Assembly: GCF_916700565.1 (NCBI RefSeq)
Contig: NZ_CAKAKO010000004.1
Span: 62,001 to 126,000, forward strand
DNA from: Xenophilus sp. Marseille-Q4582
GTDB lineage: Bacteria > Pseudomonadota > Gammaproteobacteria > Burkholderiales > Burkholderiaceae_C
Direction: 5' to 3'
Length of the DNA: 64,000 nt
Shown here: positions 1 through 64,000 of the stretch, piece after piece
Position numbering within the stretch: position 1 is the first letter of the stretch
Layout: each line of letters opens with the position of its first letter
Notes under the pieces: generated by a model
Told to the model about the DNA's origin: nothing
Databases searched by the model: none
Seen by the model: only the letters and a program-made list of their open reading frames with translations
Made by a program: the position numbers and the translations under genes

Positions 1-1135
1 CGAGGTACGTGCGGTCGATGGCCTTGCCGATCAGCGGTGCGCCGGCGGGCTCGTTGCGGTACACATAGTCCAGCGTGCTGCCCGAATCGAAGCCGGTTTC
101 ATGCCCCAGTGCCACGCCGCGCGACAGCGCGCCGCCCAGCCTGAGCCCGGCGCGCGTCGCGGCCCAGTACAGCCCGCGCGGTGACAGCGGATGCAGCGGG
201 GCGGCCAGCGCGCGCGACTCCTCGGCCGTGGCGCCCTGCTGGTCGGCGCCGCGCAGGTCCACCGGCGCGGCCGGCGTGTCGAAACCCTGCAGGATGAAGC
301 GGCGCACCGAGCTCACGGCGCCCGCGCGGTCCTTCTCGCCCAGCGTGTCGTGGAAGAAGCCGGGCAGCTCGATCTTCTCCTTCACCGCGCTGCCCAGGCG
401 CTGGAAGAACTGGTGCTGCGGCTTGGAGTGCACCACCCAGTCAGCGCCCGAGATGAGCAGCTGCGTGGGCAGCACGATGGCGTTCGCGTCCTGCACCACG
501 CGTTCGGCGGCCTCGTACAGGTCGAGCAGGATGTTGACGGCGATGGGGCGGCTGATGAGCGGGTCGCTGTCGTAGCTGGCGATGCGTTCCGGGTCGTGCG
601 TGAGGAACTTGGCCTTCACGTAGCTGTTGACGAAGAACAGCCCGCGCAGCTTGTGCATCAGGGCCAGCCCCGGTCGCGCGAAGGGCACGTAGAGCTTGAC
701 CTTGAAAGCCGGCGAGGCCAGCGTGAGGCCGCGCACCTTGGGCGCGTAGTCGTGCGCCCAGGTGCTGATGAGCACGGCGCCCACGCTCTGCGCGACGACG
801 TGCATGTCTTCTTCCCGCACGCCGTGGCGGCGCGTGATGTGCTCGACGAAGGTCTGCACGTCGCGCACCGAATGCGCGAAGCTGGGGCTGTGGCCGCGCT
901 CGCCGGGCGAGCGGCCGTGGCCGCGCGCGTCCCAGGCGTAGAAGTCGAAGTCCGGCAGGTCGAGTTCGTCGACCAGGTGCGCCATGCGCGCGCCATGCTC
1001 GTGGCCGCGGTGGAACAGCAGCACCGCGCCCCGCCGCTGCGCGCCCGGTGCCGGCACGGCCGGCCAGTGGCGGTAGAAGAGCGACACGCCGTCGTGCGTG
1101 TCGAAATGCAGTTCCTGCGCGGTACGAGAGGTCAT
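1..1135 (-). CDS. alpha/beta hydrolase (YnbC-like), 3' end outside window
   Basis: The reading frame is open from the ATG at 1135 to the left edge (378 residues), so the C-terminus is missing. It is an alpha/beta hydrolase of the monoacylglycerol-lipase type. Visible are the GHGRS turn (residues 72-76), a nucleophile elbow QSVGA with Ser117 (in place of the usual GHSMGG), a candidate acid Asp232 in ISGADW, and His262 in GFFHD. The last visible residues (GKAIDRTYL) resemble the linker into a class I SAM methyltransferase domain seen in bifunctional hydrolase/methyltransferases such as E. coli YnbC; that fusion is inferred. The CDP-alcohol phosphatidyltransferase lies 37 bp upstream on the same strand, which suggests a phospholipid-related operon. 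The substrate is unknown. Confidence 0.85.
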   Translation of the reverse strand, partial: MTSRTAQELHFDTHDGVSLFYRHWPAVPAPGAQRRGAVLLFHRGHEHGARMAHLVDELDLPDFDFYAWDARGHGRSPGERGHSPSFAHSVRDVQTFVEHITRRHGVREEDMHVVAQSVGAVLISTWAHDYAPKVRGLTLASPAFKVKLYVPFARPGLALMHKLRGLFFVNSYVKAKFLTHDPERIASYDSDPLISRPIAVNILLDLYEAAERVVQDANAIVLPTQLLISGADWVVHSKPQHQFFQRLGSAVKEKIELPGFFHDTLGEKDRAGAVSSVRRFILQGFDTPAAPVDLRGADQQGATAEESRALAAPLHPLSPRGLYWAATRAGLRLGGALSRGVALGHETGFDSGSTLDYVYRNEPAGAPLIGKAIDRTYL

Positions 1136-1172
1136 GAAGGGGACGGTGTGTGACAGGCTCGGAAAAAGGGGC

Positions 1173-1778
1173 TCAGGCACCGGCCTCGGCCAGCGCACGG
1201 CGCACGCGGTTGACCGTGGTCCAGGCCACGAGCACCGTCAGCAGCGGCATCAGCAGCGCGGTGAAGCCGGGCAGCGGGCCGCCCAGCGCAACGTAGAGCC
1301 CCAGCGCGCCGAAGGCGAAGGCGCGGTCGCTCTTGCCCATCGGGCCGTCATAGCGGCGGCTGGCGCCCACGGTGGGCCCGAGCGCGCCCGCGAACTCGCT
1401 GAGGCCCGCGGCCACGATCAGCGCGCCCACCCAGAAGGCGCCCAACGGCTCGACCAGCGCAAAAGGCGCGTAGAGGGCGGCGTCGGACACCACGTCCGTC
1501 AGTTCGTTCAGGAAGGCGCCCAGCCGGCTCTGCTGGCCGTGTTCGCGCGCCAGCATGCCGTCGATGGCGTTGAAAGCCATGCGCAGCAGCATCCACAGCG
1601 GCACCAGTGCGAAGGCCCAGCGCCCCGGCGCGGCAAAGAAGAGCCACAGGCCCAGCGCCACGGACACCACACAGGCGGTCACCGTGACCTGGTTGGCCGT
1701 CACGCCGGCCCTGGCCAGGCGCCGCACCCCCGGGCGCAGCAGGGCCTGGAAACGGGGCTTGAGTTCGTAGATGGACAT
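1173..1778 (-). CDS. CDP-alcohol phosphatidyltransferase family protein (YnbA-like)
   Basis: A 201-residue integral membrane enzyme of the family that moves a phosphatidyl group from a CDP-alcohol to an alcohol acceptor. The family signature DxxDGxxARx8GxxxDxxxD is present as NAIDGMLAR, then G, then FLNELTD, so two of the four metal-binding Asp positions read Asn. Several hydrophobic segments follow. The start was placed at ATG 1778 because the conserved N-terminus (MSIYELKPRFQ) begins there; the frame stays open further upstream to 1874 without family-like sequence. It precedes the hydrolase on the same strand, as ynbA precedes ynbC. An IS lies 160 bp upstream of its start. Confidence 0.85.
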   Translation of the reverse strand: MSIYELKPRFQALLRPGVRRLARAGVTANQVTVTACVVSVALGLWLFFAAPGRWAFALVPLWMLLRMAFNAIDGMLAREHGQQSRLGAFLNELTDVVSDAALYAPFALVEPLGAFWVGALIVAAGLSEFAGALGPTVGASRRYDGPMGKSDRAFAFGALGLYVALGGPLPGFTALLMPLLTVLVAWTTVNRVRRALAEAGA

Positions 1779-1938
1779 GCGCAGGCGGTCAGGCGAACGA
1801 GCCGAAGCAGCGGTGGCGGGCGATTCTGCCAGCCGGCCGGCCCGGCCTTGGCGCCAGGATGTACCGGTTTGCAAGCGCGAGGCCGAGGGTATCTTGGGAC
1901 GCTACCGCGCGCCCGGCAGGGAATGCGGCAGGCTCTAG

Positions 1939-3259
1939 CAGGCCGTTGAAAAATCCCCTGCGAGCGTCCGCGTCGGCCGCTACGATCTGAAGCCATCCCG
2001 GAACAACTGCGACAAGAAAGATGAGAGGCAACCAAGACTTCCAGGGGGCGATGTTTAGCTACATCAGCCTTGAAGAAAGAGTGCCAGCGGCACACCCGCT
2101 GCGCAAGTTGCGCGCCGTGGTGGATGCGCTGCTGTCGAGCATGAACAGCGAGTTCGAAGCGGTGTACGCCCGCCGTGGCCGCCCCTCGGTGCCGCCGGAG
2201 ATGCTGCTCAAGGCCTTGCTGCTGCAAATCCTGTTCTCCATCCGCAGCGAACGCCAGCTGGTCGAGGCGGTCAACTACAACCTGCTGTACCGCTGGTTCG
2301 TGGGCCTGAACATTGAAGACAAGGTCTGGGACCACTCCACCTTCAGCGCCAACCGCGAACGCCTCTTCAACGAAGACCTGGCGCGCGCCTTCTTCGAGCG
2401 CGTCAAGCTCAGCGCCCAGTGGGGCCGGCTTGCCAGCGACGAACACTTCAGCGTGGACGGCACGCTGATTGAGGCCTGGGCCTCGCACAAGAGTTTCAAA
2501 CGCAAAGACGACGACAGCGGCACGCCACCCGGACGCAACCCCGAGGTGAACTTCAAAGGGCAGGAGCGCTGCAACGACACCCACGCCAGCACCACCGATG
2601 CCGATGCCCGGCTGTTCAAGAAGAGCGCGGGCGACAAATCTCGCCTGTGCCACATGGGGCACATCCTCATGGAGAACCGCAACGGGCTGATCGTGGATGT
2701 GGAGATCACACATGCCAGTGGCACCGCCGAGCGCGAGGCGGCGCTGGCGATGCTCAAACGCCGGGGAAACAAGAACAAGCGGGCCACGGTCGGGGCCGAC
2801 AAAGGTTACGACAGCCAGGCCTTCATCAAGGGCTGCCGAAAGCTCAAAGTCACGCCACACGTGGCGGCCAAGGACAAGCACTCGGCGGTCGATGGCCGCA
2901 TCCGGCGCCACGAGGGCTACAAGACCAGCCTCAAAGTGCGCAAGCGCATCGAGGAGGCCTTTGGCTGGATCAAGACAGTGGGTGGTCTGGCCAAGACCAA
3001 ATTGATCGGTCAGGCCAAGCTCGCGGGCCAGGCGCTGCTGTGCTTTGCCACCTACAACCTGGTGCGCATGGGCAGTCTGGGCGGCTGGTGGGACGCGCAT
3101 CATGCGTGAACCATGGGATACGTGCGCCCGGAACGGGCAAAACGGCCTGCAAACAGGCCGAAATGGCCGCTCCAATCGCTGCGCAGGCCAGTTTGGGCGA
3201 TCCGTTTCTTCGAAATCCACGACCCTGGCGCGTTCGATGAGCATTTTTTCAACGGCCTG
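1939..3259 (+). mobile_element. IS5-family insertion sequence, copy 1 (1321 bp)
   Basis: The ends are inverted repeats beginning CAGGCCGTTGAAAAA. The element is flanked by a 4-bp target duplication CTAG (1935-1938 and 3260-3263), typical of IS5-type targets. It carries one transposase gene. A copy with identical length and identical transposase lies at 12114-13434 in the same orientation. Boundaries were set by comparing the two copies: similarity stops exactly at 1939 and 3259. It sits in the divergent intergenic region between the YnbA-like gene and ruvB. Confidence 0.95.
2021..3109 (+). CDS. IS5-family DDE transposase (copy 1)
   Basis: A 362-residue transposase with an N-terminal helical DNA-binding region (RRGRPSVPPEMLLKALLLQ) and a DDE catalytic core: first Asp in VDGTLIEAW, second in GADKGYDS, and Glu in RIEEAFGWIKT. 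The YREK-like signature around the Glu (R-x3-E-x6-K) fits the IS4/IS5 superfamily. The length suits IS5-family enzymes (about 330-370). The whole gene lies inside the inverted repeats, and the frame is intact, so the copy is potentially active. Confidence 0.95.
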   Translation: MRGNQDFQGAMFSYISLEERVPAAHPLRKLRAVVDALLSSMNSEFEAVYARRGRPSVPPEMLLKALLLQILFSIRSERQLVEAVNYNLLYRWFVGLNIEDKVWDHSTFSANRERLFNEDLARAFFERVKLSAQWGRLASDEHFSVDGTLIEAWASHKSFKRKDDDSGTPPGRNPEVNFKGQERCNDTHASTTDADARLFKKSAGDKSRLCHMGHILMENRNGLIVDVEITHASGTAEREAALAMLKRRGNKNKRATVGADKGYDSQAFIKGCRKLKVTPHVAAKDKHSAVDGRIRRHEGYKTSLKVRKRIEEAFGWIKTVGGLAKTKLIGQAKLAGQALLCFATYNLVRMGSLGGWWDAHHA

Positions 3260-3291
3260 CTAGACTCAGTGCTGACTTACTGTGGCCTCGC

Positions 3292-4359
<1,068 letters not shown>

Positions 4360-4426
4360 GCCCCGGCGCTGCCGGCCGCCCATGCCGGCGCCGGAGCCGT
4401 GCGCCCTTGCTTACACTGGGTCGACC

Positions 4427-5389
4427 ATGCACACGAGCGACCTGCGCCCCTGGCAGCACAGCCACCAGTTCGACACCGGCAACGCGTCGGCCGAGCGCAG
4501 CACCCGCGTGGTGCTGGCAATCACCGCCGTGGCGATGCTCGTGGAGATCGGCGCTGGCGCATGGTTCAACTCCATGGCGCTGCTGGCCGACGGCTGGCAC
4601 ATGAGTTCGCATGCGGTGGCCATCGGGCTGAGCGCCTTCGCCTATGCGGCGGCGCGGCGCTACGCCCGCGACCCCCGCTTCGCCTTCGGCACCTGGAAGA
4701 TCGAAGTCCTGGGCGGCTTCGCCAGTGCGCTCTTCCTGCTGGGCGTGGCCGCGCTGATGGTGGTGGGCTCGCTGGAGCGCTTGTGGTCGCCGGCGCCGAT
4801 CCATTACCGCGAGGCGATCGTGGTGGCCGTGCTGGGCCTGGTGGTCAACCTGGCCTGCGCACGACTGCTGCATGCGGGGCACGGGCATGAGCATGGGCAC
4901 GATCACCACCACGGGCATGGCCATGCGCACGGCCACGGCCATGACGACCACCACCACGACCTCAACCTGCGCTCGGCCTACCTGCACGTGGTGGCCGATG
5001 CGGCCACCTCGGTGCTGGCCATCGGCGCGTTGCTGGGCGGCTGGTTCTTCGGCTGGGCCTGGCTCGACCCGGCGATGGGGCTGGTGGGCGCCGCGCTGGT
5101 GGCGCTGTGGGCCAGGGGCCTGCTGCAGGAGACGGCCAAGGTGCTGCTGGACCGCGAGATGGACCACCCGGTGACCGATGAAATCCGCGAAGGCATCGAG
5201 ACCGCGCTGGCCGATTCCGAAACCCGTGTGGCCGACCTGCATGTGTGGCGCGTGGGCCGTGCGGCCTACGCCTGTGCCGTCACGGTGGTCACGCATTCGC
5301 CCACGCTGACGGCCGACCAGGTGCGCGCGACCTTCGCCATGCACGAGGAGATCCGCCATTCGACGGTGGAGATCCAGCGCTGCGGCTGA
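4427..5389 (+). CDS. dmeF: CDF family Co(II)/Ni(II) efflux transporter DmeF
   Basis: A 320-residue inner-membrane cation diffusion facilitator exporting divalent metals by proton antiport. The signature LLADGWHMSSHA gives the first His/Asp metal-site pair, and HVVADAATS gives the second (HxxxD). Between them is a long cytosolic His-rich loop (HGHEHGHDHHHGHGHAHGH and following), then a C-terminal cytoplasmic domain. The N-terminal motif SDLRPWQHSHQF is characteristic of DmeF within the family. The start at ATG 4427 begins this motif; an upstream in-frame ATG at 4382 adds nothing family-like. A TACACT hexamer (4412-4417) just ahead could be a -10 element. Confidence 0.9.
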   Translation: MHTSDLRPWQHSHQFDTGNASAERSTRVVLAITAVAMLVEIGAGAWFNSMALLADGWHMSSHAVAIGLSAFAYAAARRYARDPRFAFGTWKIEVLGGFASALFLLGVAALMVVGSLERLWSPAPIHYREAIVVAVLGLVVNLACARLLHAGHGHEHGHDHHHGHGHAHGHGHDDHHHDLNLRSAYLHVVADAATSVLAIGALLGGWFFGWAWLDPAMGLVGAALVALWARGLLQETAKVLLDREMDHPVTDEIREGIETALADSETRVADLHVWRVGRAAYACAVTVVTHSPTLTADQVRATFAMHEEIRHSTVEIQRCG

Positions 5390-5447
5390 GCCGCCGCGGG
5401 CCGGCCCGCCGGGGCGCCGCCTGTTCGGCGCTCGGGCCGTGGGGCCA

Positions 5448-5491
5448 TGTCACGGCCCCGTCATGACGCCGACATGACGCCGTCACGGCCG
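5448..5491 (+). promoter_or_regulatory. Pho-box-like tandem (four 11-bp units)
   Basis: Four consecutive 11-bp units start at 5448, 5459, 5470 and 5481 with cores TGTCAC, CGTCAT, CGACAT and CGTCAC. PhoB boxes are direct repeats of a TGTCAY-like core with 11-bp periodicity, so spacing and cores fit. The spacers are GC-rich, which is atypical. The site ends only 20 bp before the annotated ATG of the metallophosphoesterase. Confidence 0.45.
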
Positions 5492-5510
5492 GCGCCGAAG
5501 CTGCCGGCTC

Positions 5511-6389
5511 ATGCAACGCGACGACGCCTTCCTGCGCGCATGGCGCGACACGGCCGGACGGCCGCCGGAGCCGGATGAAGCGGCGGGCGGGCCGCCGCCA
5601 CTGCGCTTTCGCACGCTCTGGATCTCGGACCTGCACCTGGGCACACCCGGCTGCCAGGCGCGGGCGCTGCTCGACTTCCTGAAGAACACCGAATGCGACA
5701 CGCTGTTCCTGGTCAGCGACATCATCGACGGCTGGCAGCTCAAGCGGCACTGGTACTGGCCGCAGGCGCACAACGACGTGATCCAGAAGCTGCTGCGCAA
5801 GGCGCGCAAGGGCACGCGCGTGATCTTCATCCCGGGCAACCATGACGAGTTTGCGCGCAAGTACCTGCACCACAACTTCGGCGGCATCGACGTGGCCGAG
5901 GAATGGATCCACGAGACCGCCGACGGCCGCAAGCTGTGGGTCATGCACGGCGACCTGTTCGACGGCGTGATCCAGTGCGCCAAGTGGCTGGCCTACGTGG
6001 GCGATTCGCTCTACGAGTTCACGCTCAAGCTCAACCGGCACCTCAACAGCCTGCGTGCGCGCCTGGGGCTGCCGTACTGGTCGCTCTCCAAGTACCTCAA
6101 GGGCAAGGTCAAGCGCGCCGTGAGCTACGTGGGCGACTTCGAAGCGGCCGTGGCGCGCGAGGCGCACAAGCGCGGCGTGCAGGGCGTGGTGTGCGGCCAC
6201 ATCCACCATGCCGAGATGCGCGACATCGACGGCATCCTGTACTGCAACGACGGCGACTGGGTGGAAAGCCTCACCGCCTTGGCCGAGCAGGCCGACGGCA
6301 CGCTGCAGATCCTCGACTGGGCGCAGCACATGCGCGCCGCAGCCGGCGCGGCGGCCCGGCGCACCCCTGTCGTCCAGGCGGCGGGCTGA
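5511..6389 (+). CDS. LpxH/PlcP-like calcineurin-type metallophosphoesterase
   Basis: A 292-residue two-metal phosphoesterase of the COG2908 group. Motifs in order: SDLHLG (Asp40, His42), SDIIDGW, GNHDEF, MHGD and GHIHHAE. LpxH itself cleaves UDP-diacylglucosamine in lipid A synthesis and is shorter (about 240). This longer form, with QLKRHWYWPQAHND and LPYWSLSKYLKGKVK segments, is closer to the PlcP phospholipase C that strips phospholipid headgroups under phosphate starvation; that assignment is inference. A Pho-box-like tandem immediately upstream supports it. The first about 30 residues are low in conservation, so the true start could be different. No Agt glycosyltransferase gene is adjacent. 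Confidence 0.75.
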   Translation: MQRDDAFLRAWRDTAGRPPEPDEAAGGPPPLRFRTLWISDLHLGTPGCQARALLDFLKNTECDTLFLVSDIIDGWQLKRHWYWPQAHNDVIQKLLRKARKGTRVIFIPGNHDEFARKYLHHNFGGIDVAEEWIHETADGRKLWVMHGDLFDGVIQCAKWLAYVGDSLYEFTLKLNRHLNSLRARLGLPYWSLSKYLKGKVKRAVSYVGDFEAAVAREAHKRGVQGVVCGHIHHAEMRDIDGILYCNDGDWVESLTALAEQADGTLQILDWAQHMRAAAGAAARRTPVVQAAG

Positions 6390-6761
6390 GGCCCGGCCTG
6401 CCCCTGCGGAGCTGCGCGGGAGCGCGCGCCGGCCGATTGGTGAGCGGATGTGAACAGCCGATGGCCCGATTGACCCCAGATGCAGAAGGGGCGCGGGTCT
6501 GCCGGCGTCTTCCTCGGCCGGTGCGCCGCCGGTCCGCTGGCGTGCGCCCAGGCGTCGCCGGCCTTCTCGCGCTTGCCGCCGCGCGGCTAGCGAGGCGCAG
6601 GGGCGCGGCCTGTAGGTCGAGGCCGCACCTACCAAATCCAACGCCCCGAAACATGCGGCGCCGCACGAGCGCCCTAGCATGGGCTTTCCCCTGTGCCATG
6701 TTCGTGGCTCGCCCAGCGAAGCACGGCATGGCATTCCACTTTTCAGACGGAGAGCCTTGTT
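6390..6761. other. intergenic region without a recognisable gene
   Basis: 372 bp between the phosphoesterase and the DUF4214-like gene. Open frames here are shadows in GC-rich sequence. A short inverted repeat GTAGGT/ACCTAC lies about 6612-6635. The only clear signal is the Shine-Dalgarno CGGAG (6748-6752) of the next gene. Confidence 0.5.
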
Positions 6762-7811
6762 TTGACCGATCTTGCACAGAACCCGACGCTGGCCATCTAC
6801 GACACGCGGCTGGACCAGAACAACCTGCCCTTCAAGGTGGGCGGCACCCCCTCGACCGCCGTGCGCACCGACACGAGCTGGATCGTGAACACCACCGAAG
6901 GCGAACTGGGCTACACCACCACGGTTTCCGGTGAAGGCCTGACCTACGACCTGGCCGGCAACCTGAGTGGCGGCACCATCACCGGCATCCAGGTGATCGA
7001 GAAAGAGCCCGGTGAACTGATTGGCGACCTGCTGTACCGCGTGGGCGACGGGTTCTCCGTGAACGTCGCGGACATCGACCCCGAAGCCGGCCTGGCCGGC
7101 GTGCTGGCACAGGGACTGGCGCAGGGAGCGAACGTCGCGGTGCCGGTGGGCGCCGTGGGCACGACGGCAGCGGTGCACGGCTACGCGGGCGATGACTACT
7201 TCGTGGCCGGCGGGCTGGACCTGGAGACCTTCAACGTGGACGGCGGCGATGGCATCGACACCATGGGGCTGGTGCATGGGCAGAACCTGCCCTCGCTGAC
7301 CCAGACGCCCTTCGGCTGGTCGCTGCAGAACTTCGACACGCAGATCAACCTGGCCAACGTGGAGCGCGTGCAGGGCATCGACCCCTTGAACCCGAGCAAC
7401 AACATCAGCCGGGCGCTGGATCTGGATGGCAATGCCGGTGACGCCGCACGGCTGATCGGCACCTTGCTGGGCGACGAAGTGCTGCAGAACGAGGCGCTGG
7501 TGGGGGAAGTGATCAGCTATGTGGACCAGTTCGGCCTGTCGGGCACCACCCAGCAGCTGGTGGATCTCGGCGTGGTCGATGCCATCGTGGGCGGTGCCGA
7601 TTCCCAGTCCTTCATCCGCACGGCCTACGAAAACGTCATCGGCACCGAGCCGTCCCAGGCAGAGCTGGCCGAGTTGGCGGGGCTGATCGACAACGGCATG
7701 TACACCAAGGCCCAGGCGCTCGACGCCATTGCCGGCCTGGACCAGACGGCGCAGGCCATCGACCTGGTTGGCCTGAGCCAGACGGGGCTGGAGTTCACGC
7801 CTTTCGGTTGA
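6762..7811 (+). CDS. DUF4214-like domain protein, possibly secreted or surface
   Basis: A 349-residue acidic protein with no cysteines or signal peptide seen. The middle contains Gly/Asp-rich segments (GGDGIDT) reminiscent of RTX-type calcium-binding turns. The last about 100 residues (QSFIRTAYENVIGTEPSQAE...TKAQALDAIAG) look like a DUF4214 repeat, a module found in bacterial surface and secreted proteins. I chose TTG 6762 because CGGAG lies 9 bp upstream and the preceding 23 codons from ATG 6693 do not look like protein; the start remains uncertain. Function is unknown. Confidence 0.65.
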   Translation: MTDLAQNPTLAIYDTRLDQNNLPFKVGGTPSTAVRTDTSWIVNTTEGELGYTTTVSGEGLTYDLAGNLSGGTITGIQVIEKEPGELIGDLLYRVGDGFSVNVADIDPEAGLAGVLAQGLAQGANVAVPVGAVGTTAAVHGYAGDDYFVAGGLDLETFNVDGGDGIDTMGLVHGQNLPSLTQTPFGWSLQNFDTQINLANVERVQGIDPLNPSNNISRALDLDGNAGDAARLIGTLLGDEVLQNEALVGEVISYVDQFGLSGTTQQLVDLGVVDAIVGGADSQSFIRTAYENVIGTEPSQAELAELAGLIDNGMYTKAQALDAIAGLDQTAQAIDLVGLSQTGLEFTPFG

Positions 7812-7949
7812 CGAAGCACTGCAGGCCCGGGAAGCCGGGCCGGCATTCATCTCATGTTTGCGCAGGTGCGGCATGAGGCGAACCGGTTCAGTGCCTACGA
7901 TGCCTTTGCCCTTGACTCCCTCAAGTGCCGTTCATCGGCCCCGGCGACG

Positions 7950-7993
7950 GCTCCAAAGAAAAACCCGCCGGACGCATCGCGTGACGGCGGGTT
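7950..7993 (-). terminator. intrinsic terminator left of attL
   Basis: A perfect 9-bp stem (AACCCGCCG at 7962-7970 with CGGCGGGTT at 7985-7993) around a 14-nt loop, followed on the minus strand by a T-rich tract. It lies just past the tRNA remnant in attL, so it was probably the original terminator of the tRNA-Met gene before integration. Confidence 0.8.
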
Positions 7994-8013
7994 GATCAAG
8001 TCCTGACGGACGA

Positions 8014-8065
8014 TGTCTGGTGGCGCTTCACGGACTCGAACCGCGGACCTGTGGATTATGATTCC
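8014..8065. repeat. attL (52-bp core) with tRNA-Met 3' remnant
   Basis: Identical over 52 bp to 21215-21266. Positions 8018-8065 are the last 48 nt of a tRNA-Met in minus orientation, including the encoded CCA; the 5' part is absent. Divergence right after 8065 marks the element junction. Confidence 0.93.
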
Positions 8066-8091
8066 CTGAATGTAACAATTCACCCGTGTTG

Positions 8092-8122
8092 ATTGATGTA
8101 GATAGAATCTATGCAAATCAAT
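8092..8122. promoter_or_regulatory. AT-rich palindrome in the integrase leader
   Basis: TAGAT-AGA-ATCTA (8099-8111) forms a perfect 5+3+5 palindrome, flanked by the outer arms ATTGAT (8092-8097) and ATCAAT (8117-8122). It is the most AT-rich stretch of the element and lies between attL and int, so it is a plausible operator or promoter. The protein that would bind is unknown. Confidence 0.4.
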
Positions 8123-8193
8123 ACGTTAGGAGAGTGATGCTGGATGTTTAGCCAGCCGATGTGTTGATCGGCGTTGCTCTTTTATGGGGTAAT

Positions 8194-8220
8194 TCTCTTA
8201 CATCCGCCGTTACATCGAGT
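8194..8220. repeat. 27-bp terminal direct repeat, left copy
   Basis: Identical to 21115-21141. It contains two TTACATC hits 12 bp apart. The left copy ends on the base before the integrase ATG. Position near both att sites suggests arm-type integrase or excisionase binding sites; this is inference. Confidence 0.75.
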
Positions 8221-9657
8221 ATGGCCAAGGTCGCGTTCACGGCTCCCCGGGTGGCTGGCTTCAAGTGCCCGGCCGACAAGCAGCAGGCGTTCCTATGGGA
8301 TGCCACGGCCCCGGGCCTGGGGTTGCGCGCCACGCCCGCCGGCAAGCCTTCTTATGTCTTCCAGGGGCTGTGCCAAGGCAAGACCATTCGCATCACCATC
8401 GGCAGTCCGGCAGCGTGGACGATCCCCAATGCCCAGGCCAAGGCTCGCGAGCTGCAGCGTCAGATTGATGAGGGGCTCGACCCCCGGGAGGTGCGGCGCG
8501 AGGCCCAGGCAGCTCAAGAGCAGAAGAGGGCGGCCGAAGCTGCCGCCGCCGAGCAGGCGCGTAAGGACGCGGCCGCTGCGGCCTTGACCGTTGGCGAGGT
8601 GTGGGCCGTCTACCTGGAGGCTCGGAAAGAGCACTGGGGCGAGACGCACTACAAGGATCACGTCAAACTGGCGCGGGGCGGCGGCGAGGTCGCCAAGCGC
8701 GGCACTCGGGGTAAGGGCCTGACCATCCCCATGCCGCTGCATCCGCTCATGGCTCTGCCGCTGGGCACCCTGGATGCGCCCACCATCGAGGCATGGGCCG
8801 CCTGCGAGGCGAAGACCCGCCCGACCAGCGCGCGCCTGTCTTGGCGGCTGCTGAAGGTATTCCTGAACTGGTGCGCTGAGCAGCCGGAATATGCCGGCTT
8901 ACTGCCCGTGAAGAACGCGGCGGCCACGCGCAAGACCCGCGAGGCGCTGGGCAAGCCCAAGGCGAAGAAAGACACCCTGCTACGTGAGCAGTTGCCGGCC
9001 TGGTTCGCGGCGGTGCGCGGCATCAGTAACCCGACCATCGCGGCATCGTTGCAGGTCATGCTGCTGACGGGCGCGCGTCTTGGCGAGGTACTGACCATGC
9101 GCTGGGCGGACGTGAACGTGAAGTGGCGCGGGCTGACGATCAGGGACAAGGTAGAAGGCGAGCGAGTCATCCCCCTGACGCCCTACGTGCAGGCGCTGCT
9201 GGCTGGCCTGCCGCGCCGAAATGAGTGGGTCTTCGCCAGCACGCGCACCGTGGACATGGACCCGAAGAACGTTCGCCGCCGTGCACGGCGAGCCGAGGCT
9301 GGCGGTGTCGAGCCTGCGGCAGGCGATGTGAAAGAGGCCAGCGAGTCGGGCCACATCAGCGAGCCGCGCAGCCATCACAACTGCGCATGCCAGACTGCCG
9401 GCATTGACGGGCTCACGCTGCACGGCCTGCGCCGCAGTTTCAAGAGCCTGACCGAGTGGCTGGAGATACCGGCCGGCGTGGTTGCGCAGATCATGGGCCA
9501 CAAGCCCAGCGCCACGGCGGAGAGGCATTACACCGTGCGCCCGCTGGACCTGCTGCGAGTGCATCACGAGCGCATCGAGGCGTGGATATTGGAGCAGGCG
9601 AGGGTGACTATCGACGCCAAGGCCGAGCCCGGCAAAGCGCACTTGGTGGTCGCATGA
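8221..9657 (+). CDS. tyrosine-type site-specific integrase
   Basis: A 478-residue phage integrase. The N-terminus is the DUF4102-like arm-binding domain (FLWDATAPGLGLRATPAGKPSYVFQ), followed by a charged helical linker and a SAM-like core-binding domain. The catalytic domain shows Arg in TGARLGEVL, HGLRRSF (His-x-x-Arg), GHKPSATAERHY with the final His and nucleophile Tyr. A segment of about 30 residues before the HGLRR motif is an insertion compared with typical integrases. A GTG at 8161 is in frame, but homology-like sequence begins at ATG 8221. It lies next to attL and presumably moves the element in and out of tRNA-Met. Confidence 0.93.
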   Translation: MAKVAFTAPRVAGFKCPADKQQAFLWDATAPGLGLRATPAGKPSYVFQGLCQGKTIRITIGSPAAWTIPNAQAKARELQRQIDEGLDPREVRREAQAAQEQKRAAEAAAAEQARKDAAAAALTVGEVWAVYLEARKEHWGETHYKDHVKLARGGGEVAKRGTRGKGLTIPMPLHPLMALPLGTLDAPTIEAWAACEAKTRPTSARLSWRLLKVFLNWCAEQPEYAGLLPVKNAAATRKTREALGKPKAKKDTLLREQLPAWFAAVRGISNPTIAASLQVMLLTGARLGEVLTMRWADVNVKWRGLTIRDKVEGERVIPLTPYVQALLAGLPRRNEWVFASTRTVDMDPKNVRRRARRAEAGGVEPAAGDVKEASESGHISEPRSHHNCACQTAGIDGLTLHGLRRSFKSLTEWLEIPAGVVAQIMGHKPSATAERHYTVRPLDLLRVHHERIEAWILEQARVTIDAKAEPGKAHLVVA

Positions 9658-10256
9658 GCCGTGTAACGCTGACCAGCGTCAGCGGCAAATTCCGCTCCGT
9701 AATCGACACGGCACCCATTGCGTCCATAGTCGTGGACCTGAATATCGACGGTACGGAATTTGCAAAGTGGGTAGGTTCAATGGCTTGCGAATACCATGCA
9801 GGGGAGCATTACAAAGCGCCGGCTACAAAGGCGGCCGACCGAGAGCTTGCAAGCTATATCGGCGCGCTGGACAAGATGGAGAAAATCCTTTCCGGCCATA
9901 GCTTCGGGTCCGAGGCCGAGGCTGGATTTATTCATCTACTGCTATCGAATGGCGCGGGCCTTCAAGAAGCCGTCAACTCTCGCAAGGTGCTGCGCGGCAC
10001 CATCAAACAAGAACTTGCGGCTGCGCTTCGGGTTCAGGAACTTGCAGGCCGGCAGCAGTCGGCTGGAGGAAGGCCAGCCGCAACCCGCCGCAACGGCATC
10101 TTGAACGAGATTGTGAAAGTCCTGCGTGGCGCCGGAGCATCGGCCCGCGACGCACGAGGCCGGGCCGAGCGCATATTGATCGCCTGCCGCATCCCGGTCC
10201 CGACCGGCGAGCGCGCGGTTCGACGGGTGGAGCCGAAGCCGGGGGACAAAAACTAG
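9654..10256 (+). CDS. unknown satellite protein
   Basis: A 200-residue protein starting in an ATGA overlap with the integrase stop, so probably co-translated. It is mixed charged and soluble-looking, with a basic C-terminal third (QQSAGGRPAATRRNG...). No family was recognised. The codon usage is less GC-biased in the first half than its neighbours. Its position next to int would suit an accessory of integration or host takeover, but nothing in the sequence proves this. Confidence 0.65.
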   Translation: MSRVTLTSVSGKFRSVIDTAPIASIVVDLNIDGTEFAKWVGSMACEYHAGEHYKAPATKAADRELASYIGALDKMEKILSGHSFGSEAEAGFIHLLLSNGAGLQEAVNSRKVLRGTIKQELAAALRVQELAGRQQSAGGRPAATRRNGILNEIVKVLRGAGASARDARGRAERILIACRIPVPTGERAVRRVEPKPGDKN

Positions 10257-10281
10257 GCTTTTTTCTGCCCGGTTTTTGTCC
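10244..10281. repeat. 10-bp inverted repeat over the end of the unknown gene
   Basis: GGACAAAAAC (10244-10253) pairs with GTTTTTGTCC (10272-10281), loop 18 nt containing a T tract. It overlaps the stop codon at 10254-10256 and could form a hairpin that ends or attenuates the int transcript. Confidence 0.5.
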
Positions 10282-10309
10282 ATTACGAAAGAGCGGCGCA
10301 TCCAAATAA

Positions 10310-10357
10310 TTCGGAACCTTCACAAACAACTGCCGCACGGCAGGGAAGGTCCCGAAT
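10310..10357 (+). promoter_or_regulatory. nested hairpin covering the RBS of the HTH gene
   Basis: An outer stem of CGG-x-ACCTTC with GAAGGT-x-CCG encloses an inner CTGCC/GGCAG stem-loop, and the right arm holds the AGGGAAGG Shine-Dalgarno of the gene starting at 10356. Folding would hide the ribosome site; opening it would allow translation. The role is inferred from the layout alone. Confidence 0.4.
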
Positions 10358-10574
10358 GTTCGTCAACGCTGAGTTTCCGCCGCTGGGGTCGGTAACGCGC
10401 CCCACAGTCCCCACGCCGCAAGCGGCGCACTACGTCAACCGCAAGCCACAAACCTTGCGCGGCTGGGCTTGCTTGGAAAACGGCCCCATCCGTCCTATCC
10501 GTATCAATGGTCGCCTGGCCTGGCGCGTCGCCGACATCAAACGCCTGTTGGGCGTCGAAACGGAGGCAGCATGA
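10356..10574 (+). CDS. AlpA-like small HTH protein (putative excisionase or regulator)
   Basis: A 72-residue protein with a MerR/AlpA-type winged-helix fold: TPQAAHYVNRKPQTLRGW, then PIRPIRINGRLAWRVADIKRLL. Proteins of this size and pattern in integrative elements act as excisionases or activators of int. The start follows AGGGAAGG. Its stop overlaps the next ATG (ATGA-type), so it begins a small operon. Its RBS lies in a possible hairpin. Confidence 0.7.
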   Translation: MFVNAEFPPLGSVTRPTVPTPQAAHYVNRKPQTLRGWACLENGPIRPIRINGRLAWRVADIKRLLGVETEAA

Positions 10575-10816
10575 AAAACGCCCGACGGACCGAAGTCACG
10601 TCGAGCGCTACCGTGGAAGGCGCGCACATTGTCGCCGACGGCGGCGCCGAAAACAAGGCTGAGTACACGGTCAAAGCGCAGGCCGCACTGGCTGGCATCG
10701 CGGTGTACGCGCTGAGTAGCGGGGGCTACGTTGTCGGCCGCTGGGGCTGGGGCCGCGAACTGCCCGACCTGCGCGCCGTGGTGCAGTTCCTGAAGATGCA
10801 AGGGGTGACGCTGTGA
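10571..10816 (+). CDS. small unknown satellite protein
   Basis: 81 residues, starting inside the end of the HTH gene with GGAGG just upstream. The C-terminal half (AALAGIAVYALSSGGYVVGRWG...DLRAVVQFLKMQG) looks like a compact alpha/beta fold as in small phage proteins. No function can be assigned. Confidence 0.6.
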   Translation: MKNARRTEVTSSATVEGAHIVADGGAENKAEYTVKAQAALAGIAVYALSSGGYVVGRWGWGRELPDLRAVVQFLKMQGVTL

Positions 10817-10828
10817 TCACCTGGACCC

Positions 10829-10940
10829 TTGCCATCAGCGCCGAGCGCGCTACACTGCCCGCAAGCCTTTCCGAAGGCCCGGTGCCTGAGAAACACCATT
10901 GGTTCAGCGGTTGCAAGCCCCACCGACAAGCGGGCTTTTA
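10829..10940 (+). ncRNA. candidate P4 CI-like regulatory RNA (promoter to terminator)
   Basis: A sigma70-like promoter, TTGCCA (10829-10834) and TACACT (10851-10856) with a 16-bp spacer, would start an RNA near 10863. The transcript begins with a hairpin GCCTT-TCCG-AAGGC and ends at a terminator-like stem AAGCCC (10915-10920) with GGGCTT (10932-10937) followed by TT. That gives about 75 nt. The P4 satellite immunity RNA (CI RNA) is of this size and layout. GGTTCAGC (10901-10908) inside it is complementary to GCTGAACC at 11029-11036 downstream. Confidence 0.4.
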
Positions 10941-11121
10941 TCACGTCCATTTTCTGGGGACTGGTGCGCTTGCATCTGTCCCTCATGGTTTCGGACGGGA
11001 TGGGCAAAAGGGCAACCTGCGCCGCACGGCTGAACCCGTGTTTTTCACATCCCGTCCACCTTCTACTGCGATGAAAACGCGGCAGGCGGTGGCTTCTAGT
11101 CTCGTTCAGGAGCTTGAAACC
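10941..11121 (+). promoter_or_regulatory. structured leader downstream of the candidate RNA
   Basis: It holds a perfect 10-bp inverted repeat, GGACGGGATG (10993-11002) with CATCCCGTCC (11048-11057), and the complement of the candidate RNA at 11029-11036. One frame (10829-11074, 81 codons) is open and might be an Ash/Icd-like ORF as seen in P4-type elements, but codon quality is poor, so I do not call it a gene. Confidence 0.35.
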
Positions 11122-11631
11122 ATGTCCCGTACCACGCCCAAGAAGGGCAAGTCCACCCGCGCCCAGTCCATCACTACCATCGAGCGCAACCCTGCGCTGC
11201 CGTTCGTTGTCACGCATCGCGGCCTGCGCGGTGCGTGCGTCGGCTTCGACTACTTCCACGTCGAGCCCGGCCGACACTATTTCGAAGGCTATCAGCAGGG
11301 CCTTGACGCGGCGGCGGCGATGTTGGCCGAGGTCAAGGCCGGTGGCGAGGGCGCCAGGTACTTGGCCGCCGTGTTGAAGACGGCGGCCAAACGCGCCGAC
11401 GACAAGAACCCGGCTGTCGATGGTGCTGCCCATGGCTTCATGGCCGTCGTTTGTGAAGCAGTCCGTTTCACCGCCAAGCGCGGCGCGTGGGAGGGCTACT
11501 TCGAGGACAAGACCCGCGAGAACGCCCGCTGGGTCGAGATCGAGAACCGCCACCACGCCGAGCGCACTGCCCGCGCCATCGCAGCCCGCAAGGCCAAGAA
11601 GGCTGCCAAGGTCGAAGGAGGTGCGCAATGA
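11122..11631 (+). CDS. unknown satellite protein, basic ends
   Basis: 169 residues. AGGAG lies 10 bp before ATG 11122, which decides the start although the frame is open further upstream. A basic N-terminus (SRTTPKKGKSTR) leads into a core with aromatic residues (GFDYFHVEPGRHYFEGYQQG) and a basic helical tail (ARKAKKAAK). No family was recognised. It is the first gene after the candidate regulatory RNA, in the position P4-like elements use for early replication genes. Confidence 0.7.
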   Translation: MSRTTPKKGKSTRAQSITTIERNPALPFVVTHRGLRGACVGFDYFHVEPGRHYFEGYQQGLDAAAAMLAEVKAGGEGARYLAAVLKTAAKRADDKNPAVDGAAHGFMAVVCEAVRFTAKRGAWEGYFEDKTRENARWVEIENRHHAERTARAIAARKAKKAAKVEGGAQ

Positions 11632-11873
11632 CCGCCGTCTTCAAGCCCAACAAGCACCGCTTGCCCGGCGTCAGCCACGACAGCACGGCCACCCTGGAGA
11701 ACGGCGTCAATTTGAGCGTGCGCGCAACCGCCGAGCTGGACGAAGTGGAGGTGGCCCGCGCCACCGGCGACAGCTACATCGTGATCCGCCTCGCAGCGGC
11801 CGACGCTCGCGCCCTGGCGCATGAACTGCTGGCCGCTGCTGACGCGCAAGGAGGTGCTGATGGCGCAGCCTAA
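11628..11873 (+). CDS. small unknown satellite protein
   Basis: 81 residues, start overlapping the previous stop (ATGA), with GGAGG just upstream. The pattern of alternating strands (GVNLSVRATAELDEVEVARATGDSYIVIRL) ends in an Ala-rich helix. Function unknown; probably translationally coupled to both neighbours. Confidence 0.65.
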   Translation: MTAVFKPNKHRLPGVSHDSTATLENGVNLSVRATAELDEVEVARATGDSYIVIRLAAADARALAHELLAAADAQGGADGAA

Positions 11874-12113
11874 TCTCGCCCACCTCATCGAGCCCGTGGC
11901 CCGCCAGCTTTGGGGCGAGCCCAACGAACTGCACTCCAAGCCGGGCAATCCGCGCTGGGGCACCAACGGCAGCAAGCATGTCGAAGTCGCCAAGGGCTTC
12001 TTCGCCGACTACGAGGTCGGCGTCCGTGGTGGCGTGCTCAAGCTCATCGGCCACGTGCTGGGCAGCACCGACCGCAAGGTGCAAATGCAGTGGCTGCGCG
12101 ACAAGGGCTTTAT
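11860..12113 (+). pseudogene. 5' fragment of the Toprim/helicase gene, cut by the IS
   Basis: The gene starts at ATG 11860 (RBS AAGGAGG), overlapping the upstream gene, and reads 84 codons to DKGF before the IS enters at 12114. Joining it to 13439 after removing one TTAT duplication gives an uninterrupted frame (DKGFIADSDKLGKK) into the large 3' part. With the IS present the peptide ends at 12165 on IS-encoded residues. The fragment is an N-terminal domain with no recognised motif. Confidence 0.85.
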
Positions 12114-13434
12114 CAGGCCGTTGAAAAATCCCCTGCGAGCGTCCGCGTCGGCCGCTACGATCTGAAGCCATCCCGGAACAACTGCGACAAGAAAGATGAG
12201 AGGCAACCAAGACTTCCAGGGGGCGATGTTTAGCTACATCAGCCTTGAAGAAAGAGTGCCAGCGGCACACCCGCTGCGCAAGTTGCGCGCCGTGGTGGAT
12301 GCGCTGCTGTCGAGCATGAACAGCGAGTTCGAAGCGGTGTACGCCCGCCGTGGCCGCCCCTCGGTGCCGCCGGAGATGCTGCTCAAGGCCTTGCTGCTGC
12401 AAATCCTGTTCTCCATCCGCAGCGAACGCCAGCTGGTCGAGGCGGTCAACTACAACCTGCTGTACCGCTGGTTCGTGGGCCTGAACATTGAAGACAAGGT
12501 CTGGGACCACTCCACCTTCAGCGCCAACCGCGAACGCCTCTTCAACGAAGACCTGGCGCGCGCCTTCTTCGAGCGCGTCAAGCTCAGCGCCCAGTGGGGC
12601 CGGCTTGCCAGCGACGAACACTTCAGCGTGGACGGCACGCTGATTGAGGCCTGGGCCTCGCACAAGAGTTTCAAACGCAAAGACGACGACAGCGGCACGC
12701 CACCCGGACGCAACCCCGAGGTGAACTTCAAAGGGCAGGAGCGCTGCAACGACACCCACGCCAGCACCACCGATGCCGATGCCCGGCTGTTCAAGAAGAG
12801 CGCGGGCGACAAATCTCGCCTGTGCCACATGGGGCACATCCTCATGGAGAACCGCAACGGGCTGATCGTGGATGTGGAGATCACACATGCCAGTGGCACC
12901 GCCGAGCGCGAGGCGGCGCTGGCGATGCTCAAACGCCGGGGAAACAAGAACAAGCGGGCCACGGTCGGGGCCGACAAAGGTTACGACAGCCAGGCCTTCA
13001 TCAAGGGCTGCCGAAAGCTCAAAGTCACGCCACACGTGGCGGCCAAGGACAAGCACTCGGCGGTCGATGGCCGCATCCGGCGCCACGAGGGCTACAAGAC
13101 CAGCCTCAAAGTGCGCAAGCGCATCGAGGAGGCCTTTGGCTGGATCAAGACAGTGGGTGGTCTGGCCAAGACCAAATTGATCGGTCAGGCCAAGCTCGCG
13201 GGCCAGGCGCTGCTGTGCTTTGCCACCTACAACCTGGTGCGCATGGGCAGTCTGGGCGGCTGGTGGGACGCGCATCATGCGTGAACCATGGGATACGTGC
13301 GCCCGGAACGGGCAAAACGGCCTGCAAACAGGCCGAAATGGCCGCTCCAATCGCTGCGCAGGCCAGTTTGGGCGATCCGTTTCTTCGAAATCCACGACCC
13401 TGGCGCGTTCGATGAGCATTTTTTCAACGGCCTG
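12114..13434 (+). mobile_element. IS5-family insertion sequence, copy 2 (1321 bp)
   Basis: The same element as 1939-3259, same length, same inverted repeats and same transposase. It is flanked by the 4-bp target duplication TTAT (12110-12113 and 13435-13438). It splits the satellite's primase-helicase gene. Confidence 0.95.
12196..13284 (+). CDS. IS5-family DDE transposase (copy 2)
   Basis: A 362-residue transposase identical to the one at 2021-3109, with the same DDE residues (VDGTLIEAW, GADKGYDS, RIEEAFGW). Intact. Confidence 0.95.
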   Translation: MRGNQDFQGAMFSYISLEERVPAAHPLRKLRAVVDALLSSMNSEFEAVYARRGRPSVPPEMLLKALLLQILFSIRSERQLVEAVNYNLLYRWFVGLNIEDKVWDHSTFSANRERLFNEDLARAFFERVKLSAQWGRLASDEHFSVDGTLIEAWASHKSFKRKDDDSGTPPGRNPEVNFKGQERCNDTHASTTDADARLFKKSAGDKSRLCHMGHILMENRNGLIVDVEITHASGTAEREAALAMLKRRGNKNKRATVGADKGYDSQAFIKGCRKLKVTPHVAAKDKHSAVDGRIRRHEGYKTSLKVRKRIEEAFGWIKTVGGLAKTKLIGQAKLAGQALLCFATYNLVRMGSLGGWWDAHHA

Positions 13435-13479
13435 TTATTGCAGACAGCGACAAGCTCGGCAAGAAAACTTCCCGGACCA

Positions 13480-13506
13480 AAGTCATGGAAGTCATGCAAG
13501 TCATGG
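13480..13506 (+). repeat. three tandem AAGTCATGG repeats (iteron-like), left cluster
   Basis: Three consecutive 9-bp units (AAGTCATGG, AAGTCATGC, AAGTCATGG), encoding the VMEVMQVM stretch. The same unit recurs at the other end of the gene (15509-15534). Such arrays in satellites can be initiator-binding iterons. Confidence 0.6.
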
Positions 13507-15614
13507 CCGAGCCCAAAGCGGCGCCCACCAAGGCCGCGCCGAAGCTCAAGACCGCCAGCAAGATCGTCGCCACCTACGACTACCGCGCCGAGGACGGCAC
13601 CGTCCTGTTCCAGGTGGTTCGCATGGAGCCCAAGACCTTCCGTCAGCGGCGCCCGGATGGCGATGGCTGGAGCTGGACCGTGAAGGGTGTGCGGGTGGTG
13701 CCCTACAACCTGCCGTTCATGCAGTCCCGGCCAAGCGCCCCCGTTTTCGTGGTCGAGGGCGAGAAGGACGTGGACCGGCTCACCAAGCTGGGCGTGGTCG
13801 CCACCTGCAATGCGGCCGGCGCCGGTAAGTGGACCGACGAGCACGCGCAGTTCCTCAAGGGCCGCCGCGTCGTGATCCTGCCCGACAACGACGACGCCGG
13901 CCGCAAGCATGCGCAGAAGGTGGCCAAGTCGCTGCGCGGCATTGCCGAGGTCAGCATCGTGGAGCTGCCCTGCCTGCCTGAGAAAGGCGACATCAGCGAC
14001 TGGCTGGACGCTGGCGGCACCGTCGAGGCCCTGGCCCAGCTGATCAGCGAGGCGCCGAAGGCACCCGAGGTGCAGGGTGATGACGACGCGCCGGAAAAGG
14101 AGCGGGAGAGCCAGGCCGACCAGGTGGTGAAGTTCGCGCAGGCACGCTATGAACTGCTGCACGACGACCAGAAGAACGTCTACGCCCGCAGCATGTCCAG
14201 CGGCATCGTGTGCAGGGTGACCAGCCGCGCCTTCCGGGATGACATCTATGCCGCGTTCTTCGAGGCCCGCGGCAAGGGCATCAAGGCTGCCTCGTTCAGT
14301 GAAGCGCTGGACACGCTGACGGCCCTGGGCGTGAACAGCGGCGAGCCGGAGAAAGTCTTCCTGCGCACCGCCCACCACGACAGCGGGTACTACATCGACC
14401 TTTGCCAACCGAACAACTCGCAGGCCATCCACCTGAGCGCGGCCGGCTGGCGGGTGGTCGCCAAGCCTCCCGTGGTGTTCGTGCGCGGCGAGGCCATGCA
14501 ACCCCTGCCGCATCCAGTGGCCGGCGGCACGCTGGGCATGCTGTGGGAGCTGCTGAACGTGCCCGAAGACGCCCGCCTGCTGGTGGTCGCGTTCATCGTG
14601 GACGCCTACCGCACGGACGGCCCGTATGCTGGCCTGGAACTTTTGGGCGAACAGGGCAGCGGTAAGAGTCTCACGGCGAAGTTCATCCGGCGCTTGATCG
14701 ACCCGAACGCATGCGATCTGCGCGGCGCGCCCCGAAGCGTCGAGGACATTTTTGTGGTGGCAGGCCACTCCCACCTGGTGACCTTCGAGAACATCAGCCA
14801 CCTGCACGGCACCATGCAGGACGCGCTGTGCATCTTGTCCACGGGCGGTGGCATCGCCAAGCGCACGCTGTACTCCAACGATGAGGAAAGCATCATCAGC
14901 GTGCAGCGGCCCTGGATCATCAACGGCATCTCGGCAGCCGTCACGCAGCAGGACTTGCTGGATCGCGCCGTCACCATCGACTGCCCCGTGATCGAGGAGC
15001 GAGGCACCGCCACCGGCCTGAACGCCACGTTCGAGAAGAACCACGCCATGCTGCTGGGCGCACTCATGGACGTGGCCGCCAAGGCGCTGGAAATCCTGCC
15101 CCGCATCCGGCTGTCGCCCAAGGACCGCCCGCGCTTGGCCGAGTTCGCCATGCTGGGGATGGCTGTGGCGCAGGCGATGGGCCACGAGCCGCAGGAGTTC
15201 ATGCGCCAGTTCACTGCATCGCGCCGTGAGTCCATCGCCCGCGTGCTCGATGCATCGCCGGTCGCCAGCGCCGTGCTGGAGTACGTGGACAAGAACCCCA
15301 GTGGCATCGAGGCCAGCGCGAAGGACATCTTGTCGCGGCTGGAGGACTTCAAGCCCGTGGGCGCTGACGCCTGGCCCCGCAGCCCCAAGGGCCTGGGCGA
15401 TGCACTGCGGCGTGCAGCGCCTGCACTGCGGCAGATGGATGTGGAGTGCAAGAGCCTGGGCAACACGGGCGGCAAAGTCCGGTGGTCCATCAAAAAGAAG
15501 CCGATTGCAAGTCATGGAAGTCATGAAGTCATGGCATCGCCCGATTCAGGCCATGACATTGATGACATGCATGACTTTGGTTCGGCAACTTTTGTTGATG
15601 AGGTGCCACTGTGA
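13485..15614 (+). CDS. Toprim and P-loop helicase/primase-like protein (3' part of IS-split gene)
   Basis: A 709-residue open frame, the bulk of the satellite's replication protein. A Toprim domain (VFVVEGEKDVDRL at 87-99, then LPDNDDAGRK near 132-141) follows the repeat-encoded VMEVMQVM start. Further on is an ATPase with Walker A GEQGSGKS (about 388-395), a SILSTGGG-type region and DRAVTIDCP. The organisation resembles primase-helicases of phages and satellites. The true N-terminus is at 11860 on the far side of the IS; the ATG at 13485 may or may not be used. The 3' end holds a second AAGTCATG cluster. Confidence 0.8.
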   Translation: MEVMQVMAEPKAAPTKAAPKLKTASKIVATYDYRAEDGTVLFQVVRMEPKTFRQRRPDGDGWSWTVKGVRVVPYNLPFMQSRPSAPVFVVEGEKDVDRLTKLGVVATCNAAGAGKWTDEHAQFLKGRRVVILPDNDDAGRKHAQKVAKSLRGIAEVSIVELPCLPEKGDISDWLDAGGTVEALAQLISEAPKAPEVQGDDDAPEKERESQADQVVKFAQARYELLHDDQKNVYARSMSSGIVCRVTSRAFRDDIYAAFFEARGKGIKAASFSEALDTLTALGVNSGEPEKVFLRTAHHDSGYYIDLCQPNNSQAIHLSAAGWRVVAKPPVVFVRGEAMQPLPHPVAGGTLGMLWELLNVPEDARLLVVAFIVDAYRTDGPYAGLELLGEQGSGKSLTAKFIRRLIDPNACDLRGAPRSVEDIFVVAGHSHLVTFENISHLHGTMQDALCILSTGGGIAKRTLYSNDEESIISVQRPWIINGISAAVTQQDLLDRAVTIDCPVIEERGTATGLNATFEKNHAMLLGALMDVAAKALEILPRIRLSPKDRPRLAEFAMLGMAVAQAMGHEPQEFMRQFTASRRESIARVLDASPVASAVLEYVDKNPSGIEASAKDILSRLEDFKPVGADAWPRSPKGLGDALRRAAPALRQMDVECKSLGNTGGKVRWSIKKKPIASHGSHEVMASPDSGHDIDDMHDFGSATFVDEVPL
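15509..15578. repeat. AAGTCATG repeats, right cluster, with inverted copies
   Basis: Direct units at 15509, 15518 and 15526, then inverted copies around 15551 (CCATGAC) and 15570 (CATGACTTT). The encoded protein (ASHGSHEVMASPDSGHD) is low-complexity and not family-like, which suggests the DNA repeat is what is selected. Confidence 0.55.
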
Positions 15615-15880
15615 GCGCCGCCGATACGTTGATTCGTGCGCGTGCGGCCGGTGTTGAGATCGTGGTGCGCGACGGTGAGCTGAAGGCACGCGGCCCCGCC
15701 GAAGCCTTGGCAACCTGGGCACCTGCGCTACGCCCGCACAAACACGAGCTGCTGGCCCTACTGACGGCCGAGCCCGAACCCCGGCCCGACTGGCGCCTGC
15801 TGGACATGGCTTATCAGCAGCATCACTTCAACTGCCCGCAGTGCATCGCGGCCGGCAAGGGCTACGGTAGTCAGCCCTGA
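15611..15880 (+). CDS. TubC-N-domain-like small protein, C-terminus replaced by an IS
   Basis: It starts at GTG 15611, overlapping the upstream stop. The first about 55 residues match the TubC N-terminal docking-like fold (ADTLIRARAAGVEIVVRDG...LRPHKHELLALL), common after primase genes in phage elements. A CPQC motif suggests a zinc site. The IS at about 15871 ends it at 89 residues with GYGSQP. Without the IS the frame would run on through 17382-17434 (GYGSRCAVGLMLW...EAIK), giving about 107 residues and possibly a fourth cysteine. Confidence 0.65.
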   Translation: MSAADTLIRARAAGVEIVVRDGELKARGPAEALATWAPALRPHKHELLALLTAEPEPRPDWRLLDMAYQQHHFNCPQCIAAGKGYGSQP

Positions 15881-17370
15881 ACAATTCAGTTGTCAGCTAC
15901 AGATAGGCTGACGTCGCCAGGAGCGGCCAGCAGTGCGGCGATGACCGCCTGCATCGATAACCCGAATCGGGCGCAATAAAGCCGCAGCGCGGCCAGGATC
16001 AGGCGCAGGTTATGCCCGGCACCGCACATCACCGCGTGCAGCGCATCGCCCAGCGCACCCTTGAGCGGGTTGCGGCCCAGCCGCCCGTCCATCTTCATGT
16101 GCCCAATGGCCGGTTCGATGGCGCTGCGCCGCTTGATCATGGCCCTGAGCGTTCGGGTGATGCCCCGCTTTTGGCCCGACATCAGGATGCGCACACCTTC
16201 AACTTTCACACCCCGGTAGCCCTTGTCCACGATTGCCGTGGCGGGCGGCCTGTCCGTGCCAGTGAGGATGCCCACCTGCTCCAGTGTCTCAGCCAGGGTG
16301 TGGCCGTCGTAGGGGTTGCCCGGCATGGAGCGCATGCCCACCACCAGGCCTTCCTTCAACGTGGTAGCGATGCTGACCTTCACGCCGAACTCGTACGGTG
16401 TCCTGGCTTTGCCTTTGCTGATGCATTCGACCTCGGGCGCGTGCAGGGCGTACAGCTTGTTCTTGTCCTTCGTGCGTTGACTGAGGATGCGGCCGGTGCG
16501 CTGCAGCAGGTCTTGGACCTTGGCCTGGGCCGCTTCGGGCAGCATGTGCAGTTGGCGGGCCACCTCGCGGTGCACGCGGCCAACCCGGGTGCGCAGTGTG
16601 CGAACGGCCTTGTTCATGCGCTTGAACTGCTTGGCGTGGGCGTAGCGCCCGATCTGCGCGGCCAGCCGTGGGGCGATGCGGTTGTAGTTCTGGCGCAGTT
16701 TCAGCCCATTGCCCTCGGCCACCTTGACCAGGTGCTGGCGGCTTCGCTCCAGCAGGCGGCTGTCGGTGGGGTGAGCGATAGCCTTGGGCATCACCGTGGT
16801 GTCCACGATCACTTGCTGCACGCTGGCTTTCTTGATGACGCCACCACGCCGGGCGGCATCGATGCTGGCCGCCAGCAGCATCTCCACGCCTTCTTCCCCA
16901 ACGCGCTTTCTCCAGCGCGTCAGGCTGGACGGGTCAATGGGCAGCTCGGTCTGCAGGTAGGTCTCGCCGCAGAAGAACTGCCAGTATGGGTTCTCCACCC
17001 AGGTGTTGACCACCGCCTCGTCGGAGGCATCGAAGGTGTGCTGCAGGTACAGCAGCCCGGCGACCAGGCGCGGCGCCAAGGCGGGCCGCCCGCGCCCCGA
17101 AGTGAACGACACCGCGAACGTGCGCTCGATCTCGGCCCAGTCGATCAGCGCGCCCAGCCTGACCAGCGGATGCTTCATGTTGATCTGCTCGTCCAGTCGT
17201 GGACGAAACAACTCGCCCGTTTGCGGCTGCGAAGGCTTCGGACCCATCGGACTCCCCGGAGAAATTTGCAAGAAAACAGGCACTGGCAAGACCATACCTT
17301 GCAAATCCCGCGCCCATCAACTCGAAGAACAACCAGTCAGATCAAGGGCTTGCGAGTTGTTCAGGGCGGA
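15871..17370 (-). mobile_element. second type of IS (IS5/IS1182-like), about 1.5 kb
   Basis: Imperfect terminal inverted repeats TCAGCCCTGAACAA on the left and, in reverse complement, TCCGCCCTGAACAA on the right. The flanking sequence CTACGGTAGTC occurs on both sides (15862-15872 and 17371-17381), so the exact ends are uncertain by 1-3 bp and the duplication may be 7-11 bp. The target CTAC-G-GTAG is palindromic. One transposase gene, minus strand. It interrupts the small TubC-N-like gene. Confidence 0.88.
15886..17247 (-). CDS. IS5/IS1182-like DDE transposase
   Basis: A 453-residue transposase from ATG 17247 (GGGGAG 4 bp upstream; the frame is open to 17304). Features are an N-terminal RLDEQINMKHPLVRLGALIDW segment, GRGRPALAPRLVAGLLYLQ, a DDE triad (VDTTVMPK, IVDKGYRG, RSAIEPAIGHMK) and a long insertion between the Asp residues. 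It is unrelated in sequence to the 362-residue transposase. The frame is intact, so the IS may be active. Confidence 0.93.
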   Translation of the reverse strand: MGPKPSQPQTGELFRPRLDEQINMKHPLVRLGALIDWAEIERTFAVSFTSGRGRPALAPRLVAGLLYLQHTFDASDEAVVNTWVENPYWQFFCGETYLQTELPIDPSSLTRWRKRVGEEGVEMLLAASIDAARRGGVIKKASVQQVIVDTTVMPKAIAHPTDSRLLERSRQHLVKVAEGNGLKLRQNYNRIAPRLAAQIGRYAHAKQFKRMNKAVRTLRTRVGRVHREVARQLHMLPEAAQAKVQDLLQRTGRILSQRTKDKNKLYALHAPEVECISKGKARTPYEFGVKVSIATTLKEGLVVGMRSMPGNPYDGHTLAETLEQVGILTGTDRPPATAIVDKGYRGVKVEGVRILMSGQKRGITRTLRAMIKRRSAIEPAIGHMKMDGRLGRNPLKGALGDALHAVMCGAGHNLRLILAALRLYCARFGLSMQAVIAALLAAPGDVSLSVADN

Positions 17371-17430
17371 CTACGGTAGTCGCTGCGCGGTGGGCCTGAT
17401 GTTGTGGAGCACGTATCAGGAGGCCATCAA

Positions 17431-17835
17431 ATGATGCCGCTTGCTGATGCCGCCCGCGAGCTGGGCGTGGCGCCGGTCACGCTGAAACGCTGGCGCAAGC
17501 TGGGCTGCCCCTGTGTGCCTGGCCGGCGCGGGCGTGGGCATGCCGCGCTGTACGACCCCGATGCCATCAGAACCTGGCGCGCTGCCCATGGGCGAGAGGC
17601 TGCGATGCTGGAGATCGCCGCCGCCGCGCCTGGCGTACTCGCTGATGCCACGCTGGACGCCTTCAACCAGATCGACGCGCCGGACAAGCGCCGCCAAGCT
17701 GGACTGCTGGCCGGGACGTGGTACGTCCTGACCACCGCCCTGCTGGACCACTTGCGCACTACCTGTGCCGAAGTGCCCGAGCTTGCAGGTGTCCCCGGGC
17801 CCGTCGAGCGCCTGCGAAAAATCGCCGCGGCCTGA
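17431..17835 (+). CDS. HTH protein ahead of the capsid genes
   Basis: 134 residues, start in an ATGA overlap with the ancestral end of the previous gene, with AGGAGG 8 bp upstream. The N-terminus is a HTH (LADAARELGVAPVTLKRWRKLG, then CPCVPGRRGRG and YDPDAIRTW) as in phage DNA-packaging or regulatory proteins. The C-terminal half is helical. It may help packaging or control late genes; unproven. Confidence 0.65.
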   Translation: MMPLADAARELGVAPVTLKRWRKLGCPCVPGRRGRGHAALYDPDAIRTWRAAHGREAAMLEIAAAAPGVLADATLDAFNQIDAPDKRRQAGLLAGTWYVLTTALLDHLRTTCAEVPELAGVPGPVERLRKIAAA

Positions 17836-17859
17836 TCCATTTAGGCCCGCTTCTTCATG

Positions 17860-17910
17860 CTGGTGGCACATCAACCCGCCGCCCGGCACCCGTCCGCCTG
17901 GTGGCACATC
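17860..17910. repeat. 13-bp direct repeat before the capsid gene
   Basis: CTGGTGGCACATC occurs at 17860-17872 and 17898-17910, 38 bp apart, in the only long gap of the structural region and directly before the capsid RBS (AGAAAGGAG). It is a candidate activator site for helper-driven late transcription. Confidence 0.4.
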
Positions 17911-17929
17911 CTGAGAAAGGAGCCCTCCC

Positions 17930-19012
17930 ATGGACGCACTTCAACAAGCTGCACTGATCCGCGCCCGCAGCGCCCTGGACCTTGCCGCTGGCAGTCCTGT
18001 TCGCCAGCCCGGCCTGCTGGCATCGCGCTATCTCAAAAGCATGGCCGGCGCCGACGCGCCCGGCCAGGCCGCACGGTTCGCCGAGGAACGCCGCTATGGC
18101 GACACCATCGTCAAGGCCGCACTTGGCGCAGCATCCACATCCAGCGCACCAGCCCTGCAAGAAATTCATGCCGACTTTCTGGCCGCTGTTCGCGCCCGCA
18201 GCCTAGTGGGTCGCCTGCTGCCCCGCCTGCGCAAGCTGCCACCGAAAACCCCGACGATCCGGCAGACTGGCGGCACCAGCGCAACATGGGTGCCCGAGGG
18301 TGCATCTATCCCGTTGACGGCAGGCACGTTCGCCAAGGATGCCCAGCTTCAGGCGCTGAAGGTGGCAGGTATCGCGGCCACTACTCGCGAGTTGGCCCGC
18401 GCTGGCATCGCTGACACCCTCATCGGCGACGACCTGATCCGGGCGTGCGCCGCTGCCGTTGATAGCAAGTTCGCCAGCACCGATGCGGCCGTGACCGGCA
18501 CATCGCCCGCAGGTGTCTTCAACGGGGCAAGCGCTGGCGCATCGGCAGGCCCTGGTGCAGACGGTGCCCGTGCCGACGTGGACACCCTGCTGGCCGCCCT
18601 GGTTGGCAACATCGATAGCGTCGTGTTCATCACCAACACCCGCTGCGCCGCGCAGCTCGCCATGCTCGATCTGGCCGCTATCAATCCGAGCGGCGAAAGC
18701 ACCCTGGCCGGCCTGCCGCTGTACTTCAGCGATGCCGTCCCGGCCGTGCTGGGCCTGGTGGACTGCGCCCGCATTGAGCTGGTGGGCTTTGACGAGGCCG
18801 AGCTGGACGTGTCGCGGGAAGGCGCCCTGCAGATGGACACCGCACCGACCGGCAGCAGCATCGGCACGCCCGTTGCCACGCAGCAGGTTAGCCTGTGGCA
18901 GACGGGCACGGTCGGCCTGCGTGGCGAGATCGGCGTGAACTGGCGTGCCGCGCCTGGTGCCGCTGCCTTCGTCAGTGGTGTGGACTACAGCCCCGTGCCG
19001 GCGTCGAGCTGA
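17930..19012 (+). CDS. HK97-type major capsid protein
   Basis: 360 residues with RBS AAAGGAG. The HK97-fold signature pattern is clear: a helical N-terminal arm, then RLRKLPPKTPTIRQTGGTSATWVPEG, the E-loop/P-domain stretch (LKVAGIAATTRELARAGIADTL), AVDSKFASTDAAVTG, then the A-domain strands (VFITNTRCAAQLA, GLPLYFSDAVP) and a C-terminal tail (LRGEIGVNWRAAPGAAAFVSGV). It is the shell protein of the satellite or its ancestor. It precedes the protease gene, reversed from the common phage order. Its length is close to typical capsids, so the gene is not decayed. Confidence 0.85.
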   Translation: MDALQQAALIRARSALDLAAGSPVRQPGLLASRYLKSMAGADAPGQAARFAEERRYGDTIVKAALGAASTSSAPALQEIHADFLAAVRARSLVGRLLPRLRKLPPKTPTIRQTGGTSATWVPEGASIPLTAGTFAKDAQLQALKVAGIAATTRELARAGIADTLIGDDLIRACAAAVDSKFASTDAAVTGTSPAGVFNGASAGASAGPGADGARADVDTLLAALVGNIDSVVFITNTRCAAQLAMLDLAAINPSGESTLAGLPLYFSDAVPAVLGLVDCARIELVGFDEAELDVSREGALQMDTAPTGSSIGTPVATQQVSLWQTGTVGLRGEIGVNWRAAPGAAAFVSGVDYSPVPASS

Positions 19013-19024
19013 TCGGAGGTCGGC

Positions 19025-19780
19025 ATGCAGCAAGAAACGCTACTGCGCCTGAAGTCCGCCGGCGACCCTTGGAGCTTCACCGGCTGGGCATCAACGCCAG
19101 ACGTTGATCTGGTCGGCGACATCGTGGAGCCGAGCGGCGCCCGCTATGAACTGCCGCTGCCGCTGCTGTGGCAGCACAAGCATGACGAGCCTGTCGGGGC
19201 CGTGCGTGACGCGCACGTCTCGCACGCGGGCATCCGCGTCACCGGCAGGATCACCCCGGAAGCGCAGCGCGGCACCGAAGCGCAGGCCCTGCTGCGCGAT
19301 GGTGCCTTGGCCTTGTCAGTGGGCTTCATGGCCGAGAAGTCCGAGCCGCTGCCGACTGGCGGCCGTCGCTTCACCGCCTGGCGCTGGACGGAGCTGTCGC
19401 TGGTCAGCGTGCCCGCTAACCCACAAGCCAGGATCGGCAAGGGCCTGGTGCTGGGCAGCAAGCCCGAGGCCAAGGCAGTACCGGCGCCCCGGCCCGCAGT
19501 TCAGGCAGTGGGCGACGTCGTGACCACGCAGGCGCTGGAGCTGTTTGGCGCGGCTGTCGGCCAGGCTATCAACGAAGCCACGCGGGCGCTGCATGAGCGC
19601 ATCAAGGCGCTGGAGTCACAGAAGGCCCTGCACTTTGCGGGCGTGTTCCAGCGTGCGATGAGTTACCCGGCTGGCGCGACCGTGAAATCAGGCGATGGTG
19701 TGTTCGTCGCCTTGCGCAACATCGAAGCAGGCAAAGCCGAGCCGCAACGCCAGGGCAGCGGCTGGGATCGACTGGCATGA
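19025..19780 (+). CDS. HK97-family prohead protease with C-terminal extension
   Basis: 251 residues. The first about 140 match the U35 prohead protease: GWASTPDVDLVGDIVEPSGA, LPLLWQHKHDEPVG (catalytic His), ALSVGFMA (catalytic Ser) and WTELSLVSVPANPQA (acid region). The remaining about 100 residues, with a helical segment and QRAMSYPAGATVKSGDGVFV, are extra and could act as an internal scaffold released on maturation. RBS GGAGG. Next to the capsid gene it should mature the shell. Confidence 0.85.
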   Translation: MQQETLLRLKSAGDPWSFTGWASTPDVDLVGDIVEPSGARYELPLPLLWQHKHDEPVGAVRDAHVSHAGIRVTGRITPEAQRGTEAQALLRDGALALSVGFMAEKSEPLPTGGRRFTAWRWTELSLVSVPANPQARIGKGLVLGSKPEAKAVPAPRPAVQAVGDVVTTQALELFGAAVGQAINEATRALHERIKALESQKALHFAGVFQRAMSYPAGATVKSGDGVFVALRNIEAGKAEPQRQGSGWDRLA

Positions 19781-19791
19781 AGGGAGAACCG

Positions 19792-20055
19792 ATGACTGAG
19801 AACATGACCGCCATCGTCCTGTTCAAGCTGGCCCTGGCTGCTGGCGCAGGGGACTATCCCCATGATGCCGTGGCCCGCCTGCGCTTCGAGATCGAGCAAC
19901 GCGCCACCGCCATCGGCCTGACCTGCATCGATGTCGAGTTGCGCCAGGACGGTAACGACCTGCTGGCCGAGTGCATCTTCGACATGCAGGACGACGAGGG
20001 CAGGCCCTGGGCGCAAGCGCTGTCGGTGTCGTTGGACGACGGAGGGCTGCGCTGA
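19792..20055 (+). CDS. small unknown satellite protein
   Basis: 87 residues from ATG 19792 (AGGGAG upstream; an ATG at 19777 is in frame but has a weaker site). An N-terminal helix AIVLFKLALAAGAG is followed by acidic segments ECIFDMQDDEG. Its stop overlaps the next gene. Function unknown. Confidence 0.55.
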   Translation: MTENMTAIVLFKLALAAGAGDYPHDAVARLRFEIEQRATAIGLTCIDVELRQDGNDLLAECIFDMQDDEGRPWAQALSVSLDDGGLR

Positions 20056-20255
20056 TGGTCCAGCGTCACGACGATCGCAAGGTCTTCTGGATGTGCCGTG
20101 ACCGCCGCTTGTTCGCCCGGAAGCCAGCAGACCCGGCAGGCGCATGGGTCATCGAGGATCACGGCCGCGTGGTGTTCGATGGCACCGCAGCCGAGTGCAT
20201 CCGCTGGCTGGCGGCCGCGCCCTTGCCTGACCCCTTCAGGGCGCTGAAGGCTTGA
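20055..20255 (+). CDS. small unknown satellite protein
   Basis: 66 residues, start overlapping the previous stop by one base (TGATG). WMCRDRRLFARKPADPAGAWVIEDHGRVV suggests a small beta-rich protein. No family was recognised. Confidence 0.5.
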   Translation: MVQRHDDRKVFWMCRDRRLFARKPADPAGAWVIEDHGRVVFDGTAAECIRWLAAAPLPDPFRALKA

Positions 20256-20392
20256 TGACCTTCGGGGGGGCCTCTGGCATTTCAGCGGCATCGACCATGG
20301 AAACCGGACGGCTCCAGTCGCTTCAACGCTAACCCGGATTTTTGCCCCTGTTTTGTGTGCGCCCGCCTGCGCATGCGCGAGAGGAACAGACT

Positions 20393-20599
20393 ATGACTGC
20401 ACCGGCAACTTTGCCCAAACCGCTGAAGACCCGCATCAACCGCTTGGCGCACCTGCTGGGCACCCAGCACGCCGAGCGCGAGAGGGCCGCGATCATCGCC
20501 CGCCTGGTCGCCCTGCGCAAGAGCGGCGCCGGGTTTGCAGAGCTTGATGCCGAGCTATCCCGCCTGGAGGCAGCGAGCCAGGGGGCGGGCGCTTCCTGA
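20393..20599 (+). CDS. small helical unknown satellite protein
   Basis: 68 residues, RBS GAGAGG 8 bp ahead. Strongly helical and basic (LPKPLKTRINRLAHLLGTQHAERERAA...), perhaps DNA- or RNA-binding. It lies before the small terminase gene; a role in packaging is possible, not shown. Confidence 0.5.
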   Translation: MTAPATLPKPLKTRINRLAHLLGTQHAERERAAIIARLVALRKSGAGFAELDAELSRLEAASQGAGAS

Positions 20600-20670
20600 T
20601 TCTGGACGAACCGACCCGGGAAACCTCACCGGTTCCCCACGCGCAGAACATTTCTCCCGCCACGAACAAA

Positions 20671-20988
20671 ATGATGACGCCCACCAGCCTCAAGCCCCGC
20701 CAACGCGCCTTCGTAGATGGTGTTCACCGTGGCCTGTCCCTGGCGGCGGCAGCCCGTCAAGCCGGCTACGCGGCCGGCAGCGCCAGGCAGACCGGCAGCA
20801 GGCTCATGCAGCACCCCGCCATCATCGAGGCCCTGGAGCGCCGCAGGGCGGGCTACACCGGCATGCCGCCCGTCACCGACGATCCCCGCGAGTTCTTGAT
20901 CTGGTGCATGTACGACCTCGAGCTTTTGGGCATGCGTGAGCGCATCGGTGTGGCCGCGTTCCTCATGGCGTACCCCACGCGCGCCTGA
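20671..20988 (+). CDS. phage terminase small subunit (TerS)
   Basis: 105 residues. The N-terminus is the Terminase_2-type DNA-binding helix-turn-helix (LKPRQRAFVDGVHRGLSLAAAARQAGY, then ARQTGSRLMQHPAIIEALERRR), followed by a short oligomerisation-like stretch (MYDLELLGMRERIGVAAFLMAY). TerS picks the packaging site on DNA. The large subunit is absent from the element, as expected for satellites that redirect a helper's TerL. Its stop overlaps the start of the next small ORF. Confidence 0.82.
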   Translation: MMTPTSLKPRQRAFVDGVHRGLSLAAAARQAGYAAGSARQTGSRLMQHPAIIEALERRRAGYTGMPPVTDDPREFLIWCMYDLELLGMRERIGVAAFLMAYPTRA

Positions 20989-21110
20989 TGGCTTATCTTG
21001 AGGTGGCGCAGCTTGCGCCACTTTATCGAAGCCACCCCGAGGAACGCATCGGCCTGCGGATGCAGGCGGCCAAGGCGCTGTTGCCGTTCTGGCATAGGTG
21101 CGTCCACTAA
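20988..21110 (+). CDS. 40-residue ORF coupled to terS
   Basis: The ATG at 20988 overlaps the terS stop (TGATG). The sequence (YLEVAQLAPLYRSHPEERIG, then MQAAKALLPFWH) resembles the C-terminal helix of terminase small subunits, so it may be a detached terS C-terminus or a small partner. It ends 5 bp before the right 27-bp repeat. Short; moderate support. Confidence 0.45.
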   Translation: MAYLEVAQLAPLYRSHPEERIGLRMQAAKALLPFWHRCVH

Positions 21111-21114
21111 AAAC

Positions 21115-21141
21115 TCTCTTACATCCGCCGTTACATCGAGT
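21115..21141. repeat. 27-bp terminal direct repeat, right copy
   Basis: Identical to 8194-8220, including two TTACATC hits 12 bp apart. It sits 74 bp inside attR, mirroring the left copy near attL. Confidence 0.75.
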
Positions 21142-21157
21142 GAAGGTAGGGCCTGAA

Positions 21158-21194
21158 AAGAGAAAAGCCCGCTACCGTTTGGATAGCGGGCTTT
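21158..21194 (-). terminator. intrinsic terminator right of the element, serving the tRNA
   Basis: A perfect 11-bp stem (AAAGCCCGCTA at 21164-21174 with TAGCGGGCTTT at 21184-21194), 9-nt loop, with a T-rich run on the minus strand. The element supplies it downstream of the rebuilt tRNA. Confidence 0.8.
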
Positions 21195-21214
21195 CCAGCA
21201 GCCATGCGGCTTTT

Positions 21215-21266
21215 TGTCTGGTGGCGCTTCACGGACTCGAACCGCGGACCTGTGGATTATGATTCC
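21215..21266. repeat. attR (52-bp core)
   Basis: Identical to 8014-8065. It overlaps the 3' 48 nt of the intact tRNA-Met, so the element donated this part of the tRNA. Confidence 0.93.
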
Positions 21267-21295
21267 ATCGCTCTAACCGACTGAGCTAAAGCGCC
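21219..21295 (-). tRNA. tRNA-Met (CAT anticodon)
   Basis: A 77-nt tRNA with encoded CCA. Acceptor GGCGCTT/AAGCGCC, D-arm GCTC/GAGC, anticodon loop ATCATAA (anticodon CAT), T-arm with TTCGAGT. The first anticodon-stem pair is an A-C mismatch. The acceptor differs from the GGCCC start usual in Ile2(CAT), so elongator Met is preferred, though Ile2 cannot be excluded. The intact gene at attR shows integration kept the tRNA functional. Confidence 0.9.
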
Positions 21296-21304
21296 GAGCC
21301 CGCC

Positions 21305-21330
21305 ATTATAGGCAGATTTTTGCGGGTTGT
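21305..21330 (-). promoter_or_regulatory. tRNA-Met promoter
   Basis: On the minus strand a perfect -10 TATAAT (plus 21305-21310) lies 9 nt before the tRNA. A TTGCCA about 19 bp further up could be the -35. Chromosomal, outside the element. Confidence 0.65.
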
Positions 21331-21443
21331 GGCAACGGGTTGGTTTGAAGCGCAGTCCCGCAGGTTGCGCGCCGATGCCGGGCGCCTGAGGCAGCCCCGC
21401 CTGCCGCTTTCGTTCGTACAAGGCTGGTGACAATGCACGCACC

Positions 21444-22088
21444 ATGCAATTGCCGCCCGCCTTCGCCGATGCCGGCCGCCAGACCCTGGCGGACGACCAG
21501 CTGATGCTGGCCTATGCGGCCGGCGATACGGCCGCCTTCGACCTCCTGTACGCGCGCCACGAAGGCGCCTTGCTGCGCTTCGTGCGCCGGCTGCTCGGAC
21601 CGCGGCTGGCGGCGCAGGCCGACGAGGTGTTCCAGGACACCTGGTTGCGCATCATCTCGGCGCGCGCCTCCTTTTCGCCGCAGGGCGCCAGCTGGCGCAC
21701 CTGGGCTTTCACCATCGCCCACAACCTGGCCATGGACCGGCTGCGCGTGAGCGGGCGTGAGGTGACGATGGAGACCCACGGTGACGACGACGAGGAGGCG
21801 CCCGCACCCTGGCTGCGCGCAGCGGCCGGCGCCGCGGCGCAGCCCTCCGCCGAAGACCTGGCTTTCTGGCGTGCGGCGGGCCGCCGCCTGCTGGCCTGCC
21901 TGGACGAATTGCCGGCCGAGCAGCGCGCGGCCTTCCTGCTGCAGCACGAGGAAGGCCTGAGCGTGGACGCCTTGGCCCGGCAGCTGGGCCTGGGCTTCGA
22001 GACTGCCAAGAGCCGGTTGCGCTACGCCCTGCAGAAGCTGCGACCCTGCATGGCGCGCTACCTGTCGGTGCTGGAGGCCCACGCATGA
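21444..22088 (+). CDS. ECF-type sigma-70 family sigma factor
   Basis: 214 residues. Region 2 is seen as DLLYARHEGALLRFVRRLLG ... DEVFQDTWLRIISAR with WAFTIAHNLAMDRLR, and region 4 as LPAEQRAAFLLQHEEGLSVDALARQLG ... AKSRLRYALQKLR. It directs RNA polymerase to a small regulon. It overlaps the next gene (ATGA), the usual pairing with an anti-sigma factor. Which signal it responds to cannot be read from the sequence. Confidence 0.9.
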   Translation: MQLPPAFADAGRQTLADDQLMLAYAAGDTAAFDLLYARHEGALLRFVRRLLGPRLAAQADEVFQDTWLRIISARASFSPQGASWRTWAFTIAHNLAMDRLRVSGREVTMETHGDDDEEAPAPWLRAAAGAAAQPSAEDLAFWRAAGRRLLACLDELPAEQRAAFLLQHEEGLSVDALARQLGLGFETAKSRLRYALQKLRPCMARYLSVLEAHA

Positions 22089-23413
22089 CGCCCGCCCCGC
22101 ACAGCGGCGATCTGGCGCCCGACCCGCATCTGCGCCGCATGCTGGCCCATGCGCCCGATGCGCACGCCGATGCGAAGCCGGCTGCGGCCACGCGGGCGGC
22201 GATCCTTGCGGCGGCGCACCGCGCCGTGGCCCCAACCGGCGGGGCGGCACGGCCGGCCGCGGGCCTGTCGGCCTGGCTGCTGCATGGGCTGGACCGCCTG
22301 CTGCCGCGCGCTTCCGTGGCCTGGACGGGGGCACTGGCCACGGTCGTGCTGGCCACCTTCATCACGCTGATGTGGCAGGGCGAGCCGGTGCCGCAGGCGC
22401 AGCCGGACGCCGACCCCGGCTCGATGAGGAGCCGGGCGCCGACGACCGAGCGAGCGCCGGCGCCCGCAGCCGTGCCAGTGCCAGCGCCAGCGCCAGCGCC
22501 AGCGCCAGCGCCAGGACGGCCTTTGGCGCCGCCCGTGCCATCGACCGCACCCGCTGCGCCGCCTGGGGCCGAAATGACGGAGGCCGCGCAGGCCGAGCGG
22601 CGCGCGGCGGCAAGGACCGAGGCCGAAGCGGTGCGGGCCCCCTCGCGTGCGGATGCGGCGCCGTCCGCAGCGCCGCCGGCGCGTTCGCGCGCCCCCACAC
22701 CCGCGCCTGCCCCAGAGGCCCCGGAGCGAGCGGGTGCAGCGGAAGGCCGAACGGCGGAGCGCGCCGAAGCACGCGCCAGCGCCGCCGCCCCGGCCGCGCC
22801 ACCGCCGCCCGCCGCCCTTCAGGTGCCTCGAATGGCCGGGGCGCCGCCGCCTGCTGCCATCGCCGAGGCTGAACGCCGCGCGGCCGCATTGCCTCCTGGA
22901 CTTGCCGCCCCTGCGCCTGCACCGGCTCCGGCTCCGGCTCCGCCAATTGCCCGTGCGCCCGAAGCGCCCCTGTCGAGGCGCGCCGAGCTGGCGCCCGCCG
23001 CGCCGCCTGTGGTCGGGGGCGCCGCGCGGGGCGCGCAGGAGTCCCTCGCCAGCGGACCGGCCGCAGCGTCCCGGGGCTCCCAGCCCTGGCAGCGCTGGAC
23101 CCAGGTGCGTCTGGCCGACGCGCAGGGCCGGGCGCTGACGCTGGACCGGGCGCAGGCCGAGGACCTCACCGACCTGCTGTCGGCCGTGCTGCCGGCCGCC
23201 GCTGCGCCGGCGCGCGATGCCGCCTTGCCCGCAGCGGCCGACGGCCGGCTCACGCTGCTGCAGGACGGCCGGCCGCTGGGCACGCTGGAGCTGGGCGGCG
23301 CCGGCCTACGCTGGCACGCAGCCGGTGCAGCGCCCGTGTTCGCCGAGCCGCCGGCCGCGGCGCTGCAGGCCCTGCGTGCCTGGCTGGCGCAGGCGGCGAG
23401 CCGCGCGCGCTGA
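22085..23413 (+). CDS. putative membrane anti-sigma factor, Pro/Ala-rich
   Basis: 442 residues, start overlapping the sigma gene. A cytosolic N-terminus of about 80 residues (possible sigma-binding), one transmembrane helix (VAWTGALATVVLATFITLMW), then a long Pro/Ala periplasmic region with a hexanucleotide repeat coding for PA units. The conserved-looking C-terminal end (RWTQVRLADAQGRALTLDRAQAEDL...) resembles domains at the end of such proteins. Anti-sigma function is inferred from its position and single membrane span. Confidence 0.6.
   Translation: MTPAPHSGDLAPDPHLRRMLAHAPDAHADAKPAAATRAAILAAAHRAVAPTGGAARPAAGLSAWLLHGLDRLLPRASVAWTGALATVVLATFITLMWQGEPVPQAQPDADPGSMRSRAPTTERAPAPAAVPVPAPAPAPAPAPGRPLAPPVPSTAPAAPPGAEMTEAAQAERRAAARTEAEAVRAPSRADAAPSAAPPARSRAPTPAPAPEAPERAGAAEGRTAERAEARASAAAPAAPPPPAALQVPRMAGAPPPAAIAEAERRAAALPPGLAAPAPAPAPAPAPPIARAPEAPLSRRAELAPAAPPVVGGAARGAQESLASGPAAASRGSQPWQRWTQVRLADAQGRALTLDRAQAEDLTDLLSAVLPAAAAPARDAALPAAADGRLTLLQDGRPLGTLELGGAGLRWHAAGAAPVFAEPPAAALQALRAWLAQAASRAR
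22474..22515 (+). repeat. seven hexanucleotide GCCAGC units
   Basis: Six-base tandem units inside the anti-sigma-like gene, coding for alternating Pro-Ala. Unit number can change without shifting the frame. Confidence 0.85.
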
Positions 23414-23458
23414 GCTTCGTCGCGCCGTCCGTCGCCCGCGCCGCGGTGCTCGACGAAA

Positions 23459-23488
23459 AAGGCCGCGCCCCCTAGGGTGCGCGGCCTT
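23459..23488. terminator. bidirectional terminator
   Basis: A perfect 10-bp stem, AAGGCCGCGC (23459-23468) with GCGCGGCCTT (23479-23488), 10-nt loop, between the convergent anti-sigma-like and enoyl-CoA hydratase genes. A run of A precedes it on the plus strand, so it terminates best on the minus strand. Confidence 0.75.
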
Positions 23489-23535
23489 GGCAGAAGCGCG
23501 TCGGGCGGACTCGTCCAGAGGCCGCCCCCGCGCTT

Positions 23536-24315
23536 TCACTGGTGCTTGAAATCCGCCTTGCGCTTGTTCACGAAGGCGTCCATGCCTTCCTTCTGGTCGG
23601 CGGTGGCGAAGAGCGCGTGGAACAGCCGGCGCTCGAACATCACGCCGTCCGACAGGCCGCTCTCGAAGGCGCGGTTCACCGATTCCTTGGCCGCCATCAC
23701 GGCGATCTGCGAGAAGTCGGCGATCGTGAGGGCCGCGCCCAGGGCCTCGTCCATCAGCTTGTCATAAGGCACCACGCGGCTCACCAGCCCGGCGCGCTCG
23801 GCCTCGGCGGCGTCCATCATGCGGCCCGTGAGCGCCATGTCCATGGCCTTGCTCTTGCCCACCGCGCGCGGCAGGCGCTGCGTGCCGCCGGCGCCGGGGA
23901 TCACGCCCAGCTTGATCTCGGGCTGGCCGAACTTGGCGTTGTCGGCGGCGATGATGAAGTCGCACATCATGGCCAGCTCGCAGCCGCCGCCCAGGGCGAA
24001 GCCGCTCACTGCGGCGATCACCGGCTTGCGGATGGAGCGGATGGTTTCCCAGTTGCGCGTGATGTAGTCGCCCTTGTAGGCGTCGACGAAGCTGTACTTG
24101 GCCATGGCCCCGATGTCGGCGCCGGCGGCGAAGGCGCGTTCGCTGCCCGTGACGATGATGCAGCCGATGGCCTCGTCGGCGTCGAAGGCCTTCAGGGCCG
24201 CGCCCAGTTCGTCCATCAGTGCGTTGTTCAGCGCGTTCAGCGCCTTGGGGCGGTTGAGCGTGACGATGCCGACCTTGCCGGCTTCGGTGCGCACTTCGAT
24301 GTTTTCGTAGCTCAT
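23536..24315 (-). CDS. enoyl-CoA hydratase
   Basis: 259 residues of the crotonase fold, hydrating 2-enoyl-CoA in beta-oxidation. Oxyanion-hole and catalytic motifs: [46 protein letters not shown] with both catalytic Glu positions present (GGCELA and GQPEIKLG). The start at ATG 24315 gives the standard MSYENIEV N-terminus. A TATAGT (minus strand, plus 24392-24397) may be its -10. Confidence 0.93.
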
Positions 24316-24425
24316 GCGGTCTCCGGGGGGAAGAAAAACGGGAGGAGGGTCAGGGTGGGCGCTGCCGCCGGGGCAGGCGCCAAGCGGGCCCACTATACCC
24401 AGCACGGGGGTGCGTGCATCGACCA

Positions 24426-24458
24426 TCATTTGAGAATTGTTCTTATCTAGAATGCCGC
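24426..24458. promoter_or_regulatory. Fur-box-like AT-rich inverted repeat
   Basis: AGAA-TTG-TTCT is the centre of an AT-rich site reading GAGAATTGTTCTTATC. Fur sites are GATAAT-type inverted repeats, and DUF2325 genes are sometimes iron-regulated. Only a weak match. Confidence 0.3.
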
Positions 24459-24462
24459 GCAG

Positions 24463-24847
24463 ATGGAGTCGCCAATGGAAGAGCATGCCGTGTTGATGGG
24501 CGCCTATGCCAGGGCGCAGGAGCGCTGTTCGCGCCTGCTGGCCGAGCAGGCGTCGCAGAGTCGAAATCGCCGGCGGTCGCTACCTGCACCAGCGTGCCGA
24601 CCTGCTCGAAACGGCCGACGAGGCGGCCATCGAGGCCAGCCTGCGCGCCGCCGACCTGGTGATCTGCCAGACCGGCTGTGTGAGCCACGGCGCCTGGTGG
24701 CGGGTGCAGGACCATTGCCGCCGCACGGGCAAGCCCTGCGTGATGGTCGGCGCCGAGGCACCGGCGGGGCAGGCCGCGCAGAAAGTGAAGTGGCTGCGCC
24801 GCGCGGATGAAGACGCGGCGCCGGCACCGGTCGGGAACGCGGGCTGA
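24463..24847 (+). pseudogene. DUF2325 family gene, frameshifted and shortened
   Basis: The first frame (from 24463: [25 protein letters not shown]) looks like the N-terminus of a DUF2325 protein but breaks at about 24550-24565. The conserved C-terminal part, [20 protein letters not shown] then ADLVICQTGCVSHGAWWRVQ, is in the next frame. Full-length relatives have a coiled-coil middle that is missing here, so the gene has an internal deletion plus a frameshift. Confidence 0.7.
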
Positions 24848-24868
24848 GCCCGGCCGCGCCGGCGGGGC

Positions 24869-26731
24869 TCAGCGCCGGTTGAGCAGCCAGGCCGAAAGCT
24901 TGGGCGCGTCCTGCGGCGCCAGGCGCAGCGTGTGCTGGGGCGCGGGCAGCGCGAGCGGCAGGCGCAGCAGGCGGCGGTCGCGGGCCACCAGCGCCGTGGC
25001 TTTCTTCGCGTCACCCAGGTACAGCCCCAGGTCGTCGAGCCTGCGCAGCCGCCAGCCCTCGGCCGCGCGGCCGCGGCCCGCGGGCAGTTCCACGCCCAGC
25101 CATTCGTCGCCGGCCGCGAAGCCCGCCTTCTCGGCCGCGCCGCCGCGCAGCACCACCTTGACCTGCACGCCGCCCGCGTCCTCGTCCACCCGCAGGCCCA
25201 GCGCCTGGGCGCGCTGCGCGGGTTCGTCGAGGGCGGCCACGCCGTGCGCCTGCAGCAGTTCGCGCAGCGGCAGTTCGTCGGTGCCATGCACCCATTGCGC
25301 CAGCTCGGGCGCGAAGGAGCGGCCGCCGACATCGGCCAGGGCCTGCGCGATGGCGGTCTCGTCGATGGGGCCGCCCTCGCTGCGCTTCCACAGCAGGCGC
25401 ATCACGTCGTCCAGCGTGCCCGGGCCTTCGCTGCGCAGCGTCAGGTCCAGGCACAGCGCGACCAGCGCGCCCTTGGTGTAGTAGCTCACCGTGCTGTTGG
25501 GCGTCTGCGCATCGGGCCGGTAGTACTTGATCCAGGCGTCGAAGCTCGCTTCGGCCACCGATTGCACGAGGCGCCCCGGCGTCTGCAGCACCTGGTTGGC
25601 CGTCTTGTTGAGCAGCTTGACGTAGGTGGCGTCGTCGATGCGGTCCGCGCGGCGCAGCAGCAGGTCGTCGTAATAGCTGGTGAAGCCCTCGAAGAACCAC
25701 AGCAGGCGGGTGTAGTTCTCCTGGGTGTAGTCGTAGCGCGCCAGCTCGGCCGGGCGCAGGCGCTTGACGTTCCAGGTGTGGAAGTACTCGTGGCTGATCA
25801 GGCCCAGCAGCGTGGTGTAGCCCTCGGCCTGCTTGGGCAGGCCCTTTTGCGGCAGGTCGGCGCGGGTGCAGATCAGCGCCGTGCTGTGCCGGTGTTCCAG
25901 GCCGCCGTAGCCGTCGCCCACGGCGTTGAGCATGAACAGGTAGCGGTCGTGCGGCGGGCGCTGCGCGGCATGGCGCGCATGCGCGTCGGCCCTGTCGCCG
26001 TGCCAGAAGCGCAGCTGCGTCTCGCAGATGGCCAGGGTGTCGGCGATCAGCCGGTCGCCGTCGAAGGCCGCGGTGGCACCGGCCACCACGAAGCGGTGCG
26101 GCACGCCCAGCACCTCGAAGTCGGCGCTCCAGAAGGCGCCCAGCTCCACGGGGCTGTCGGCCAGCTCGTCATAGTCGGCCGCCTGGTAGGTGCCGAAGCC
26201 GTGCCGGTCCGCCTTCAGCGGGCGCAGCGCGGTGGCGCATTGCCAGCGCTCGGCCGTCGCGCCGGCGGCGGGTGCGCCGACGTGCAGCGTGCAGGGCACC
26301 TCGGTCTGGCCTTCCACGCGCAGGCACAGGCTGGTGCCGTTGAAGAAGCCGCGCTGCGCATCGAGCCAGGCGGTGCGCACGGAGGGGTCGAAGGCGCAGA
26401 CCTCGTAATGCAGCTCCAGCGGCTGGCCCGCCACGCCATCGATTTCCCACGTGGCCTTGTCGAGCTGCCGCACGGCGGGCTGGCGCCGGCCCTGCGTGGC
26501 GCGCAGCTTCTGCAGGTTCCTGGCGAACTCGCGCAGCAGGTAGCTGCCCGGGATCCAGGCCGGCAGGCTCACGCGCTGCGGGGCGGCGGGCGCCTCGATG
26601 CGCAGCGTGACGGCGTAGAGGTGGGCGTGCAGGTCGGCGCAGCGCACTGCGTAGTGCACGCCAGCGCCCGCGGGCTTTGCGGCGGCGGACGCGCGGGCGC
26701 GGCGGCGGGAGGCCGTTTGCGGCGCGGCCAT
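24869..26731 (-). CDS. M61 family metallopeptidase with PDZ domain
   Basis: 620 residues. N-terminal beta-sandwich (VSLPAWIPGSYLLREFARN), then the catalytic zinc motif HEYFH (about 314-318) with the downstream Glu in NYTRLLWFFEGFTSYYDDL, and a C-terminal PDZ (KVVLRGGAAEKAGFAAGD). The M61 group are glycyl-aminopeptidases. No signal peptide was seen, so probably cytoplasmic. Its start overlaps the stop of dsbC, so the two are likely co-transcribed. Confidence 0.9.
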   Translation of the reverse strand: MAAPQTASRRRARASAAAKPAGAGVHYAVRCADLHAHLYAVTLRIEAPAAPQRVSLPAWIPGSYLLREFARNLQKLRATQGRRQPAVRQLDKATWEIDGVAGQPLELHYEVCAFDPSVRTAWLDAQRGFFNGTSLCLRVEGQTEVPCTLHVGAPAAGATAERWQCATALRPLKADRHGFGTYQAADYDELADSPVELGAFWSADFEVLGVPHRFVVAGATAAFDGDRLIADTLAICETQLRFWHGDRADAHARHAAQRPPHDRYLFMLNAVGDGYGGLEHRHSTALICTRADLPQKGLPKQAEGYTTLLGLISHEYFHTWNVKRLRPAELARYDYTQENYTRLLWFFEGFTSYYDDLLLRRADRIDDATYVKLLNKTANQVLQTPGRLVQSVAEASFDAWIKYYRPDAQTPNSTVSYYTKGALVALCLDLTLRSEGPGTLDDVMRLLWKRSEGGPIDETAIAQALADVGGRSFAPELAQWVHGTDELPLRELLQAHGVAALDEPAQRAQALGLRVDEDAGGVQVKVVLRGGAAEKAGFAAGDEWLGVELPAGRGRAAEGWRLRRLDDLGLYLGDAKKATALVARDRRLLRLPLALPAPQHTLRLAPQDAPKLSAWLLNRR

Positions 26732-27459
26732 CAGTTGGCGGCCGCCAGCATCTTCTCGACCTGCGCGGCGGGCAGGGCGCCCGGGGCGCGGCTGCCGTCC
26801 GCAAAGATCAGCGTCGGGGTGCCGGTGATGTTGTACTTGCGCCCGAAGGCCACGTTGCGTTCCAGCGCACTGGTGTCGCAGCTGGCGCTGGCCGGCTTCA
26901 CGCCGTCCACCATCCAGGCGGTCCAGGCCCCGGCCTTGTCCTTGGCGCACCAGATGTCGCGCGACTTGGCCACCGAGTCCGAGCCCAGGATCGGGTAGAG
27001 GAAGAGGTAGACCGTCACGTCGTTCACGTTGCGCAGGTCCTTCTCGAAGATCTTGCAGTAGCCGCAGTTCGGGTCTTCGAACACGGCCAGCTTGCGCTTG
27101 CCGTTGCCGCGCACGATCTTGAAGGCGTCCTTGAGCGGCAACTGGTCGAACTTCACGGCGCTCAGTTCGGCCACGCGTTCCTCGGTCAGGTTCTTGCGGT
27201 TCTTCACGTCCAGCAGCGAGCCCTGCAGCAGGAAGCTGCCGTTCTCGTCGGTGTAGAACACGTCGAAGCCCACCCGCACTTCGTAAAGGCCCGGCATGGG
27301 CGCCTTGCGCACCTCGTCGATGTGGGCCAGCTGAGGGATGGAAGCGCCCAGGTTCTTGCGGATCTCCGCTTCGCCGGCATGGGCGCCGGGCAGCAGCAGC
27401 GAGGCGAGGGCCAGGGCCGCGAAGGCGGTGCCGGCCAGCCGGCGCCGGCCTGTGCGCAA
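26731..27459 (-). CDS. dsbC: DsbC-type thiol:disulfide isomerase
   Basis: 242 residues, start TTG. Signal peptide with cleavage near GAHA (about 28), a dimerisation domain, then thioredoxin fold with active site CGYC (132-135) in FEDPNCGYCKIF and the cis-Pro in GTPTLIFADG. It reshuffles wrong disulfides in the periplasm together with DsbD. A second cysteine pair (IWCAKDK, ASCDTS) is also typical. The frame has no ATG upstream, which leaves TTG. Confidence 0.9.
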   Translation of the reverse strand: MRTGRRRLAGTAFAALALASLLLPGAHAGEAEIRKNLGASIPQLAHIDEVRKAPMPGLYEVRVGFDVFYTDENGSFLLQGSLLDVKNRKNLTEERVAELSAVKFDQLPLKDAFKIVRGNGKRKLAVFEDPNCGYCKIFEKDLRNVNDVTVYLFLYPILGSDSVAKSRDIWCAKDKAGAWTAWMVDGVKPASASCDTSALERNVAFGRKYNITGTPTLIFADGSRAPGALPAAQVEKMLAAAN

Positions 27460-27561
27460 GAGGGGGTGAGGGGCGGGGCGCGGGCGCGGTGCAGGGTCAT
27501 GATGGGTTCTTGGTGGACGGGGCGCGCCCGAAGGTTCTCGGGGAAGGGCGGGCCGGAAGGT

Positions 27562-28692
27562 TCAGGCCAGGCCCATGGCCTGGCGCGCGACCCAGCGCTT
27601 GACCAGCGGCAGGCGGTCGAAGCCGCGCATGCCCCAGTTGCGCAACTGGGGCAGGGGCTGTGCGGTCTGCGAGAACAGCTGCTGCAGCCCGTCCGTGGCC
27701 AGGCCCATGGCCAGCACGTCGGCGCGGCGTGCGCGTTCGTAGCGGCGCAGCAGGCGGGCGTCGCCGGCGCTGCGCCAGTAATCGCGCTCCTTGAGCACGC
27801 GGGCCAGCTCGGCCACGTCCGCCAGGCCCAGGTTCAGCCCCTGTCCGGCCAGCGGATGCACGGTGTGGGCCGCGTCGCCGGCCAGCGCCCAGGCGCCGCC
27901 GCCCTGGTCGACGGGCAGGCGGCCCACCCAGCGCTCGGCCGTGGCGCGCTGCAGCGGCCAGGCCACGCGCGGGCTGGTCAGCGTCAGCGCACCCAGCGCG
28001 TCGGCGCAGGCGGCGCGCACGCCGTCGCAGAAGGCGGCTTCGTCCTGGGCGACCAGCCCGGACGTGCGGAACTGCTCCACGGACCAGACCAGCGCCACCT
28101 CGTGGCCGGCCTCGCCGCCCAGCGGCAGCAGCGCCAGCACCTCGCCGCGGTCGTTGAACCACTGGCGCGCCACGGCGCCGTGCGGCAGCTCGGCGCGCAG
28201 CCGCGTGGCGATGGCCTGCTGCGGATAGCGGGTCACGTCGTAGGCCACGCCCAGCGCCTCGCGCGTGGCGCTGGCCTTGCCTTCGCAGATCACCGTCAGC
28301 GCGGCCTTCACGGGCTCGGCCACCACGTCCACCTGCGGCGAGAAGCGCACGGCCTCGGCCAGCCGGGCCTCGAGCGCGGGCACGTCCACGATCCAGGCCA
28401 GCGCATCCACCGCCTGCTGGCCGGCCTCGAAATGCACGCGGCCGCCGTCATCGCCATGCACCAGCATCTCGCGCACGGCGGTCGCGTGGTCGGCGTCGGG
28501 CCAGGCGCGCAGCGATTCGAGCAGCCGCTGCGAGCGGGCGTTGAGCGCGTAGGCGCGCACGTCCTCGGGCCGCGGCCCTTCGCGCGGCGGCGCCACCAGG
28601 GCCACGCGCACGCGCTCGCGCGCCAGCAGCAGCGCCAAAGTGTGGCCGACGATGCCGGCGCCGCGGATGCAGACCTCGGGGGGAAGAGCCAT
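27562..28692 (-). CDS. UbiH/COQ6-family FAD monooxygenase
   Basis: 376 residues. Rossmann FAD motif GAGIVGHTLALLLARE at the N-terminus and the GD motif ALAGDAAHTVHPLAGQGLNLG near residue 285. The family hydroxylates the ubiquinone ring. The N-terminal dinucleotide motif lacks one Gly (RGAGIVG), otherwise ordinary. Which carbon it modifies cannot be said from the sequence. Confidence 0.85.
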   Translation of the reverse strand: MALPPEVCIRGAGIVGHTLALLLARERVRVALVAPPREGPRPEDVRAYALNARSQRLLESLRAWPDADHATAVREMLVHGDDGGRVHFEAGQQAVDALAWIVDVPALEARLAEAVRFSPQVDVVAEPVKAALTVICEGKASATREALGVAYDVTRYPQQAIATRLRAELPHGAVARQWFNDRGEVLALLPLGGEAGHEVALVWSVEQFRTSGLVAQDEAAFCDGVRAACADALGALTLTSPRVAWPLQRATAERWVGRLPVDQGGGAWALAGDAAHTVHPLAGQGLNLGLADVAELARVLKERDYWRSAGDARLLRRYERARRADVLAMGLATDGLQQLFSQTAQPLPQLRNWGMRGFDRLPLVKRWVARQAMGLA

Positions 28693-28826
28693 GCGGGCAT
28701 TGTAGAAGTGGGCCTGCCGTGCTGCAGCGCCGCAGCCCCAGGGCCTTGCCGGTGGATGCGGCCATTGCGAGGCCCTTTCACCGCTGCGTCCACAATGCGC
28801 GCTGTTCTCTGCCTGCCGCCGATGCC

Positions 28827-29726
28827 ATGAGCTTTCAAGACGCCGCTTCCGTCACCGAATTCGACCTGCGCGCCACCATCGCGCGGCTGATCGTCTACCC
28901 GGTCAAGTCCTGCGCGGGCGTGGACCTGCCCGAATCGCTGCTCGTCGAGACCGGCCTGGAGTTCGACCGCGCCTGGATGGTGGTGGACGAGGCCGGCGAA
29001 TTCGTGAGCCAGCGCGAGCTGCCGCGCATGGCGCTGATCCGGCCGCAGATGAAGCACACCGAGATGGTGCTGCGCGCGCCCGGCATGCTGGCGCTGCACA
29101 TCGCCTACGACCGCGTGGAAGCGCCGGTGCAGGCCACCGTCTGGAAGGACACCGTGGCCGCCTTCGACATGGGCGACGTGGCGGCGCAGTGGTTCAGCGA
29201 TTTCCTGTCGGCGCCCGGCCACCCGAGAAAGCTGCGGCTGGTGCGCTTCGACCCCGCGCACAGGCGCCTGTCCAGCCGCAAATGGACGGGCGAGGTGGAG
29301 GCCGAGGTGCAGTTCGCCGACGGCTTCGCCTTGCTGGTGGCCGGCGACGGCTCGCTGGCCGAACTGAACGAACGCCTGGCCGCGGCGGGCCATGGCCCCG
29401 TCGGCATGGAGCGTTTCCGCCCCAACATCGTGCTGGCCGGGGTGGCGCCGCATGACGAAGACCGGCTGGAGATGATGCACGTGCGCACCGGCGAAGGCGT
29501 GGCGCGGCTGCAGCCCGTCAAGCCCTGTTCGCGCTGCCCCATCCCTGACATCGACCCCGCCACGGCCGCCAGCAGCCCCGAAGTGGGCGACACGCTGCGC
29601 AGCTACCGCGCCGACCCGCGCGTGGACGGCGCGATCACCTTCGGCATGAACTTCATCGTGCGCGAAGGGGTGGAGCACCTGCTCAAGGTGGGGCAGGTGG
29701 TGCAGGCGAACTACCGTTTCGATTGA
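28827..29726 (+). CDS. MOSC domain protein
   Basis: 299 residues with MOSC N-terminal (LIVYPVKSCAGVDLPESLLVETGLEFDRAWMVVDE) and C-terminal domains (FADGFALLVAGDGSLAELNERL ... RFRPNIVL, PVKPCSRCPIPDID). The Cys of KPCSRC is the conserved ligand that binds molybdenum cofactor or iron-sulfur sulfur. Role: sulfur carrier or N-oxide reductase partner, not narrowed further. The start at 28827 matches the family length. Confidence 0.88.
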   Translation: MSFQDAASVTEFDLRATIARLIVYPVKSCAGVDLPESLLVETGLEFDRAWMVVDEAGEFVSQRELPRMALIRPQMKHTEMVLRAPGMLALHIAYDRVEAPVQATVWKDTVAAFDMGDVAAQWFSDFLSAPGHPRKLRLVRFDPAHRRLSSRKWTGEVEAEVQFADGFALLVAGDGSLAELNERLAAAGHGPVGMERFRPNIVLAGVAPHDEDRLEMMHVRTGEGVARLQPVKPCSRCPIPDIDPATAASSPEVGDTLRSYRADPRVDGAITFGMNFIVREGVEHLLKVGQVVQANYRFD

Positions 29727-29770
29727 GCGCTGCGGGCGCTGGCGGCGGCGCCCGCGCGTGGGGCGGCTCG

Positions 29771-29776
29771 TAGAAT
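29771..29776 (+). promoter_or_regulatory. -10 element of ychF
   Basis: TAGAAT 31 bp before the ychF ATG. No good -35 is visible. Short and weakly supported. Confidence 0.4.
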
Positions 29777-29806
29777 CGCGGGTTTCCCTGCGTCCCTGGA
29801 ACCGTC

Positions 29807-30898
29807 ATGAGCCTCCAATGCGGCATCGTCGGCCTGCCCAATGTCGGCAAGTCCACCCTTTTCAATGCGCTGACCAAGGCGGGCATCGCGGCCGAGAACT
29901 ACCCCTTCTGCACGATCGAGCCCAACACCGGCGTGGTGGAGGTGCCTGATCCGCGCCTGGCGCAGCTGGCCGAGATCGTGAAGCCCGAGCGCATCGTGCC
30001 GGCCATCGTCGAGTTCGTGGACATCGCCGGCCTGGTGGCCGGCGCCAGCACGGGCGAAGGCCTGGGCAACAAGTTCCTGGCGCACATCCGCGAGACGGAT
30101 GCCACGGTCAACGTGGTGCGCTGCTTCGAAGACCCGAACGTGGTGCACGTGGCCGGCCGCGTCGACCCCATCGCCGACATCGAGGTGATCCAGACCGAGC
30201 TGTGCCTGGCCGACCTGGCGACGGTCGAGAAGGCCTTGCAGCGCCACGTGAAGGTGGCGCGCTCGGGCGACAAGGACGCGCAGAAGCTGGTCGGCCTGCT
30301 GGAGCGCTGCCAGGGCGCGCTGAACGAGAACACGCCCGTGCGCGCGCTCGAGTTCACCAAGGAAGAGCGGCCGCTGGTCAAGAGCTTCAGCCTGATCACG
30401 GCCAAGCCCGCGATGTTCGTGGCCAACGTGGCTGAGGACGGTTTCGAGAACAACCCGCTGCTGGACCGGCTGACCGAGTACGCGACCCGGCAGGGTGCGC
30501 CCGTGGTCGCCATCTGCGCCAAGATCGAGGCCGAGTTGTCCGAGATGGACGAGGAAGACCGCCAGATGTTCCTGGCCGAGCTGGGCCAGGAAGAGCCGGG
30601 CCTGAACCGGCTGATCCGCGCGGCGTACAAGCTGCTGGGCCTGCAGACCTACTTCACGGCCGGCGTGAAAGAAGTGCGCGCCTGGACCATCCGCGTCGGC
30701 GACACCGGTCCGCAGGCCGCGGGCGCCATCCACACCGATTTCGAGAAGGGCTACATCCGCGCCCAGACCATCTCCTTCGACGACTACATCGCCTACAAGG
30801 GCGAGCAGGGCGCCAAGGATGCGGGCAAGATGCGCGCCGAAGGCAAGGATTACGTCGTCAAGGATGGCGACGTGATGAACTTCCTGTTCAGTTCCTGA
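29807..30898 (+). CDS. ychF: redox-regulated ATPase YchF
   Basis: 363 residues, an Obg-like P-loop protein. G1 GLPNVGKST (9-17), switch region [21 protein letters not shown], NKxD region altered as usual (ANVAED) so ATP is preferred over GTP, and C-terminal TGS domain ([29 protein letters not shown]). It binds ribosomes and affects oxidative-stress response. Length normal. Confidence 0.95.
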
Positions 30899-30926
30899 GC
30901 GGCTTCGGCCCGGCGCGGCGCCGCTG

Positions 30927-31646
30927 TCAGGCGGTGCGCGCCAGCACCAGGGCCGACACCCGCGCGGCCCCGGCATCGCGCAGCGCCTGTGCGGCGCTGG
31001 ACAGCGAGGCGCCGGTGGTCATCACGTCATCGACCAGCAGCAGGCGCGCGCCACGGACCTCGGCAGCGCGCAGCGGATCGACGGCGAAGGCGCCGCGCAG
31101 GTTGCGCAGACGCTGCGCGCGGTTCAGGCCGCTCTGCGCGGGCGTGTCGCGCAGCCGCAGCAGCAGCCGCGCATCGACGCGGTCCGGCGCCAGGCGGCGC
31201 GCCAGTTCCAGCGACTGGTTGAAGCCGCGTTCGCGCAGCCGGCGCGCATGGAGCGGCATGGGCAGCACGCGGTCGGCGCCTTCCAGCGCCTGTTCGGCCC
31301 AGGGCATGCTGTGCATCAACAAGGCCAGCGGCGCCGCCCAGCCGGCCTGGCCCTCGAACTTGAAGCGTCCGATGCAGTCCGTCCAGGGCCAGTCGTAGTC
31401 GCAGGCGGCCAGGCAGAGGTCCAGCGGCAGCGGGTGGCGCAGGCATTCGCCGCACCGGGCCACGCCGGCCGGCACGCGCAGCGCGCAGCTGCGGCAGCGC
31501 GGCACGGGCTGGGCGAAGCGCGCCACGCAGGCGTCGCACAGCACGCGCGCCGGCCAGGCATGGCACACCGCGCATGTGCTGGGCAGGGCGCCCAGCCAGG
31601 CGCCCGCGCGGCGCGCAAGGCCATGGGCGGCGGCAAGCAGGGGCAT
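30927..31646 (-). CDS. ComF family phosphoribosyltransferase-like protein
   Basis: 239 residues. N-terminal zinc-ribbon cysteines (CAVCH, CDAC, CRSC, CGEC), then the PRTase motif LLLVDDVMTTGASLSSAAQAL. ComF helps DNA uptake/recombination. A TATATT upstream (minus strand, plus 31655-31660) may be its -10. Confidence 0.9.
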   Translation of the reverse strand: MPLLAAAHGLARRAGAWLGALPSTCAVCHAWPARVLCDACVARFAQPVPRCRSCALRVPAGVARCGECLRHPLPLDLCLAACDYDWPWTDCIGRFKFEGQAGWAAPLALLMHSMPWAEQALEGADRVLPMPLHARRLRERGFNQSLELARRLAPDRVDARLLLRLRDTPAQSGLNRAQRLRNLRGAFAVDPLRAAEVRGARLLLVDDVMTTGASLSSAAQALRDAGAARVSALVLARTA

Positions 31647-31778
31647 GGGGTGCTCAATATACTGGCGCCCCTTGTCCGCCGCCCGGGGCGCGCAGGCGTT
31701 TTCGCCAAGTCTTGCGCACGGGAACACCGGCGTGGAAGCGCCGGCCGCGGCGCTGCCCCCGATTCCGTCCTTCTTCCG

Positions 31779-32696
31779 ATGCCCTCCACCCCTGAACGCC
31801 GACCGCCCAGCCTCGACGCCGTGGCGGCGCAGCGCTGGGCGCGGCGCGCGGCCGGCGACGCCTCGCCCTGGCTGCACGAGGAGGTGGGCCGGCGCATGGA
31901 AGAGCGGCTGCAGTGGATCAAGGCGCAGCCGCGCCATTGGGCCGACTGGTCGCCGCTGCGCGGAGGCCGCGAGGCGCATGCCCGGGTGGCGCAGCGCTAC
32001 CCCAAGGCCCAGGGTTGGCTGATCGAGCCCGAGCCCAGCCTGCACGCGGCCACCGCCCAGGCCTTCGGCACCGCGGGTGCCTGGTGGAAGCCGCAGCGCT
32101 GGCTGGGCGGCAGCGCCCCGTCTTCGGTGCTGGCGCGCGTACCCGAAGGCGGCGTGGACCTGCTGTGGGCCAACATGGCGCTGCACATGGCGGCCGACCC
32201 CGAGGCGCTGATCGCCGAATGGCACCGCGGCGTGGCGGTGGACGGCTTCCTGATGTTCTCCTGCCTGGGGCCCGACACCCTGGGCGAGCTGCGCGCGCTC
32301 TACCAGGCGCAGGGCTGGCCGCCGCCGGACCATGACTTCACCGACATGCACGACTGGGGCGACATGCTGGTGCATGCCGGATTCGCCGAGCCGGTGATGG
32401 ACATGGAGCGCGTGGTGCTGACCTGGTCCACCCCCGAGGCCGCGCTGGCGGAACTGCGCGGTCTGGGCCGCAACCTGCATGCGCAGCGCTTCGGCGCGCT
32501 GCGCGGCCGGGCCTGGCATGCGCGGTTGCGCGAGGCGCTGGAGGGCTTGCGCCAGCCCTCGGACGGCCGCATCGCCCTGACTTTCGAGATCATCCACGGC
32601 CATGCGTTCCGGCCCGCGGCCCGGGTGGCGCTGGCGCCCGAAAGCGCGGTGCCGCTGGGCGACATGCGGGCCATGCTGCGCGGCCGGCGGCCCTGA
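31779..32696 (+). CDS. BioC-like SAM-dependent methyltransferase
   Basis: 305 residues, divergent from comF. Relatives in Comamonadaceae carry this as a BioC-like malonyl-ACP methyltransferase for biotin synthesis. The SAM motif I is weakened (PKAQGWLIEPEPSL), while motif VDLLWANMALHMAADPEALIAEWHRGVAVDGFLMFSCLGPDTLGELR is conserved in type. Activity as a methyltransferase is therefore uncertain. Confidence 0.75.
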   Translation: MPSTPERRPPSLDAVAAQRWARRAAGDASPWLHEEVGRRMEERLQWIKAQPRHWADWSPLRGGREAHARVAQRYPKAQGWLIEPEPSLHAATAQAFGTAGAWWKPQRWLGGSAPSSVLARVPEGGVDLLWANMALHMAADPEALIAEWHRGVAVDGFLMFSCLGPDTLGELRALYQAQGWPPPDHDFTDMHDWGDMLVHAGFAEPVMDMERVVLTWSTPEAALAELRGLGRNLHAQRFGALRGRAWHARLREALEGLRQPSDGRIALTFEIIHGHAFRPAARVALAPESAVPLGDMRAMLRGRRP

Positions 32697-32829
32697 GGCG
32701 CGGGGCGCGGCCCGCCCTCGCTGGCTCCGCGTGGGCCTGGTGGCGCCCGCGCATGCGCTGCGTCTGAAGGCCCCGCCAGGCGCCGAAGCAGGCGTCGCGC
32801 AGCGGACGCCATGGGGTTGTGCCCTGTGC

Positions 32830-32939
32830 TGGATCAAAGAAACGCGTGGCTACAATGCAAAGCTGCGTGAACCTCGGGGGATGGTCCCCTGACCCCTGAC
32901 CGCCCGGGATCACCCCGTGCCCCGGGCCGCATCCCCGAT
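32830..32939 (+). promoter_or_regulatory. cox operon promoter and leader
   Basis: TACAAT at 32851-32856 is a good -10; a -35 is not convincing. The leader contains a GGGGA-TGG-TCCCC hairpin (about 32876-32890). It serves the oxidase operon starting at 32940. Confidence 0.5.
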
Positions 32940-33431
32940 TTGCAGAACTCGCCTGTGCCGAATCCTGTGTTTCGCTTCGCCACCGTTTCGGGCCAGAACG
33001 TGCACTGGTTCCTGAAGCGCAACTGCTCGATCACGCCGAGCCAGTTGGGCTGGCTCTATGCCTCGCTGTGCGCCGTCTCGTTGGGGATCGGTACCGTCTT
33101 CTGGCTGCAGGGGGCTCACCTGGTGCTGCCGCTGGCCTGGCTGGAACTGCTGGCCGTGGGCATTGCCTTTCTCCTTTACGCCCGCCATGCCACCGATGGC
33201 GAGCGCATCGCGCTGCAGGAAGGGCGCCTGATCGTCGAGCTCGAAACCGCGGGCACCGTCGAGCGGGCCGAATTCCTGCCGCACCAGGTCCGGGTCGAGC
33301 CGAGGGACAGCGACCGCTCGCTGATCGAGGTCTCGGACCGGGGGCGTTCCGTGCAGGTGGGGCGCTACGTGCGCCCCGAGTTGCGCGCCGCGCTGGCGAG
33401 GGAGATCCGCATGGCCTTGCGCGGCGCCTGA
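32940..33431 (+). CDS. DUF2244 membrane protein
   Basis: 163 residues, two adjacent transmembrane helices (LGWLYASLCAVSLGIGTVFW, HLVLPLAWLELLAVGIAFLL) and a cytosolic C-terminal domain (VELETAGTVERAEFLPHQVRVE). DUF2244 proteins often precede coxB in betaproteobacteria. Start TTG 32940 is the track's choice; a GTG 15 bp downstream is possible. Role in oxidase biogenesis is inferred. Confidence 0.75.
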   Translation: MQNSPVPNPVFRFATVSGQNVHWFLKRNCSITPSQLGWLYASLCAVSLGIGTVFWLQGAHLVLPLAWLELLAVGIAFLLYARHATDGERIALQEGRLIVELETAGTVERAEFLPHQVRVEPRDSDRSLIEVSDRGRSVQVGRYVRPELRAALAREIRMALRGA

Positions 33432-33497
33432 GGCGCCGCACGGGCCCGCGTCTGCGGTGCCAGTGGATTGTTTGGAAGCCTTGAAGAAGTGAACACG

Positions 33498-34667
33498 ATG
33501 AAGAGCATTTGGAGCAAGCCGGCATCGATGGTGCTGGCGGCCGGCGCGGCGTTCAGCGGCGCGGCCCATGCCGTGAACGATCTGCCGGGTGGCCCGGCCG
33601 TGCGTCAACTCAACCTTCCCGTGGGTGTGACCAAGGTCGCCGAGGAGCAGTACGCCCTGCACTGGGCGCTGATGATCCTGTGCACGGTGATCTTCGTCGG
33701 CGTCTTCTCGGTCATGTTCTATTCGATCTGGAAGCACCGCAAGTCGGTGGGCCACAAGGCGGCCAACTTCCATGAATCGGTGGTGGTCGAGGTCATCTGG
33801 ACCGTCATCCCGTTCATCATCGTGATCCTGATGGCGCTGCCGGCCACCAAGCTGCTGGTCGCGCAGAAGGACACCACCAACGCCGACCTGACCATCAAGG
33901 TCACCGGCTACCAGTGGAAGTGGGGCTACGACTACCTCAACGGCGAGGGCGAGGGCCTTTCCTTCATTTCCACGCTCGACAGCTCGCATCGCGCGATGTC
34001 TGATGCGGGCGCCAAGGGCGAAGTTCCCGCCGATTACCTGCTCAAGGTCGACAACCCGCTGGTGGTGCCCGAGAAGCAGAAGATCCGCATCATCACCACC
34101 GCCAACGACGTGATCCACGCCTTCGCGGTGCCGCAGTTCGGCATCAAGCAGGACGCGATCCCCGGCTTCGTGCGCGACACCTGGTTCCGTGCCGAACGCA
34201 CGGGTGACTTCTACGGCCAGTGCCAGGAACTGTGCGGCAAGGAACATGCCTACATGCCCATTCACGTGAAGGTGGTCTCGGCCGCCGAATACACGGCCTG
34301 GGTGGACACCAAGCGCAAGGAAGCCGCGGCCAAGCTGGACGACCCGAACAAGGTCTGGACGCTGCCCGAGATCCTGGCGCGCGGCGAGCGCGTGTACGCC
34401 GCCAACTGCGCGGCCTGCCACCAGGCCAACGGCAAGGGCGCCGGCCCCATCAAGCCGCTGGACGGCGCGGCCGTGGTGCTGGACGAAGACCACAGCAAGC
34501 AGATCCAGGTGCTGCTCAAGGGCCAGAACAACGGCGCGATGCCGTCGTGGGCCCAGCTGAGCGACACCGACATCGCCGCCGTGGCGAGCTACACCAAGAA
34601 CAGCTGGTCGAACAAGACGGGCCAGATCGTGCAGCCGGCCGAAGTGCTGGCCCAGCGTGGCAAGTAA
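33498..34667 (+). CDS. coxB: cytochrome c oxidase subunit II with fused cytochrome c
   Basis: 389 residues. Signal peptide, two transmembrane helices (YALHWALMILCTVIFVGVFS, VVVEVIWTVIPFIIVILMAL), CuA site (CQELCGKEHAYM) and a C-terminal heme c domain with CAACH. It takes electrons from cytochrome c into the aa3 oxidase. Start at ATG 33498, after GAAGAAG; an ATG at 33468 adds 10 residues. It heads the core-subunit genes. Confidence 0.95.
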   Translation: MKSIWSKPASMVLAAGAAFSGAAHAVNDLPGGPAVRQLNLPVGVTKVAEEQYALHWALMILCTVIFVGVFSVMFYSIWKHRKSVGHKAANFHESVVVEVIWTVIPFIIVILMALPATKLLVAQKDTTNADLTIKVTGYQWKWGYDYLNGEGEGLSFISTLDSSHRAMSDAGAKGEVPADYLLKVDNPLVVPEKQKIRIITTANDVIHAFAVPQFGIKQDAIPGFVRDTWFRAERTGDFYGQCQELCGKEHAYMPIHVKVVSAAEYTAWVDTKRKEAAAKLDDPNKVWTLPEILARGERVYAANCAACHQANGKGAGPIKPLDGAAVVLDEDHSKQIQVLLKGQNNGAMPSWAQLSDTDIAAVASYTKNSWSNKTGQIVQPAEVLAQRGK

Positions 34668-34706
34668 GCCGCGGCCGACGAAGAACAGTCAAGGAAGACA
34701 GTCCCC

Positions 34707-36341
34707 ATGAGCGCAGTCCTCGATCCTCACGGCCACGCCTCGCACGGCGACCACGCACACGACGAGCACCACGACCATCCGCACGGCTGGCGCCGCTGGC
34801 TGTTCGCCACCAACCACAAGGACATCGGCACGCTGTACCTGCTGTTCAGCTTCACGATGCTGATGGTGGGCGGCGTGCTGGCGCTGCTGATCCGCGCCGA
34901 GCTGTTCCAGCCCGGCCTGCAGCTGGTGAACCCCGAGCTGTTCAACCAGTTCACCACCATGCACGGCCTGATCATGGTGTTCGGCGCCATCATGCCGGCC
35001 TTCGTGGGCTTCGCGAACTGGATGATCCCGCTGCAGATCGGCGCCTCCGACATGGCCTTCGCGCGCATGAACAACTTCAGCTTCTGGCTGATGATTCCTG
35101 CCGCGATCATGCTGGTGGCCTCGTTCTTCATGCCCGGCGGCGCGCCCGCGGCCGGCTGGACGCTGTACGCGCCGCTGACGCTGCAGATGGGCCCGTCCAT
35201 GGACGCCGGCATCTTCGCGATGCACATCCTGGGCGCCTCGTCCATCATGGGCTCGATCAACATCATCGTGACCATCCTGAACATGCGCGCCCCGGGCATG
35301 ACGCTCATGAAGATGCCGATGTTCTGCTGGACCTGGCTGATCACAGCCTACCTGCTGATCGCCGTGATGCCCGTGCTGGCCGGCGCGATCACGATGACGC
35401 TGACCGACCGCCACTTCGGCACCAACTTCTTCAACCCCGCGGGCGGCGGAGACCCGGTGATGTACCAGCACATCTTCTGGTTCTTCGGCCACCCCGAGGT
35501 CTACATCATGATCTTGCCGGCCTTCGGCATCATCAGCCAGATCGTGCCGGCCTTCGCGCGCAAGAAGCTGTTCGGCTACGCCTCCATGGTGTACGCCACC
35601 AGCTCGATCGCCATCCTGTCCTTCATCGTGTGGGCGCACCACATGTTCACGACCGGCATGCCGGTCACGGGGCAGCTCTTCTTCATGTACGCGACCATGC
35701 TGATCGCGGTGCCCACGGCGGTGAAGATCTTCAACTGGATCGCCACCATGTGGCAGGGCTCGATGACCTTCGAGACGCCCATGCTGTTCGCGGTCGGCTT
35801 CATCTTCGTGTTCACCATGGGCGGTTTCACCGGCCTGATCCTGGCCGTGGCGCCGGTGGACATCCAGCTGCAGGACACCTACTACGTCGTGGCCCACTTC
35901 CACTACGTGCTGGTGGCCGGCTCGCTGTACGCCATGTTCGCGGGCGTGTACTACTGGCTGCCCAAGTGGACCGGCGTGATGTACAGCGAGGCGCGCGGCA
36001 AGCTGCATTTCTGGTGGTCGCTGATCTCCTTCAACGTCACCTTCTTCCCGATGCACTTCCTGGGCCTGGCCGGCATGCCGCGCCGCTATGCGGACTATCC
36101 GATGCAGTTCGCCGACTTCAACGCGGTGGCCACGGTGGGTGCCTTCTTCTTCGGCTTCGCGCAGGTCTATTTCTTCCTGTTCATCGTGCTGCCCGCCATG
36201 CGCGGCAAGGGTGAGCCGGCGCCGCAGAAGCCGTGGGAAGCCGCCGAAGGCCTGGAGTGGGAAGTGCCCTCGCCGGCGCCCTTCCACACCTTCGAGACCC
36301 CGCCCAAGCTGGACGCCACGGCGACCAAGATCGTGGCCTGA
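34707..36341 (+). CDS. ctaD: cytochrome c oxidase subunit I
   Basis: 544 residues, twelve transmembrane helices. Motifs: [11 protein letters not shown] at helix I, MHGLIMVF (heme a ligand His), [13 protein letters not shown] (CuB His and the cross-linked Tyr), AHHMFTTG and VVAHFHYVL (two CuB His, heme a3 His). The first 25 residues are exceptionally His-rich ([18 protein letters not shown]). It is the proton-pumping core of aa3 oxidase. Confidence 0.97.
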
Positions 36342-36364
36342 ACCGCCGCACGCCCGCAGACTCC

Positions 36365-36475
36365 ATGACGCCCGAGCAGAAGCGCAACAACCGCCGCATG
36401 GCCATCACGCTGGCGTCCATCGCCGTGATGTTCTTCATCGGCTTCATCGTGCGCATGGTTTGGCTGGGCCGCTGA
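36365..36475 (+). CDS. cytochrome oxidase small assembly protein
   Basis: 36 residues: basic N-terminus MTPEQKRNNRRM, then one transmembrane helix AITLASIAVMFFIGFIVRMVW. It sits between ctaD and ctaG as in relatives where this small protein is found. Probably too short for many gene finders. Confidence 0.75.
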   Translation: MTPEQKRNNRRMAITLASIAVMFFIGFIVRMVWLGR

Positions 36476-36488
36476 GCAAGGAGCTGGC

Positions 36489-37115
36489 ATGTCCCTCGGT
36501 CGAACCCTGCGCCGCGAGAACGTCCGCCTGGTGGGCAAGCTGGCCGTGGTGGCGGCCGGCATGTTCGCCTTCGGCTATGCGCTGATCCCCATCTACAAGC
36601 ACGTGTGCGAGGCGCTGGGCATCAACGTGCTCTCGCGCAACGAGTTGCAGGTGCCCGGCGGGGCGAAGGGCGGCGCGGCCGTGCGCGTGCCCGACAACAC
36701 GCAGGTCGACCGTTCGCGCTCCATCGTGGTGGAGTTCGACGCCAACGTGCGCGGCCCGTGGGACTTCAAGCCCGAGCGCCGGTCCATGGTCGTGCACCCG
36801 GGCGAGCTGAACACGGTGATGTACGAGTTCCAGAACGTGCAGAACCGCCGCATGGCCGCGCAGGCCGTGCCCAGCTATGCGCCGCGCCAAGCCACGGCCT
36901 ACTTCAACAAGCTCGAGTGTTTCTGTTTCAGCGAGTACACGCTGGAAGCGGGCGAGAAGAAGCAATGGCCGGTGGCCTTCGTGATCGATCCGCGGATCTC
37001 GAAGGATGTGAAGACGATCACCTTGTCGTACACCTTCTTCGAGGTCGGCGGGCGCACGCCGGCCGCGCCCACGGCCGCGGTCGCGGCACCGGCCGCGAAG
37101 GAGCCCCAGTCATGA
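36489..37115 (+). CDS. ctaG: cytochrome c oxidase assembly protein CtaG (Cox11)
   Basis: 208 residues, one N-terminal membrane helix (GKLAVVAAGMFAFGYALIPI) and a periplasmic copper-binding beta-domain with the CFCFSE motif (KLECFCFSEYTLEAGE) that delivers copper to CuB. RBS AAGGAG. Overlaps the DUF2970 gene downstream. Confidence 0.93.
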   Translation: MSLGRTLRRENVRLVGKLAVVAAGMFAFGYALIPIYKHVCEALGINVLSRNELQVPGGAKGGAAVRVPDNTQVDRSRSIVVEFDANVRGPWDFKPERRSMVVHPGELNTVMYEFQNVQNRRMAAQAVPSYAPRQATAYFNKLECFCFSEYTLEAGEKKQWPVAFVIDPRISKDVKTITLSYTFFEVGGRTPAAPTAAVAAPAAKEPQS

Positions 37116-37342
37116 AGGCGGCGCCCGAGCGCAAGCGGGCCGAGGAGGCGCCCGCCAAGGGGTCCCTCTGGCGCACCGTTTCGGCGGTGGCCTGGGGCTT
37201 CTTCGGCGTGCGCAAGAACAGCGAATACCAGAAAGACATCGCGCGCCTGTCGCCGCTGCACATCATTGCGGTCGGCTTCGTGGCCGTGCTGGTGTTCATC
37301 GGCGTGCTGGTCGCGCTGGTGAAACTGGCGGTGGCGGGTTGA
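37112..37342 (+). CDS. DUF2970 small membrane protein
   Basis: 76 residues, start overlapping ctaG (ATGA). Signature RTVSAVAWGFFGVRKNSEYQKD followed by a transmembrane helix (HIIAVGFVAVLVFIGVLVALV). Always found inside this oxidase operon in Comamonadaceae-type genomes as far as I recall; function unknown. Confidence 0.85.
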   Translation: MKAAPERKRAEEAPAKGSLWRTVSAVAWGFFGVRKNSEYQKDIARLSPLHIIAVGFVAVLVFIGVLVALVKLAVAG

Positions 37343-37404
37343 GGCACGCCCCCATCGCCGCGAATGCAGAGCCATCCAGAGAAGAGAAAAGCCCAGGAGC
37401 TGAC

Positions 37405-38286
37405 ATGAGTTCGACGACCCACGGTGCCACGCCCTATTACTTCGTGCCCGGACCTTCGCGGCATCCGCTGATGGCAGCCATCGGGCTGTTCTTCGTGATC
37501 CTCGGCGCCGGCCAGTGGGTCAACGGCCATGCCTGGGGCGCCTATTCGCTGGCCTTCGGCCTGCTGTGGTGGTTCGTGGTTCTCTACCAGTGGTTCGGCG
37601 ATGCCGTGCGCGAGAGCGAGGGCGGCCAGTATGGTCACAAGATCGACCTCTCCTACCGCTGGAGCATGAGCTGGTTCATCTTCTCGGAGGTGATGTTCTT
37701 CGGCGCCTTCTTCACCGCCCTGTGGTGGACGCGCACCCACGCCCTGCCCAACCTGGGCAGCCTGGACAATGCCCTGCTGTGGCCCGACTTCAAGGCCGTC
37801 TGGCCCACCCTGCAGGCCGGCGCGACCGGCTCGCCGGCCGGCATCATCGAGCCCTTCCAGACCGTCGGTCCCTTCTGGCTGCCGACCATCAACACCGCGC
37901 TGCTGCTGACCTCGGGCGTGACGCTGACCATCGCGCACCACGCGCTGCGGGCCGACCACCGCGCGCAGGCCGTGCGCTTCATGTGGTTCACCGTGATCCT
38001 GGGCATCATCTTCCTGTGCGTGCAGGGCTACGAGTACTTCCACCTCTACACCGATCTGAACCTCAAGCTCAGCTCGGGCGCCTACGGCTCCACCTTCTAC
38101 ATGCTGACCGGCTTCCACGGCCTGCACGTGTTCGTGGGCATGCTGATGCTGCTGTTCATCACCCTGCGCCTGCAGCGCGGCCACTTCACGCCCGAGCGCC
38201 ACTTCGGCTTCGAGGGTGCGGCCTGGTACTGGCACTTCGTGGACGTGGTGTGGCTGGGCCTGTACATCCTGGTCTACTGGATGTGA
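37405..38286 (+). CDS. coxC: cytochrome c oxidase subunit III
   Basis: 293 residues, seven transmembrane helices, including HPLMAAIGLFFVILGAGQWV and WSMSWFIFSEVMFFGAFFTA. The Glu of FSEVMFF and the GFHGLHVFVG and FVDVVWL motifs are conserved. RBS AGGAG ahead of ATG 37405. It stabilises the proton-uptake path of the oxidase. A strong terminator follows. Confidence 0.95.
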   Translation: MSSTTHGATPYYFVPGPSRHPLMAAIGLFFVILGAGQWVNGHAWGAYSLAFGLLWWFVVLYQWFGDAVRESEGGQYGHKIDLSYRWSMSWFIFSEVMFFGAFFTALWWTRTHALPNLGSLDNALLWPDFKAVWPTLQAGATGSPAGIIEPFQTVGPFWLPTINTALLLTSGVTLTIAHHALRADHRAQAVRFMWFTVILGIIFLCVQGYEYFHLYTDLNLKLSSGAYGSTFYMLTGFHGLHVFVGMLMLLFITLRLQRGHFTPERHFGFEGAAWYWHFVDVVWLGLYILVYWM

Positions 38287-38336
38287 GGCGGGGCGGCCGG
38301 GGCCGCCCGCAGTCGGCGGCCGCGGTCCGGCCCAGG

Positions 38337-38362
38337 AAAAAAGCGCCGTGAGGCGCTTTTTT
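38337..38362. terminator. terminator after coxC
   Basis: An 11-bp perfect stem, AAAAAAGCGCC (38337-38347) with GGCGCTTTTTT (38352-38362), loop GTGA. It works on both strands and separates coxC from the convergent twin-TM gene. Confidence 0.9.
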
Positions 38363-38402
38363 CATTCGGCGCAGCCGGGCAGGCCGCGGAAGTCCGCGGG
38401 CC

Positions 38403-38627
38403 TCACTTGCCGACCGGCAAGCCGCCTGGCTGGATGTAGCCCAGCTTCCAGGCGATGAGAATGCAGAGGAACAAAAGGACCGAGAGTCCGATCCGAACGG
38501 TGAGTGCGCGCGCCATGCCGCCCCCCTTGCCTGCGCCCTTCTGGCTGTTGCCGCGCAGCATGTGAAACAAGGCCCAGGCCAGGCTCCCCAGGATGCCGAC
38601 GAAAGCCAGGGCAACAAGGTATTTCAT
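38403..38627 (-). CDS. DUF2909/twin-transmembrane small protein
   Basis: 74 residues, two transmembrane segments (LVALAFVGILGSLAWALF and VRIGLSVLLFLCILIAW) with a Gly/Lys loop (NSQKGAGKGGG). Convergent with coxC and divergent from SURF1. Proteins of this kind occur at this site in related genomes. Function not known. Confidence 0.8.
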   Translation of the reverse strand: MKYLVALAFVGILGSLAWALFHMLRGNSQKGAGKGGGMARALTVRIGLSVLLFLCILIAWKLGYIQPGGLPVGK

Positions 38628-38680
38628 GATTCTGATTATCGGCCGCGCGTTTTCCCTGCGGCCATCGCCCTGTTGTTGCC

Positions 38681-39553
38681 ATGCGTGAGATCGAGTTGAC
38701 GAGCGACGGCACCCCGAAGCGCCCCATGGGCCTGCGCTTCTGGGTCATCACCGTGGCCGCGCTGGCCCTGATCGCACTGACCGTCTCCCTGGGCCGCTGG
38801 CAGCTGGCGCGCGCGGCCGAGAAGGAAGCGCGCGCCGCCCGCATCGAGGCCCAGCGCGCACACCCGCCGCTCGACTGGACGGGCCTGCAGGCGGTGGAGG
38901 ACATCCGTACCGAAATGGACCGCCTGGTGCGCCTGCGCGGGCTGTGGGTGCCCACGCGCACGGTGTACCTGGACAACCGGCAGATGCATGGCCGCCCCGG
39001 CTTCTATGTGCTCACGCCTTTCGCCGTGGAAGGCACCGAGCAGACGCTGATGGTGCAGCGCGGCTGGGTGCCGCGCAATTTCCAGGACCGGATGCAGTTG
39101 CCCGAGGTGCAGACGCCGCCCGGGCTGGTGGAGATCACGGCGCGCATCGCGCCGCCGCCCGCGCAGCTTTTCCAGCTCGGCAAGGAGGAGGGCGCGCCGC
39201 CCCCCGCCGAGGCGGATGGGCAGGCGCCACCCTCGACCGACGCGTCCAGCAGTCCGCCCGCGCCCTCCGCGAGCGACCCCGCCGCAGCCGCAGCCGCGCC
39301 GGGGGCATCGCGCATCCGGCAGAATCTGGCGCTCGACGCCTTCCGCGTCGAAACCGGCCTCCCGCTGCGCGTGGATCTGTCCTTGCAACAGGTCGGCCCC
39401 GCGTCCGAAGGGCTGGACCGCGAATGGCCCGCCCCGGCGCTCGGCATCGAGAAGCACTACGGCTACGCCTTTCAGTGGTTCGGTCTAGCGACCCTCGTCA
39501 CCGTCCTGTATGTCTGGTTCCAACTCATCGCCCCCCGCCGCCGCCGTGGCTGA
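38681..39553 (+). CDS. SURF1 family oxidase assembly protein
   Basis: 290 residues, transmembrane helices at both ends ([42 protein letters not shown]). Conserved RLRGLWVPTRTVYLDNRQ and VQRGWVPRNFQDR segments. SURF1 helps insert heme a into subunit I. A Pro/Ala/Ser-rich loop of about 40 residues (around 183-215) is longer than usual. The next gene overlaps its end. Confidence 0.92.
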   Translation: MREIELTSDGTPKRPMGLRFWVITVAALALIALTVSLGRWQLARAAEKEARAARIEAQRAHPPLDWTGLQAVEDIRTEMDRLVRLRGLWVPTRTVYLDNRQMHGRPGFYVLTPFAVEGTEQTLMVQRGWVPRNFQDRMQLPEVQTPPGLVEITARIAPPPAQLFQLGKEEGAPPPAEADGQAPPSTDASSSPPAPSASDPAAAAAAPGASRIRQNLALDAFRVETGLPLRVDLSLQQVGPASEGLDREWPAPALGIEKHYGYAFQWFGLATLVTVLYVWFQLIAPRRRRG

Positions 39554-40223
39554 CGAGCCCCTGGGCCTGACCGTGCACAACCTGCCCACGCCGCGCGAGG
39601 CGATGCAGGAAGTCGACCCCGCGCGCCGCACGCGCGTGGGCCGCTGGAAGATGCTGGCGGTGCTGCTGTGCTGCGCGGCGCCGGTGATCGCGTCCTACTT
39701 CACCTACTACGTGATCCGCCCCGAAGGCCGCAGCGTCTTCGGCCAGCTCATCGATCCGCAGCGCCCGGTGCCGCCACTGCCGGCGCGCACGCCCGCGGGC
39801 GAGACGGTGAACCTGCAGTCGCTCAAGGGCCAGTGGCTCCTCGTGGCGGTGGCCGACGCCGCCTGCGACGCGCTGTGCGAGCAGCAGCTGTACCTGCAGC
39901 GGCAGCTGCGCGAGGTGGTGGGCCGCGAAAAGGACCGCATCGACCGCGTCTGGCTGGTGACCGACGATGCCCCGGTGCCCGACCGTCTGGCCAACGGCCT
40001 GCACGGCGCCACGGTGCTGCGCGTGCCGCGCGAAGCCCTCGCGCAATGGCTGCAGCCGGAGGCCGGGCACACGCTGGCCGAGCATCTGTTCGTGGTCGAC
40101 CCCATGGGCAACTGGATGATGCGCTACCCGGCGCGCATGGACATGAAGGCGGCCGGCAAGGCCAAGCGCGACATCGACCGCCTGCTGCGTGCCTCTTCCT
40201 CCTGGGACAACGCCGGCCGATGA
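39510..40223 (+). CDS. Sco-like thioredoxin-fold assembly protein
   Basis: 237 residues. One membrane helix ([20 protein letters not shown]), then a thioredoxin-like domain with CDALC ([10 protein letters not shown]), the CxxxC copper/redox motif of SCO proteins, but no clear downstream His. The start could be ATG 39510 (overlapping SURF1 by 44 nt) or GTG 39546. It lies between SURF1 and ctaA, so likely helps oxidase assembly. Confidence 0.75.
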
Positions 40224-41437
40224 GCGACGCCCAACCCCTCTACGACCTGGCGCCCATCGCCTGGCTGCTGGGCGTGGGCGCGCTGATCGCGCTCGGCCCG
40301 GTGCTGTGGATCTGGCGCCGCAACGCGGGCGCCGGGGCCGCGCGGCGGCTGCATGCGCTCACCGTGCTCACGCTCTTCCTGACCTTCGACCTCACGCTCT
40401 TCGGCGCCTTCACGCGGCTGACCGATTCGGGCCTGGGCTGCCCCGACTGGCCGGGCTGCTACGGCAACGCCAGTCCCTTCGGCGCGCGGCACGAGATCGC
40501 GATGGCCCAATCGGCGCAGCCGACCGGCCCCGTCACCCATTCCAAGGCCTGGATCGAGATGGTGCACCGCTACCTGGCCACCGGGGTGGGGGCGCTGATC
40601 CTGGTGCTGGCGCTGGCGACCGGGTGGGCGCGGCGCGCGCAGCGGCGCACGCTGCACCGCGCGCCGGACGCCGCCGTGCTCAGCACCTGGTGGCCGGCGG
40701 CCACGCTGGTCTGGGTGTGCGTGCAGGGCGCCTTCGGCGCACTCACCGTGACCTGGAAGCTCTATCCGGCCATCGTCACGCTGCACCTGCTGGGCGCGGT
40801 ACTGCTGCTGGCGCTGCTGTGCATCCAGGCCGTGCGCTATCAGCAGGTGGCACAGCAGCGCTTGCCCGTGCCGGTGCCCGGCGCCTTGCGCGCGCTGCTC
40901 GGCGCGGCGCTCGTGCTGCTGGTGCTGCAGATCGCCCTGGGTGGCTGGGTCAGCACCAACTACGCGGTGCTGGCCTGCACCGAATTCCCGGCCTGCCAGG
41001 GCAGCTGGTGGCCCCCCATGAACTTCCGCCAGGCCTTCGAGATCTGGCGCGAGCTGGGCGTGGACCGCTCGGGCACGCCCATCGAATTCGCCGCGCTCAC
41101 GGCCATCCACTACACGCACCGGCTCGCGGCCTATGCCGTGTTCGCCGTGCTGATCGTGCTGGTGTGGCGCCTGGCGCGGGTGGCGGCGCTGCGCCAGCAG
41201 GCCCGCTGGCTGGGCGGACTGGCGCTGCTGCAACTGGCCACGGGCCTGGGCAACGTGCTGCTGGGCTGGCCGCTGGCCGCCGCCGTGCTGCACACCGGCG
41301 GCGCGGCCGCCATGGCCGTGGTGCTGACCTGGGCCTGGTGCGAAAGCCGCCGCGCGCCCCAGCCGCAGTCGGGGCGGCAGCCGGCGCCCGCCGCACCAGC
41401 GTCGGCCGCGTCCTTGTCTTCGGGAGTGCATTCATGA
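40220..41437 (+). CDS. ctaA: heme A synthase (COX15/CtaA)
   Basis: 405 residues, eight transmembrane helices. Motifs [30 protein letters not shown] (heme ligand His), LHLLGA and [10 protein letters not shown]. It oxidises the heme O methyl group to make heme A. Start overlaps the previous stop (ATGA). The next gene is ctaB in the same coupled way. Confidence 0.95.
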
Positions 41438-42330
41438 GTGCCGCCGCGCCTGCCGTCAGCACCCCTGTGCTGCGCCAGTTCTACCAGCTCACCAAGCCCA
41501 AGGTGGTGCAGCTGATCGTCTTCTGCGCCCTGATCGGCATGGCGCTGGCCATCCCGGGCCTGCCCACCGCCGAGCAGTGGCTCACGCTGGCGATGGCCTG
41601 CCTGGGCATCTGGCTGGTGGCGGGGGCGGCCGCGGCCTTCAACTGCCTGGTCGAGAAGGGCATCGACGCCAAGATGAAGCGCACCGCGTGGCGGCCGACC
41701 GCACGCGGCGAACTCAGCGATGGCCAGACCCTGGTCTTTTCCACCGGCCTGTGCGCGCTGGGCTCGGCCCTGCTGTGGTTCACGGTCAATCCGTTGACCA
41801 TGTGGCTGACCTTCGCCACCTTCGTCGGCTATGCGGTGATCTACACCGTGGTGCTCAAGCCGCTCACGCCACAGAACATCGTGATCGGCGGCGCGTCGGG
41901 CGCCATGCCGCCGGTGCTGGGCTGGGCGGCCATCCGCGGCGACGTGGGGCCCGAGGCGCTGATCCTCTTTCTCATCATCTTCCTGTGGACGCCGCCGCAT
42001 TTCTGGGCGCTGGCGCTGTACCGCGTGGAGGACTACCGCAAGGCCGGCCTGCCCATGCTGCCGGTCACGCATGGCAACGCGTTCACGCGCCTGCAGATCC
42101 TGCTCTACACGCTGATCCTGTTCGCGGCCTGCCTGCTGCCCTTCATCTACGGCATGAGCGGCTGGCTGTACCTGGCCGTGGCTTTCGCCGTGAGCATCGG
42201 CTTCTGCGCCTACGGCTTCGCGCTGTGGCGCAGTTATTCCGACGCGCTCGCGCGCCGCACCTTCCGCTTCTCGCTCATCCACCTCAGCGTGCTGTTCGCG
42301 GCGCTGCTGATCGACCACTACCTCCGATGA
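41434..42330 (+). CDS. ctaB: protoheme IX farnesyltransferase
   Basis: 298 residues, UbiA-type prenyltransferase with motif [19 protein letters not shown] (conserved N-x-x-x-D-x-x-D-x-x-M-x-R-T) and a second site [17 protein letters not shown]. It makes heme O for CtaA. The start overlaps the ctaA stop. Several membrane helices. Confidence 0.95.
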
Positions 42331-43025
42331 ACAAGACATGGCTTCCACGCGCCGGCGCTGCGCCAGCTCGGCGGCCCGAGGGCGCGGCGCTTGACCCGGC
42401 GCCACCCAGCGGACCACGAAGACGCGCCCTGCACCTGCTCGCGCGCGGCGCCGGCGCGGCCGGTGCGCTGGCGCTGCTGGGCCTGGCGGGCTGTTCGGAA
42501 GCCAAGCCCAGCTTCAACGCCATCGACCTCACGGGCGCGGACTATGCGCGCGACTTCAGGCTGACCGACATGAACGGCCGCGAGCGCACGCTGGCCGACT
42601 TCAGGGGCAAGGTGGTCGCGGTGTTCTTCGGCTTCGCGCAGTGTCCGGACGTGTGCCCCACGACCATGCTGGAGATGAAGCAGATCAAGGACAAGCTGGG
42701 CGCCGACGGCGACAAGCTGCAGGTGATCTACATCACCGTGGACCCGGCGCGCGACACGGCCGAGGTGATGAAAGCCTACATGGAAGCCTTCGATCCCGGC
42801 TTCCTGGCGCTGATCCCCACGGCCGAGCAGCTCGCCGCCACGGCCAAGGACTTCAAGGTCTACTACAAGAAGGTGGACGGCAAGACGCCCGGCAGCTACA
42901 CCATGGACCATTCGGCCGCCACCTACCTGTACGACCCGCAGGGCCGCTTGCGCCTCTACGCGCGCTACGGCACGCCGGTGGACGCCATGGCGGCCGACAT
43001 CCAGGCCTTGCTCAAGCAGGGTTGA
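42327..43025 (+). CDS. SCO family copper chaperone
   Basis: 232 residues, a lipoprotein with an RRR-type N-terminus and lipobox LAGC. Thioredoxin fold, CPDVCP copper motif ([13 protein letters not shown]), and a C-terminal His ([14 protein letters not shown]). It delivers copper to CuA of CoxB. ATGA overlap with ctaB places it at the end of the assembly operon. Confidence 0.93.
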
Positions 43026-43041
43026 AGGCGCGGCGCCTGCC

Positions 43042-43890
43042 ATGGTCGAACACCTGCGCGCCCGCAAGGGCGCCTTTCGCATCGCGCTGATTCCGGCCGA
43101 GGTGCTGGACGCGTTGAACGACGGCCTGCTGGAAACCGTCAACCTCAACGAGTTCCTGGCGCTGGACGTGGCGCGCCTGTCGCGGGCCGTGGCCGCGCAG
43201 GTCGGCCTCGATCCGGCGCACGAACGCCTGGCCGACACGCTGGCCATGCTCGAGGCCTTCAAGCCCATGCAGCGCCACACGCACATCGCACGGGCGCTCT
43301 ACGACATGACCGCTGCCCATGCGCAGCGCGATGCGGTGGCGCACCGGCTGGCCACGCACGCGAGCGACGCCGCGCGCAGCTGGGCCGTGCAGTGGCTGCA
43401 GTTCGCGGGGCAGCCGCTGGTCGACCGCCTGCAGGCGGTGCACCGCTTCGCGGCCGACCCGCATTTCGGCGTGCGCGAATTCGCCTGGATGGCCGTGCGC
43501 GACGGCGTGATCGCCGACCTGGACGGCGCCCTGGCTGCGCTGCAGCCGTGGGTGGCGGATGCCGATGAGAACATCCGCCGCTTCGCCAGCGAGCTCACGC
43601 GCCCGCGCGGCGTCTGGTGTGCGCCCATCAAGGCGCTGGGGGCCGAGCCCTGGCGTGCCCTGCCGCTGCTGGAGCCGCTGCGCGCCGACGGCAGCCGCTA
43701 CGTGCAGAACTCGGTGGCCAACTGGCTCAACGACGCGAGCAAGAGCCAGGGCGCCTGGGTGCGCGAACTGGGCGCGCGCTGGCTGGCCGAAAGCCCGACG
43801 CCGGCCACGCGCTACATCGTCAAGCGGGCATTGCGCACGCTGGACAAGCCGGCCCGCGCCGTGGCCGAAGTGGATGCCGACGACGCCTGA
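43042..43890 (+). CDS. DNA alkylation repair (AlkD-like) HEAT-repeat protein
   Basis: 282 residues, all-helical repeats with the family stretch (DPHFGVREFAWMAVRDGV ... LQPWVADADENIRRFASELTRPRGVW). Related AlkD enzymes remove alkylated bases. Catalytic residues were not confirmed. It lies just after the SCO gene and before a terminator. Confidence 0.82.
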   Translation: MVEHLRARKGAFRIALIPAEVLDALNDGLLETVNLNEFLALDVARLSRAVAAQVGLDPAHERLADTLAMLEAFKPMQRHTHIARALYDMTAAHAQRDAVAHRLATHASDAARSWAVQWLQFAGQPLVDRLQAVHRFAADPHFGVREFAWMAVRDGVIADLDGALAALQPWVADADENIRRFASELTRPRGVWCAPIKALGAEPWRALPLLEPLRADGSRYVQNSVANWLNDASKSQGAWVRELGARWLAESPTPATRYIVKRALRTLDKPARAVAEVDADDA

Positions 43891-43898
43891 AAAGACGA

Positions 43899-43923
43899 AA
43901 CCCGGCACGCAGCCGGGTTCGTT
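43899..43923 (+). terminator. terminator after the AlkD-like gene
   Basis: 8-bp stem AACCCGGC/GCCGGGTT (43899-43906, 43912-43919), 5-nt loop, followed by CGTTCG. Short T content, so a moderate terminator. It separates convergent genes. Confidence 0.6.
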
Positions 43924-43962
43924 CGAGGTGCGGAACCGCTCTCGCGGCACCTGAAGAAGGTC

Positions 43963-44907
43963 TCAGGCGTATTCCGCCAGCGCCTTCTTCATCTTCTTCA
44001 TCGCCGCCACTTCGATCTGGCGGATGCGCTCGGCCGAGACGCCGTAGTCGGCGGCCAACTCGTGCAGCGTCATGCCGCCCGAGCCGTCGTCGTTCACCTT
44101 GAGCCAGCGCTCTTCCACGATGCGGCGGCTGCGCGCGTCCAGCGCTTCCAGCGCGGTGGCGATGCCGTCGGTGGACAGGCGGTCGCGCTGGCGCGATTCC
44201 AGCTGCGCCGTGGGCTCCTGCGTCGCGTCGGCCAAGTAGGCGATGGGGCCGAAGCTCTCTTCGCCGTCGTCGGCCGGGCCGGGGTCGAGCATCACGTCAC
44301 CGCCCGACAGGCGGGTCTCCATCTCGATCACTTCCTCGCGCTTGACGTTGAGCTGCTGCGCGACCTGATCGATCTCGTCGGTGTTCAGCGTCTCGCGGTG
44401 GGTGTCGGCGTCCAGGGCCGCGGCATCGGCCTTGAAACCCTGCTTCATCGAGCGCAGGTTGAAGAACAGCTTGCGCTGGGCCTTGGTCGTCGCGACCTTG
44501 ACCATGCGCCAGTTCTTCAGGATGTACTCGTGGATCTCGGCCTTGATCCAGTGCATGGCGTAGCTCACCAGACGCACGCCCTGGTCGGGGTCGAAACGCT
44601 TCACGGCCTTCATCAGGCCGACGTTGCCTTCCTGGATCAGGTCGCCGTGCGGCAGGCCATAGCCCAGATACTGGCGCGAGATGGAAATGACCAGGCGCAG
44701 GTGCGACAGCACCAGCGCGCCGGCCGCTTCGAGGTCGTTGTGGTCCCGCAGGCGGCGTGCATAGCCCTGCTCTTCCTCGAGCGTGAGCAGCGGCAGCCGG
44801 TTGGCGGCGGAAATGTACGCATCCAGATTGCCAAGCGAGGGCACCATGGCCCACGGGTTGGCCACGGCCAACTGGTTGGCAGCAGGGGCTCCGGACAGGC
44901 TTGTCAT
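43963..44907 (-). CDS. rpoH: heat-shock sigma factor RpoH
   Basis: 314 residues. Region 2 with LVLSHLRLVISISRQYLGYG, GDLIQEGNVGLMKAVKRFDP and YAMHWIKAEIHEYILKNWR; the RpoH box region (TTKAQRKLFFNLRSMKQGF) is a clear sigma32 mark; region 4 (LHELAADYGVSAERIRQIEVAAMKKMK). Start ATG 44907 with AAGGAG 7 bp upstream. A perfect CIRCE lies 29 bp ahead, linking it to HrcA. Confidence 0.95.
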   Translation of the reverse strand: MTSLSGAPAANQLAVANPWAMVPSLGNLDAYISAANRLPLLTLEEEQGYARRLRDHNDLEAAGALVLSHLRLVISISRQYLGYGLPHGDLIQEGNVGLMKAVKRFDPDQGVRLVSYAMHWIKAEIHEYILKNWRMVKVATTKAQRKLFFNLRSMKQGFKADAAALDADTHRETLNTDEIDQVAQQLNVKREEVIEMETRLSGGDVMLDPGPADDGEESFGPIAYLADATQEPTAQLESRQRDRLSTDGIATALEALDARSRRIVEERWLKVNDDGSGGMTLHELAADYGVSAERIRQIEVAAMKKMKKALAEYA

Positions 44908-44935
44908 TCGGGTTTCTCCTTGGTAGCGGGGCATG

Positions 44936-44962
44936 TTAGCACTCGGTTAGAGAGAGTGCTAA
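44936..44962. promoter_or_regulatory. CIRCE element (HrcA operator) before rpoH
   Basis: TTAGCACTC (44936-44944), 9-bp spacer, GAGTGCTAA (44954-44962): an exact match to the CIRCE consensus. It sits in the rpoH leader; a TATTAT -10 candidate lies just upstream on the minus strand. HrcA bound here would repress rpoH. Confidence 0.92.
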
Positions 44963-45273
44963 ACCAGCGGTTCCCCAATAATAAAAGGGGCGTTGATAGT
45001 TTTGTTTGATGGCCGGATGCGGCGAAAGTTCCGCGGCGCGCCGGCGAGGCCAGGGCTGAGGCTTCAGTCTAGGGACGGGCTGCGGGCCGGGTGTCAGAAG
45101 ATGCCGCCTGGGCAGGGGTGGGCGGGAAATCGGTGCATGAAAGGATTGTGAAGGCCCGCCAGGGCGCATGAACGCGCGACGGATGAACTGTTTGTTGCGA
45201 CGCCGGAAACAATCGGGCCTCAGCGGCCGGGTGCGCAAGCCCAGCGGCTGCCGCGCCGCCGCCGCCACCGGGC
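44963..45273. other. rpoH promoter region and empty intergenic DNA
   Basis: It holds the rpoH promoter next to the CIRCE (AT-rich 44976-45010). The remainder to 45273 shows no gene or clear signal. Confidence 0.5.
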
Positions 45274-46317
45274 TCAACGACGTCGGGCGCGTGCCATCAG
45301 CACCAGGCCCAGGGTGGCCAGGCCCGCCGCCGCCGCCCAGCCCCGCGGCGACAGGCGCCGTGCGTCGCGAAATCCGCCTTCGACGGCGTGCGTGCGCGAG
45401 CCTTCGAACAGGTTGCCCGCATCCGGCACGGCCGGCTTGGCGGCCGCCAGGGCGCGCCGCGTGAGGAGACCCATCACGCGCGCCACCGCATCCGGGGCCA
45501 GCGCATGCGCGAAGATGCCGGGCAGCGCCGGCGCACCCATATAGGTCTTCGCGCGCGGGCGCGGGCTGGCGCTCAGTTCCACCAGCACGCGCGCCACCCG
45601 CTGCGGCTCGATCAGCGGCGCGGGCGGGCTCACCTGCCGGCCGCTGTAGTTGGCGCCATGCCGCATGCCCGGGCTGTCGACGAAGGTGGGATAGACCTCG
45701 CACACGTGCACGCCGGGGGCATCGGTGAGTTCGCCGCGCAGCGCCTCGGAAAAGCCCCGCAGACCGAACTTGCTGGCGGTGTAGGCGGCCGCATAGGGCG
45801 TCGGAATCCAGCCTCCCACCGAGATCATGTGGATGAGCGTGCCCCGGCCGCGCCGGCGCATCGCACCCAGGATGGCGTGCGCGCCATGCAGGTGGCCCAG
45901 CAGGTTGGCCTCGATCACGCGGCGGTGCGCGTCGAGCGGCGTTTCCTCGAAGCCGCCCACGGCGCCGACGCCGACGTTGCTGATCCACACGTCCACCGGT
46001 CCGAAAGCCTCCAGCGCCTGGTGGGCCAGCGCCTTCACGCCCTGCGGGTCGGTCACGTCGGTGGGAACGGCCAGCGCCTGGCCGCCCCGGGCTCCGCACT
46101 GCAGCACCAGGGCGTCCAGCGCCTGCGCGGAACGCGCGGCCAGCACCAGCCGGGCGCCTTCGGCCGCCATCGCGAGCGCGGTGGCGCGGCCGATGCCGCT
46201 CGATGCGCCGGTCAGGACGATGGTCTTGCCGGCCAGCCGCGGGCGCACGGTGAAGGGCGGCGGGCTTGTCGCGCCGTTCGTGCGGGCGCGGTCAGGGGCG
46301 GGGGAATCCGGGATCAT
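45274..46317 (-). CDS. SDR family oxidoreductase with C-terminal membrane anchor
   Basis: 347 residues. TGASSGIGRA nucleotide motif, NVGVG, catalytic Ser in ISVGG and YAAAYTASK (Tyr/Lys). The C-terminus ends in a transmembrane helix (GWAAAAGLATLGLVLMARARRR). Start ATG 46317 with AAGGAG 8 bp ahead. Substrate unknown. Confidence 0.88.
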   Translation of the reverse strand: MIPDSPAPDRARTNGATSPPPFTVRPRLAGKTIVLTGASSGIGRATALAMAAEGARLVLAARSAQALDALVLQCGARGGQALAVPTDVTDPQGVKALAHQALEAFGPVDVWISNVGVGAVGGFEETPLDAHRRVIEANLLGHLHGAHAILGAMRRRGRGTLIHMISVGGWIPTPYAAAYTASKFGLRGFSEALRGELTDAPGVHVCEVYPTFVDSPGMRHGANYSGRQVSPPAPLIEPQRVARVLVELSASPRPRAKTYMGAPALPGIFAHALAPDAVARVMGLLTRRALAAAKPAVPDAGNLFEGSRTHAVEGGFRDARRLSPRGWAAAAGLATLGLVLMARARRR

Positions 46318-46477
46318 GGGGAGCACTCCTTGGCAACGGGGCATGGCTTCGGCGATGCATGGGTTCGCGCAAGATCGCCCGGCGCCCGCCGGGGGACTGC
46401 CCGCGGCCACGCTGTGCACGCGTCGGACGGGCGCGCCGACCCGCGGCCCGGGCGCCGTGGCGCTTCGCGCGTGGACG

Positions 46478-46505
46478 AAAAAACGCCCGCCCGGGTGGGC
46501 GGGCG
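46478..46505 (-). terminator. strong minus-strand terminator
   Basis: 9-bp GC stem CGCCCGCCC/GGGCGGGCG (46484-46492, 46497-46505), 4-nt loop, then six T on the minus strand. Confidence 0.85.
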
Positions 46506-46642
46506 AATGGCCCGGCATGCGGGCCGACCACGAAGGCGGGAGACGGTTGTGCCGACGGGCGCGGGCGGCGCAGGTAGGCCGAGCGCCCGTGGCGGTGCTG
46601 GTGCGCAGCCCGCCCGCCTGTCCGGCCCGCTCGCGGCCGGCG

Positions 46643-46670
46643 CGCCTGCCGCCTGCCGCCTGCCGCCTGC
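46643..46670 (+). repeat. four tandem CGCCTGC units
   Basis: Four perfect 7-bp units upstream of the small basic protein gene. Confidence 0.85.
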
Positions 46671-46738
46671 CGCGGGCACGCGGATTGCCGCAGGCCATGA
46701 CCCGCAGGCGCATCCGGCGGGCCTTCATGGAGAGGCGC

Positions 46739-47059
46739 ATGAGCAAGAAGCATGATTTCCTTCGCGACGAGCAGTCGCGCCAGAAGCACCCCGACAAGCC
46801 GCAGGTCGGCAGCCCGGCCGCCGTGCAGGAGGGCCAGGCGGGCGAGCGCGCGGCGGCGCACGCGCAGCAAGGCGGCGCCGGCAAGGTGGCCAACGACCAC
46901 AACCAGGCCGGCCACCAGGCGCCGACCCCCACCCACCAGGCCCGGCGCACGCCGCAAAGCCGGAACGACCGGCAGTCCCTGGGACCCGGGCCCCAGAACC
47001 AAGTGTCCGCCCGAAAGGGCGGCGGGGGCGCAGGCCGGGTCCCGCGCGGAAGCGGCTGA
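46739..47059 (+). CDS. small basic disordered protein
   Basis: 106 residues, RBS GGAGAGG. Starts MSKKHDFLRDEQSRQKHPDKPQ, then low-complexity Gln/His/Gly-rich sequence, ending in a basic Gly-rich tail. Probably unstructured. Not assigned. Confidence 0.55.
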   Translation: MSKKHDFLRDEQSRQKHPDKPQVGSPAAVQEGQAGERAAAHAQQGGAGKVANDHNQAGHQAPTPTHQARRTPQSRNDRQSLGPGPQNQVSARKGGGGAGRVPRGSG

Positions 47060-47136
47060 GGCGGCGGCGTGCCGCAACGTGCGCAGGGCGCAGGCTGCCG
47101 GCGCCGGTTCGGGCGCTGACTGGCCTGCGCCGCGTC

Positions 47137-47703
47137 TCAGGGCGCCTCGGCCGGGCGCCCGGGGCCGCGTCGCCGGCCGGCGTGGCGCCGGCACCGCCAC
47201 CATTCCTCCAGGTAGCACAGCGCCACCGCCGCGCCCAGCGCATGGGCGGCCGCCAGCGGGAACGGCGACAGGCCGGGGTCCTTGAGCGTCCATTGGGCGC
47301 CACCGAAGCACCCGCTCCCTGCGGCGGGTCGCAGCGCGTCGGCATGCGCGCTGACCAGCAGCGCCAGCCCCACGAGCGGCAGCAGTTCCTGACCGCTGTG
47401 GACCATCTGTTCCAGCGGGCCCACGCGGCGGCCCTGCGCCGCCCAGCGCAGGTCGGCATACACCGTCAGCTCATGCGCCACGAACAGGAGCACGCAGACC
47501 GCGAGCACGGCGGGCGTGAATTCGAACCACAGCACCAGCAGCACCGCCGCGCCCATTTCGGCCAGCATCAGCAGATGGATGCGGGGCTCGCGCGTGCCGG
47601 CCGTGAGCTCGATGCGTTCGCGCCGGTGCAGGGCCCAGTCGGCGAGGCCGCACAGCACCCACAAGGGAAAGACGCCGAATTTCAGGAGCCACTGTTCAGG
47701 CAT
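47137..47703 (-). CDS. unknown integral membrane protein
   Basis: 188 residues with at least four membrane segments (LLKFGVFPLWVLCGLADWAL, MAEMGAAVLLVLWF-type, FTPAVLAVCVLLFVAHEL, PLVGLALLVSAH) and several internal His (LHRRERIE, IHLLML, AHELTVY, MVHSGQE). No known family was recognised. It follows the bd oxidase genes on the same strand. Confidence 0.6.
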   Translation of the reverse strand: MPEQWLLKFGVFPLWVLCGLADWALHRRERIELTAGTREPRIHLLMLAEMGAAVLLVLWFEFTPAVLAVCVLLFVAHELTVYADLRWAAQGRRVGPLEQMVHSGQELLPLVGLALLVSAHADALRPAAGSGCFGGAQWTLKDPGLSPFPLAAAHALGAAVALCYLEEWWRCRRHAGRRRGPGRPAEAP

Positions 47704-47742
47704 CGCAGGACGGCCTTGGCGGGCGGGGCGGGGCTGGCGCGC

Positions 47743-47892
47743 TCAGCGCGAGAAACCGGTCGCTGCCATGAACCCGCGCAGCAGCAGCGCCAGCGTGCCC
47801 AGCGCCGCGACGCTGGCCACCCACAGCAGCACCAGCCAGCCCAGGCGCGGGCCCCATTTGCGCCAGCCGCGTTCAGTGGTACCCGTCGCCAT
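47743..47892 (-). CDS. DUF2474/CydX-like small oxidase subunit
   Basis: 49 residues: MATGTTERGWRKWGPRLGW then a single transmembrane helix (LVLLWVASVAALGTLALLLRG). Overlaps cydB by 20 bp on the same strand. Small proteins of this size complete bd oxidases. Too short for the usual ORF threshold. Confidence 0.8.
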   Translation of the reverse strand: MATGTTERGWRKWGPRLGWLVLLWVASVAALGTLALLLRGFMAATGFSR

Positions 47893-48880
47893 GGCGCACC
47901 TTGCCGCGGAACACCCAGTAGCTCCATGCCGTGTACATCAGGATGATGGGAATGATCAACAGCGCGCCCACCAGCGCGAAGCCCAGGCTCTGCGGTGGGC
48001 CGGCCGCCTGCCAGATCGAGATGGAGGGCGGGATGACGTTCGGCCACAGGCTGATGCCCAGCCCGCTGTAGCCCAGGAAGAGCAGGGCCAGCGTCAGCAG
48101 GAAAGGCGAGGCGTGCGCGCCGCGGCGCAGCTCGGCCAGCAGCCGCCACACCGCCACGCCCACCAGCAGCGGCACGGGCGCCAGGTAGAGCAGGTTGGGC
48201 AGGCTGAACCAGCGCTGCGCGATGGCCGGGTGAGACAGCGGCGTCCACGCACTCAGGGCCGCGATCACGCCCAGCATGGCCCAGGCCAGCGGCACGCTCA
48301 GCGCGCGCATGCGCGCCTGCAGCGGGCCCTCGGTCTTCATCACCAGCCAGGTGCCGCCCAGCAGGGCATAGGCGGTCACCAGCGCGCAGCCCGTGAACAG
48401 CGAGAAGGCCGAGATCCAGTCGAAGGGCCGGCCGGCGTAGTGGCCGTCGGCCACGGGAAGGCCCGACAGGAAGGCGCCCAGCGTCACGCCCTGGAAGAAA
48501 GTGGCGGTGTAGGAGCCGCCGATGAAGGCCAGGTCCCACCAGCGCCGCTTGCCTTCGCGGGCCTTGAAGCGGAACTCGAAGGCCACGCCGCGGAACACCA
48601 GGCCGATAAGCATCAGGATCAGCGGCAGGTAGAAGGCGCTCAGGATCACGCCGTAGGCCACCGGAAAGGCCGCCAGCAGGCCCGCGCCGCCCAGCACCAG
48701 CCAGGTCTCGTTGCCGTCCCACACGGGCGCGACGGTGTTCATCATCACGTCGCGGTCCGCCTTGGCCGGCACGAAGGGAAAGAGGATGCCGATGCCCAGG
48801 TCGAAGCCGTCCATGACCACGTACATCATGATCCCGAAGAGGATGATGACGGCCCAGATCAGCGGCAGGTCAATGCCCAT
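47873..48880 (-). CDS. cydB: cytochrome bd oxidase subunit II (CydB/CioB)
   Basis: 335 residues, about eight membrane helices. MYVVMDGFDLGIGILFPFV, WDGNETWLVLGGAGLLAAFP and YSGLGISLWPNVIPPSIS are typical of CydB. It overlaps cydA by 11 bp. Works with CydA in quinol oxidation. Confidence 0.95.
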   Translation of the reverse strand: MGIDLPLIWAVIILFGIMMYVVMDGFDLGIGILFPFVPAKADRDVMMNTVAPVWDGNETWLVLGGAGLLAAFPVAYGVILSAFYLPLILMLIGLVFRGVAFEFRFKAREGKRRWWDLAFIGGSYTATFFQGVTLGAFLSGLPVADGHYAGRPFDWISAFSLFTGCALVTAYALLGGTWLVMKTEGPLQARMRALSVPLAWAMLGVIAALSAWTPLSHPAIAQRWFSLPNLLYLAPVPLLVGVAVWRLLAELRRGAHASPFLLTLALLFLGYSGLGISLWPNVIPPSISIWQAAGPPQSLGFALVGALLIIPIILMYTAWSYWVFRGKVRHGDGYH

Positions 48881-50315
48881 GGCGGTGCTCCGGTGCGGCG
48901 CGGTCGCCCTGGGCGTCCACGCGTTCGTGCGCGGCCGACAGCGGCCGCATGGGGGTGCGCGGCTCGCCGGGGCCGCCCTGCACGGGCAGATCGCCTTCGC
49001 CGGTCGCGGGGCCCTTGGCGATCAGCCGCAGGCCGTAGGCCGTGCCGGCGCCGAACACCACGAGGTAGACGACGACGAACATCGCCAGCGTGAAGCCCAC
49101 GTGCCCGGCCGTGTGCTGCGGCGACACGGCATCGGCCGTGCGCATGAGGCCCTGCACGATCCAGGGCTGCCGGCCGATCTCGGTCGTGTACCAGCCGGCC
49201 AGGATGGCGACCAGCCCGGCCGGCGACAGCGCCAGCGCGAAGCGCAGGAACGCGCGCTGCGTGAACAGCCGCCCGCCGCGCCGCAGCCACAGGCCCCAGA
49301 AGGCCAGCGCGATCATCAGCAGGCCCAGGCCGACCATCACGCGGAAGGTCCAGAACACGACCGTGGCGTTGGGGCGGTCTTCGGGCGCGAAGTCCTTCAG
49401 CGCCGGGATCTGGCCGTCCCAGCTGTGGGTGAGCAGCAGGCTGCCCGCGCGCGGGATCTCCAGCGCATGGCGCGTGGTCTCGGCCTGCATGTCGGGCCAG
49501 CCGAACAGGATCAGCGGCACGCCTTCGCCCTCGGGCGTGCGTTCCCAGTGCCCTTCGATCGCGGCCAGCTTGGCCGGCTGGTGCGCCAGCGTGTTCAGGC
49601 CGTGCTGGTCGCCGATGAAGGCCTGCAGCGGCGCGGCCGCCAGCAGCATCCACAGCGCCATCGACAGCATGGTGCGGTTGCGCGGGTTGTCGTTGCCGCG
49701 CAGCAGGTGCCAGGCCGCCGCGCCCGCCACCATCAGCGCGGTGGCGATGTACGAGGCCACCACGGTGTGCGTCAGGCGGTAGGGGAAGGAGGGATTGAAG
49801 ATCACGCGCAGCCAGTCCACCGGCACCACGCGGCCATCGACGATCTCGTGGCCCTGGGGCGTGTGCATCCAGCTGTTGGAGGCCAGGATCCAGGTGGCCG
49901 AGATCAGCGTGCCGACGGCCACCGCCAGCGTGGCGACAAAGTGCAGCGCCGGCCCCACGCGCTCGCGGCCGAAGAGCATCACGCCCAGGAAGCCCGCCTC
50001 GAGGAAGAAGGCCGTCAGCACCTCATATGCCAACAGCGGGCCGGTGACGCCGCCGGCGAAGCGCGAGAAGTTGCTCCAGTTGGTGCCGAACTGGTAGGCC
50101 ATGACCAGGCCCGACACCACGCCCATGCCGAAGGCCACCGCGAACACCTTGATCCAGAACTGGTAGAGGTCCAGGTAGACCGAGCGCCGGGTGCGCAGCC
50201 ACAGCCCTTCCAGCACCGCCAGGTAGCTCGCCAGGCCGATGGTCAGGGCCGGGAAGATGATGTGGAACGAGATCGTGAATCCGAACTGGATCCGCGCGAG
50301 AAGAAGGGCGTCCAT
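48870..50315 (-). CDS. cydA: cytochrome bd oxidase subunit I (CydA/CioA)
   Basis: 481 residues. Heme ligands: His18-region (FGFTISFHIIFPALTIG), GDQHGLN and the axial residues in the conserved GWYTTEIGRQPW. The quinol-binding Q-loop is the short CioA form, which points to a cyanide-insensitive enzyme. Together with the aa3 oxidase, it provides a second branch of respiration. Confidence 0.95.
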   Translation of the reverse strand: MDALLLARIQFGFTISFHIIFPALTIGLASYLAVLEGLWLRTRRSVYLDLYQFWIKVFAVAFGMGVVSGLVMAYQFGTNWSNFSRFAGGVTGPLLAYEVLTAFFLEAGFLGVMLFGRERVGPALHFVATLAVAVGTLISATWILASNSWMHTPQGHEIVDGRVVPVDWLRVIFNPSFPYRLTHTVVASYIATALMVAGAAAWHLLRGNDNPRNRTMLSMALWMLLAAAPLQAFIGDQHGLNTLAHQPAKLAAIEGHWERTPEGEGVPLILFGWPDMQAETTRHALEIPRAGSLLLTHSWDGQIPALKDFAPEDRPNATVVFWTFRVMVGLGLLMIALAFWGLWLRRGGRLFTQRAFLRFALALSPAGLVAILAGWYTTEIGRQPWIVQGLMRTADAVSPQHTAGHVGFTLAMFVVVYLVVFGAGTAYGLRLIAKGPATGEGDLPVQGGPGEPRTPMRPLSAAHERVDAQGDRAAPEHRHGH

Positions 50316-50837
50316 CGGAGGAGGGGCTCAACGGCAGGGCATCAGCACAGCCTGCATTCGACTGCAGAAGCCCGGACCTGCAAAGAGGACAGGTTGACCC
50401 ATCCCGTGGCGCTGGCGCCGCGCCGCCGGCATGCCGCGCCGCGCTGGAGGCGCGGCGGGCCTGCCCCCTGAAGACCAAAGCATTCGCCCGCGTGGACGAA
50501 TGCGCGGTGCGCTTGCGGCGCGCGCCGGCCGGCGCCTGCCGATCCGGCGGCGCCGTCCTACGCGCGAACGGCCTGCGCGCCGCAGGCCGGGCCGGGCGCG
50601 GCGCCGCGCGCCGGCCCATTCACACCGTCGGTACCGTGCCGCCATCGATCCGGTGATCCGAGCCGACGAGGTGGGGCGAGCGGCGGACGATGCAAAAGGC
50701 CGACGCTTGCGCAGGCTTCATGTCTTTTGACATTTTTCCGCGTAGGACGGTGCCTTGTTCGGATGTCGGCCGCCTGAGGCGCCCACCACAATGCCGCAGG
50801 CCGGACGCCGCGTCCGGCTCCTTCGCACAGGCCCTCC
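50316..50837. other. cydA-kinase divergent intergenic region
   Basis: 522 bp without a convincing gene. It has a GCATTCG/CGAATGC hairpin near 50481-50504 and an ATGTC-TTTT-GACAT inverted repeat at 50720-50733 that could be an operator or contain a -35. No FNR-type box was seen. Confidence 0.5.
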
Positions 50838-52472
50838 GTGAGTTCTACGCCCGAAAAGCGCCCCAACCAGCCCGCCCGCCGTCCTGTCCATGCCGAGGGC
50901 TCGTCCCATGAGCTGCGCGACCACAAGGACGACATCTTCTTCGCCGCGATCGAGACGACGCGCATGCCCATGCTGATCACGGACCCGCGGCAGGAAGACA
51001 ATCCCATCGTGTTCGCGAACCGCGCCTTCGTCTCGATGACGGGCTACGCGGCAGAAGAGATCCTGGGCACCAACTGCCGCTTCCTGCAGGGCCCCGCGAC
51101 CGACCGCGCCGCCGTGGCCGTGATCCGCGAGGCCGTGGCGGCGCGCACCGAAGTGCAGATCGAGCTGCTCAACTACCGCAAGGACGGCAGCACCTTCTGG
51201 AATGCGCTGTTCATCTCGCCGGTCTACAACCCGGCCGGCGAGCTGGTGTATTTCTTTGCCTCCCAGCTGGACGTGAGCCGCCGGCGCGACGCGGAGGACG
51301 GCCTGGCGCAGGCGCAGAAGATGGAGGCGCTGGGCCAGCTGACGGGCGGCATCTCGCACGACTTCAACAACCTGCTGCAGGTCATGTCGGGCCACCTGGA
51401 CCTGCTGGAAGCGCGCGGGCGCATGGGCAAGCTGGAGGGCAGCCATGTCGAGCGGGGCGTGCAGAACATCCGCGCGGCCGTCAGCAAGGCGTCCACCCTC
51501 ACCGGCCAGTTGCTCGCCTTCTCGCGCAAGCAGCGCCTGCGCGGGCGCGTGGTCAACCTCAATGCCGTGACGCGCGACATGGCCGACCTGGTGAGCCGCA
51601 CGCTGGGCGAGCAGATCCGCACCGTGTTCAGGCTGGAGGAGAATGTGGGCAACTGCCAGCTGGACCCAACGCAGCTGGAAGTGGCCCTGCTCAACGTGCT
51701 GGTGAATGCGCGCGACGCCATGCCCGACGGCGGCACGCTGACCATCCAGACGGGCAGCGTGGACGTGGGCGAGGAGGACGCCACCGCCTTCGCCGGCCTG
51801 CCGCGCGGGCGCTACTGCAGCCTTTCGGTGTCGGACACCGGCCACGGCATCGACCAGGCGCTGATGGCCCGCGTCATGGAGCCCTTTTTCACCACCAAGG
51901 AAGAAGGCAAGGGCACGGGGCTGGGCCTGTCGATGGTGTACGGCTTCGTCAAGCAGTCGGGCGGCACCGTGTCCATGTACTCGGAAGTGGGCATCGGCAC
52001 CACGGTGCGCATGTATTTCCCCTGCGTGGACCTGATGCCCGATGCGGCGGCGCAGCCCGCGCGCGGCCACGACCGCGGCGGCACCGAGGCCATCCTGCTC
52101 GTGGAGGACCGCGAGGAAGTGGGCGAGCTGTCCAAGGAGATGCTGCAGGGCCTGGGCTATACCGTGCACATGGCGCTCGATGCGCACAGGGCGCTGCGGC
52201 TCATGCGCTCGCTGCCGCCCGACGAGCAGCCTGCGCTGCTCTTTTCCGACATCGTGATGCCCGGCGGCATGAACGGCTACCTGCTGGCCCGCGAGATGCA
52301 GAAGATCAAGCCGTCCCTGCGCGTGCTGCTGACCACGGGCTTCGACCGGGACCTCGGCGGCCTCGACAGCGGGGCCCCGGCCGAGTTCGAGATCCTCAAG
52401 AAGCCCTACCGCCTGGCCGACCTGGCCCGCAAGGTCCGCGAAGTGCTCGACGGACCCACCGGGGCGAGCTGA
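50838..52472 (+). CDS. LOV-domain hybrid histidine kinase
   Basis: 544 residues, three parts. A LOV domain (about 33-150) with the blue-light motif GTNCRFLQG, Cys80 being the flavin-bonding residue. A histidine kinase (phospho-His174 in GGISHDFNNLL; N box VNARDAMPDGG; GTGLGLSM). A receiver domain with the phospho-Asp471 in LLFSDIVMPGG. It is therefore likely a blue-light receptor signalling within one chain. Start GTG 50838. No signal or membrane segments, so cytosolic. Confidence 0.9.
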   Translation: MSSTPEKRPNQPARRPVHAEGSSHELRDHKDDIFFAAIETTRMPMLITDPRQEDNPIVFANRAFVSMTGYAAEEILGTNCRFLQGPATDRAAVAVIREAVAARTEVQIELLNYRKDGSTFWNALFISPVYNPAGELVYFFASQLDVSRRRDAEDGLAQAQKMEALGQLTGGISHDFNNLLQVMSGHLDLLEARGRMGKLEGSHVERGVQNIRAAVSKASTLTGQLLAFSRKQRLRGRVVNLNAVTRDMADLVSRTLGEQIRTVFRLEENVGNCQLDPTQLEVALLNVLVNARDAMPDGGTLTIQTGSVDVGEEDATAFAGLPRGRYCSLSVSDTGHGIDQALMARVMEPFFTTKEEGKGTGLGLSMVYGFVKQSGGTVSMYSEVGIGTTVRMYFPCVDLMPDAAAQPARGHDRGGTEAILLVEDREEVGELSKEMLQGLGYTVHMALDAHRALRLMRSLPPDEQPALLFSDIVMPGGMNGYLLAREMQKIKPSLRVLLTTGFDRDLGGLDSGAPAEFEILKKPYRLADLARKVREVLDGPTGAS

Positions 52473-52551
52473 GGCCCGTCCCACGCACACGCGGCGCGGG
52501 GGCCGATCGGCAGCGCCCGGCAGCTTCGCGCCTTCCCGCCGGAGGCAAGGT

Positions 52552-52875
52552 TCAAGCCGGCGCCCACCCGCGCGGGATGCGCCAGGGCCGCCGCGCCAGG
52601 GCAGCCGGCCGCCCGCATGGCGGCCAGGCGGCAGGCCGCGCCTGCGACACGGTGAGCGATGCAGGCTCGAGCGCCGACACCAGCGCGCGCCGGTGGGCAT
52701 CACCCACGAAGCGCTCGCCCGGCGCCAGCACGATGTCGCGCGGGTCGTGGTCCAGCGTCACCCACACGCTGCCGTGGCGGCATTCGATGCCGATGCCCGC
52801 CACGTCGGGCAGCGTGAGCAGGCCCTGTCGTGGCAGTTCGAGGTGGAAATCCGCGAGGGCGGGGCGATTGGCCAT
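52552..52875 (-). CDS. DUF2917 protein
   Basis: 107 residues. Conserved piece LTLPDVAGIGIECRHGSVWVTLDHDPRDIVLAPGERF. Small beta-rich protein, divergent from the LysR gene 83 bp away, so likely its target. Function unknown. Confidence 0.85.
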   Translation of the reverse strand: MANRPALADFHLELPRQGLLTLPDVAGIGIECRHGSVWVTLDHDPRDIVLAPGERFVGDAHRRALVSALEPASLTVSQARPAAWPPCGRPAALARRPWRIPRGWAPA

Positions 52876-52958
52876 GGTGCAGGCTCCTTCGCATTCAGTG
52901 ATGGAATGACTATAGTGAGACGCTCCCCGGATTGGATGGGTGATTCGGAACTCGTTGC

Positions 52959-53888
52959 ATGCACCGACAGAATGCGAAAGCGCCGCCGCCGCCGCCGGCC
53001 GGGGACCTGCCCCCGCTGGACTTGCTGGGCACCTTCGAGGCCGCGGCGCGCACTCTGAGCTTCACGCGTGCGGCCGACGAGCTGGCCCTCACGCAGTCGG
53101 CCGTGAGCCGCCAGATCCAGCAGCTCGAAGGCCGCCTGGGCGTGTTGCTCTTCGAGCGCCGCCATCGCGCACTGGCGCTGACCGAGGCCGGCAGCGTGAT
53201 GCAGCGCGCCGTGACCGACAGCCTGGAGCGGCTGCGCGACGCCACCGCGCGCGTGCGGGCCGCGCCCGGTGTGCGGCAGGTGGCGCTGACCTGCACGCCC
53301 GGCTTCGCCTCGCTGTGGCTCATCCCGCGCCTGACCCGCTTCACGGCCGCGCACCCGCAGGTGGACGTGCGCGTGTCCGCCACGCTCGAGGTGCTGGACA
53401 TGGACCGCGCGCGGCTGGACCTGGCGGTGCGCTTCCTGCCCATCGCGCGCGGCACCGGGCCGGCGCTGTTCGAGGAAACGGTCATGCCGCTGTGCGCGCC
53501 CGCGATCGCGCAGGCGCTGCGCACGCCGGCCGACCTGGCCGACCAGACCCTGCTCACCATCGACAACCTCAAGCATGGCGAGGCCACCACCATCGACTGG
53601 GAGCCCTGGCTGGCGCTGATGGGCCTGCGCGAGGTGCACATGAAGAGCACGCTGCGCTTTTCCCACTACACCGATGCCGTGGCCGCCGCGCTGGCCGGGC
53701 AGGGCGTGGTGATCGGCCGGCTGCCGCTGCTGCGCGACCTGGTGCGCGAGGGGCGGCTGGTCGCACCCTTCGGCGACGGCGCGGCGTCGCAGCGCGGCCA
53801 GTTCGTCGAACTGTCGCGCCGCGGCGAGCGCAACCCCGACGCGCAGGACTTCGTGCGCTGGCTGCGCGCGGAGGCCGCGCGGGGTTGA
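52959..53888 (+). CDS. LysR family transcriptional regulator (GcvA-like)
   Basis: 309 residues. HTH LDLLGTFEAAARTLSFTRAADELALTQSAVSRQIQQLE, then the effector domain (RLTRFTAAHPQVDVRVSATLEVL...). Probably controls its divergent neighbour as well as its own gene. The effector cannot be read from sequence. Confidence 0.9.
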   Translation: MHRQNAKAPPPPPAGDLPPLDLLGTFEAAARTLSFTRAADELALTQSAVSRQIQQLEGRLGVLLFERRHRALALTEAGSVMQRAVTDSLERLRDATARVRAAPGVRQVALTCTPGFASLWLIPRLTRFTAAHPQVDVRVSATLEVLDMDRARLDLAVRFLPIARGTGPALFEETVMPLCAPAIAQALRTPADLADQTLLTIDNLKHGEATTIDWEPWLALMGLREVHMKSTLRFSHYTDAVAAALAGQGVVIGRLPLLRDLVREGRLVAPFGDGAASQRGQFVELSRRGERNPDAQDFVRWLRAEAARG

Positions 53889-54225
53889 GGCGGGGCTCGG
53901 CCCAGGGATGAAATGCTGCCTCGCCTTCGGCGCAGCCGGGTTGGGGCGGGGCGACCAGGGGCAGGCGGATGGAGTGCTTCCACCGTCGCTCGCCCTGCAC
54001 GATGGACACGCGCGGGCTGTGACAGGCCGGCACCGGCAAGTTCTGCAGGTAAATCTGACCACCCGGCGCTAGGCGCGGCGCACGCGGGGTCGCACTCGGG
54101 GTCGCATTCGGGGTCGCATTCGGGGTCGCGTTCGAGGCCCTCGCGGCAGGCCGGCCTGTTGCCGGCTCAGCGGCGCGGCGGCCGCCGCGCTTGTCTCTCT
54201 GTCCGGAACCGCCGAGGACTGTGCC
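53889..54225. other. intergenic DNA with 12-bp tandem repeat
   Basis: No gene is supported. Four tandem 12-bp units lie at 54086-54133; the rest is featureless. Confidence 0.5.
54086..54133 (+). repeat. four 12-bp tandem units (GGGGTCGCAYTC)
   Basis: Four consecutive 12-bp copies with single-base changes: GGGGTCGCACTC, GGGGTCGCATTC twice, GGGGTCGCGTTC. Confidence 0.85.
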
Positions 54226-54453
54226 ATGCCCGTGCACCTGACGACCACGCCTGTGCTGACCCCCCAGGGACGGATCCGCACCCTGCAGATCTACCGCCGC
54301 ACCTACCCCCGCCTGCGACCGCGGCACTGTGCGGTGGACGAGGAACTCGTGCTCGATGGAGCGCGTGTGGAACCGCTGGGCGGCAATGGCTTTCGCGTGG
54401 TGGCGACGGGCGAAGTGCTGCGCCGCCTGGCGCCCGGCCCCGCGGCCCGCTGA
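54226..54453 (+). CDS. small unknown protein
   Basis: 75 residues, mostly basic with a beta-rich middle (RTLQIYRRTYPRLRPRHCAV). Good start context is lacking, so this is tentative. Confidence 0.4.
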   Translation: MPVHLTTTPVLTPQGRIRTLQIYRRTYPRLRPRHCAVDEELVLDGARVEPLGGNGFRVVATGEVLRRLAPGPAAR

Positions 54454-54521
54454 CGGCCCCCTCCGGGGCCGCGTGGGGCGCAGGCCTCGCACCCGGGCGC
54501 GGGCGGGCGCGATTGGGCGCT

Positions 54522-54932
54522 TCAGGCCGCTTCGACCTGGATGCGGCGCGGCTGCGCGTGGGCGGCCTTGGGAATGCGCAGCTTGAGCACGCCCTGGTTC
54601 AGCACGGCGGAGATGTTCGCCGTGTCCAGCTCCTTGCTCAGCGTGAACACGCGGTGGTAGCGCGCCTGGCTCACTTCCGAATGGTGCGAGTTCAGGCCCG
54701 CCGGCAGGTCCAGTTCGGCCACGCCTTCGAGCGTCAGGGTGTCCGATTCGATCTGCAGGTTCAGGCGATCGCGGTTCACGCCCGGCATGTCGGCGTACAG
54801 CGTGATGCCGCCCGCGTCCTCGACCACGTCCACGGGGGGCGTGAGGGCCGCTTCATGGCGGGGCTGGGCCGGCGTACGCGTGTCGCGCGGCGCTTCGGCC
54901 TGGGGGGCGGTGTTCGTGACCTCGTTGTTCAT
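54522..54932 (-). CDS. Hsp20/alpha-crystallin small heat-shock protein
   Basis: 136 residues, alpha-crystallin domain (VDVVEDAGGITLYADMPGV ... LNLQIESDTLTLEGVAEL ... YHRVFTLSKELDTANISAVLNQGVLKLRIPK). Holds unfolded proteins under heat. Start ATG 54932 with AAGGAG. Lies downstream of a second Hsp20 gene in the same direction. Confidence 0.92.
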   Translation of the reverse strand: MNNEVTNTAPQAEAPRDTRTPAQPRHEAALTPPVDVVEDAGGITLYADMPGVNRDRLNLQIESDTLTLEGVAELDLPAGLNSHHSEVSQARYHRVFTLSKELDTANISAVLNQGVLKLRIPKAAHAQPRRIQVEAA

Positions 54933-54961
54933 GGCAATCTCCTTGGCAACGATGCGATGAC

Positions 54962-55402
54962 TCACTGGACGGTGATGCGGCGCGGCTGCGCAGAGGCGCG
55001 GCGCTGCACGGTGATGTGCAGGATGCCGTCTCGCAGCCTGGCGCTGACCTGCTCGGGGTCGGCGTCGTCGGGCAGCGACAGGGTGCGGCTGAAGCGTCCG
55101 CGGAAGCGTTCGTGGATGTGCACGGCCGACTTGGACTGCTCGTCGGGCAGCTCGGTCTGGCGCTCGCCCGCGATGGTGAGCAGGCCGCGCTCCAGGCCCA
55201 CTTCGAGGGTGGATGCGTCCACGCCGGGCGCGAAGGCATAGATCTCGAGGGTCTGGGGCGTGCCGCCCACGTTCAGCGCGGGAAAGCCGTCGCGCGCGAA
55301 GCCGCGGATGGAGGGCGACAGGTCCAGCGCCCGCTGCATGTGGCGCTGCAGGCGGTCCAGCTCGGCGAACAGGTCACGGGGGGAGTAGCTTGCGTACATC
55401 AT
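54962..55402 (-). CDS. Hsp20/alpha-crystallin small heat-shock protein
   Basis: 146 residues. N-terminus YSPRDLFAELDRLQRHMQRAL; core ALNVGGTPQTLEIYAFAPGVDASTLEVGLERGLLTIAGER and IHERFRGRFSRTLSLPDDAD; ending in the IxI-like RRITVQ. GAGGAG 9 bp before ATG 55402. Probably forms mixed oligomers with its neighbour. Confidence 0.92.
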   Translation of the reverse strand: MMYASYSPRDLFAELDRLQRHMQRALDLSPSIRGFARDGFPALNVGGTPQTLEIYAFAPGVDASTLEVGLERGLLTIAGERQTELPDEQSKSAVHIHERFRGRFSRTLSLPDDADPEQVSARLRDGILHITVQRRASAQPRRITVQ

Positions 55403-55431
55403 GGTCGTGAACTCCTCTGGAACAAATTCGG

Positions 55432-55761
55432 TCAGCGGGCCGGGCTTGCGGCGGGTCGCGGCGCGCGGTCGAAGCCCGGGCCGGCACCGCGTGCTAGGGT
55501 GGGCATCGCGTCTTCGGGCGCGCTGGATGCGACGGGGATGTGCAGCCCGCCGGATGCGGCGGCGCGGCCTTTCTGGGTGAGTGCGAGCACCTGCGCGGCT
55601 TCGGCCGGCCCGGTCATGGACAGCGGATCGGTGGGCGCGGGCACCAGGGCGATGACCAGTCCCTGGGCGCGAAGGGCGCGGACCTGTTCGATGTCCTCGC
55701 GGCGATGGAAGGACAGCGGCAGGCGCGAGCTGGCGATGTGTCTGAGCAGTTCGTTGGTCAT
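55432..55761 (-). CDS. unknown protein upstream of the small heat-shock genes
   Basis: 109 residues, RBS AAAGGAGG. N-terminal MTNELLRHIASSRLPLSFHRREDI is well-behaved coding sequence; the C-terminal half is Ala/Pro-rich. Same strand as both hsp20 genes, so perhaps a three-gene heat-response operon. No family was recognised. Confidence 0.6.
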   Translation of the reverse strand: MTNELLRHIASSRLPLSFHRREDIEQVRALRAQGLVIALVPAPTDPLSMTGPAEAAQVLALTQKGRAAASGGLHIPVASSAPEDAMPTLARGAGPGFDRAPRPAASPAR

Positions 55762-55905
55762 GGAAATGCCTCCTTTCAGGTTGACCCAACTCTGACGGTG
55801 AGCCAGCTAGGGGCACCGTTTCGGGTTTTCAAGGGGGCCTTTTTCGCTGCTTCTTCGGGGTGGGAGCCAGGGTGCGGCGGCACGGCGGTACGGCGGCACG
55901 AGGAC

Positions 55906-55929
55906 GGGCAAGGGCAAGGGCAAGGGCAA
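55906..55929 (+). repeat. four GGGCAA hexanucleotide units
   Basis: Four exact tandem 6-bp copies in the noncoding region. Confidence 0.85.
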
Positions 55930-56154
55930 GCCTGCGCGTGGCAGGCTGGGCAGCAGTGCCGCGCGCCCGGTGGGCCCTGCAGGGGCGCGAGGGGTGGCGC
56001 CCCGCGCAGGGCGGCCCCGGGCGGGCGGCGCGGGCTCCTACAGGGACGGTCGGCGCTGCGCGCCGACTTCGCTGCGATGCGCGCGCGGCCGGCGGCATCG
56101 CGAACTCACTTCGCGCCGCTGCGCGGCGCTGCGTTCAGACAGGCGCGATGAGTC

Positions 56155-56315
56155 AGAAGGTGTGAATGAATCCCGCGTGGCCGAGCAGACCGTCCAGGGG
56201 TGCGCCATCGAGGCGCAAAGCGCAGCCATAGCTCGGGCTATGGCGAGCATTTGCAACGATGAGGGCGTGCACCTGGGCGGGATGAGCGGGCATGTGGGGT
56301 TCGTTCACACCTTCT
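56155..56315. mobile_element. 161-bp MITE-like element with 28-bp inverted repeats
   Basis: The left end (56155-56182) begins AGAAGGTGTGAATGAATCCC and the right end (56288-56315) in reverse complement AGAAGGTGTGAACGAACCCC, matching at about 23 of 28 positions. It has a central hairpin (CCATAGC-TCG-GGCTATGG). No gene inside. It looks like a non-autonomous repeat or a structured intergenic element; no clear target duplication. Confidence 0.5.
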
Positions 56316-56611
56316 CAGATCACGAAGCCCGCGCGACTTCGCGCGGGCCCGCCGGCCGCGCTGTGCTTCTCGCCGCCCCTGAAGTCGCCCGCGCCGCCCG
56401 CCCGGGGCCGCCATGCGCCTGCAGGTCGGTGGCTCGCAAGGGCACGACGCTGGCGCACTCACTCATGCAAAGAGGCCGTGGCCAGCACCCCCCGGCCGGG
56501 CCACGGGGCGCAGGGTTTGCCCGAGGCGACCCTGCCCGGCTCCTTGGGCACGTGCTGGCCGGCCGACGAGGCCTTTTGACCGCCCGCACCCGCAGCGAAC
56601 CGCGCGGGGCC

Positions 56612-57808
56612 TCAAAGCCCCAGCACGTGCTTGGCAATGATGTTGCGCTGGATCTCGTTGCTGCCGCCATAGATGGACATGGCGCGGCGCCAGAAGTAGT
56701 TGGCCGGCGCCCCGCGCACGCTGGCTTCCAGGCCGTCCAGGTCGCCTTCGCCATGCGCGAGCTGCGGGTCCAGCCGCTGGCCGGCCGCGCCGGCGGCCTC
56801 GGCCAGCAGTTCGGTCAGCTGCTGGCCGATCTCGGTGCCGCGGATCTTGAGCGAGGACGCGAGGCCCGCCCCCGGCGAGCTGCCGCTGCCCATGCTCGAC
56901 AGCGCGCGCAGCGTGTTCATCTCCAGCGCCTTCAGCTGCGCCTCGACCTTGGCGATGCGTGCGCGCAGCAGCGGCTGCTCGATCAGGGGACGGCCGCCCG
57001 CGTGCAGTTCGCGCGTCATGCGGCGCAGGCGGCGCAGCGCAAAGGTGGAGAAGCCGATGTTGGAGTTCTCCACGCGCTCGTGTTCCAGCAGGAACTTGGC
57101 ATAGCGCCAGCCGCGGCCTTCTTCGCCGACGAGGTTGGCCTTGGGCACCTTCACGTCGGTGAAGAACACCGCATTGAAGGAATGCGTGCCTTCCAGCATC
57201 GGAATCGGCTGGATCTCGATGCCCGGCGTCTTCATGTCGATCAGCAGGAAGGAAATGCCTTCCTGCTTGCGGCCCTCGCGGCCCGTGCGCACCAGGCAGA
57301 ACATCCAGTCCGCATGGTGGGCGTAGGAGGTCCAGATCTTCTGGCCGTTGACCACGTAGTGGTCGCCCTGGTCGTCGGCGCGCGTAGCCAGCGACGCGAG
57401 GTCCGAGCCCGACTGCGGCTCCGAATAGCCCTGGCACCACCACACGGTCGAATCGCGGATGCCGGGCAGGTGCTGCGCCTTCTGCGCTTCGGTGCCGAAG
57501 TTGTAGATCACCGGCCCGACCATGCGCGGCCCGAAGGGCTGGATCGTGGGGCAGTTCATCTCGCCGCTGATCACCTCGAACAGGTAGCGCTGGGTGGCGC
57601 TCCAGCCCGGTCCGCCCTGCGACACGGGCCAGGTGTAGGCATGCCAGCCGCGCCGGCCCAGGATCTGCTGCCAGCGCATGAAATCCTCGCGCTCCAGATG
57701 CAGGTCGTGCTCGACGCGCCGCGCGATGTCCTGCGGCAGGTTCTGGGCGATGAAGGTGCGCACCTCGTCGGCGAAGGCGCGTTCCTCGGCGGTGAAAGCG
57801 AGTTCCAT
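56612..57808 (-). CDS. acyl-CoA dehydrogenase family protein
   Basis: 398 residues. FAD enzyme oxidising acyl-CoA to enoyl-CoA. Motifs WWCQGYSEPQSGSDLASLATRA (substrate/FAD), NGQKIWTS and the C-terminal FWRRAMSIYGGSNEIQRNIIAKHVLGL. The start at ATG 57808 gives the standard MELAFTAEERAFADEV. It opens the catabolic cluster. Confidence 0.93.
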   Translation of the reverse strand: MELAFTAEERAFADEVRTFIAQNLPQDIARRVEHDLHLEREDFMRWQQILGRRGWHAYTWPVSQGGPGWSATQRYLFEVISGEMNCPTIQPFGPRMVGPVIYNFGTEAQKAQHLPGIRDSTVWWCQGYSEPQSGSDLASLATRADDQGDHYVVNGQKIWTSYAHHADWMFCLVRTGREGRKQEGISFLLIDMKTPGIEIQPIPMLEGTHSFNAVFFTDVKVPKANLVGEEGRGWRYAKFLLEHERVENSNIGFSTFALRRLRRMTRELHAGGRPLIEQPLLRARIAKVEAQLKALEMNTLRALSSMGSGSSPGAGLASSLKIRGTEIGQQLTELLAEAAGAAGQRLDPQLAHGEGDLDGLEASVRGAPANYFWRRAMSIYGGSNEIQRNIIAKHVLGL

Positions 57809-57851
57809 GGGTCTTGTCTCCAGAGGGGCCGGCCCGTGTGGGCGGCGGTGT

Positions 57852-58679
57852 TCAGTCTTGGGCCAGTTCGAAGCGCACGCCGCACACCGTGACGGCATCG
57901 CCGTCGACGGGCAGGCCGCGCGCCTGCGCCGCAGCGCGGATGGCGGCCGCGTCGCGCGTGCGCAGCACCACGCCGGCCAGCCCTTCGCCACGGCCGTCCA
58001 GGGCCTGCTGCACGCGCAGGCGGGCGTTGTCCACCGGCACTTCCCAGTGGCCGCCGGCCGCCTGCGCGGGGCGCTGCAGGATGCGGCCCCAGCGTTCGGC
58101 CAGCGCCTGCGGCTCGGCCGACTGCAGCACCGCGCCCGCGAAGCCGGCCACGCGCGTGGTGTTCACGTGCTGCTGCCAGTGCGGGCCGGCGGGCCAGTAG
58201 GGACCGTCGAGGTCGCGGCCGTTCAGGGTGGTGTTGATCTCCAGCAGCGCGCCGCCCGTGTCGCGCGGATGCAGCTGCATGCCCTCGTAGTCGCCCAGGG
58301 CCAGCGGCGCGGCGATGCGCACACCGATCTCGGCCACGTGGGCGCGCCAGCGCGGCAGGGCTTCGCTGTCCAGGATCACCATGTAGCCGCCGTCCCCGCC
58401 GCGGCGCTCCAGGTAGCGGCCCGCGGTGGTGCCGTCGCGCACGGGCGCCACCACCTCCAGGAACTGCCGGCCGAAGGGCATCAGCGCGTTGTGCAGGCCG
58501 AACTGGCCCACCTCCGGATCGCGGTGGCACACCTGCACGCCGAACACGGCGCACAGGTCCTCCACGACGGGGGCCAGGTCGCGCGCCACCAGGCAGATCT
58601 GGCGCAGGCGCAGGAAGGGCGCGTTCGCGGCGCCCGTGGTGGGGCGCTCGGCGGCCCCGTCTTCGGGATTGGGTGTCAT
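57852..58679 (-). CDS. VOC family (glyoxalase-like) protein
   Basis: 275 residues, two tandem betaalphabetabetabeta modules: RLRQICLVARDLAPVVEDLC and a second in RVQQALDGRGEGLAGVVLRT. VOC enzymes use a metal for isomerisation, dioxygenation or lyase reactions. Reads the same direction as the dehydrogenase, which suggests a role in the same pathway. Confidence 0.82.
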   Translation of the reverse strand: MTPNPEDGAAERPTTGAANAPFLRLRQICLVARDLAPVVEDLCAVFGVQVCHRDPEVGQFGLHNALMPFGRQFLEVVAPVRDGTTAGRYLERRGGDGGYMVILDSEALPRWRAHVAEIGVRIAAPLALGDYEGMQLHPRDTGGALLEINTTLNGRDLDGPYWPAGPHWQQHVNTTRVAGFAGAVLQSAEPQALAERWGRILQRPAQAAGGHWEVPVDNARLRVQQALDGRGEGLAGVVLRTRDAAAIRAAAQARGLPVDGDAVTVCGVRFELAQD

Positions 58680-58694
58680 CGGCGGTCTCCTGAA

Positions 58695-58707
58695 AATATG
58701 ATATAAC
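58695..58707. promoter_or_regulatory. GntR-operator-like motif, divergent promoter
   Basis: The 13-bp AATATGATATAAC matches CATACGATATAAC at 62403-62415 in 11 of 13 positions. In reverse complement the motif is GTTATATCNTATN, as in FCD-type GntR operators. It lies between the divergent VOC and CoA-transferase genes. Confidence 0.55.
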
Positions 58708-58772
58708 AAATTAACAAAACCAGGTGCAGGCCGCAGCGGGCGCCGGCGCCGCAGACCAGGAGACCCGGTCCG

Positions 58773-59957
58773 ATGACATCCCTCGAAGGCGTGCGCGTGC
58801 TCGATCTGTCGCGCTTCATTGCCGGCCCCTACTGCGCCATGATGCTCGGCGACATGGGCGCCGAAGTGGTGAAGATCGAACCGCCTGGGGAGGGCGAGTA
58901 CGCGCGCCGCGCGCTGCCCGCGGTGGATGGCCAGAGCCTCTACACCTTCATCGTCAACCGCAACAAGAAGAGCCTCGCCCTCGACCTGCGCCACCCCGAG
59001 GGGCTGGCCACGCTCAAGGCGCTGATCCGCGAGGCGGATGTGCTGGTGGAGAACTTCCGCGCCGGCACCATGGAGCAGATGGGCCTGGGCTGGGAGGCGG
59101 TGCACACGCTGAACCCGCGGCTCGTCATGGCGCGCATCAGCGGCTTCGGCCAGGACGGGCCGCTGGCCCAGAAGCAGTGCTTCGACGGCGTGGCGCAGGC
59201 CATGAGCGGCCTGATGGACATGACCGGCCAGCCCGACGGGCCGCCGACCATGATCGGCTCCTTCATGTGCGACTACACCACCGGCATGTACGCCGCGCTG
59301 GGCATCCTGGCCGCGCTCCACGCACGCCACACGAGCGGGGTCGGCCAGCTGGTGGACGTGTCGCTGCTGGAGAGCGCGCTGTCCATGCTCATGACCGCGA
59401 TCCCGCAGCAGCAGCTCTTCGGCCAGACCATGACGCGCGTGGGCAGCCGCGACCGCTACGTGGCGCCGTCCAACACCTTCGAGGCCGGCGACGGCCGCCA
59501 CGTGCTGATGGTGGGCGGCGACGACAACATGTTCCCGCGCGTGCTGCGCGCCATGAAGCGACCGCAGCTCATCGAAGACCCGCGCTTCGCCACCATGGCC
59601 AGCCGGCTGGCGCACCGCGAGGCCGTCGAAGGCATCGTGGCGGACTGGATGCGCGGGCACACCGCGGACCAGATCGTGGCCTGCCTGGAAGCCGAGGGCG
59701 TGCCCTGCGCCAAGGTCGCGCGCATCGACGAGGTGGTCGACAACCCGCAGCTGCGGCACCGCGGCGCCATCTGCGAGGTCGAGTTCGGCGGCATCAAGGT
59801 GCCGATGCAGGGCGTGACCATCCACCTCTCGGGCACGCCGCTGGAGATCCGCCGCCCGCTGCCGCGCGTGGGCGAGCACAACGCCGAGGTGCTGCAGCAG
59901 TGGCTGGGCTTCGGCCCCGAACGCATGGCCGCGCTGCAGGGCGCGGGCGCCCTGTGA
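58773..59957 (+). CDS. CaiB/BaiF CoA-transferase
   Basis: 394 residues, class III CoA transferase. Motifs VLDLSRFIAGPYCAMMLGDMGAEVVKIE, with the catalytic Asp in the region DLRHPEG, and GFGQDGPLAQKQCFDG. It activates an acid by transferring CoA. First gene of a plus-strand catabolic operon. Confidence 0.92.
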   Translation: MTSLEGVRVLDLSRFIAGPYCAMMLGDMGAEVVKIEPPGEGEYARRALPAVDGQSLYTFIVNRNKKSLALDLRHPEGLATLKALIREADVLVENFRAGTMEQMGLGWEAVHTLNPRLVMARISGFGQDGPLAQKQCFDGVAQAMSGLMDMTGQPDGPPTMIGSFMCDYTTGMYAALGILAALHARHTSGVGQLVDVSLLESALSMLMTAIPQQQLFGQTMTRVGSRDRYVAPSNTFEAGDGRHVLMVGGDDNMFPRVLRAMKRPQLIEDPRFATMASRLAHREAVEGIVADWMRGHTADQIVACLEAEGVPCAKVARIDEVVDNPQLRHRGAICEVEFGGIKVPMQGVTIHLSGTPLEIRRPLPRVGEHNAEVLQQWLGFGPERMAALQGAGAL

Positions 59958-59977
59958 TTCCATCGAGGAGACTTTCC

Positions 59978-60769
59978 ATGACCGCAGAACTCATCGAGCA
60001 CCAGGCCGACGGCGTGCTCACGCTCACGCTGAACCGGCCCGACCGGCTCAACGCGCTCAACCCGTCGATGACCGACGCGCTGCTGGCCGCGCTGCGGCGT
60101 GCGGCCCACGACAACGCCGTGCGCGCCGTGCTGCTCACGGGCGCCGGGCGCGGCTTCTGCGCGGGCGGCGACGTCAAGGCCATGGCCGAGGAGGAGGGCG
60201 CCGCGCAGACGCTGGAGGCGCGCACCCAGCAGTTGCGCGAGCACATGGAATGCGCGCGCCTGCTGCACGAGATGCCCAAGCCCACGCTGGCCGTGGCGCG
60301 CGGCGCCTGCGCGGGGGCGGGCCTGTCGCTCGCGCTCGCCTGCGACTTGCTGCTGGCCAGCGACACGCTCAAGCTCACCTCGGCCTTCGCCAAGGTCGGC
60401 CTGTCGGGCGACTTCGGCAGCACCTACTTCCTCACGCAGCTGCTGGGGCCGCGCGCGCGGGCCTTCGCGCTGCTGTCGCCCGTGCTCAAGGCCGACGAGG
60501 CCTTGCAGATGGGGCTGGTGACGCGCGTGGTGCCCGATGCGCAGCTCGACGAGGCGGGCGCGGCGCTCGCGCGCCAGCTCGCGGCCGGCCCGACGATCAC
60601 GCTCGGCCACATCAAGGCCAACCTGAACGTGGCGGAGCAGGGCGCCACCCTGTCGCAGGCGCTGGACCACGAGGCCATCCGCCACATCCGCTGCAGCATG
60701 ACCGAAGACCACCTCGAAGCGGCGCGCGCCTTCGTCGAGAAGCGCGCCCCCGTGTTCGCCAACCGCTGA
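59978..60769 (+). CDS. enoyl-CoA hydratase/isomerase
   Basis: 263 residues of crotonase type: GAGRGFCAGGDVKAM, GACAGAGLSLALACD, FAKVGLSGDFGSTYFL. The second catalytic Glu is replaced by Asp in SGDFGS, and the first position is Leu/Ser rather than Glu, so isomerase or thioesterase activity is possible. RBS GAGGAG. Confidence 0.88.
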   Translation: MTAELIEHQADGVLTLTLNRPDRLNALNPSMTDALLAALRRAAHDNAVRAVLLTGAGRGFCAGGDVKAMAEEEGAAQTLEARTQQLREHMECARLLHEMPKPTLAVARGACAGAGLSLALACDLLLASDTLKLTSAFAKVGLSGDFGSTYFLTQLLGPRARAFALLSPVLKADEALQMGLVTRVVPDAQLDEAGAALARQLAAGPTITLGHIKANLNVAEQGATLSQALDHEAIRHIRCSMTEDHLEAARAFVEKRAPVFANR

Positions 60770-60797
60770 CCCCCCAAACCCGGAGAGAGACATCCCC

Positions 60798-61565
60798 ATG
60801 GACAGCCTGTCACTGAAGAACAAGACCGCCATCGTCACCGGCTCCTCGCGCGGCATCGGCCGCGCGATCGCGGTGGCCTATGCGCGCGCCGGCGCGCGCG
60901 TGGTCATCACCAGCCGCAAGGCCGAGGCCTGCGCCGCCGTGGTCGACCAGCTGCGGTCCGAAGGGCTGGAAGCCACGGCCATCGCCTGCAACATCTCGCG
61001 CAAGGAGGAGGTGCTGAGCCTGGTGGACCAGACCGAGAAGATCTACGGCAGCGTGGACGTGCTGGTGTGCAACGCGGCCGTCAATCCCTACTACGGGCCC
61101 CTGTCCGGCATCAGCGACGAGGCCTTCTCCAAGGTGATGGACGTCAACATCCGCTCGAACCTGTGGCTCGTCAATCGCACCGCGCCGGGCATGGCGGCCA
61201 AGGGGGGCGGCGCGGTCGTCATCATCAGTTCCGTCGCGGGCCTGACGGGCTCGCGCGTGCTGGGCGCCTATGGCATTTCCAAGGCGGCCGACATGTCGCT
61301 GGCGCGCAGCCTGGCGCTGGAGTGGGGCAAGCAGGGCATCCGCGTCAACTGCATCGCGCCCGGCCTGATCAAGACCGACTTCGCCAAGGCGCTGTGGGAC
61401 AACCCCGACACCCTGGCGTACGCGCTCAAGGCCAGTCCGCTGAACCGCATCGGCGAGCCCGAGGACATCGCGGGCGCGGCGCTGCTGCTGGGCTCCGACG
61501 CGGGGCGTTTCATCACCGGCACGAGCATCGTCATCGACGGCGGCGCCACCATCGGAGGCGAATGA
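60798..61565 (+). CDS. SDR family oxidoreductase
   Basis: 255 residues. TGSSRGIGRAIA, NAAV, catalytic ISSVAGLTG and YGISKAAD (Tyr, Lys). Oxidises a hydroxyacyl or similar intermediate. Its stop overlaps the next gene (TGATG). Confidence 0.92.
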   Translation: MDSLSLKNKTAIVTGSSRGIGRAIAVAYARAGARVVITSRKAEACAAVVDQLRSEGLEATAIACNISRKEEVLSLVDQTEKIYGSVDVLVCNAAVNPYYGPLSGISDEAFSKVMDVNIRSNLWLVNRTAPGMAAKGGGAVVIISSVAGLTGSRVLGAYGISKAADMSLARSLALEWGKQGIRVNCIAPGLIKTDFAKALWDNPDTLAYALKASPLNRIGEPEDIAGAALLLGSDAGRFITGTSIVIDGGATIGGE

Positions 61566-62386
61566 TGGCTTACCAGGACATCACCGTCGGCGTCGACCAG
61601 CGCGTCTGCACGATCACATTGAACCGCCCGGACCGGCTCAACGCCTGGACCGAACGCATGGAGCGCGAGATGCGCGAAGCCGTGCTCGCGGCCGAGGCCG
61701 ACGAGCAGGTGCGCGCGATCGTCGTCACGGGGGCGGGCCGCGGCTTTTGCGCCGGGGCCGACATGGACATCCTCGAGGCCGGCGTGGCCGCGGGCGGCGC
61801 CGAGCCCGAAGCCGCGCCGCCACCCGCCGCCGACGCGCTGCAGGGCCTGGCGCGCAACTACGCCTGGCGCTTCAGCTACCTGCTGCAGGTGCAAAAGCCG
61901 GTCTTCGCGGCCATCAACGGGCCCATCGCGGGCATCGGCCTGTGCATGGCGCTGTTCTGCGACTTCCGCTACATGGCCGAAGGCCAGAAGATGACCACGG
62001 CTTTTGCCAAGCGCGGCCTGATCGCCGAGCACGGCGCCTCGTGGATGCTGCCGCGCCTGGTGGGCGTGACGCATGCGCTGGACCTGCTGATGTCCGCCCG
62101 CACGCTGGTCACGGCCGAGGCGGCGCAGATCGGGCTGGTCAAGGCGCTGCCGGTCGACGGCTTCCTGGCCGCCGTGCAGACCGTGGCGCGCGAGCTGGTG
62201 CACAGCGCCTCGCCGCGCTCCATCGGCGTCATCAAGCGGCAGGTCTACGATGGCCTGTTCCAGGACCTGGACCAGGCCTGGCGGCGCGCCGACGCGGACA
62301 TGGCCGCTTCCTTCGCCAGCGAGGACTTCAAGGAAGGCGTGGCGCACTTCCTGGAAAAGCGCCCGCCGAACTTCAGCGGCCGCTGA
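61562..62386 (+). CDS. enoyl-CoA hydratase/isomerase
   Basis: 274 residues. GAGRGFCAGADMDIL, INGPIAGIGLCMALFCDFRYMAEG, FAKRGLIAEHGASWMLPRLVG; the Glu in IAEHGA is the catalytic candidate. ATG 61562 or 61565 (both adjacent). The second crotonase of the cluster. Confidence 0.9.
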   Translation: MMAYQDITVGVDQRVCTITLNRPDRLNAWTERMEREMREAVLAAEADEQVRAIVVTGAGRGFCAGADMDILEAGVAAGGAEPEAAPPPAADALQGLARNYAWRFSYLLQVQKPVFAAINGPIAGIGLCMALFCDFRYMAEGQKMTTAFAKRGLIAEHGASWMLPRLVGVTHALDLLMSARTLVTAEAAQIGLVKALPVDGFLAAVQTVARELVHSASPRSIGVIKRQVYDGLFQDLDQAWRRADADMAASFASEDFKEGVAHFLEKRPPNFSGR

Positions 62387-62402
62387 CGGGCTGCCGCGCG
62401 GC

Positions 62403-62415
62403 CATACGATATAAC
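62403..62415. promoter_or_regulatory. GntR-operator-like motif ahead of the GntR gene
   Basis: Matches 58695-58707 in 11 of 13 positions; 47 bp before the GntR start, so possibly autoregulatory. Confidence 0.55.
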
Positions 62416-62461
62416 CGATTGCAGATGAAAGGCCGCGGCAGCAGCCGCCAACGGACCCGCC

Positions 62462-63172
62462 ATGGAAGACGCGCCCCTGAACCGAGAAAGCCTCAACGGC
62501 CAGGCCTACGCACGCCTGTGCCGTGACCTCAAGGCCGGGCGCTTCGCCCCGGGCGAGAAACTCAAGCTGCGCGACCTCGCGGCCGAGATGGGCATCAGTC
62601 CCACGCCCGTGCGCGAGGCGCTGGCGCGGCTGATTTCCGAACAGGCGCTGGAGCAGGTGGGCCACCATTCGGTGCGCGTGCCCGTGATGGACGAGGCGCG
62701 TTTCGCCGAAGTGCGCGAGCTGCGCCTGGTGCTGGAAGGCCGCGCCGCCGAACGCGCTGCCGCCCACGCCACGGCCGCGGACGTGCGCCGCCTGGAAGCC
62801 CTGCACGAGGAGATGGCGGCGCAGCACGATGCCGGCGACATCGCCGCCGAACTGCTGGCGGCCGAGCGCTTCCACCGCGAGCTGTGCGCACTGGCGCGCA
62901 TGCCGGTGCTGCAGCGCATGGTTGAAGGCCTGTGGCTGCAATGCGGGCCGCTGATGCGCGCCCTGCACACGCATGCGCTGGCCCAGCCGCGCAGGCAGCA
63001 TCCGCACCATGCGGTGCTGCGCGGGCTGCGCAAGAACGACGGCGAGCTCGCGCGCAAGGGCGTGGAAGAAGAGATCGAGCGCACCACGGCGCCCATCCTC
63101 GCCTACCTGCGCGAGCAAGCCGGCGAAGGCGCCGCTCCCGCCGTGCGCCGCCGCGCGGGCGCCACGGCCTGA
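62462..63172 (+). CDS. GntR family regulator with FCD domain
   Basis: 236 residues. N-terminal winged helix (LNGQAYARLCRDLKAGRFAPGEKLKLRDLAAEMGISPTPVREALARLISEQALEQ), then an FCD domain with metal-binding His/Glu (ERFHRELCALARM ... HHAVLRGLRKNDGELARKGVEEEI). It likely represses the cluster and responds to its acyl substrate. Confidence 0.92.
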   Translation: MEDAPLNRESLNGQAYARLCRDLKAGRFAPGEKLKLRDLAAEMGISPTPVREALARLISEQALEQVGHHSVRVPVMDEARFAEVRELRLVLEGRAAERAAAHATAADVRRLEALHEEMAAQHDAGDIAAELLAAERFHRELCALARMPVLQRMVEGLWLQCGPLMRALHTHALAQPRRQHPHHAVLRGLRKNDGELARKGVEEEIERTTAPILAYLREQAGEGAAPAVRRRAGATA

Positions 63173-63395
63173 GCCTGCCGGGCGGCGGGCGCCGCCGCGC
63201 GCGCGGGGGGCGCGCATGCGCGGCCTGCGCATGCAGCCGCCACATGGCCGGCCATGCCCAATATTCATCCCCGACGCCTTGCCCTCGCGCGGGGGCTGGC
63301 CGATCATGCCGGAAAAAACGGGACCGCAGGCACGACGCGCAGACGTCGGCATCGGCACCCGCGGGCCCCGCCCGACGATCCGGAGACACATCAGC

Positions 63396-64000
63396 ATGAT
63401 CGACTACCGCCATGGCCGCCGGCCGCTGCACGAGTACCTGCGTCTGCATGCCCGCGCCACGCCCGACAAGACGGCCATCGTCTGGTACGGCCGGCGCATC
63501 AGTTATGCCGAACTGGACACGCTCAGCGACCGCTTCGCGCAGAGCCTGCGCGCGCACGGGCTGGCCCAGGGCGACGTGGTGGCGCTCTTCCTGCACAACT
63601 GCCCCGACTACCTGATCGCCCATTTCGGCGCCCAGAAGCTGGGCGCCGTGGTGAGCCCGTGCAACCCGCATGCGCATGCGCTGGAACTGAGACGCCAGCT
63701 GAGCGAGCTGGGCGCGCGCGCCGTGGTGGCGGGCGAGGAACTGCTCGACGTGGCCCGCGAGGCCGGCGCGCTGGACGGCGGCGGCCTGCTCTATGCGGTG
63801 CGCTACAGCGATCGTCTGCCCGGCGTGCTGGCCATGGACCTGCCCGACGGCCTGCCGCTGCCCGGCGACCGGCATCCCGAGTGGCCGGCGGGCACGCTGA
63901 GCTTGCGCGAGGCGCTGGCGCAGGCCGGGCCCTTCGAGCCGGTGGACGACTTGGCGCTCGATGAGGTGGCCCTGATGGCCTACACCACCGGCACCACGGG
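63396..64000 (+). CDS. AMP-forming acyl-CoA ligase (partial, 3' end outside)
   Basis: 201 residues in the window. N-terminal domain of the ANL family (LHARATPDKTAIVWYGRRISYAELD), reaching the start of the P-loop motif (LMAYTTGTTG) at the right edge. It would activate the carboxylic acid feeding the cluster. Its start lies about 220 bp after the GntR gene. Confidence 0.9.
   Translation, partial: MIDYRHGRRPLHEYLRLHARATPDKTAIVWYGRRISYAELDTLSDRFAQSLRAHGLAQGDVVALFLHNCPDYLIAHFGAQKLGAVVSPCNPHAHALELRRQLSELGARAVVAGEELLDVAREAGALDGGGLLYAVRYSDRLPGVLAMDLPDGLPLPGDRHPEWPAGTLSLREALAQAGPFEPVDDLALDEVALMAYTTGTT

What the first reader, a model, noticed from the sequence alone, without database searches (positions are those of the whole stretch)
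8014..21266. Capsid-encoding phage satellite in a betaproteobacterial tRNA-Met gene
The element holds integrase, AlpA-like regulator, primase-helicase, a HK97-type capsid protein, prohead protease and TerS, but no portal, large terminase, tail or lysis gene. Both IS insertions can be removed cleanly with their target duplications to restore frames, so missing functions are not explained by those insertions. That fits an element that forms its own shell and redirects a helper, like capsid-forming phage-inducible islands described in other bacteria. Its gene set (capsid and protease without portal) is a variant I do not recognise.
Basis: partly seen in the sequence, partly recalled or inferred. 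Interest (0 to 1): 0.85.

Follow-up and report, generated by a model that had tools for sequence, protein, structure and literature searches.

The report
Satellite with capsid but no portal
A 13-kb mobile element in a Xenophilus-like bacterium carries genes for a virus shell and its maturation protease but none found for the DNA portal, packaging motor or tail, and it belongs to a lineage of similar partial-shell elements that presumably borrow the rest from a helper virus.

Summary
A 13.2-kb element (8014-21266) sits in a tRNA-Met gene between identical 52-bp repeats. It encodes integrase, a weak AlpA-like regulator, Toprim primase-helicase, HK97-type major capsid protein (MCP), S78 protease and small terminase; profiles found no portal, large terminase, connector or tail gene. 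Two IS elements lie inside, one apparently within the primase region, so this copy is probably disabled. It does not look like a freshly cut prophage: its MCP falls in a strongly supported clade (100/99) of 19 MCPs, 17 scored portal-less, apart from PAJU2-like prophages and full-head (cf-PICI-like) satellites. In 12 clade members measured, the MCP is about 60-90 residues shorter at its N terminus than portal-associated ones; a sister pair shows purifying selection on MCP and protease. It lacks defining cf-PICI genes, so it is a variant, not a member. Most likely the satellite builds its own shell on a helper's portal, motor and tail (inferred). It also carries a strongly covarying C4/P4-CI-type antisense RNA (10889-11045) without Rfam match, found in 51 of 399 Comamonadaceae genomes. 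No particle, excision or helper was shown.

The parts
8014..8065 (+). attL, 52 bp, copy of the tRNA-Met 3' end
   Evidence: identical to 21215-21266
8161..9657 (+). tyrosine integrase (498 aa, GTG start)
   Evidence: phrog_1 4.9e-39; Pfam Phage_integrase and Arm-DNA-bind_3 above cut-off; 69-71% identical to the integrase of L082 at the same site
8191..8220 (+). left copy of a 30-bp repeat (other copy 21112-21141), candidate integrase arm site
   Evidence: 97% identical pair; function inferred
10356..10574 (+). AlpA/excisionase-like HTH protein (72 aa)
   Evidence: phrog_66 0.0038, Pfam HTH_17 below cut-off; 50% identical to a gene of L082
10889..11045 (+). C4/P4-CI-type structured antisense RNA, 157 nt
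   Evidence: 96.3% of cells paired over 34 distinct sequences, slid controls 41-48%; no Rfam match at E<=10
11062..11115 (+). downstream target boxes of the RNA: second copies of its two variable 5' boxes, the second next to a ribosome-binding site
   Evidence: own vs other mean match 6.39/3.65 and 6.06/3.71, permutation p<=5e-5, three control regions flat
11122..11631 (+). 169-aa ORF behind the target boxes, function unknown
   Evidence: conserved RBS and ATG; no PHROG match
11821..12165 (+). 114-aa ORF whose end runs into IS A; likely a piece of the interrupted primase region (inferred)
   Evidence: position; no profile match on its own
12114..13434 (+). IS A (transposase 12196-13284)
   Evidence: DUF772, DDE_Tnp_1; inverted repeats 12114-12128 and 13420-13434; ends approximate
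13485..15614 (+). Toprim primase-helicase (709 aa), right of IS A
   Evidence: phrog_239 2.1e-29; Pfam Toprim_2 above cut-off
15611..15880 (+). 89-aa ORF with a homologue in sister element L029; its end runs into IS B
   Evidence: tblastn 33%, 4e-8; Pfam TubC_N 0.008, below cut-off
15873..17370 (-). IS B (transposase 15886-17304)
   Evidence: DUF772, DDE_Tnp_1; 11-bp duplication 15862-15872 and 17371-17381; ends approximate
17404..17835 (+). Nu1/MerR-type HTH protein upstream of MCP (143 aa)
   Evidence: Pfam MerR_1 above cut-off, phrog_57 TerS 2e-7; homologues in L031 (57%) and L140 (41%)
17930..19012 (+). HK97-type major capsid protein (360 aa)
   Evidence: phrog_617 6.7e-26, Pfam PF05065 above cut-off; AlphaFold2 mean pLDDT 80.4; clade
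19025..19780 (+). S78 prohead protease with C-terminal coiled-coil/CBM-like extension (251 aa)
   Evidence: Pfam PF04586 above cut-off; His and Ser motifs kept; the extension is read by eye against L020
19777..20055 (+). 92-aa ORF, unknown
   Evidence: ORF list; only a weak match
20671..20988 (+). short terminase small subunit (105 aa)
   Evidence: Pfam Terminase_2 above cut-off, phrog_641 3.3e-14; 76% identical to L031
21215..21266 (+). attR, 52 bp, overlapping tRNA-Met 21219-21295(-)

Best explanation
A phage satellite of a portal-less capsid lineage. Shown: a discrete tRNA-Met insertion with integrase, regulator, primase-helicase, a C4-type antisense RNA, MCP, protease and TerS, in which no portal, TerL, connector or tail gene was found; its MCP belongs to a clade mostly from such elements. 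Inferred: when a helper is induced the RNA block is lifted, the element excises and replicates, its own MCP and protease form a shell fitting a 9-14-kb genome around the helper's portal, its TerS steers the helper's TerL to the satellite DNA, and helper connectors, tail and lysis finish the particle. Inferred too: this copy is now crippled by IS A.
For: Att repeats and tRNA; gene profiles; no portal/TerL/tail signal. Recurrent gene sets: MCP+protease in L022, L023/L086, L029, L171, L140; MCP+tape measure in L050 (48-bp att at tRNA-Val), L018/L096, L176, and with protease in L020/L105. MCP tree: 19-row clade at 100/99, 17 scored portal-less; 5 label changes vs 16.2 in shuffles, 0 of 500 as low (77; shuffles only show clustering). 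N terminus 83-103 residues in 12 clade members (131) vs 163-204 in 23 unfused portal-associated rows. dN/dS L022 vs L023: MCP 0.15, protease 0.09. Protease His and Ser motifs kept in 10 of 10 aligned. Two HK97-type prophages with portal and TerL in the own genome are candidate helpers. Same-site G407 island shares the integrase but has other cargo.
Against: No particle, excision, helper or expression data. IS A in the primase region. 12 of 19 clade members have no detected protease, 2 have TerL or part of it, and 2 (both genome G267) have a portal although their MCP is short too. L031, nearest in TerS and Nu1, keeps part of TerL and a connector, pointing to gene loss. A satellite MCP must fit a foreign portal, untested. 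The window MCP has no relative above 44% identity, so selection on this lineage itself was not measured. Among loci found with the sister helicase, 65 of 80 named ones show no MCP, so MCP is optional in these islands.
Confidence: 0.52

Rival explanations
1. Remnant: a decayed full-head (cf-PICI-like) satellite or prophage that lost portal, TerL and connectors and is further broken by IS elements.
For: Two IS insertions, one in the primase region; MCP-then-protease order equals that of full-head contig L167; L031 keeps part of TerL and an Ad1 connector next to the same TerS.
Against: Frames of int, MCP, protease and TerS are open; 17 of 19 members of a deep MCP clade, in several families and sites, were scored portal-less; purifying selection on MCP and protease in L022/L023; MCP N terminus short in the clade.
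Confidence: 0.25
2. Capsid interference or remodelling: the short MCP does not build its own shell but co-assembles with or poisons the helper's MCP, shrinking heads or blocking helper assembly, in effect like Sid of P4 or the SaPI size factors.
For: MCP lacks much of the N-terminal scaffold-like region; some clade members show MCP as the only detected head gene (L053, L054, L132, L188, the last two on short contigs); no own portal.
Against: An intact-looking protease in 7 of 19 clade members is not needed for poisoning; no other MCP in the own genome matches it at E<=0.001, so no resident partner of close kin.
Confidence: 0.18
3. A domesticated HK97-fold compartment (encapsulin-like) unrelated to DNA packaging.
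For: MCP can occur without other detected head genes.
Against: Company of integrase, TerS, protease or HNH genes in mobile elements; no cargo enzyme gene recognised.
Confidence: 0.03

Closest known systems
Capsid-forming PICIs (cf-PICIs)
   Same: Integrase, AlpA-type regulator, primase, own HK97 MCP, protease and TerS; similar size (average 14 kb per PMC10803314 passage). Full-head IMG/VR contig L167, checked gene by gene, has all the listed head and packaging genes.
   Different: No portal, TerL, connector or HNH found. MCP in another clade with a shorter N terminus.
P4-like and classical PICI/SaPI satellites
   Same: Small integrative element with primase; as in P4 a candidate antisense immunity RNA; a TerS as in some SaPIs.
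   Different: Carries MCP and protease rather than only size-redirecting factors (from passages of PMC10690885, and recall).
Streptomyces satellites MulchRoom/MiniFlayer
   Same: Own capsid gene; tail of MulchRoom thought to come from the helper.
   Different: They also have terminases, portal, scaffold and adaptor and lack a primase (PMC10690885, passages).
PAJU2-like siphophages
   Same: Nearest named phage MCP/protease family (phrog_617; 35% MCP identity).
   Different: Fused protease-MCP with long linker, portal, TerL and full tail.
C4 antisense RNA of P1/P7 (RF01695) and P4 CI RNA
   Same: Boxes matching sites up- and downstream, the downstream one at a ribosome-binding site as described for C4.
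   Different: 157-nt fold with no Rfam match at E<=10; lies in islands of Comamonadaceae.

Membership tests
cf-PICI | own MCP and head maturation protease | tested here: met
cf-PICI | own portal protein | tested here: not met
   PF04860 in the own genome only on C2 and C3, not C4; local HMMs; other portal families not searched genome-wide
cf-PICI | own head-tail connectors | tested here: not met
   Ad1 and Hc1 HMMs only chance-level
cf-PICI | own TerS | tested here: met
   20671-20988
cf-PICI | own TerL | tested here: not met
   phrog_9 only on C2 and C3; local HMMs
cf-PICI | HNH endonuclease | tested here: not met
   none among the 20 frames scanned or the four window frames; small frames not all scanned
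cf-PICI | particles with helper tails | not testable with these tools
   needs bench work
Phage satellite (general) | integrase, att sites, replication gene, no complete virion gene set | tested here: met
   primase region interrupted
Phage satellite (general) | mobilised by a helper phage | not testable with these tools
   two prophages with portal and TerL present; no functional link tested
P4-like satellite | P4 gene set (alpha, sid, psu, delta; recalled) | tested here: inconclusive
   not searched as such; PHROG and Pfam scans named none
C4 antisense RNA (RF01695) | match to the Rfam model | tested here: not met
   no match at E<=10
C4 antisense RNA (RF01695) | boxes matching downstream sites, one at a ribosome-binding site | tested here: met

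The most novel reading that the evidence does not exclude
A deep lineage of satellites carries only shell genes with a shortened, scaffold-poor MCP and fits that shell onto helper-encoded portal, motor and tail, so that capsid and portal of one particle come from two genomes; lysogeny is held by a new family of C4-like antisense RNAs with coded specificity.
Probability: 0.42. Interest if true: 0.82.

Novelty: new variant of a known kind. Interest (0 to 1): 0.66.

Why it matters
cf-PICIs are described as supplying a complete head. A lineage that keeps the shell but gives up the portal would show that the border between satellite and helper can run inside the head, and makes testable how one MCP accepts a foreign portal and how shell size is set without most of the usual N-terminal scaffold. 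The RNA gives these islands a concrete, specificity-coded switch and a marker for finding more of them.

Tried and rejected
Truncated prophage at this site: in the 15 genus genomes the MCP is only here and in G071/G402 and the integrase (E<=1e-60) only here, twice in G407 and once in G400. Of the 8 relatives with long inserts at the site, only G407 (L082) and G255 (L083, L084) were read, by local HMMs; the other six were not. MCP, TerS and Nu1 scans of IMG/VR and a TerS scan of GTDB contigs found no relative; the helicase of sister elements worked as bait, but the window's own replication gene is of another type, so that set samples sister elements. The frame 10813-11631 was first taken as one gene; its first part is the structured RNA and the coding part starts about 11122. 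No copy of the RNA box was seen in the upstream region tested. Fold comparison of the MCP model could not be run. The two papers that define cf-PICI and the satellite survey were not held; the definition is from a passage of PMC10690885.

Weak points: portal-less scores for L188, L171 and L132 rest on 3.0, 3.5 and 4.4 kb of contig downstream of the MCP, and L054 has 3.3 kb upstream. Portal and TerL were sought with HK97-type models; other families could be missed. Seven rows were dropped before the tree as copies of elements in it (L018, L020, L023, L030, L065, L104, L166), then L173 (short contig), L186 (long branch) and L022 (near-identical to L086). L140 and L032 are long branches of unsure place. 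L052, L059, L060 and, in the quick tree, L186 are portal-less rows outside the clade. N-terminal lengths depend on the start chosen: for L096 and L105 the frames stay open for 208 and 160 residues. 31 of 38 RNA matches entered the box test; left out were L191, L192, L195, L201 as copies, L209, L179 and the reverse-strand L211 match. G071 and G402 look like two assemblies of strain E41.
Full report
What is there. The window lies at C4:62001-126000 of a 5.54-Mb, 13-contig genome. Its genus group contains a genome whose contig C11 (1,203,671 bp) has the length and element of Xenophilus aerolatus E41 contig QAIB01000001.1, so the host is Xenophilus-like (inference). The element runs from 8014 to 21266 between 52-bp identical repeats, the right one overlapping tRNA-Met(CAT) 21219-21295(-). 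GC is 0.650 against 0.705 for the rest of the window. In 13 of 14 genus relatives both flanks lie on one contig: 1.5-3.3 kb apart in 5, 6.8-47.7 kb in 8. The site is thus repeatedly used and near-empty in some.

Genes. Integrase, AlpA-like HTH (weak), Toprim primase-helicase, Nu1/MerR-type HTH protein, HK97 MCP, S78 protease and a short Terminase_2 TerS are supported by profiles. HMMs for portal, TerL, tape measure, Ad1, Hc1, major tail protein and tail terminator give only chance-level hits with filters off (E 0.36 or worse). In the own genome Phage_portal and phrog_9 TerL occur only at C2 about 1.02 Mb and C3 about 745 kb; gene lists there look like HK97-type prophages (names by eye and local HMM), serving as positive controls and candidate helpers. 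IS A (12114-13434) lies between a 114-aa ORF and the 709-aa Toprim ORF; IS B (15873-17370, transposase on minus) lies at the end of the 15611 ORF. Whether the pieces would read through without them was not tested.

A family. MCP relatives, own genome included, were found in 15 of 399 family genomes, 3 of 15 genus genomes (two are probably one strain) and 13 of 399 order genomes. Helicase bait gave 80 named loci (best 80 of 110) and 25 IMG/VR loci, of which 15 of 80 and 21 of 25 hold an MCP by local HMM; most named helicase islands therefore show none. MCP carriers fall into three kinds: PAJU2-like prophages with protease, portal and TerL; full-head elements, for example IMG/VR contig L167 with MCP, protease, portal, HNH, TerS, TerL and gp6-like connector, and named loci such as Acidovorax L088, Diaphorobacter L102 and Simplicispira L106 with MCP, portal, TerL and connectors by local HMM; and portal-less elements. 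The last include MCP+protease (L022, L023/L086, L029, L171, L140), MCP+protease+tape measure (L020/L105), MCP+tape measure (L018/L096 and L050 with HNH, L176 with a weak TerS match), MCP+protease+TerS+TerL (L030/L090), and MCP as the only detected head gene (L053, L054, L132, L188; L025 has a weak TerS match). Bounded examples: L050 by a 48-bp repeat at tRNA-Val, L023 and L053 by 14-bp repeats at tRNA-Ser, L025 by a 137-bp repeat of 89% identity, L022 and L029 by one 11-mer at tRNA-Thr seen twice in each locus; the short ones are suggestive only. PF04860 found no portal in 6 of 7 further genomes and in the seventh (G505) only on another contig; in the first 16 genomes 6 have none, and none lies beside the MCP of the window, G071, G402, G360 or G376:C13.

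Tree. With 53 MCP rows (33 with portal, 20 without) the window MCP falls in a 19-row clade at 100/99; 17 rows have no portal found and the 2 that do are both from G267. Full-head and prophage MCPs form other groups; three portal-less rows (L052, L059, L060) lie outside. The portal label needs 5 changes against 16.2 in shuffles, 0 of 500 as low, which shows clustering, not a single origin. A quick tree with 55 rows agrees (20-row clade, 18 without portal). Nearest row is IMG/VR contig L171 (43-44%).

MCP form. Before a common core site, 12 clade members measured from a chosen start codon have 83-103 residues. Twenty-three unfused portal-associated rows have 163-204 and four unfused prophage rows 191-257, counted from the first Met of the frame, an upper bound. 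The two portal-bearing clade members (88, 91) are short as well, and portal-less L052 outside the clade is long (187), so length follows the clade, not portal loss as such. AlphaFold2 with 10 sequences gives mean pLDDT 80.4, pTM 0.77, N-terminal part helical. L022 against L023: dN/dS 0.15 for MCP (16.5 nonsynonymous, 35.5 synonymous changes), 0.09 for protease (3.5, 12.5), 0.65 for helicase. His and Ser motifs of the protease are kept in 10 of 10 aligned sequences (their catalytic role is recalled).

Same site, same integrase, other cargo. G407 has a 19.5-kb island at the same tRNA-Met with a 49-bp repeat, integrase 69-71% identical, AlpA-like 50%; local HMMs find no MCP, portal or TerL, and it has a DNA ejection protein match (phrog_598 1.4e-18) and an acetyltransferase match. 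Exchange of virion cassettes on one backbone fits a modular satellite better than simple prophage decay.

A C4/CI-type RNA. Window 10874-11080 is 76-86% identical to L022, L089 and L029, with an in-frame stop in L022, and folds with covariation. Model R1 found 81 matches in 51 of 399 Comamonadaceae genomes at E<=0.001. On 38 matches (34 distinct; one is a reverse-strand match) 96.3% of cells pair, 38 of 54 pairs have double changes, slid versions give 41-48%; the alignment was fitted to the model and leans towards it. Independent of the fold, the two variable 5' boxes recur downstream at fixed distance in the same element: mean longest match 6.39 against 3.65 and 6.06 against 3.71 over 31 of the 38, permutation p<=5e-5 each, three control regions flat; for the second box 26 of 31 match 6 or more letters against 5.3% of mismatched pairs. 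An ATG follows at +71 to +77 in 28 of 31, with an earlier ATG in L212, L215 and L216. This resembles C4 of P1/P7, where a' and b' pair with targets and b' covers a ribosome-binding site (PMC5320573, passages), and CI of P4, which pairs with sites up- and downstream (PMC4825925, passages). No Rfam 15 model matched at E<=10. Weinberg 2010 lists C4 and c4-a1b1 motifs (PMC2864571, passages); alignments were not compared. Antisense action is inferred.

Known or new. [quoted passage not shown] The window element fails portal, TerL, connectors and HNH, so it is not filed as a cf-PICI. The listings of five searches showed no description of portal-less capsid satellites or of Comamonadaceae capsid satellites; most subscription papers are not held.

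How it likely works. Shown: anatomy, lineage, selection in a sister pair, RNA pairing pattern. Inferred: RNA-held lysogeny, helper induction, own shell on helper portal and motor, TerS-guided packaging, helper tail. Decay and capsid interference stay open because there are no particle data.

Noticed in passing
window 10889-11045 (+): Candidate C4/P4-CI-type antisense RNA family with no Rfam match, in 51 of 399 Comamonadaceae genomes, its two variable boxes copied downstream beside a ribosome-binding site.
   Followed up: yes
L082 (G407:C113), same tRNA-Met site: Sister island with a 69-71% identical integrase, a DNA ejection protein match and no capsid gene by local HMMs.
   Followed up: partly
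L020/L105, L018/L096, L050, L176: MCP-bearing islands without detected portal or TerL that carry a tail tape measure gene (744-971 aa).
   Followed up: partly
L167-L169, L177, L178: IMG/VR contigs of 10.2-11.3 kb with MCP, portal, TerL and connectors (cf-PICI-like; L167 checked gene by gene); L167-L169 have nearly identical MCPs. Named loci L088, L102, L106 look alike.
   Followed up: partly
L024, L033 (G267:C12): Two elements with MCP and portal but no TerL or protease detected, inside the portal-less MCP clade.
   Followed up: no
L059 (G759), L060 (G426): Fused protease-MCP genes without a detected portal in 2.0-2.4-Mb genomes; separate MCP branch.
   Followed up: no
L029 15419-15485(-), L022 8248-8327(-): Rfam int-alpA RNA and Proteo-phage-1 RNA lie in sister elements.
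   Followed up: no
window 20988-21110 (+): Short frame after TerS that looks by eye like a second TerS C-terminal segment.
   Followed up: no
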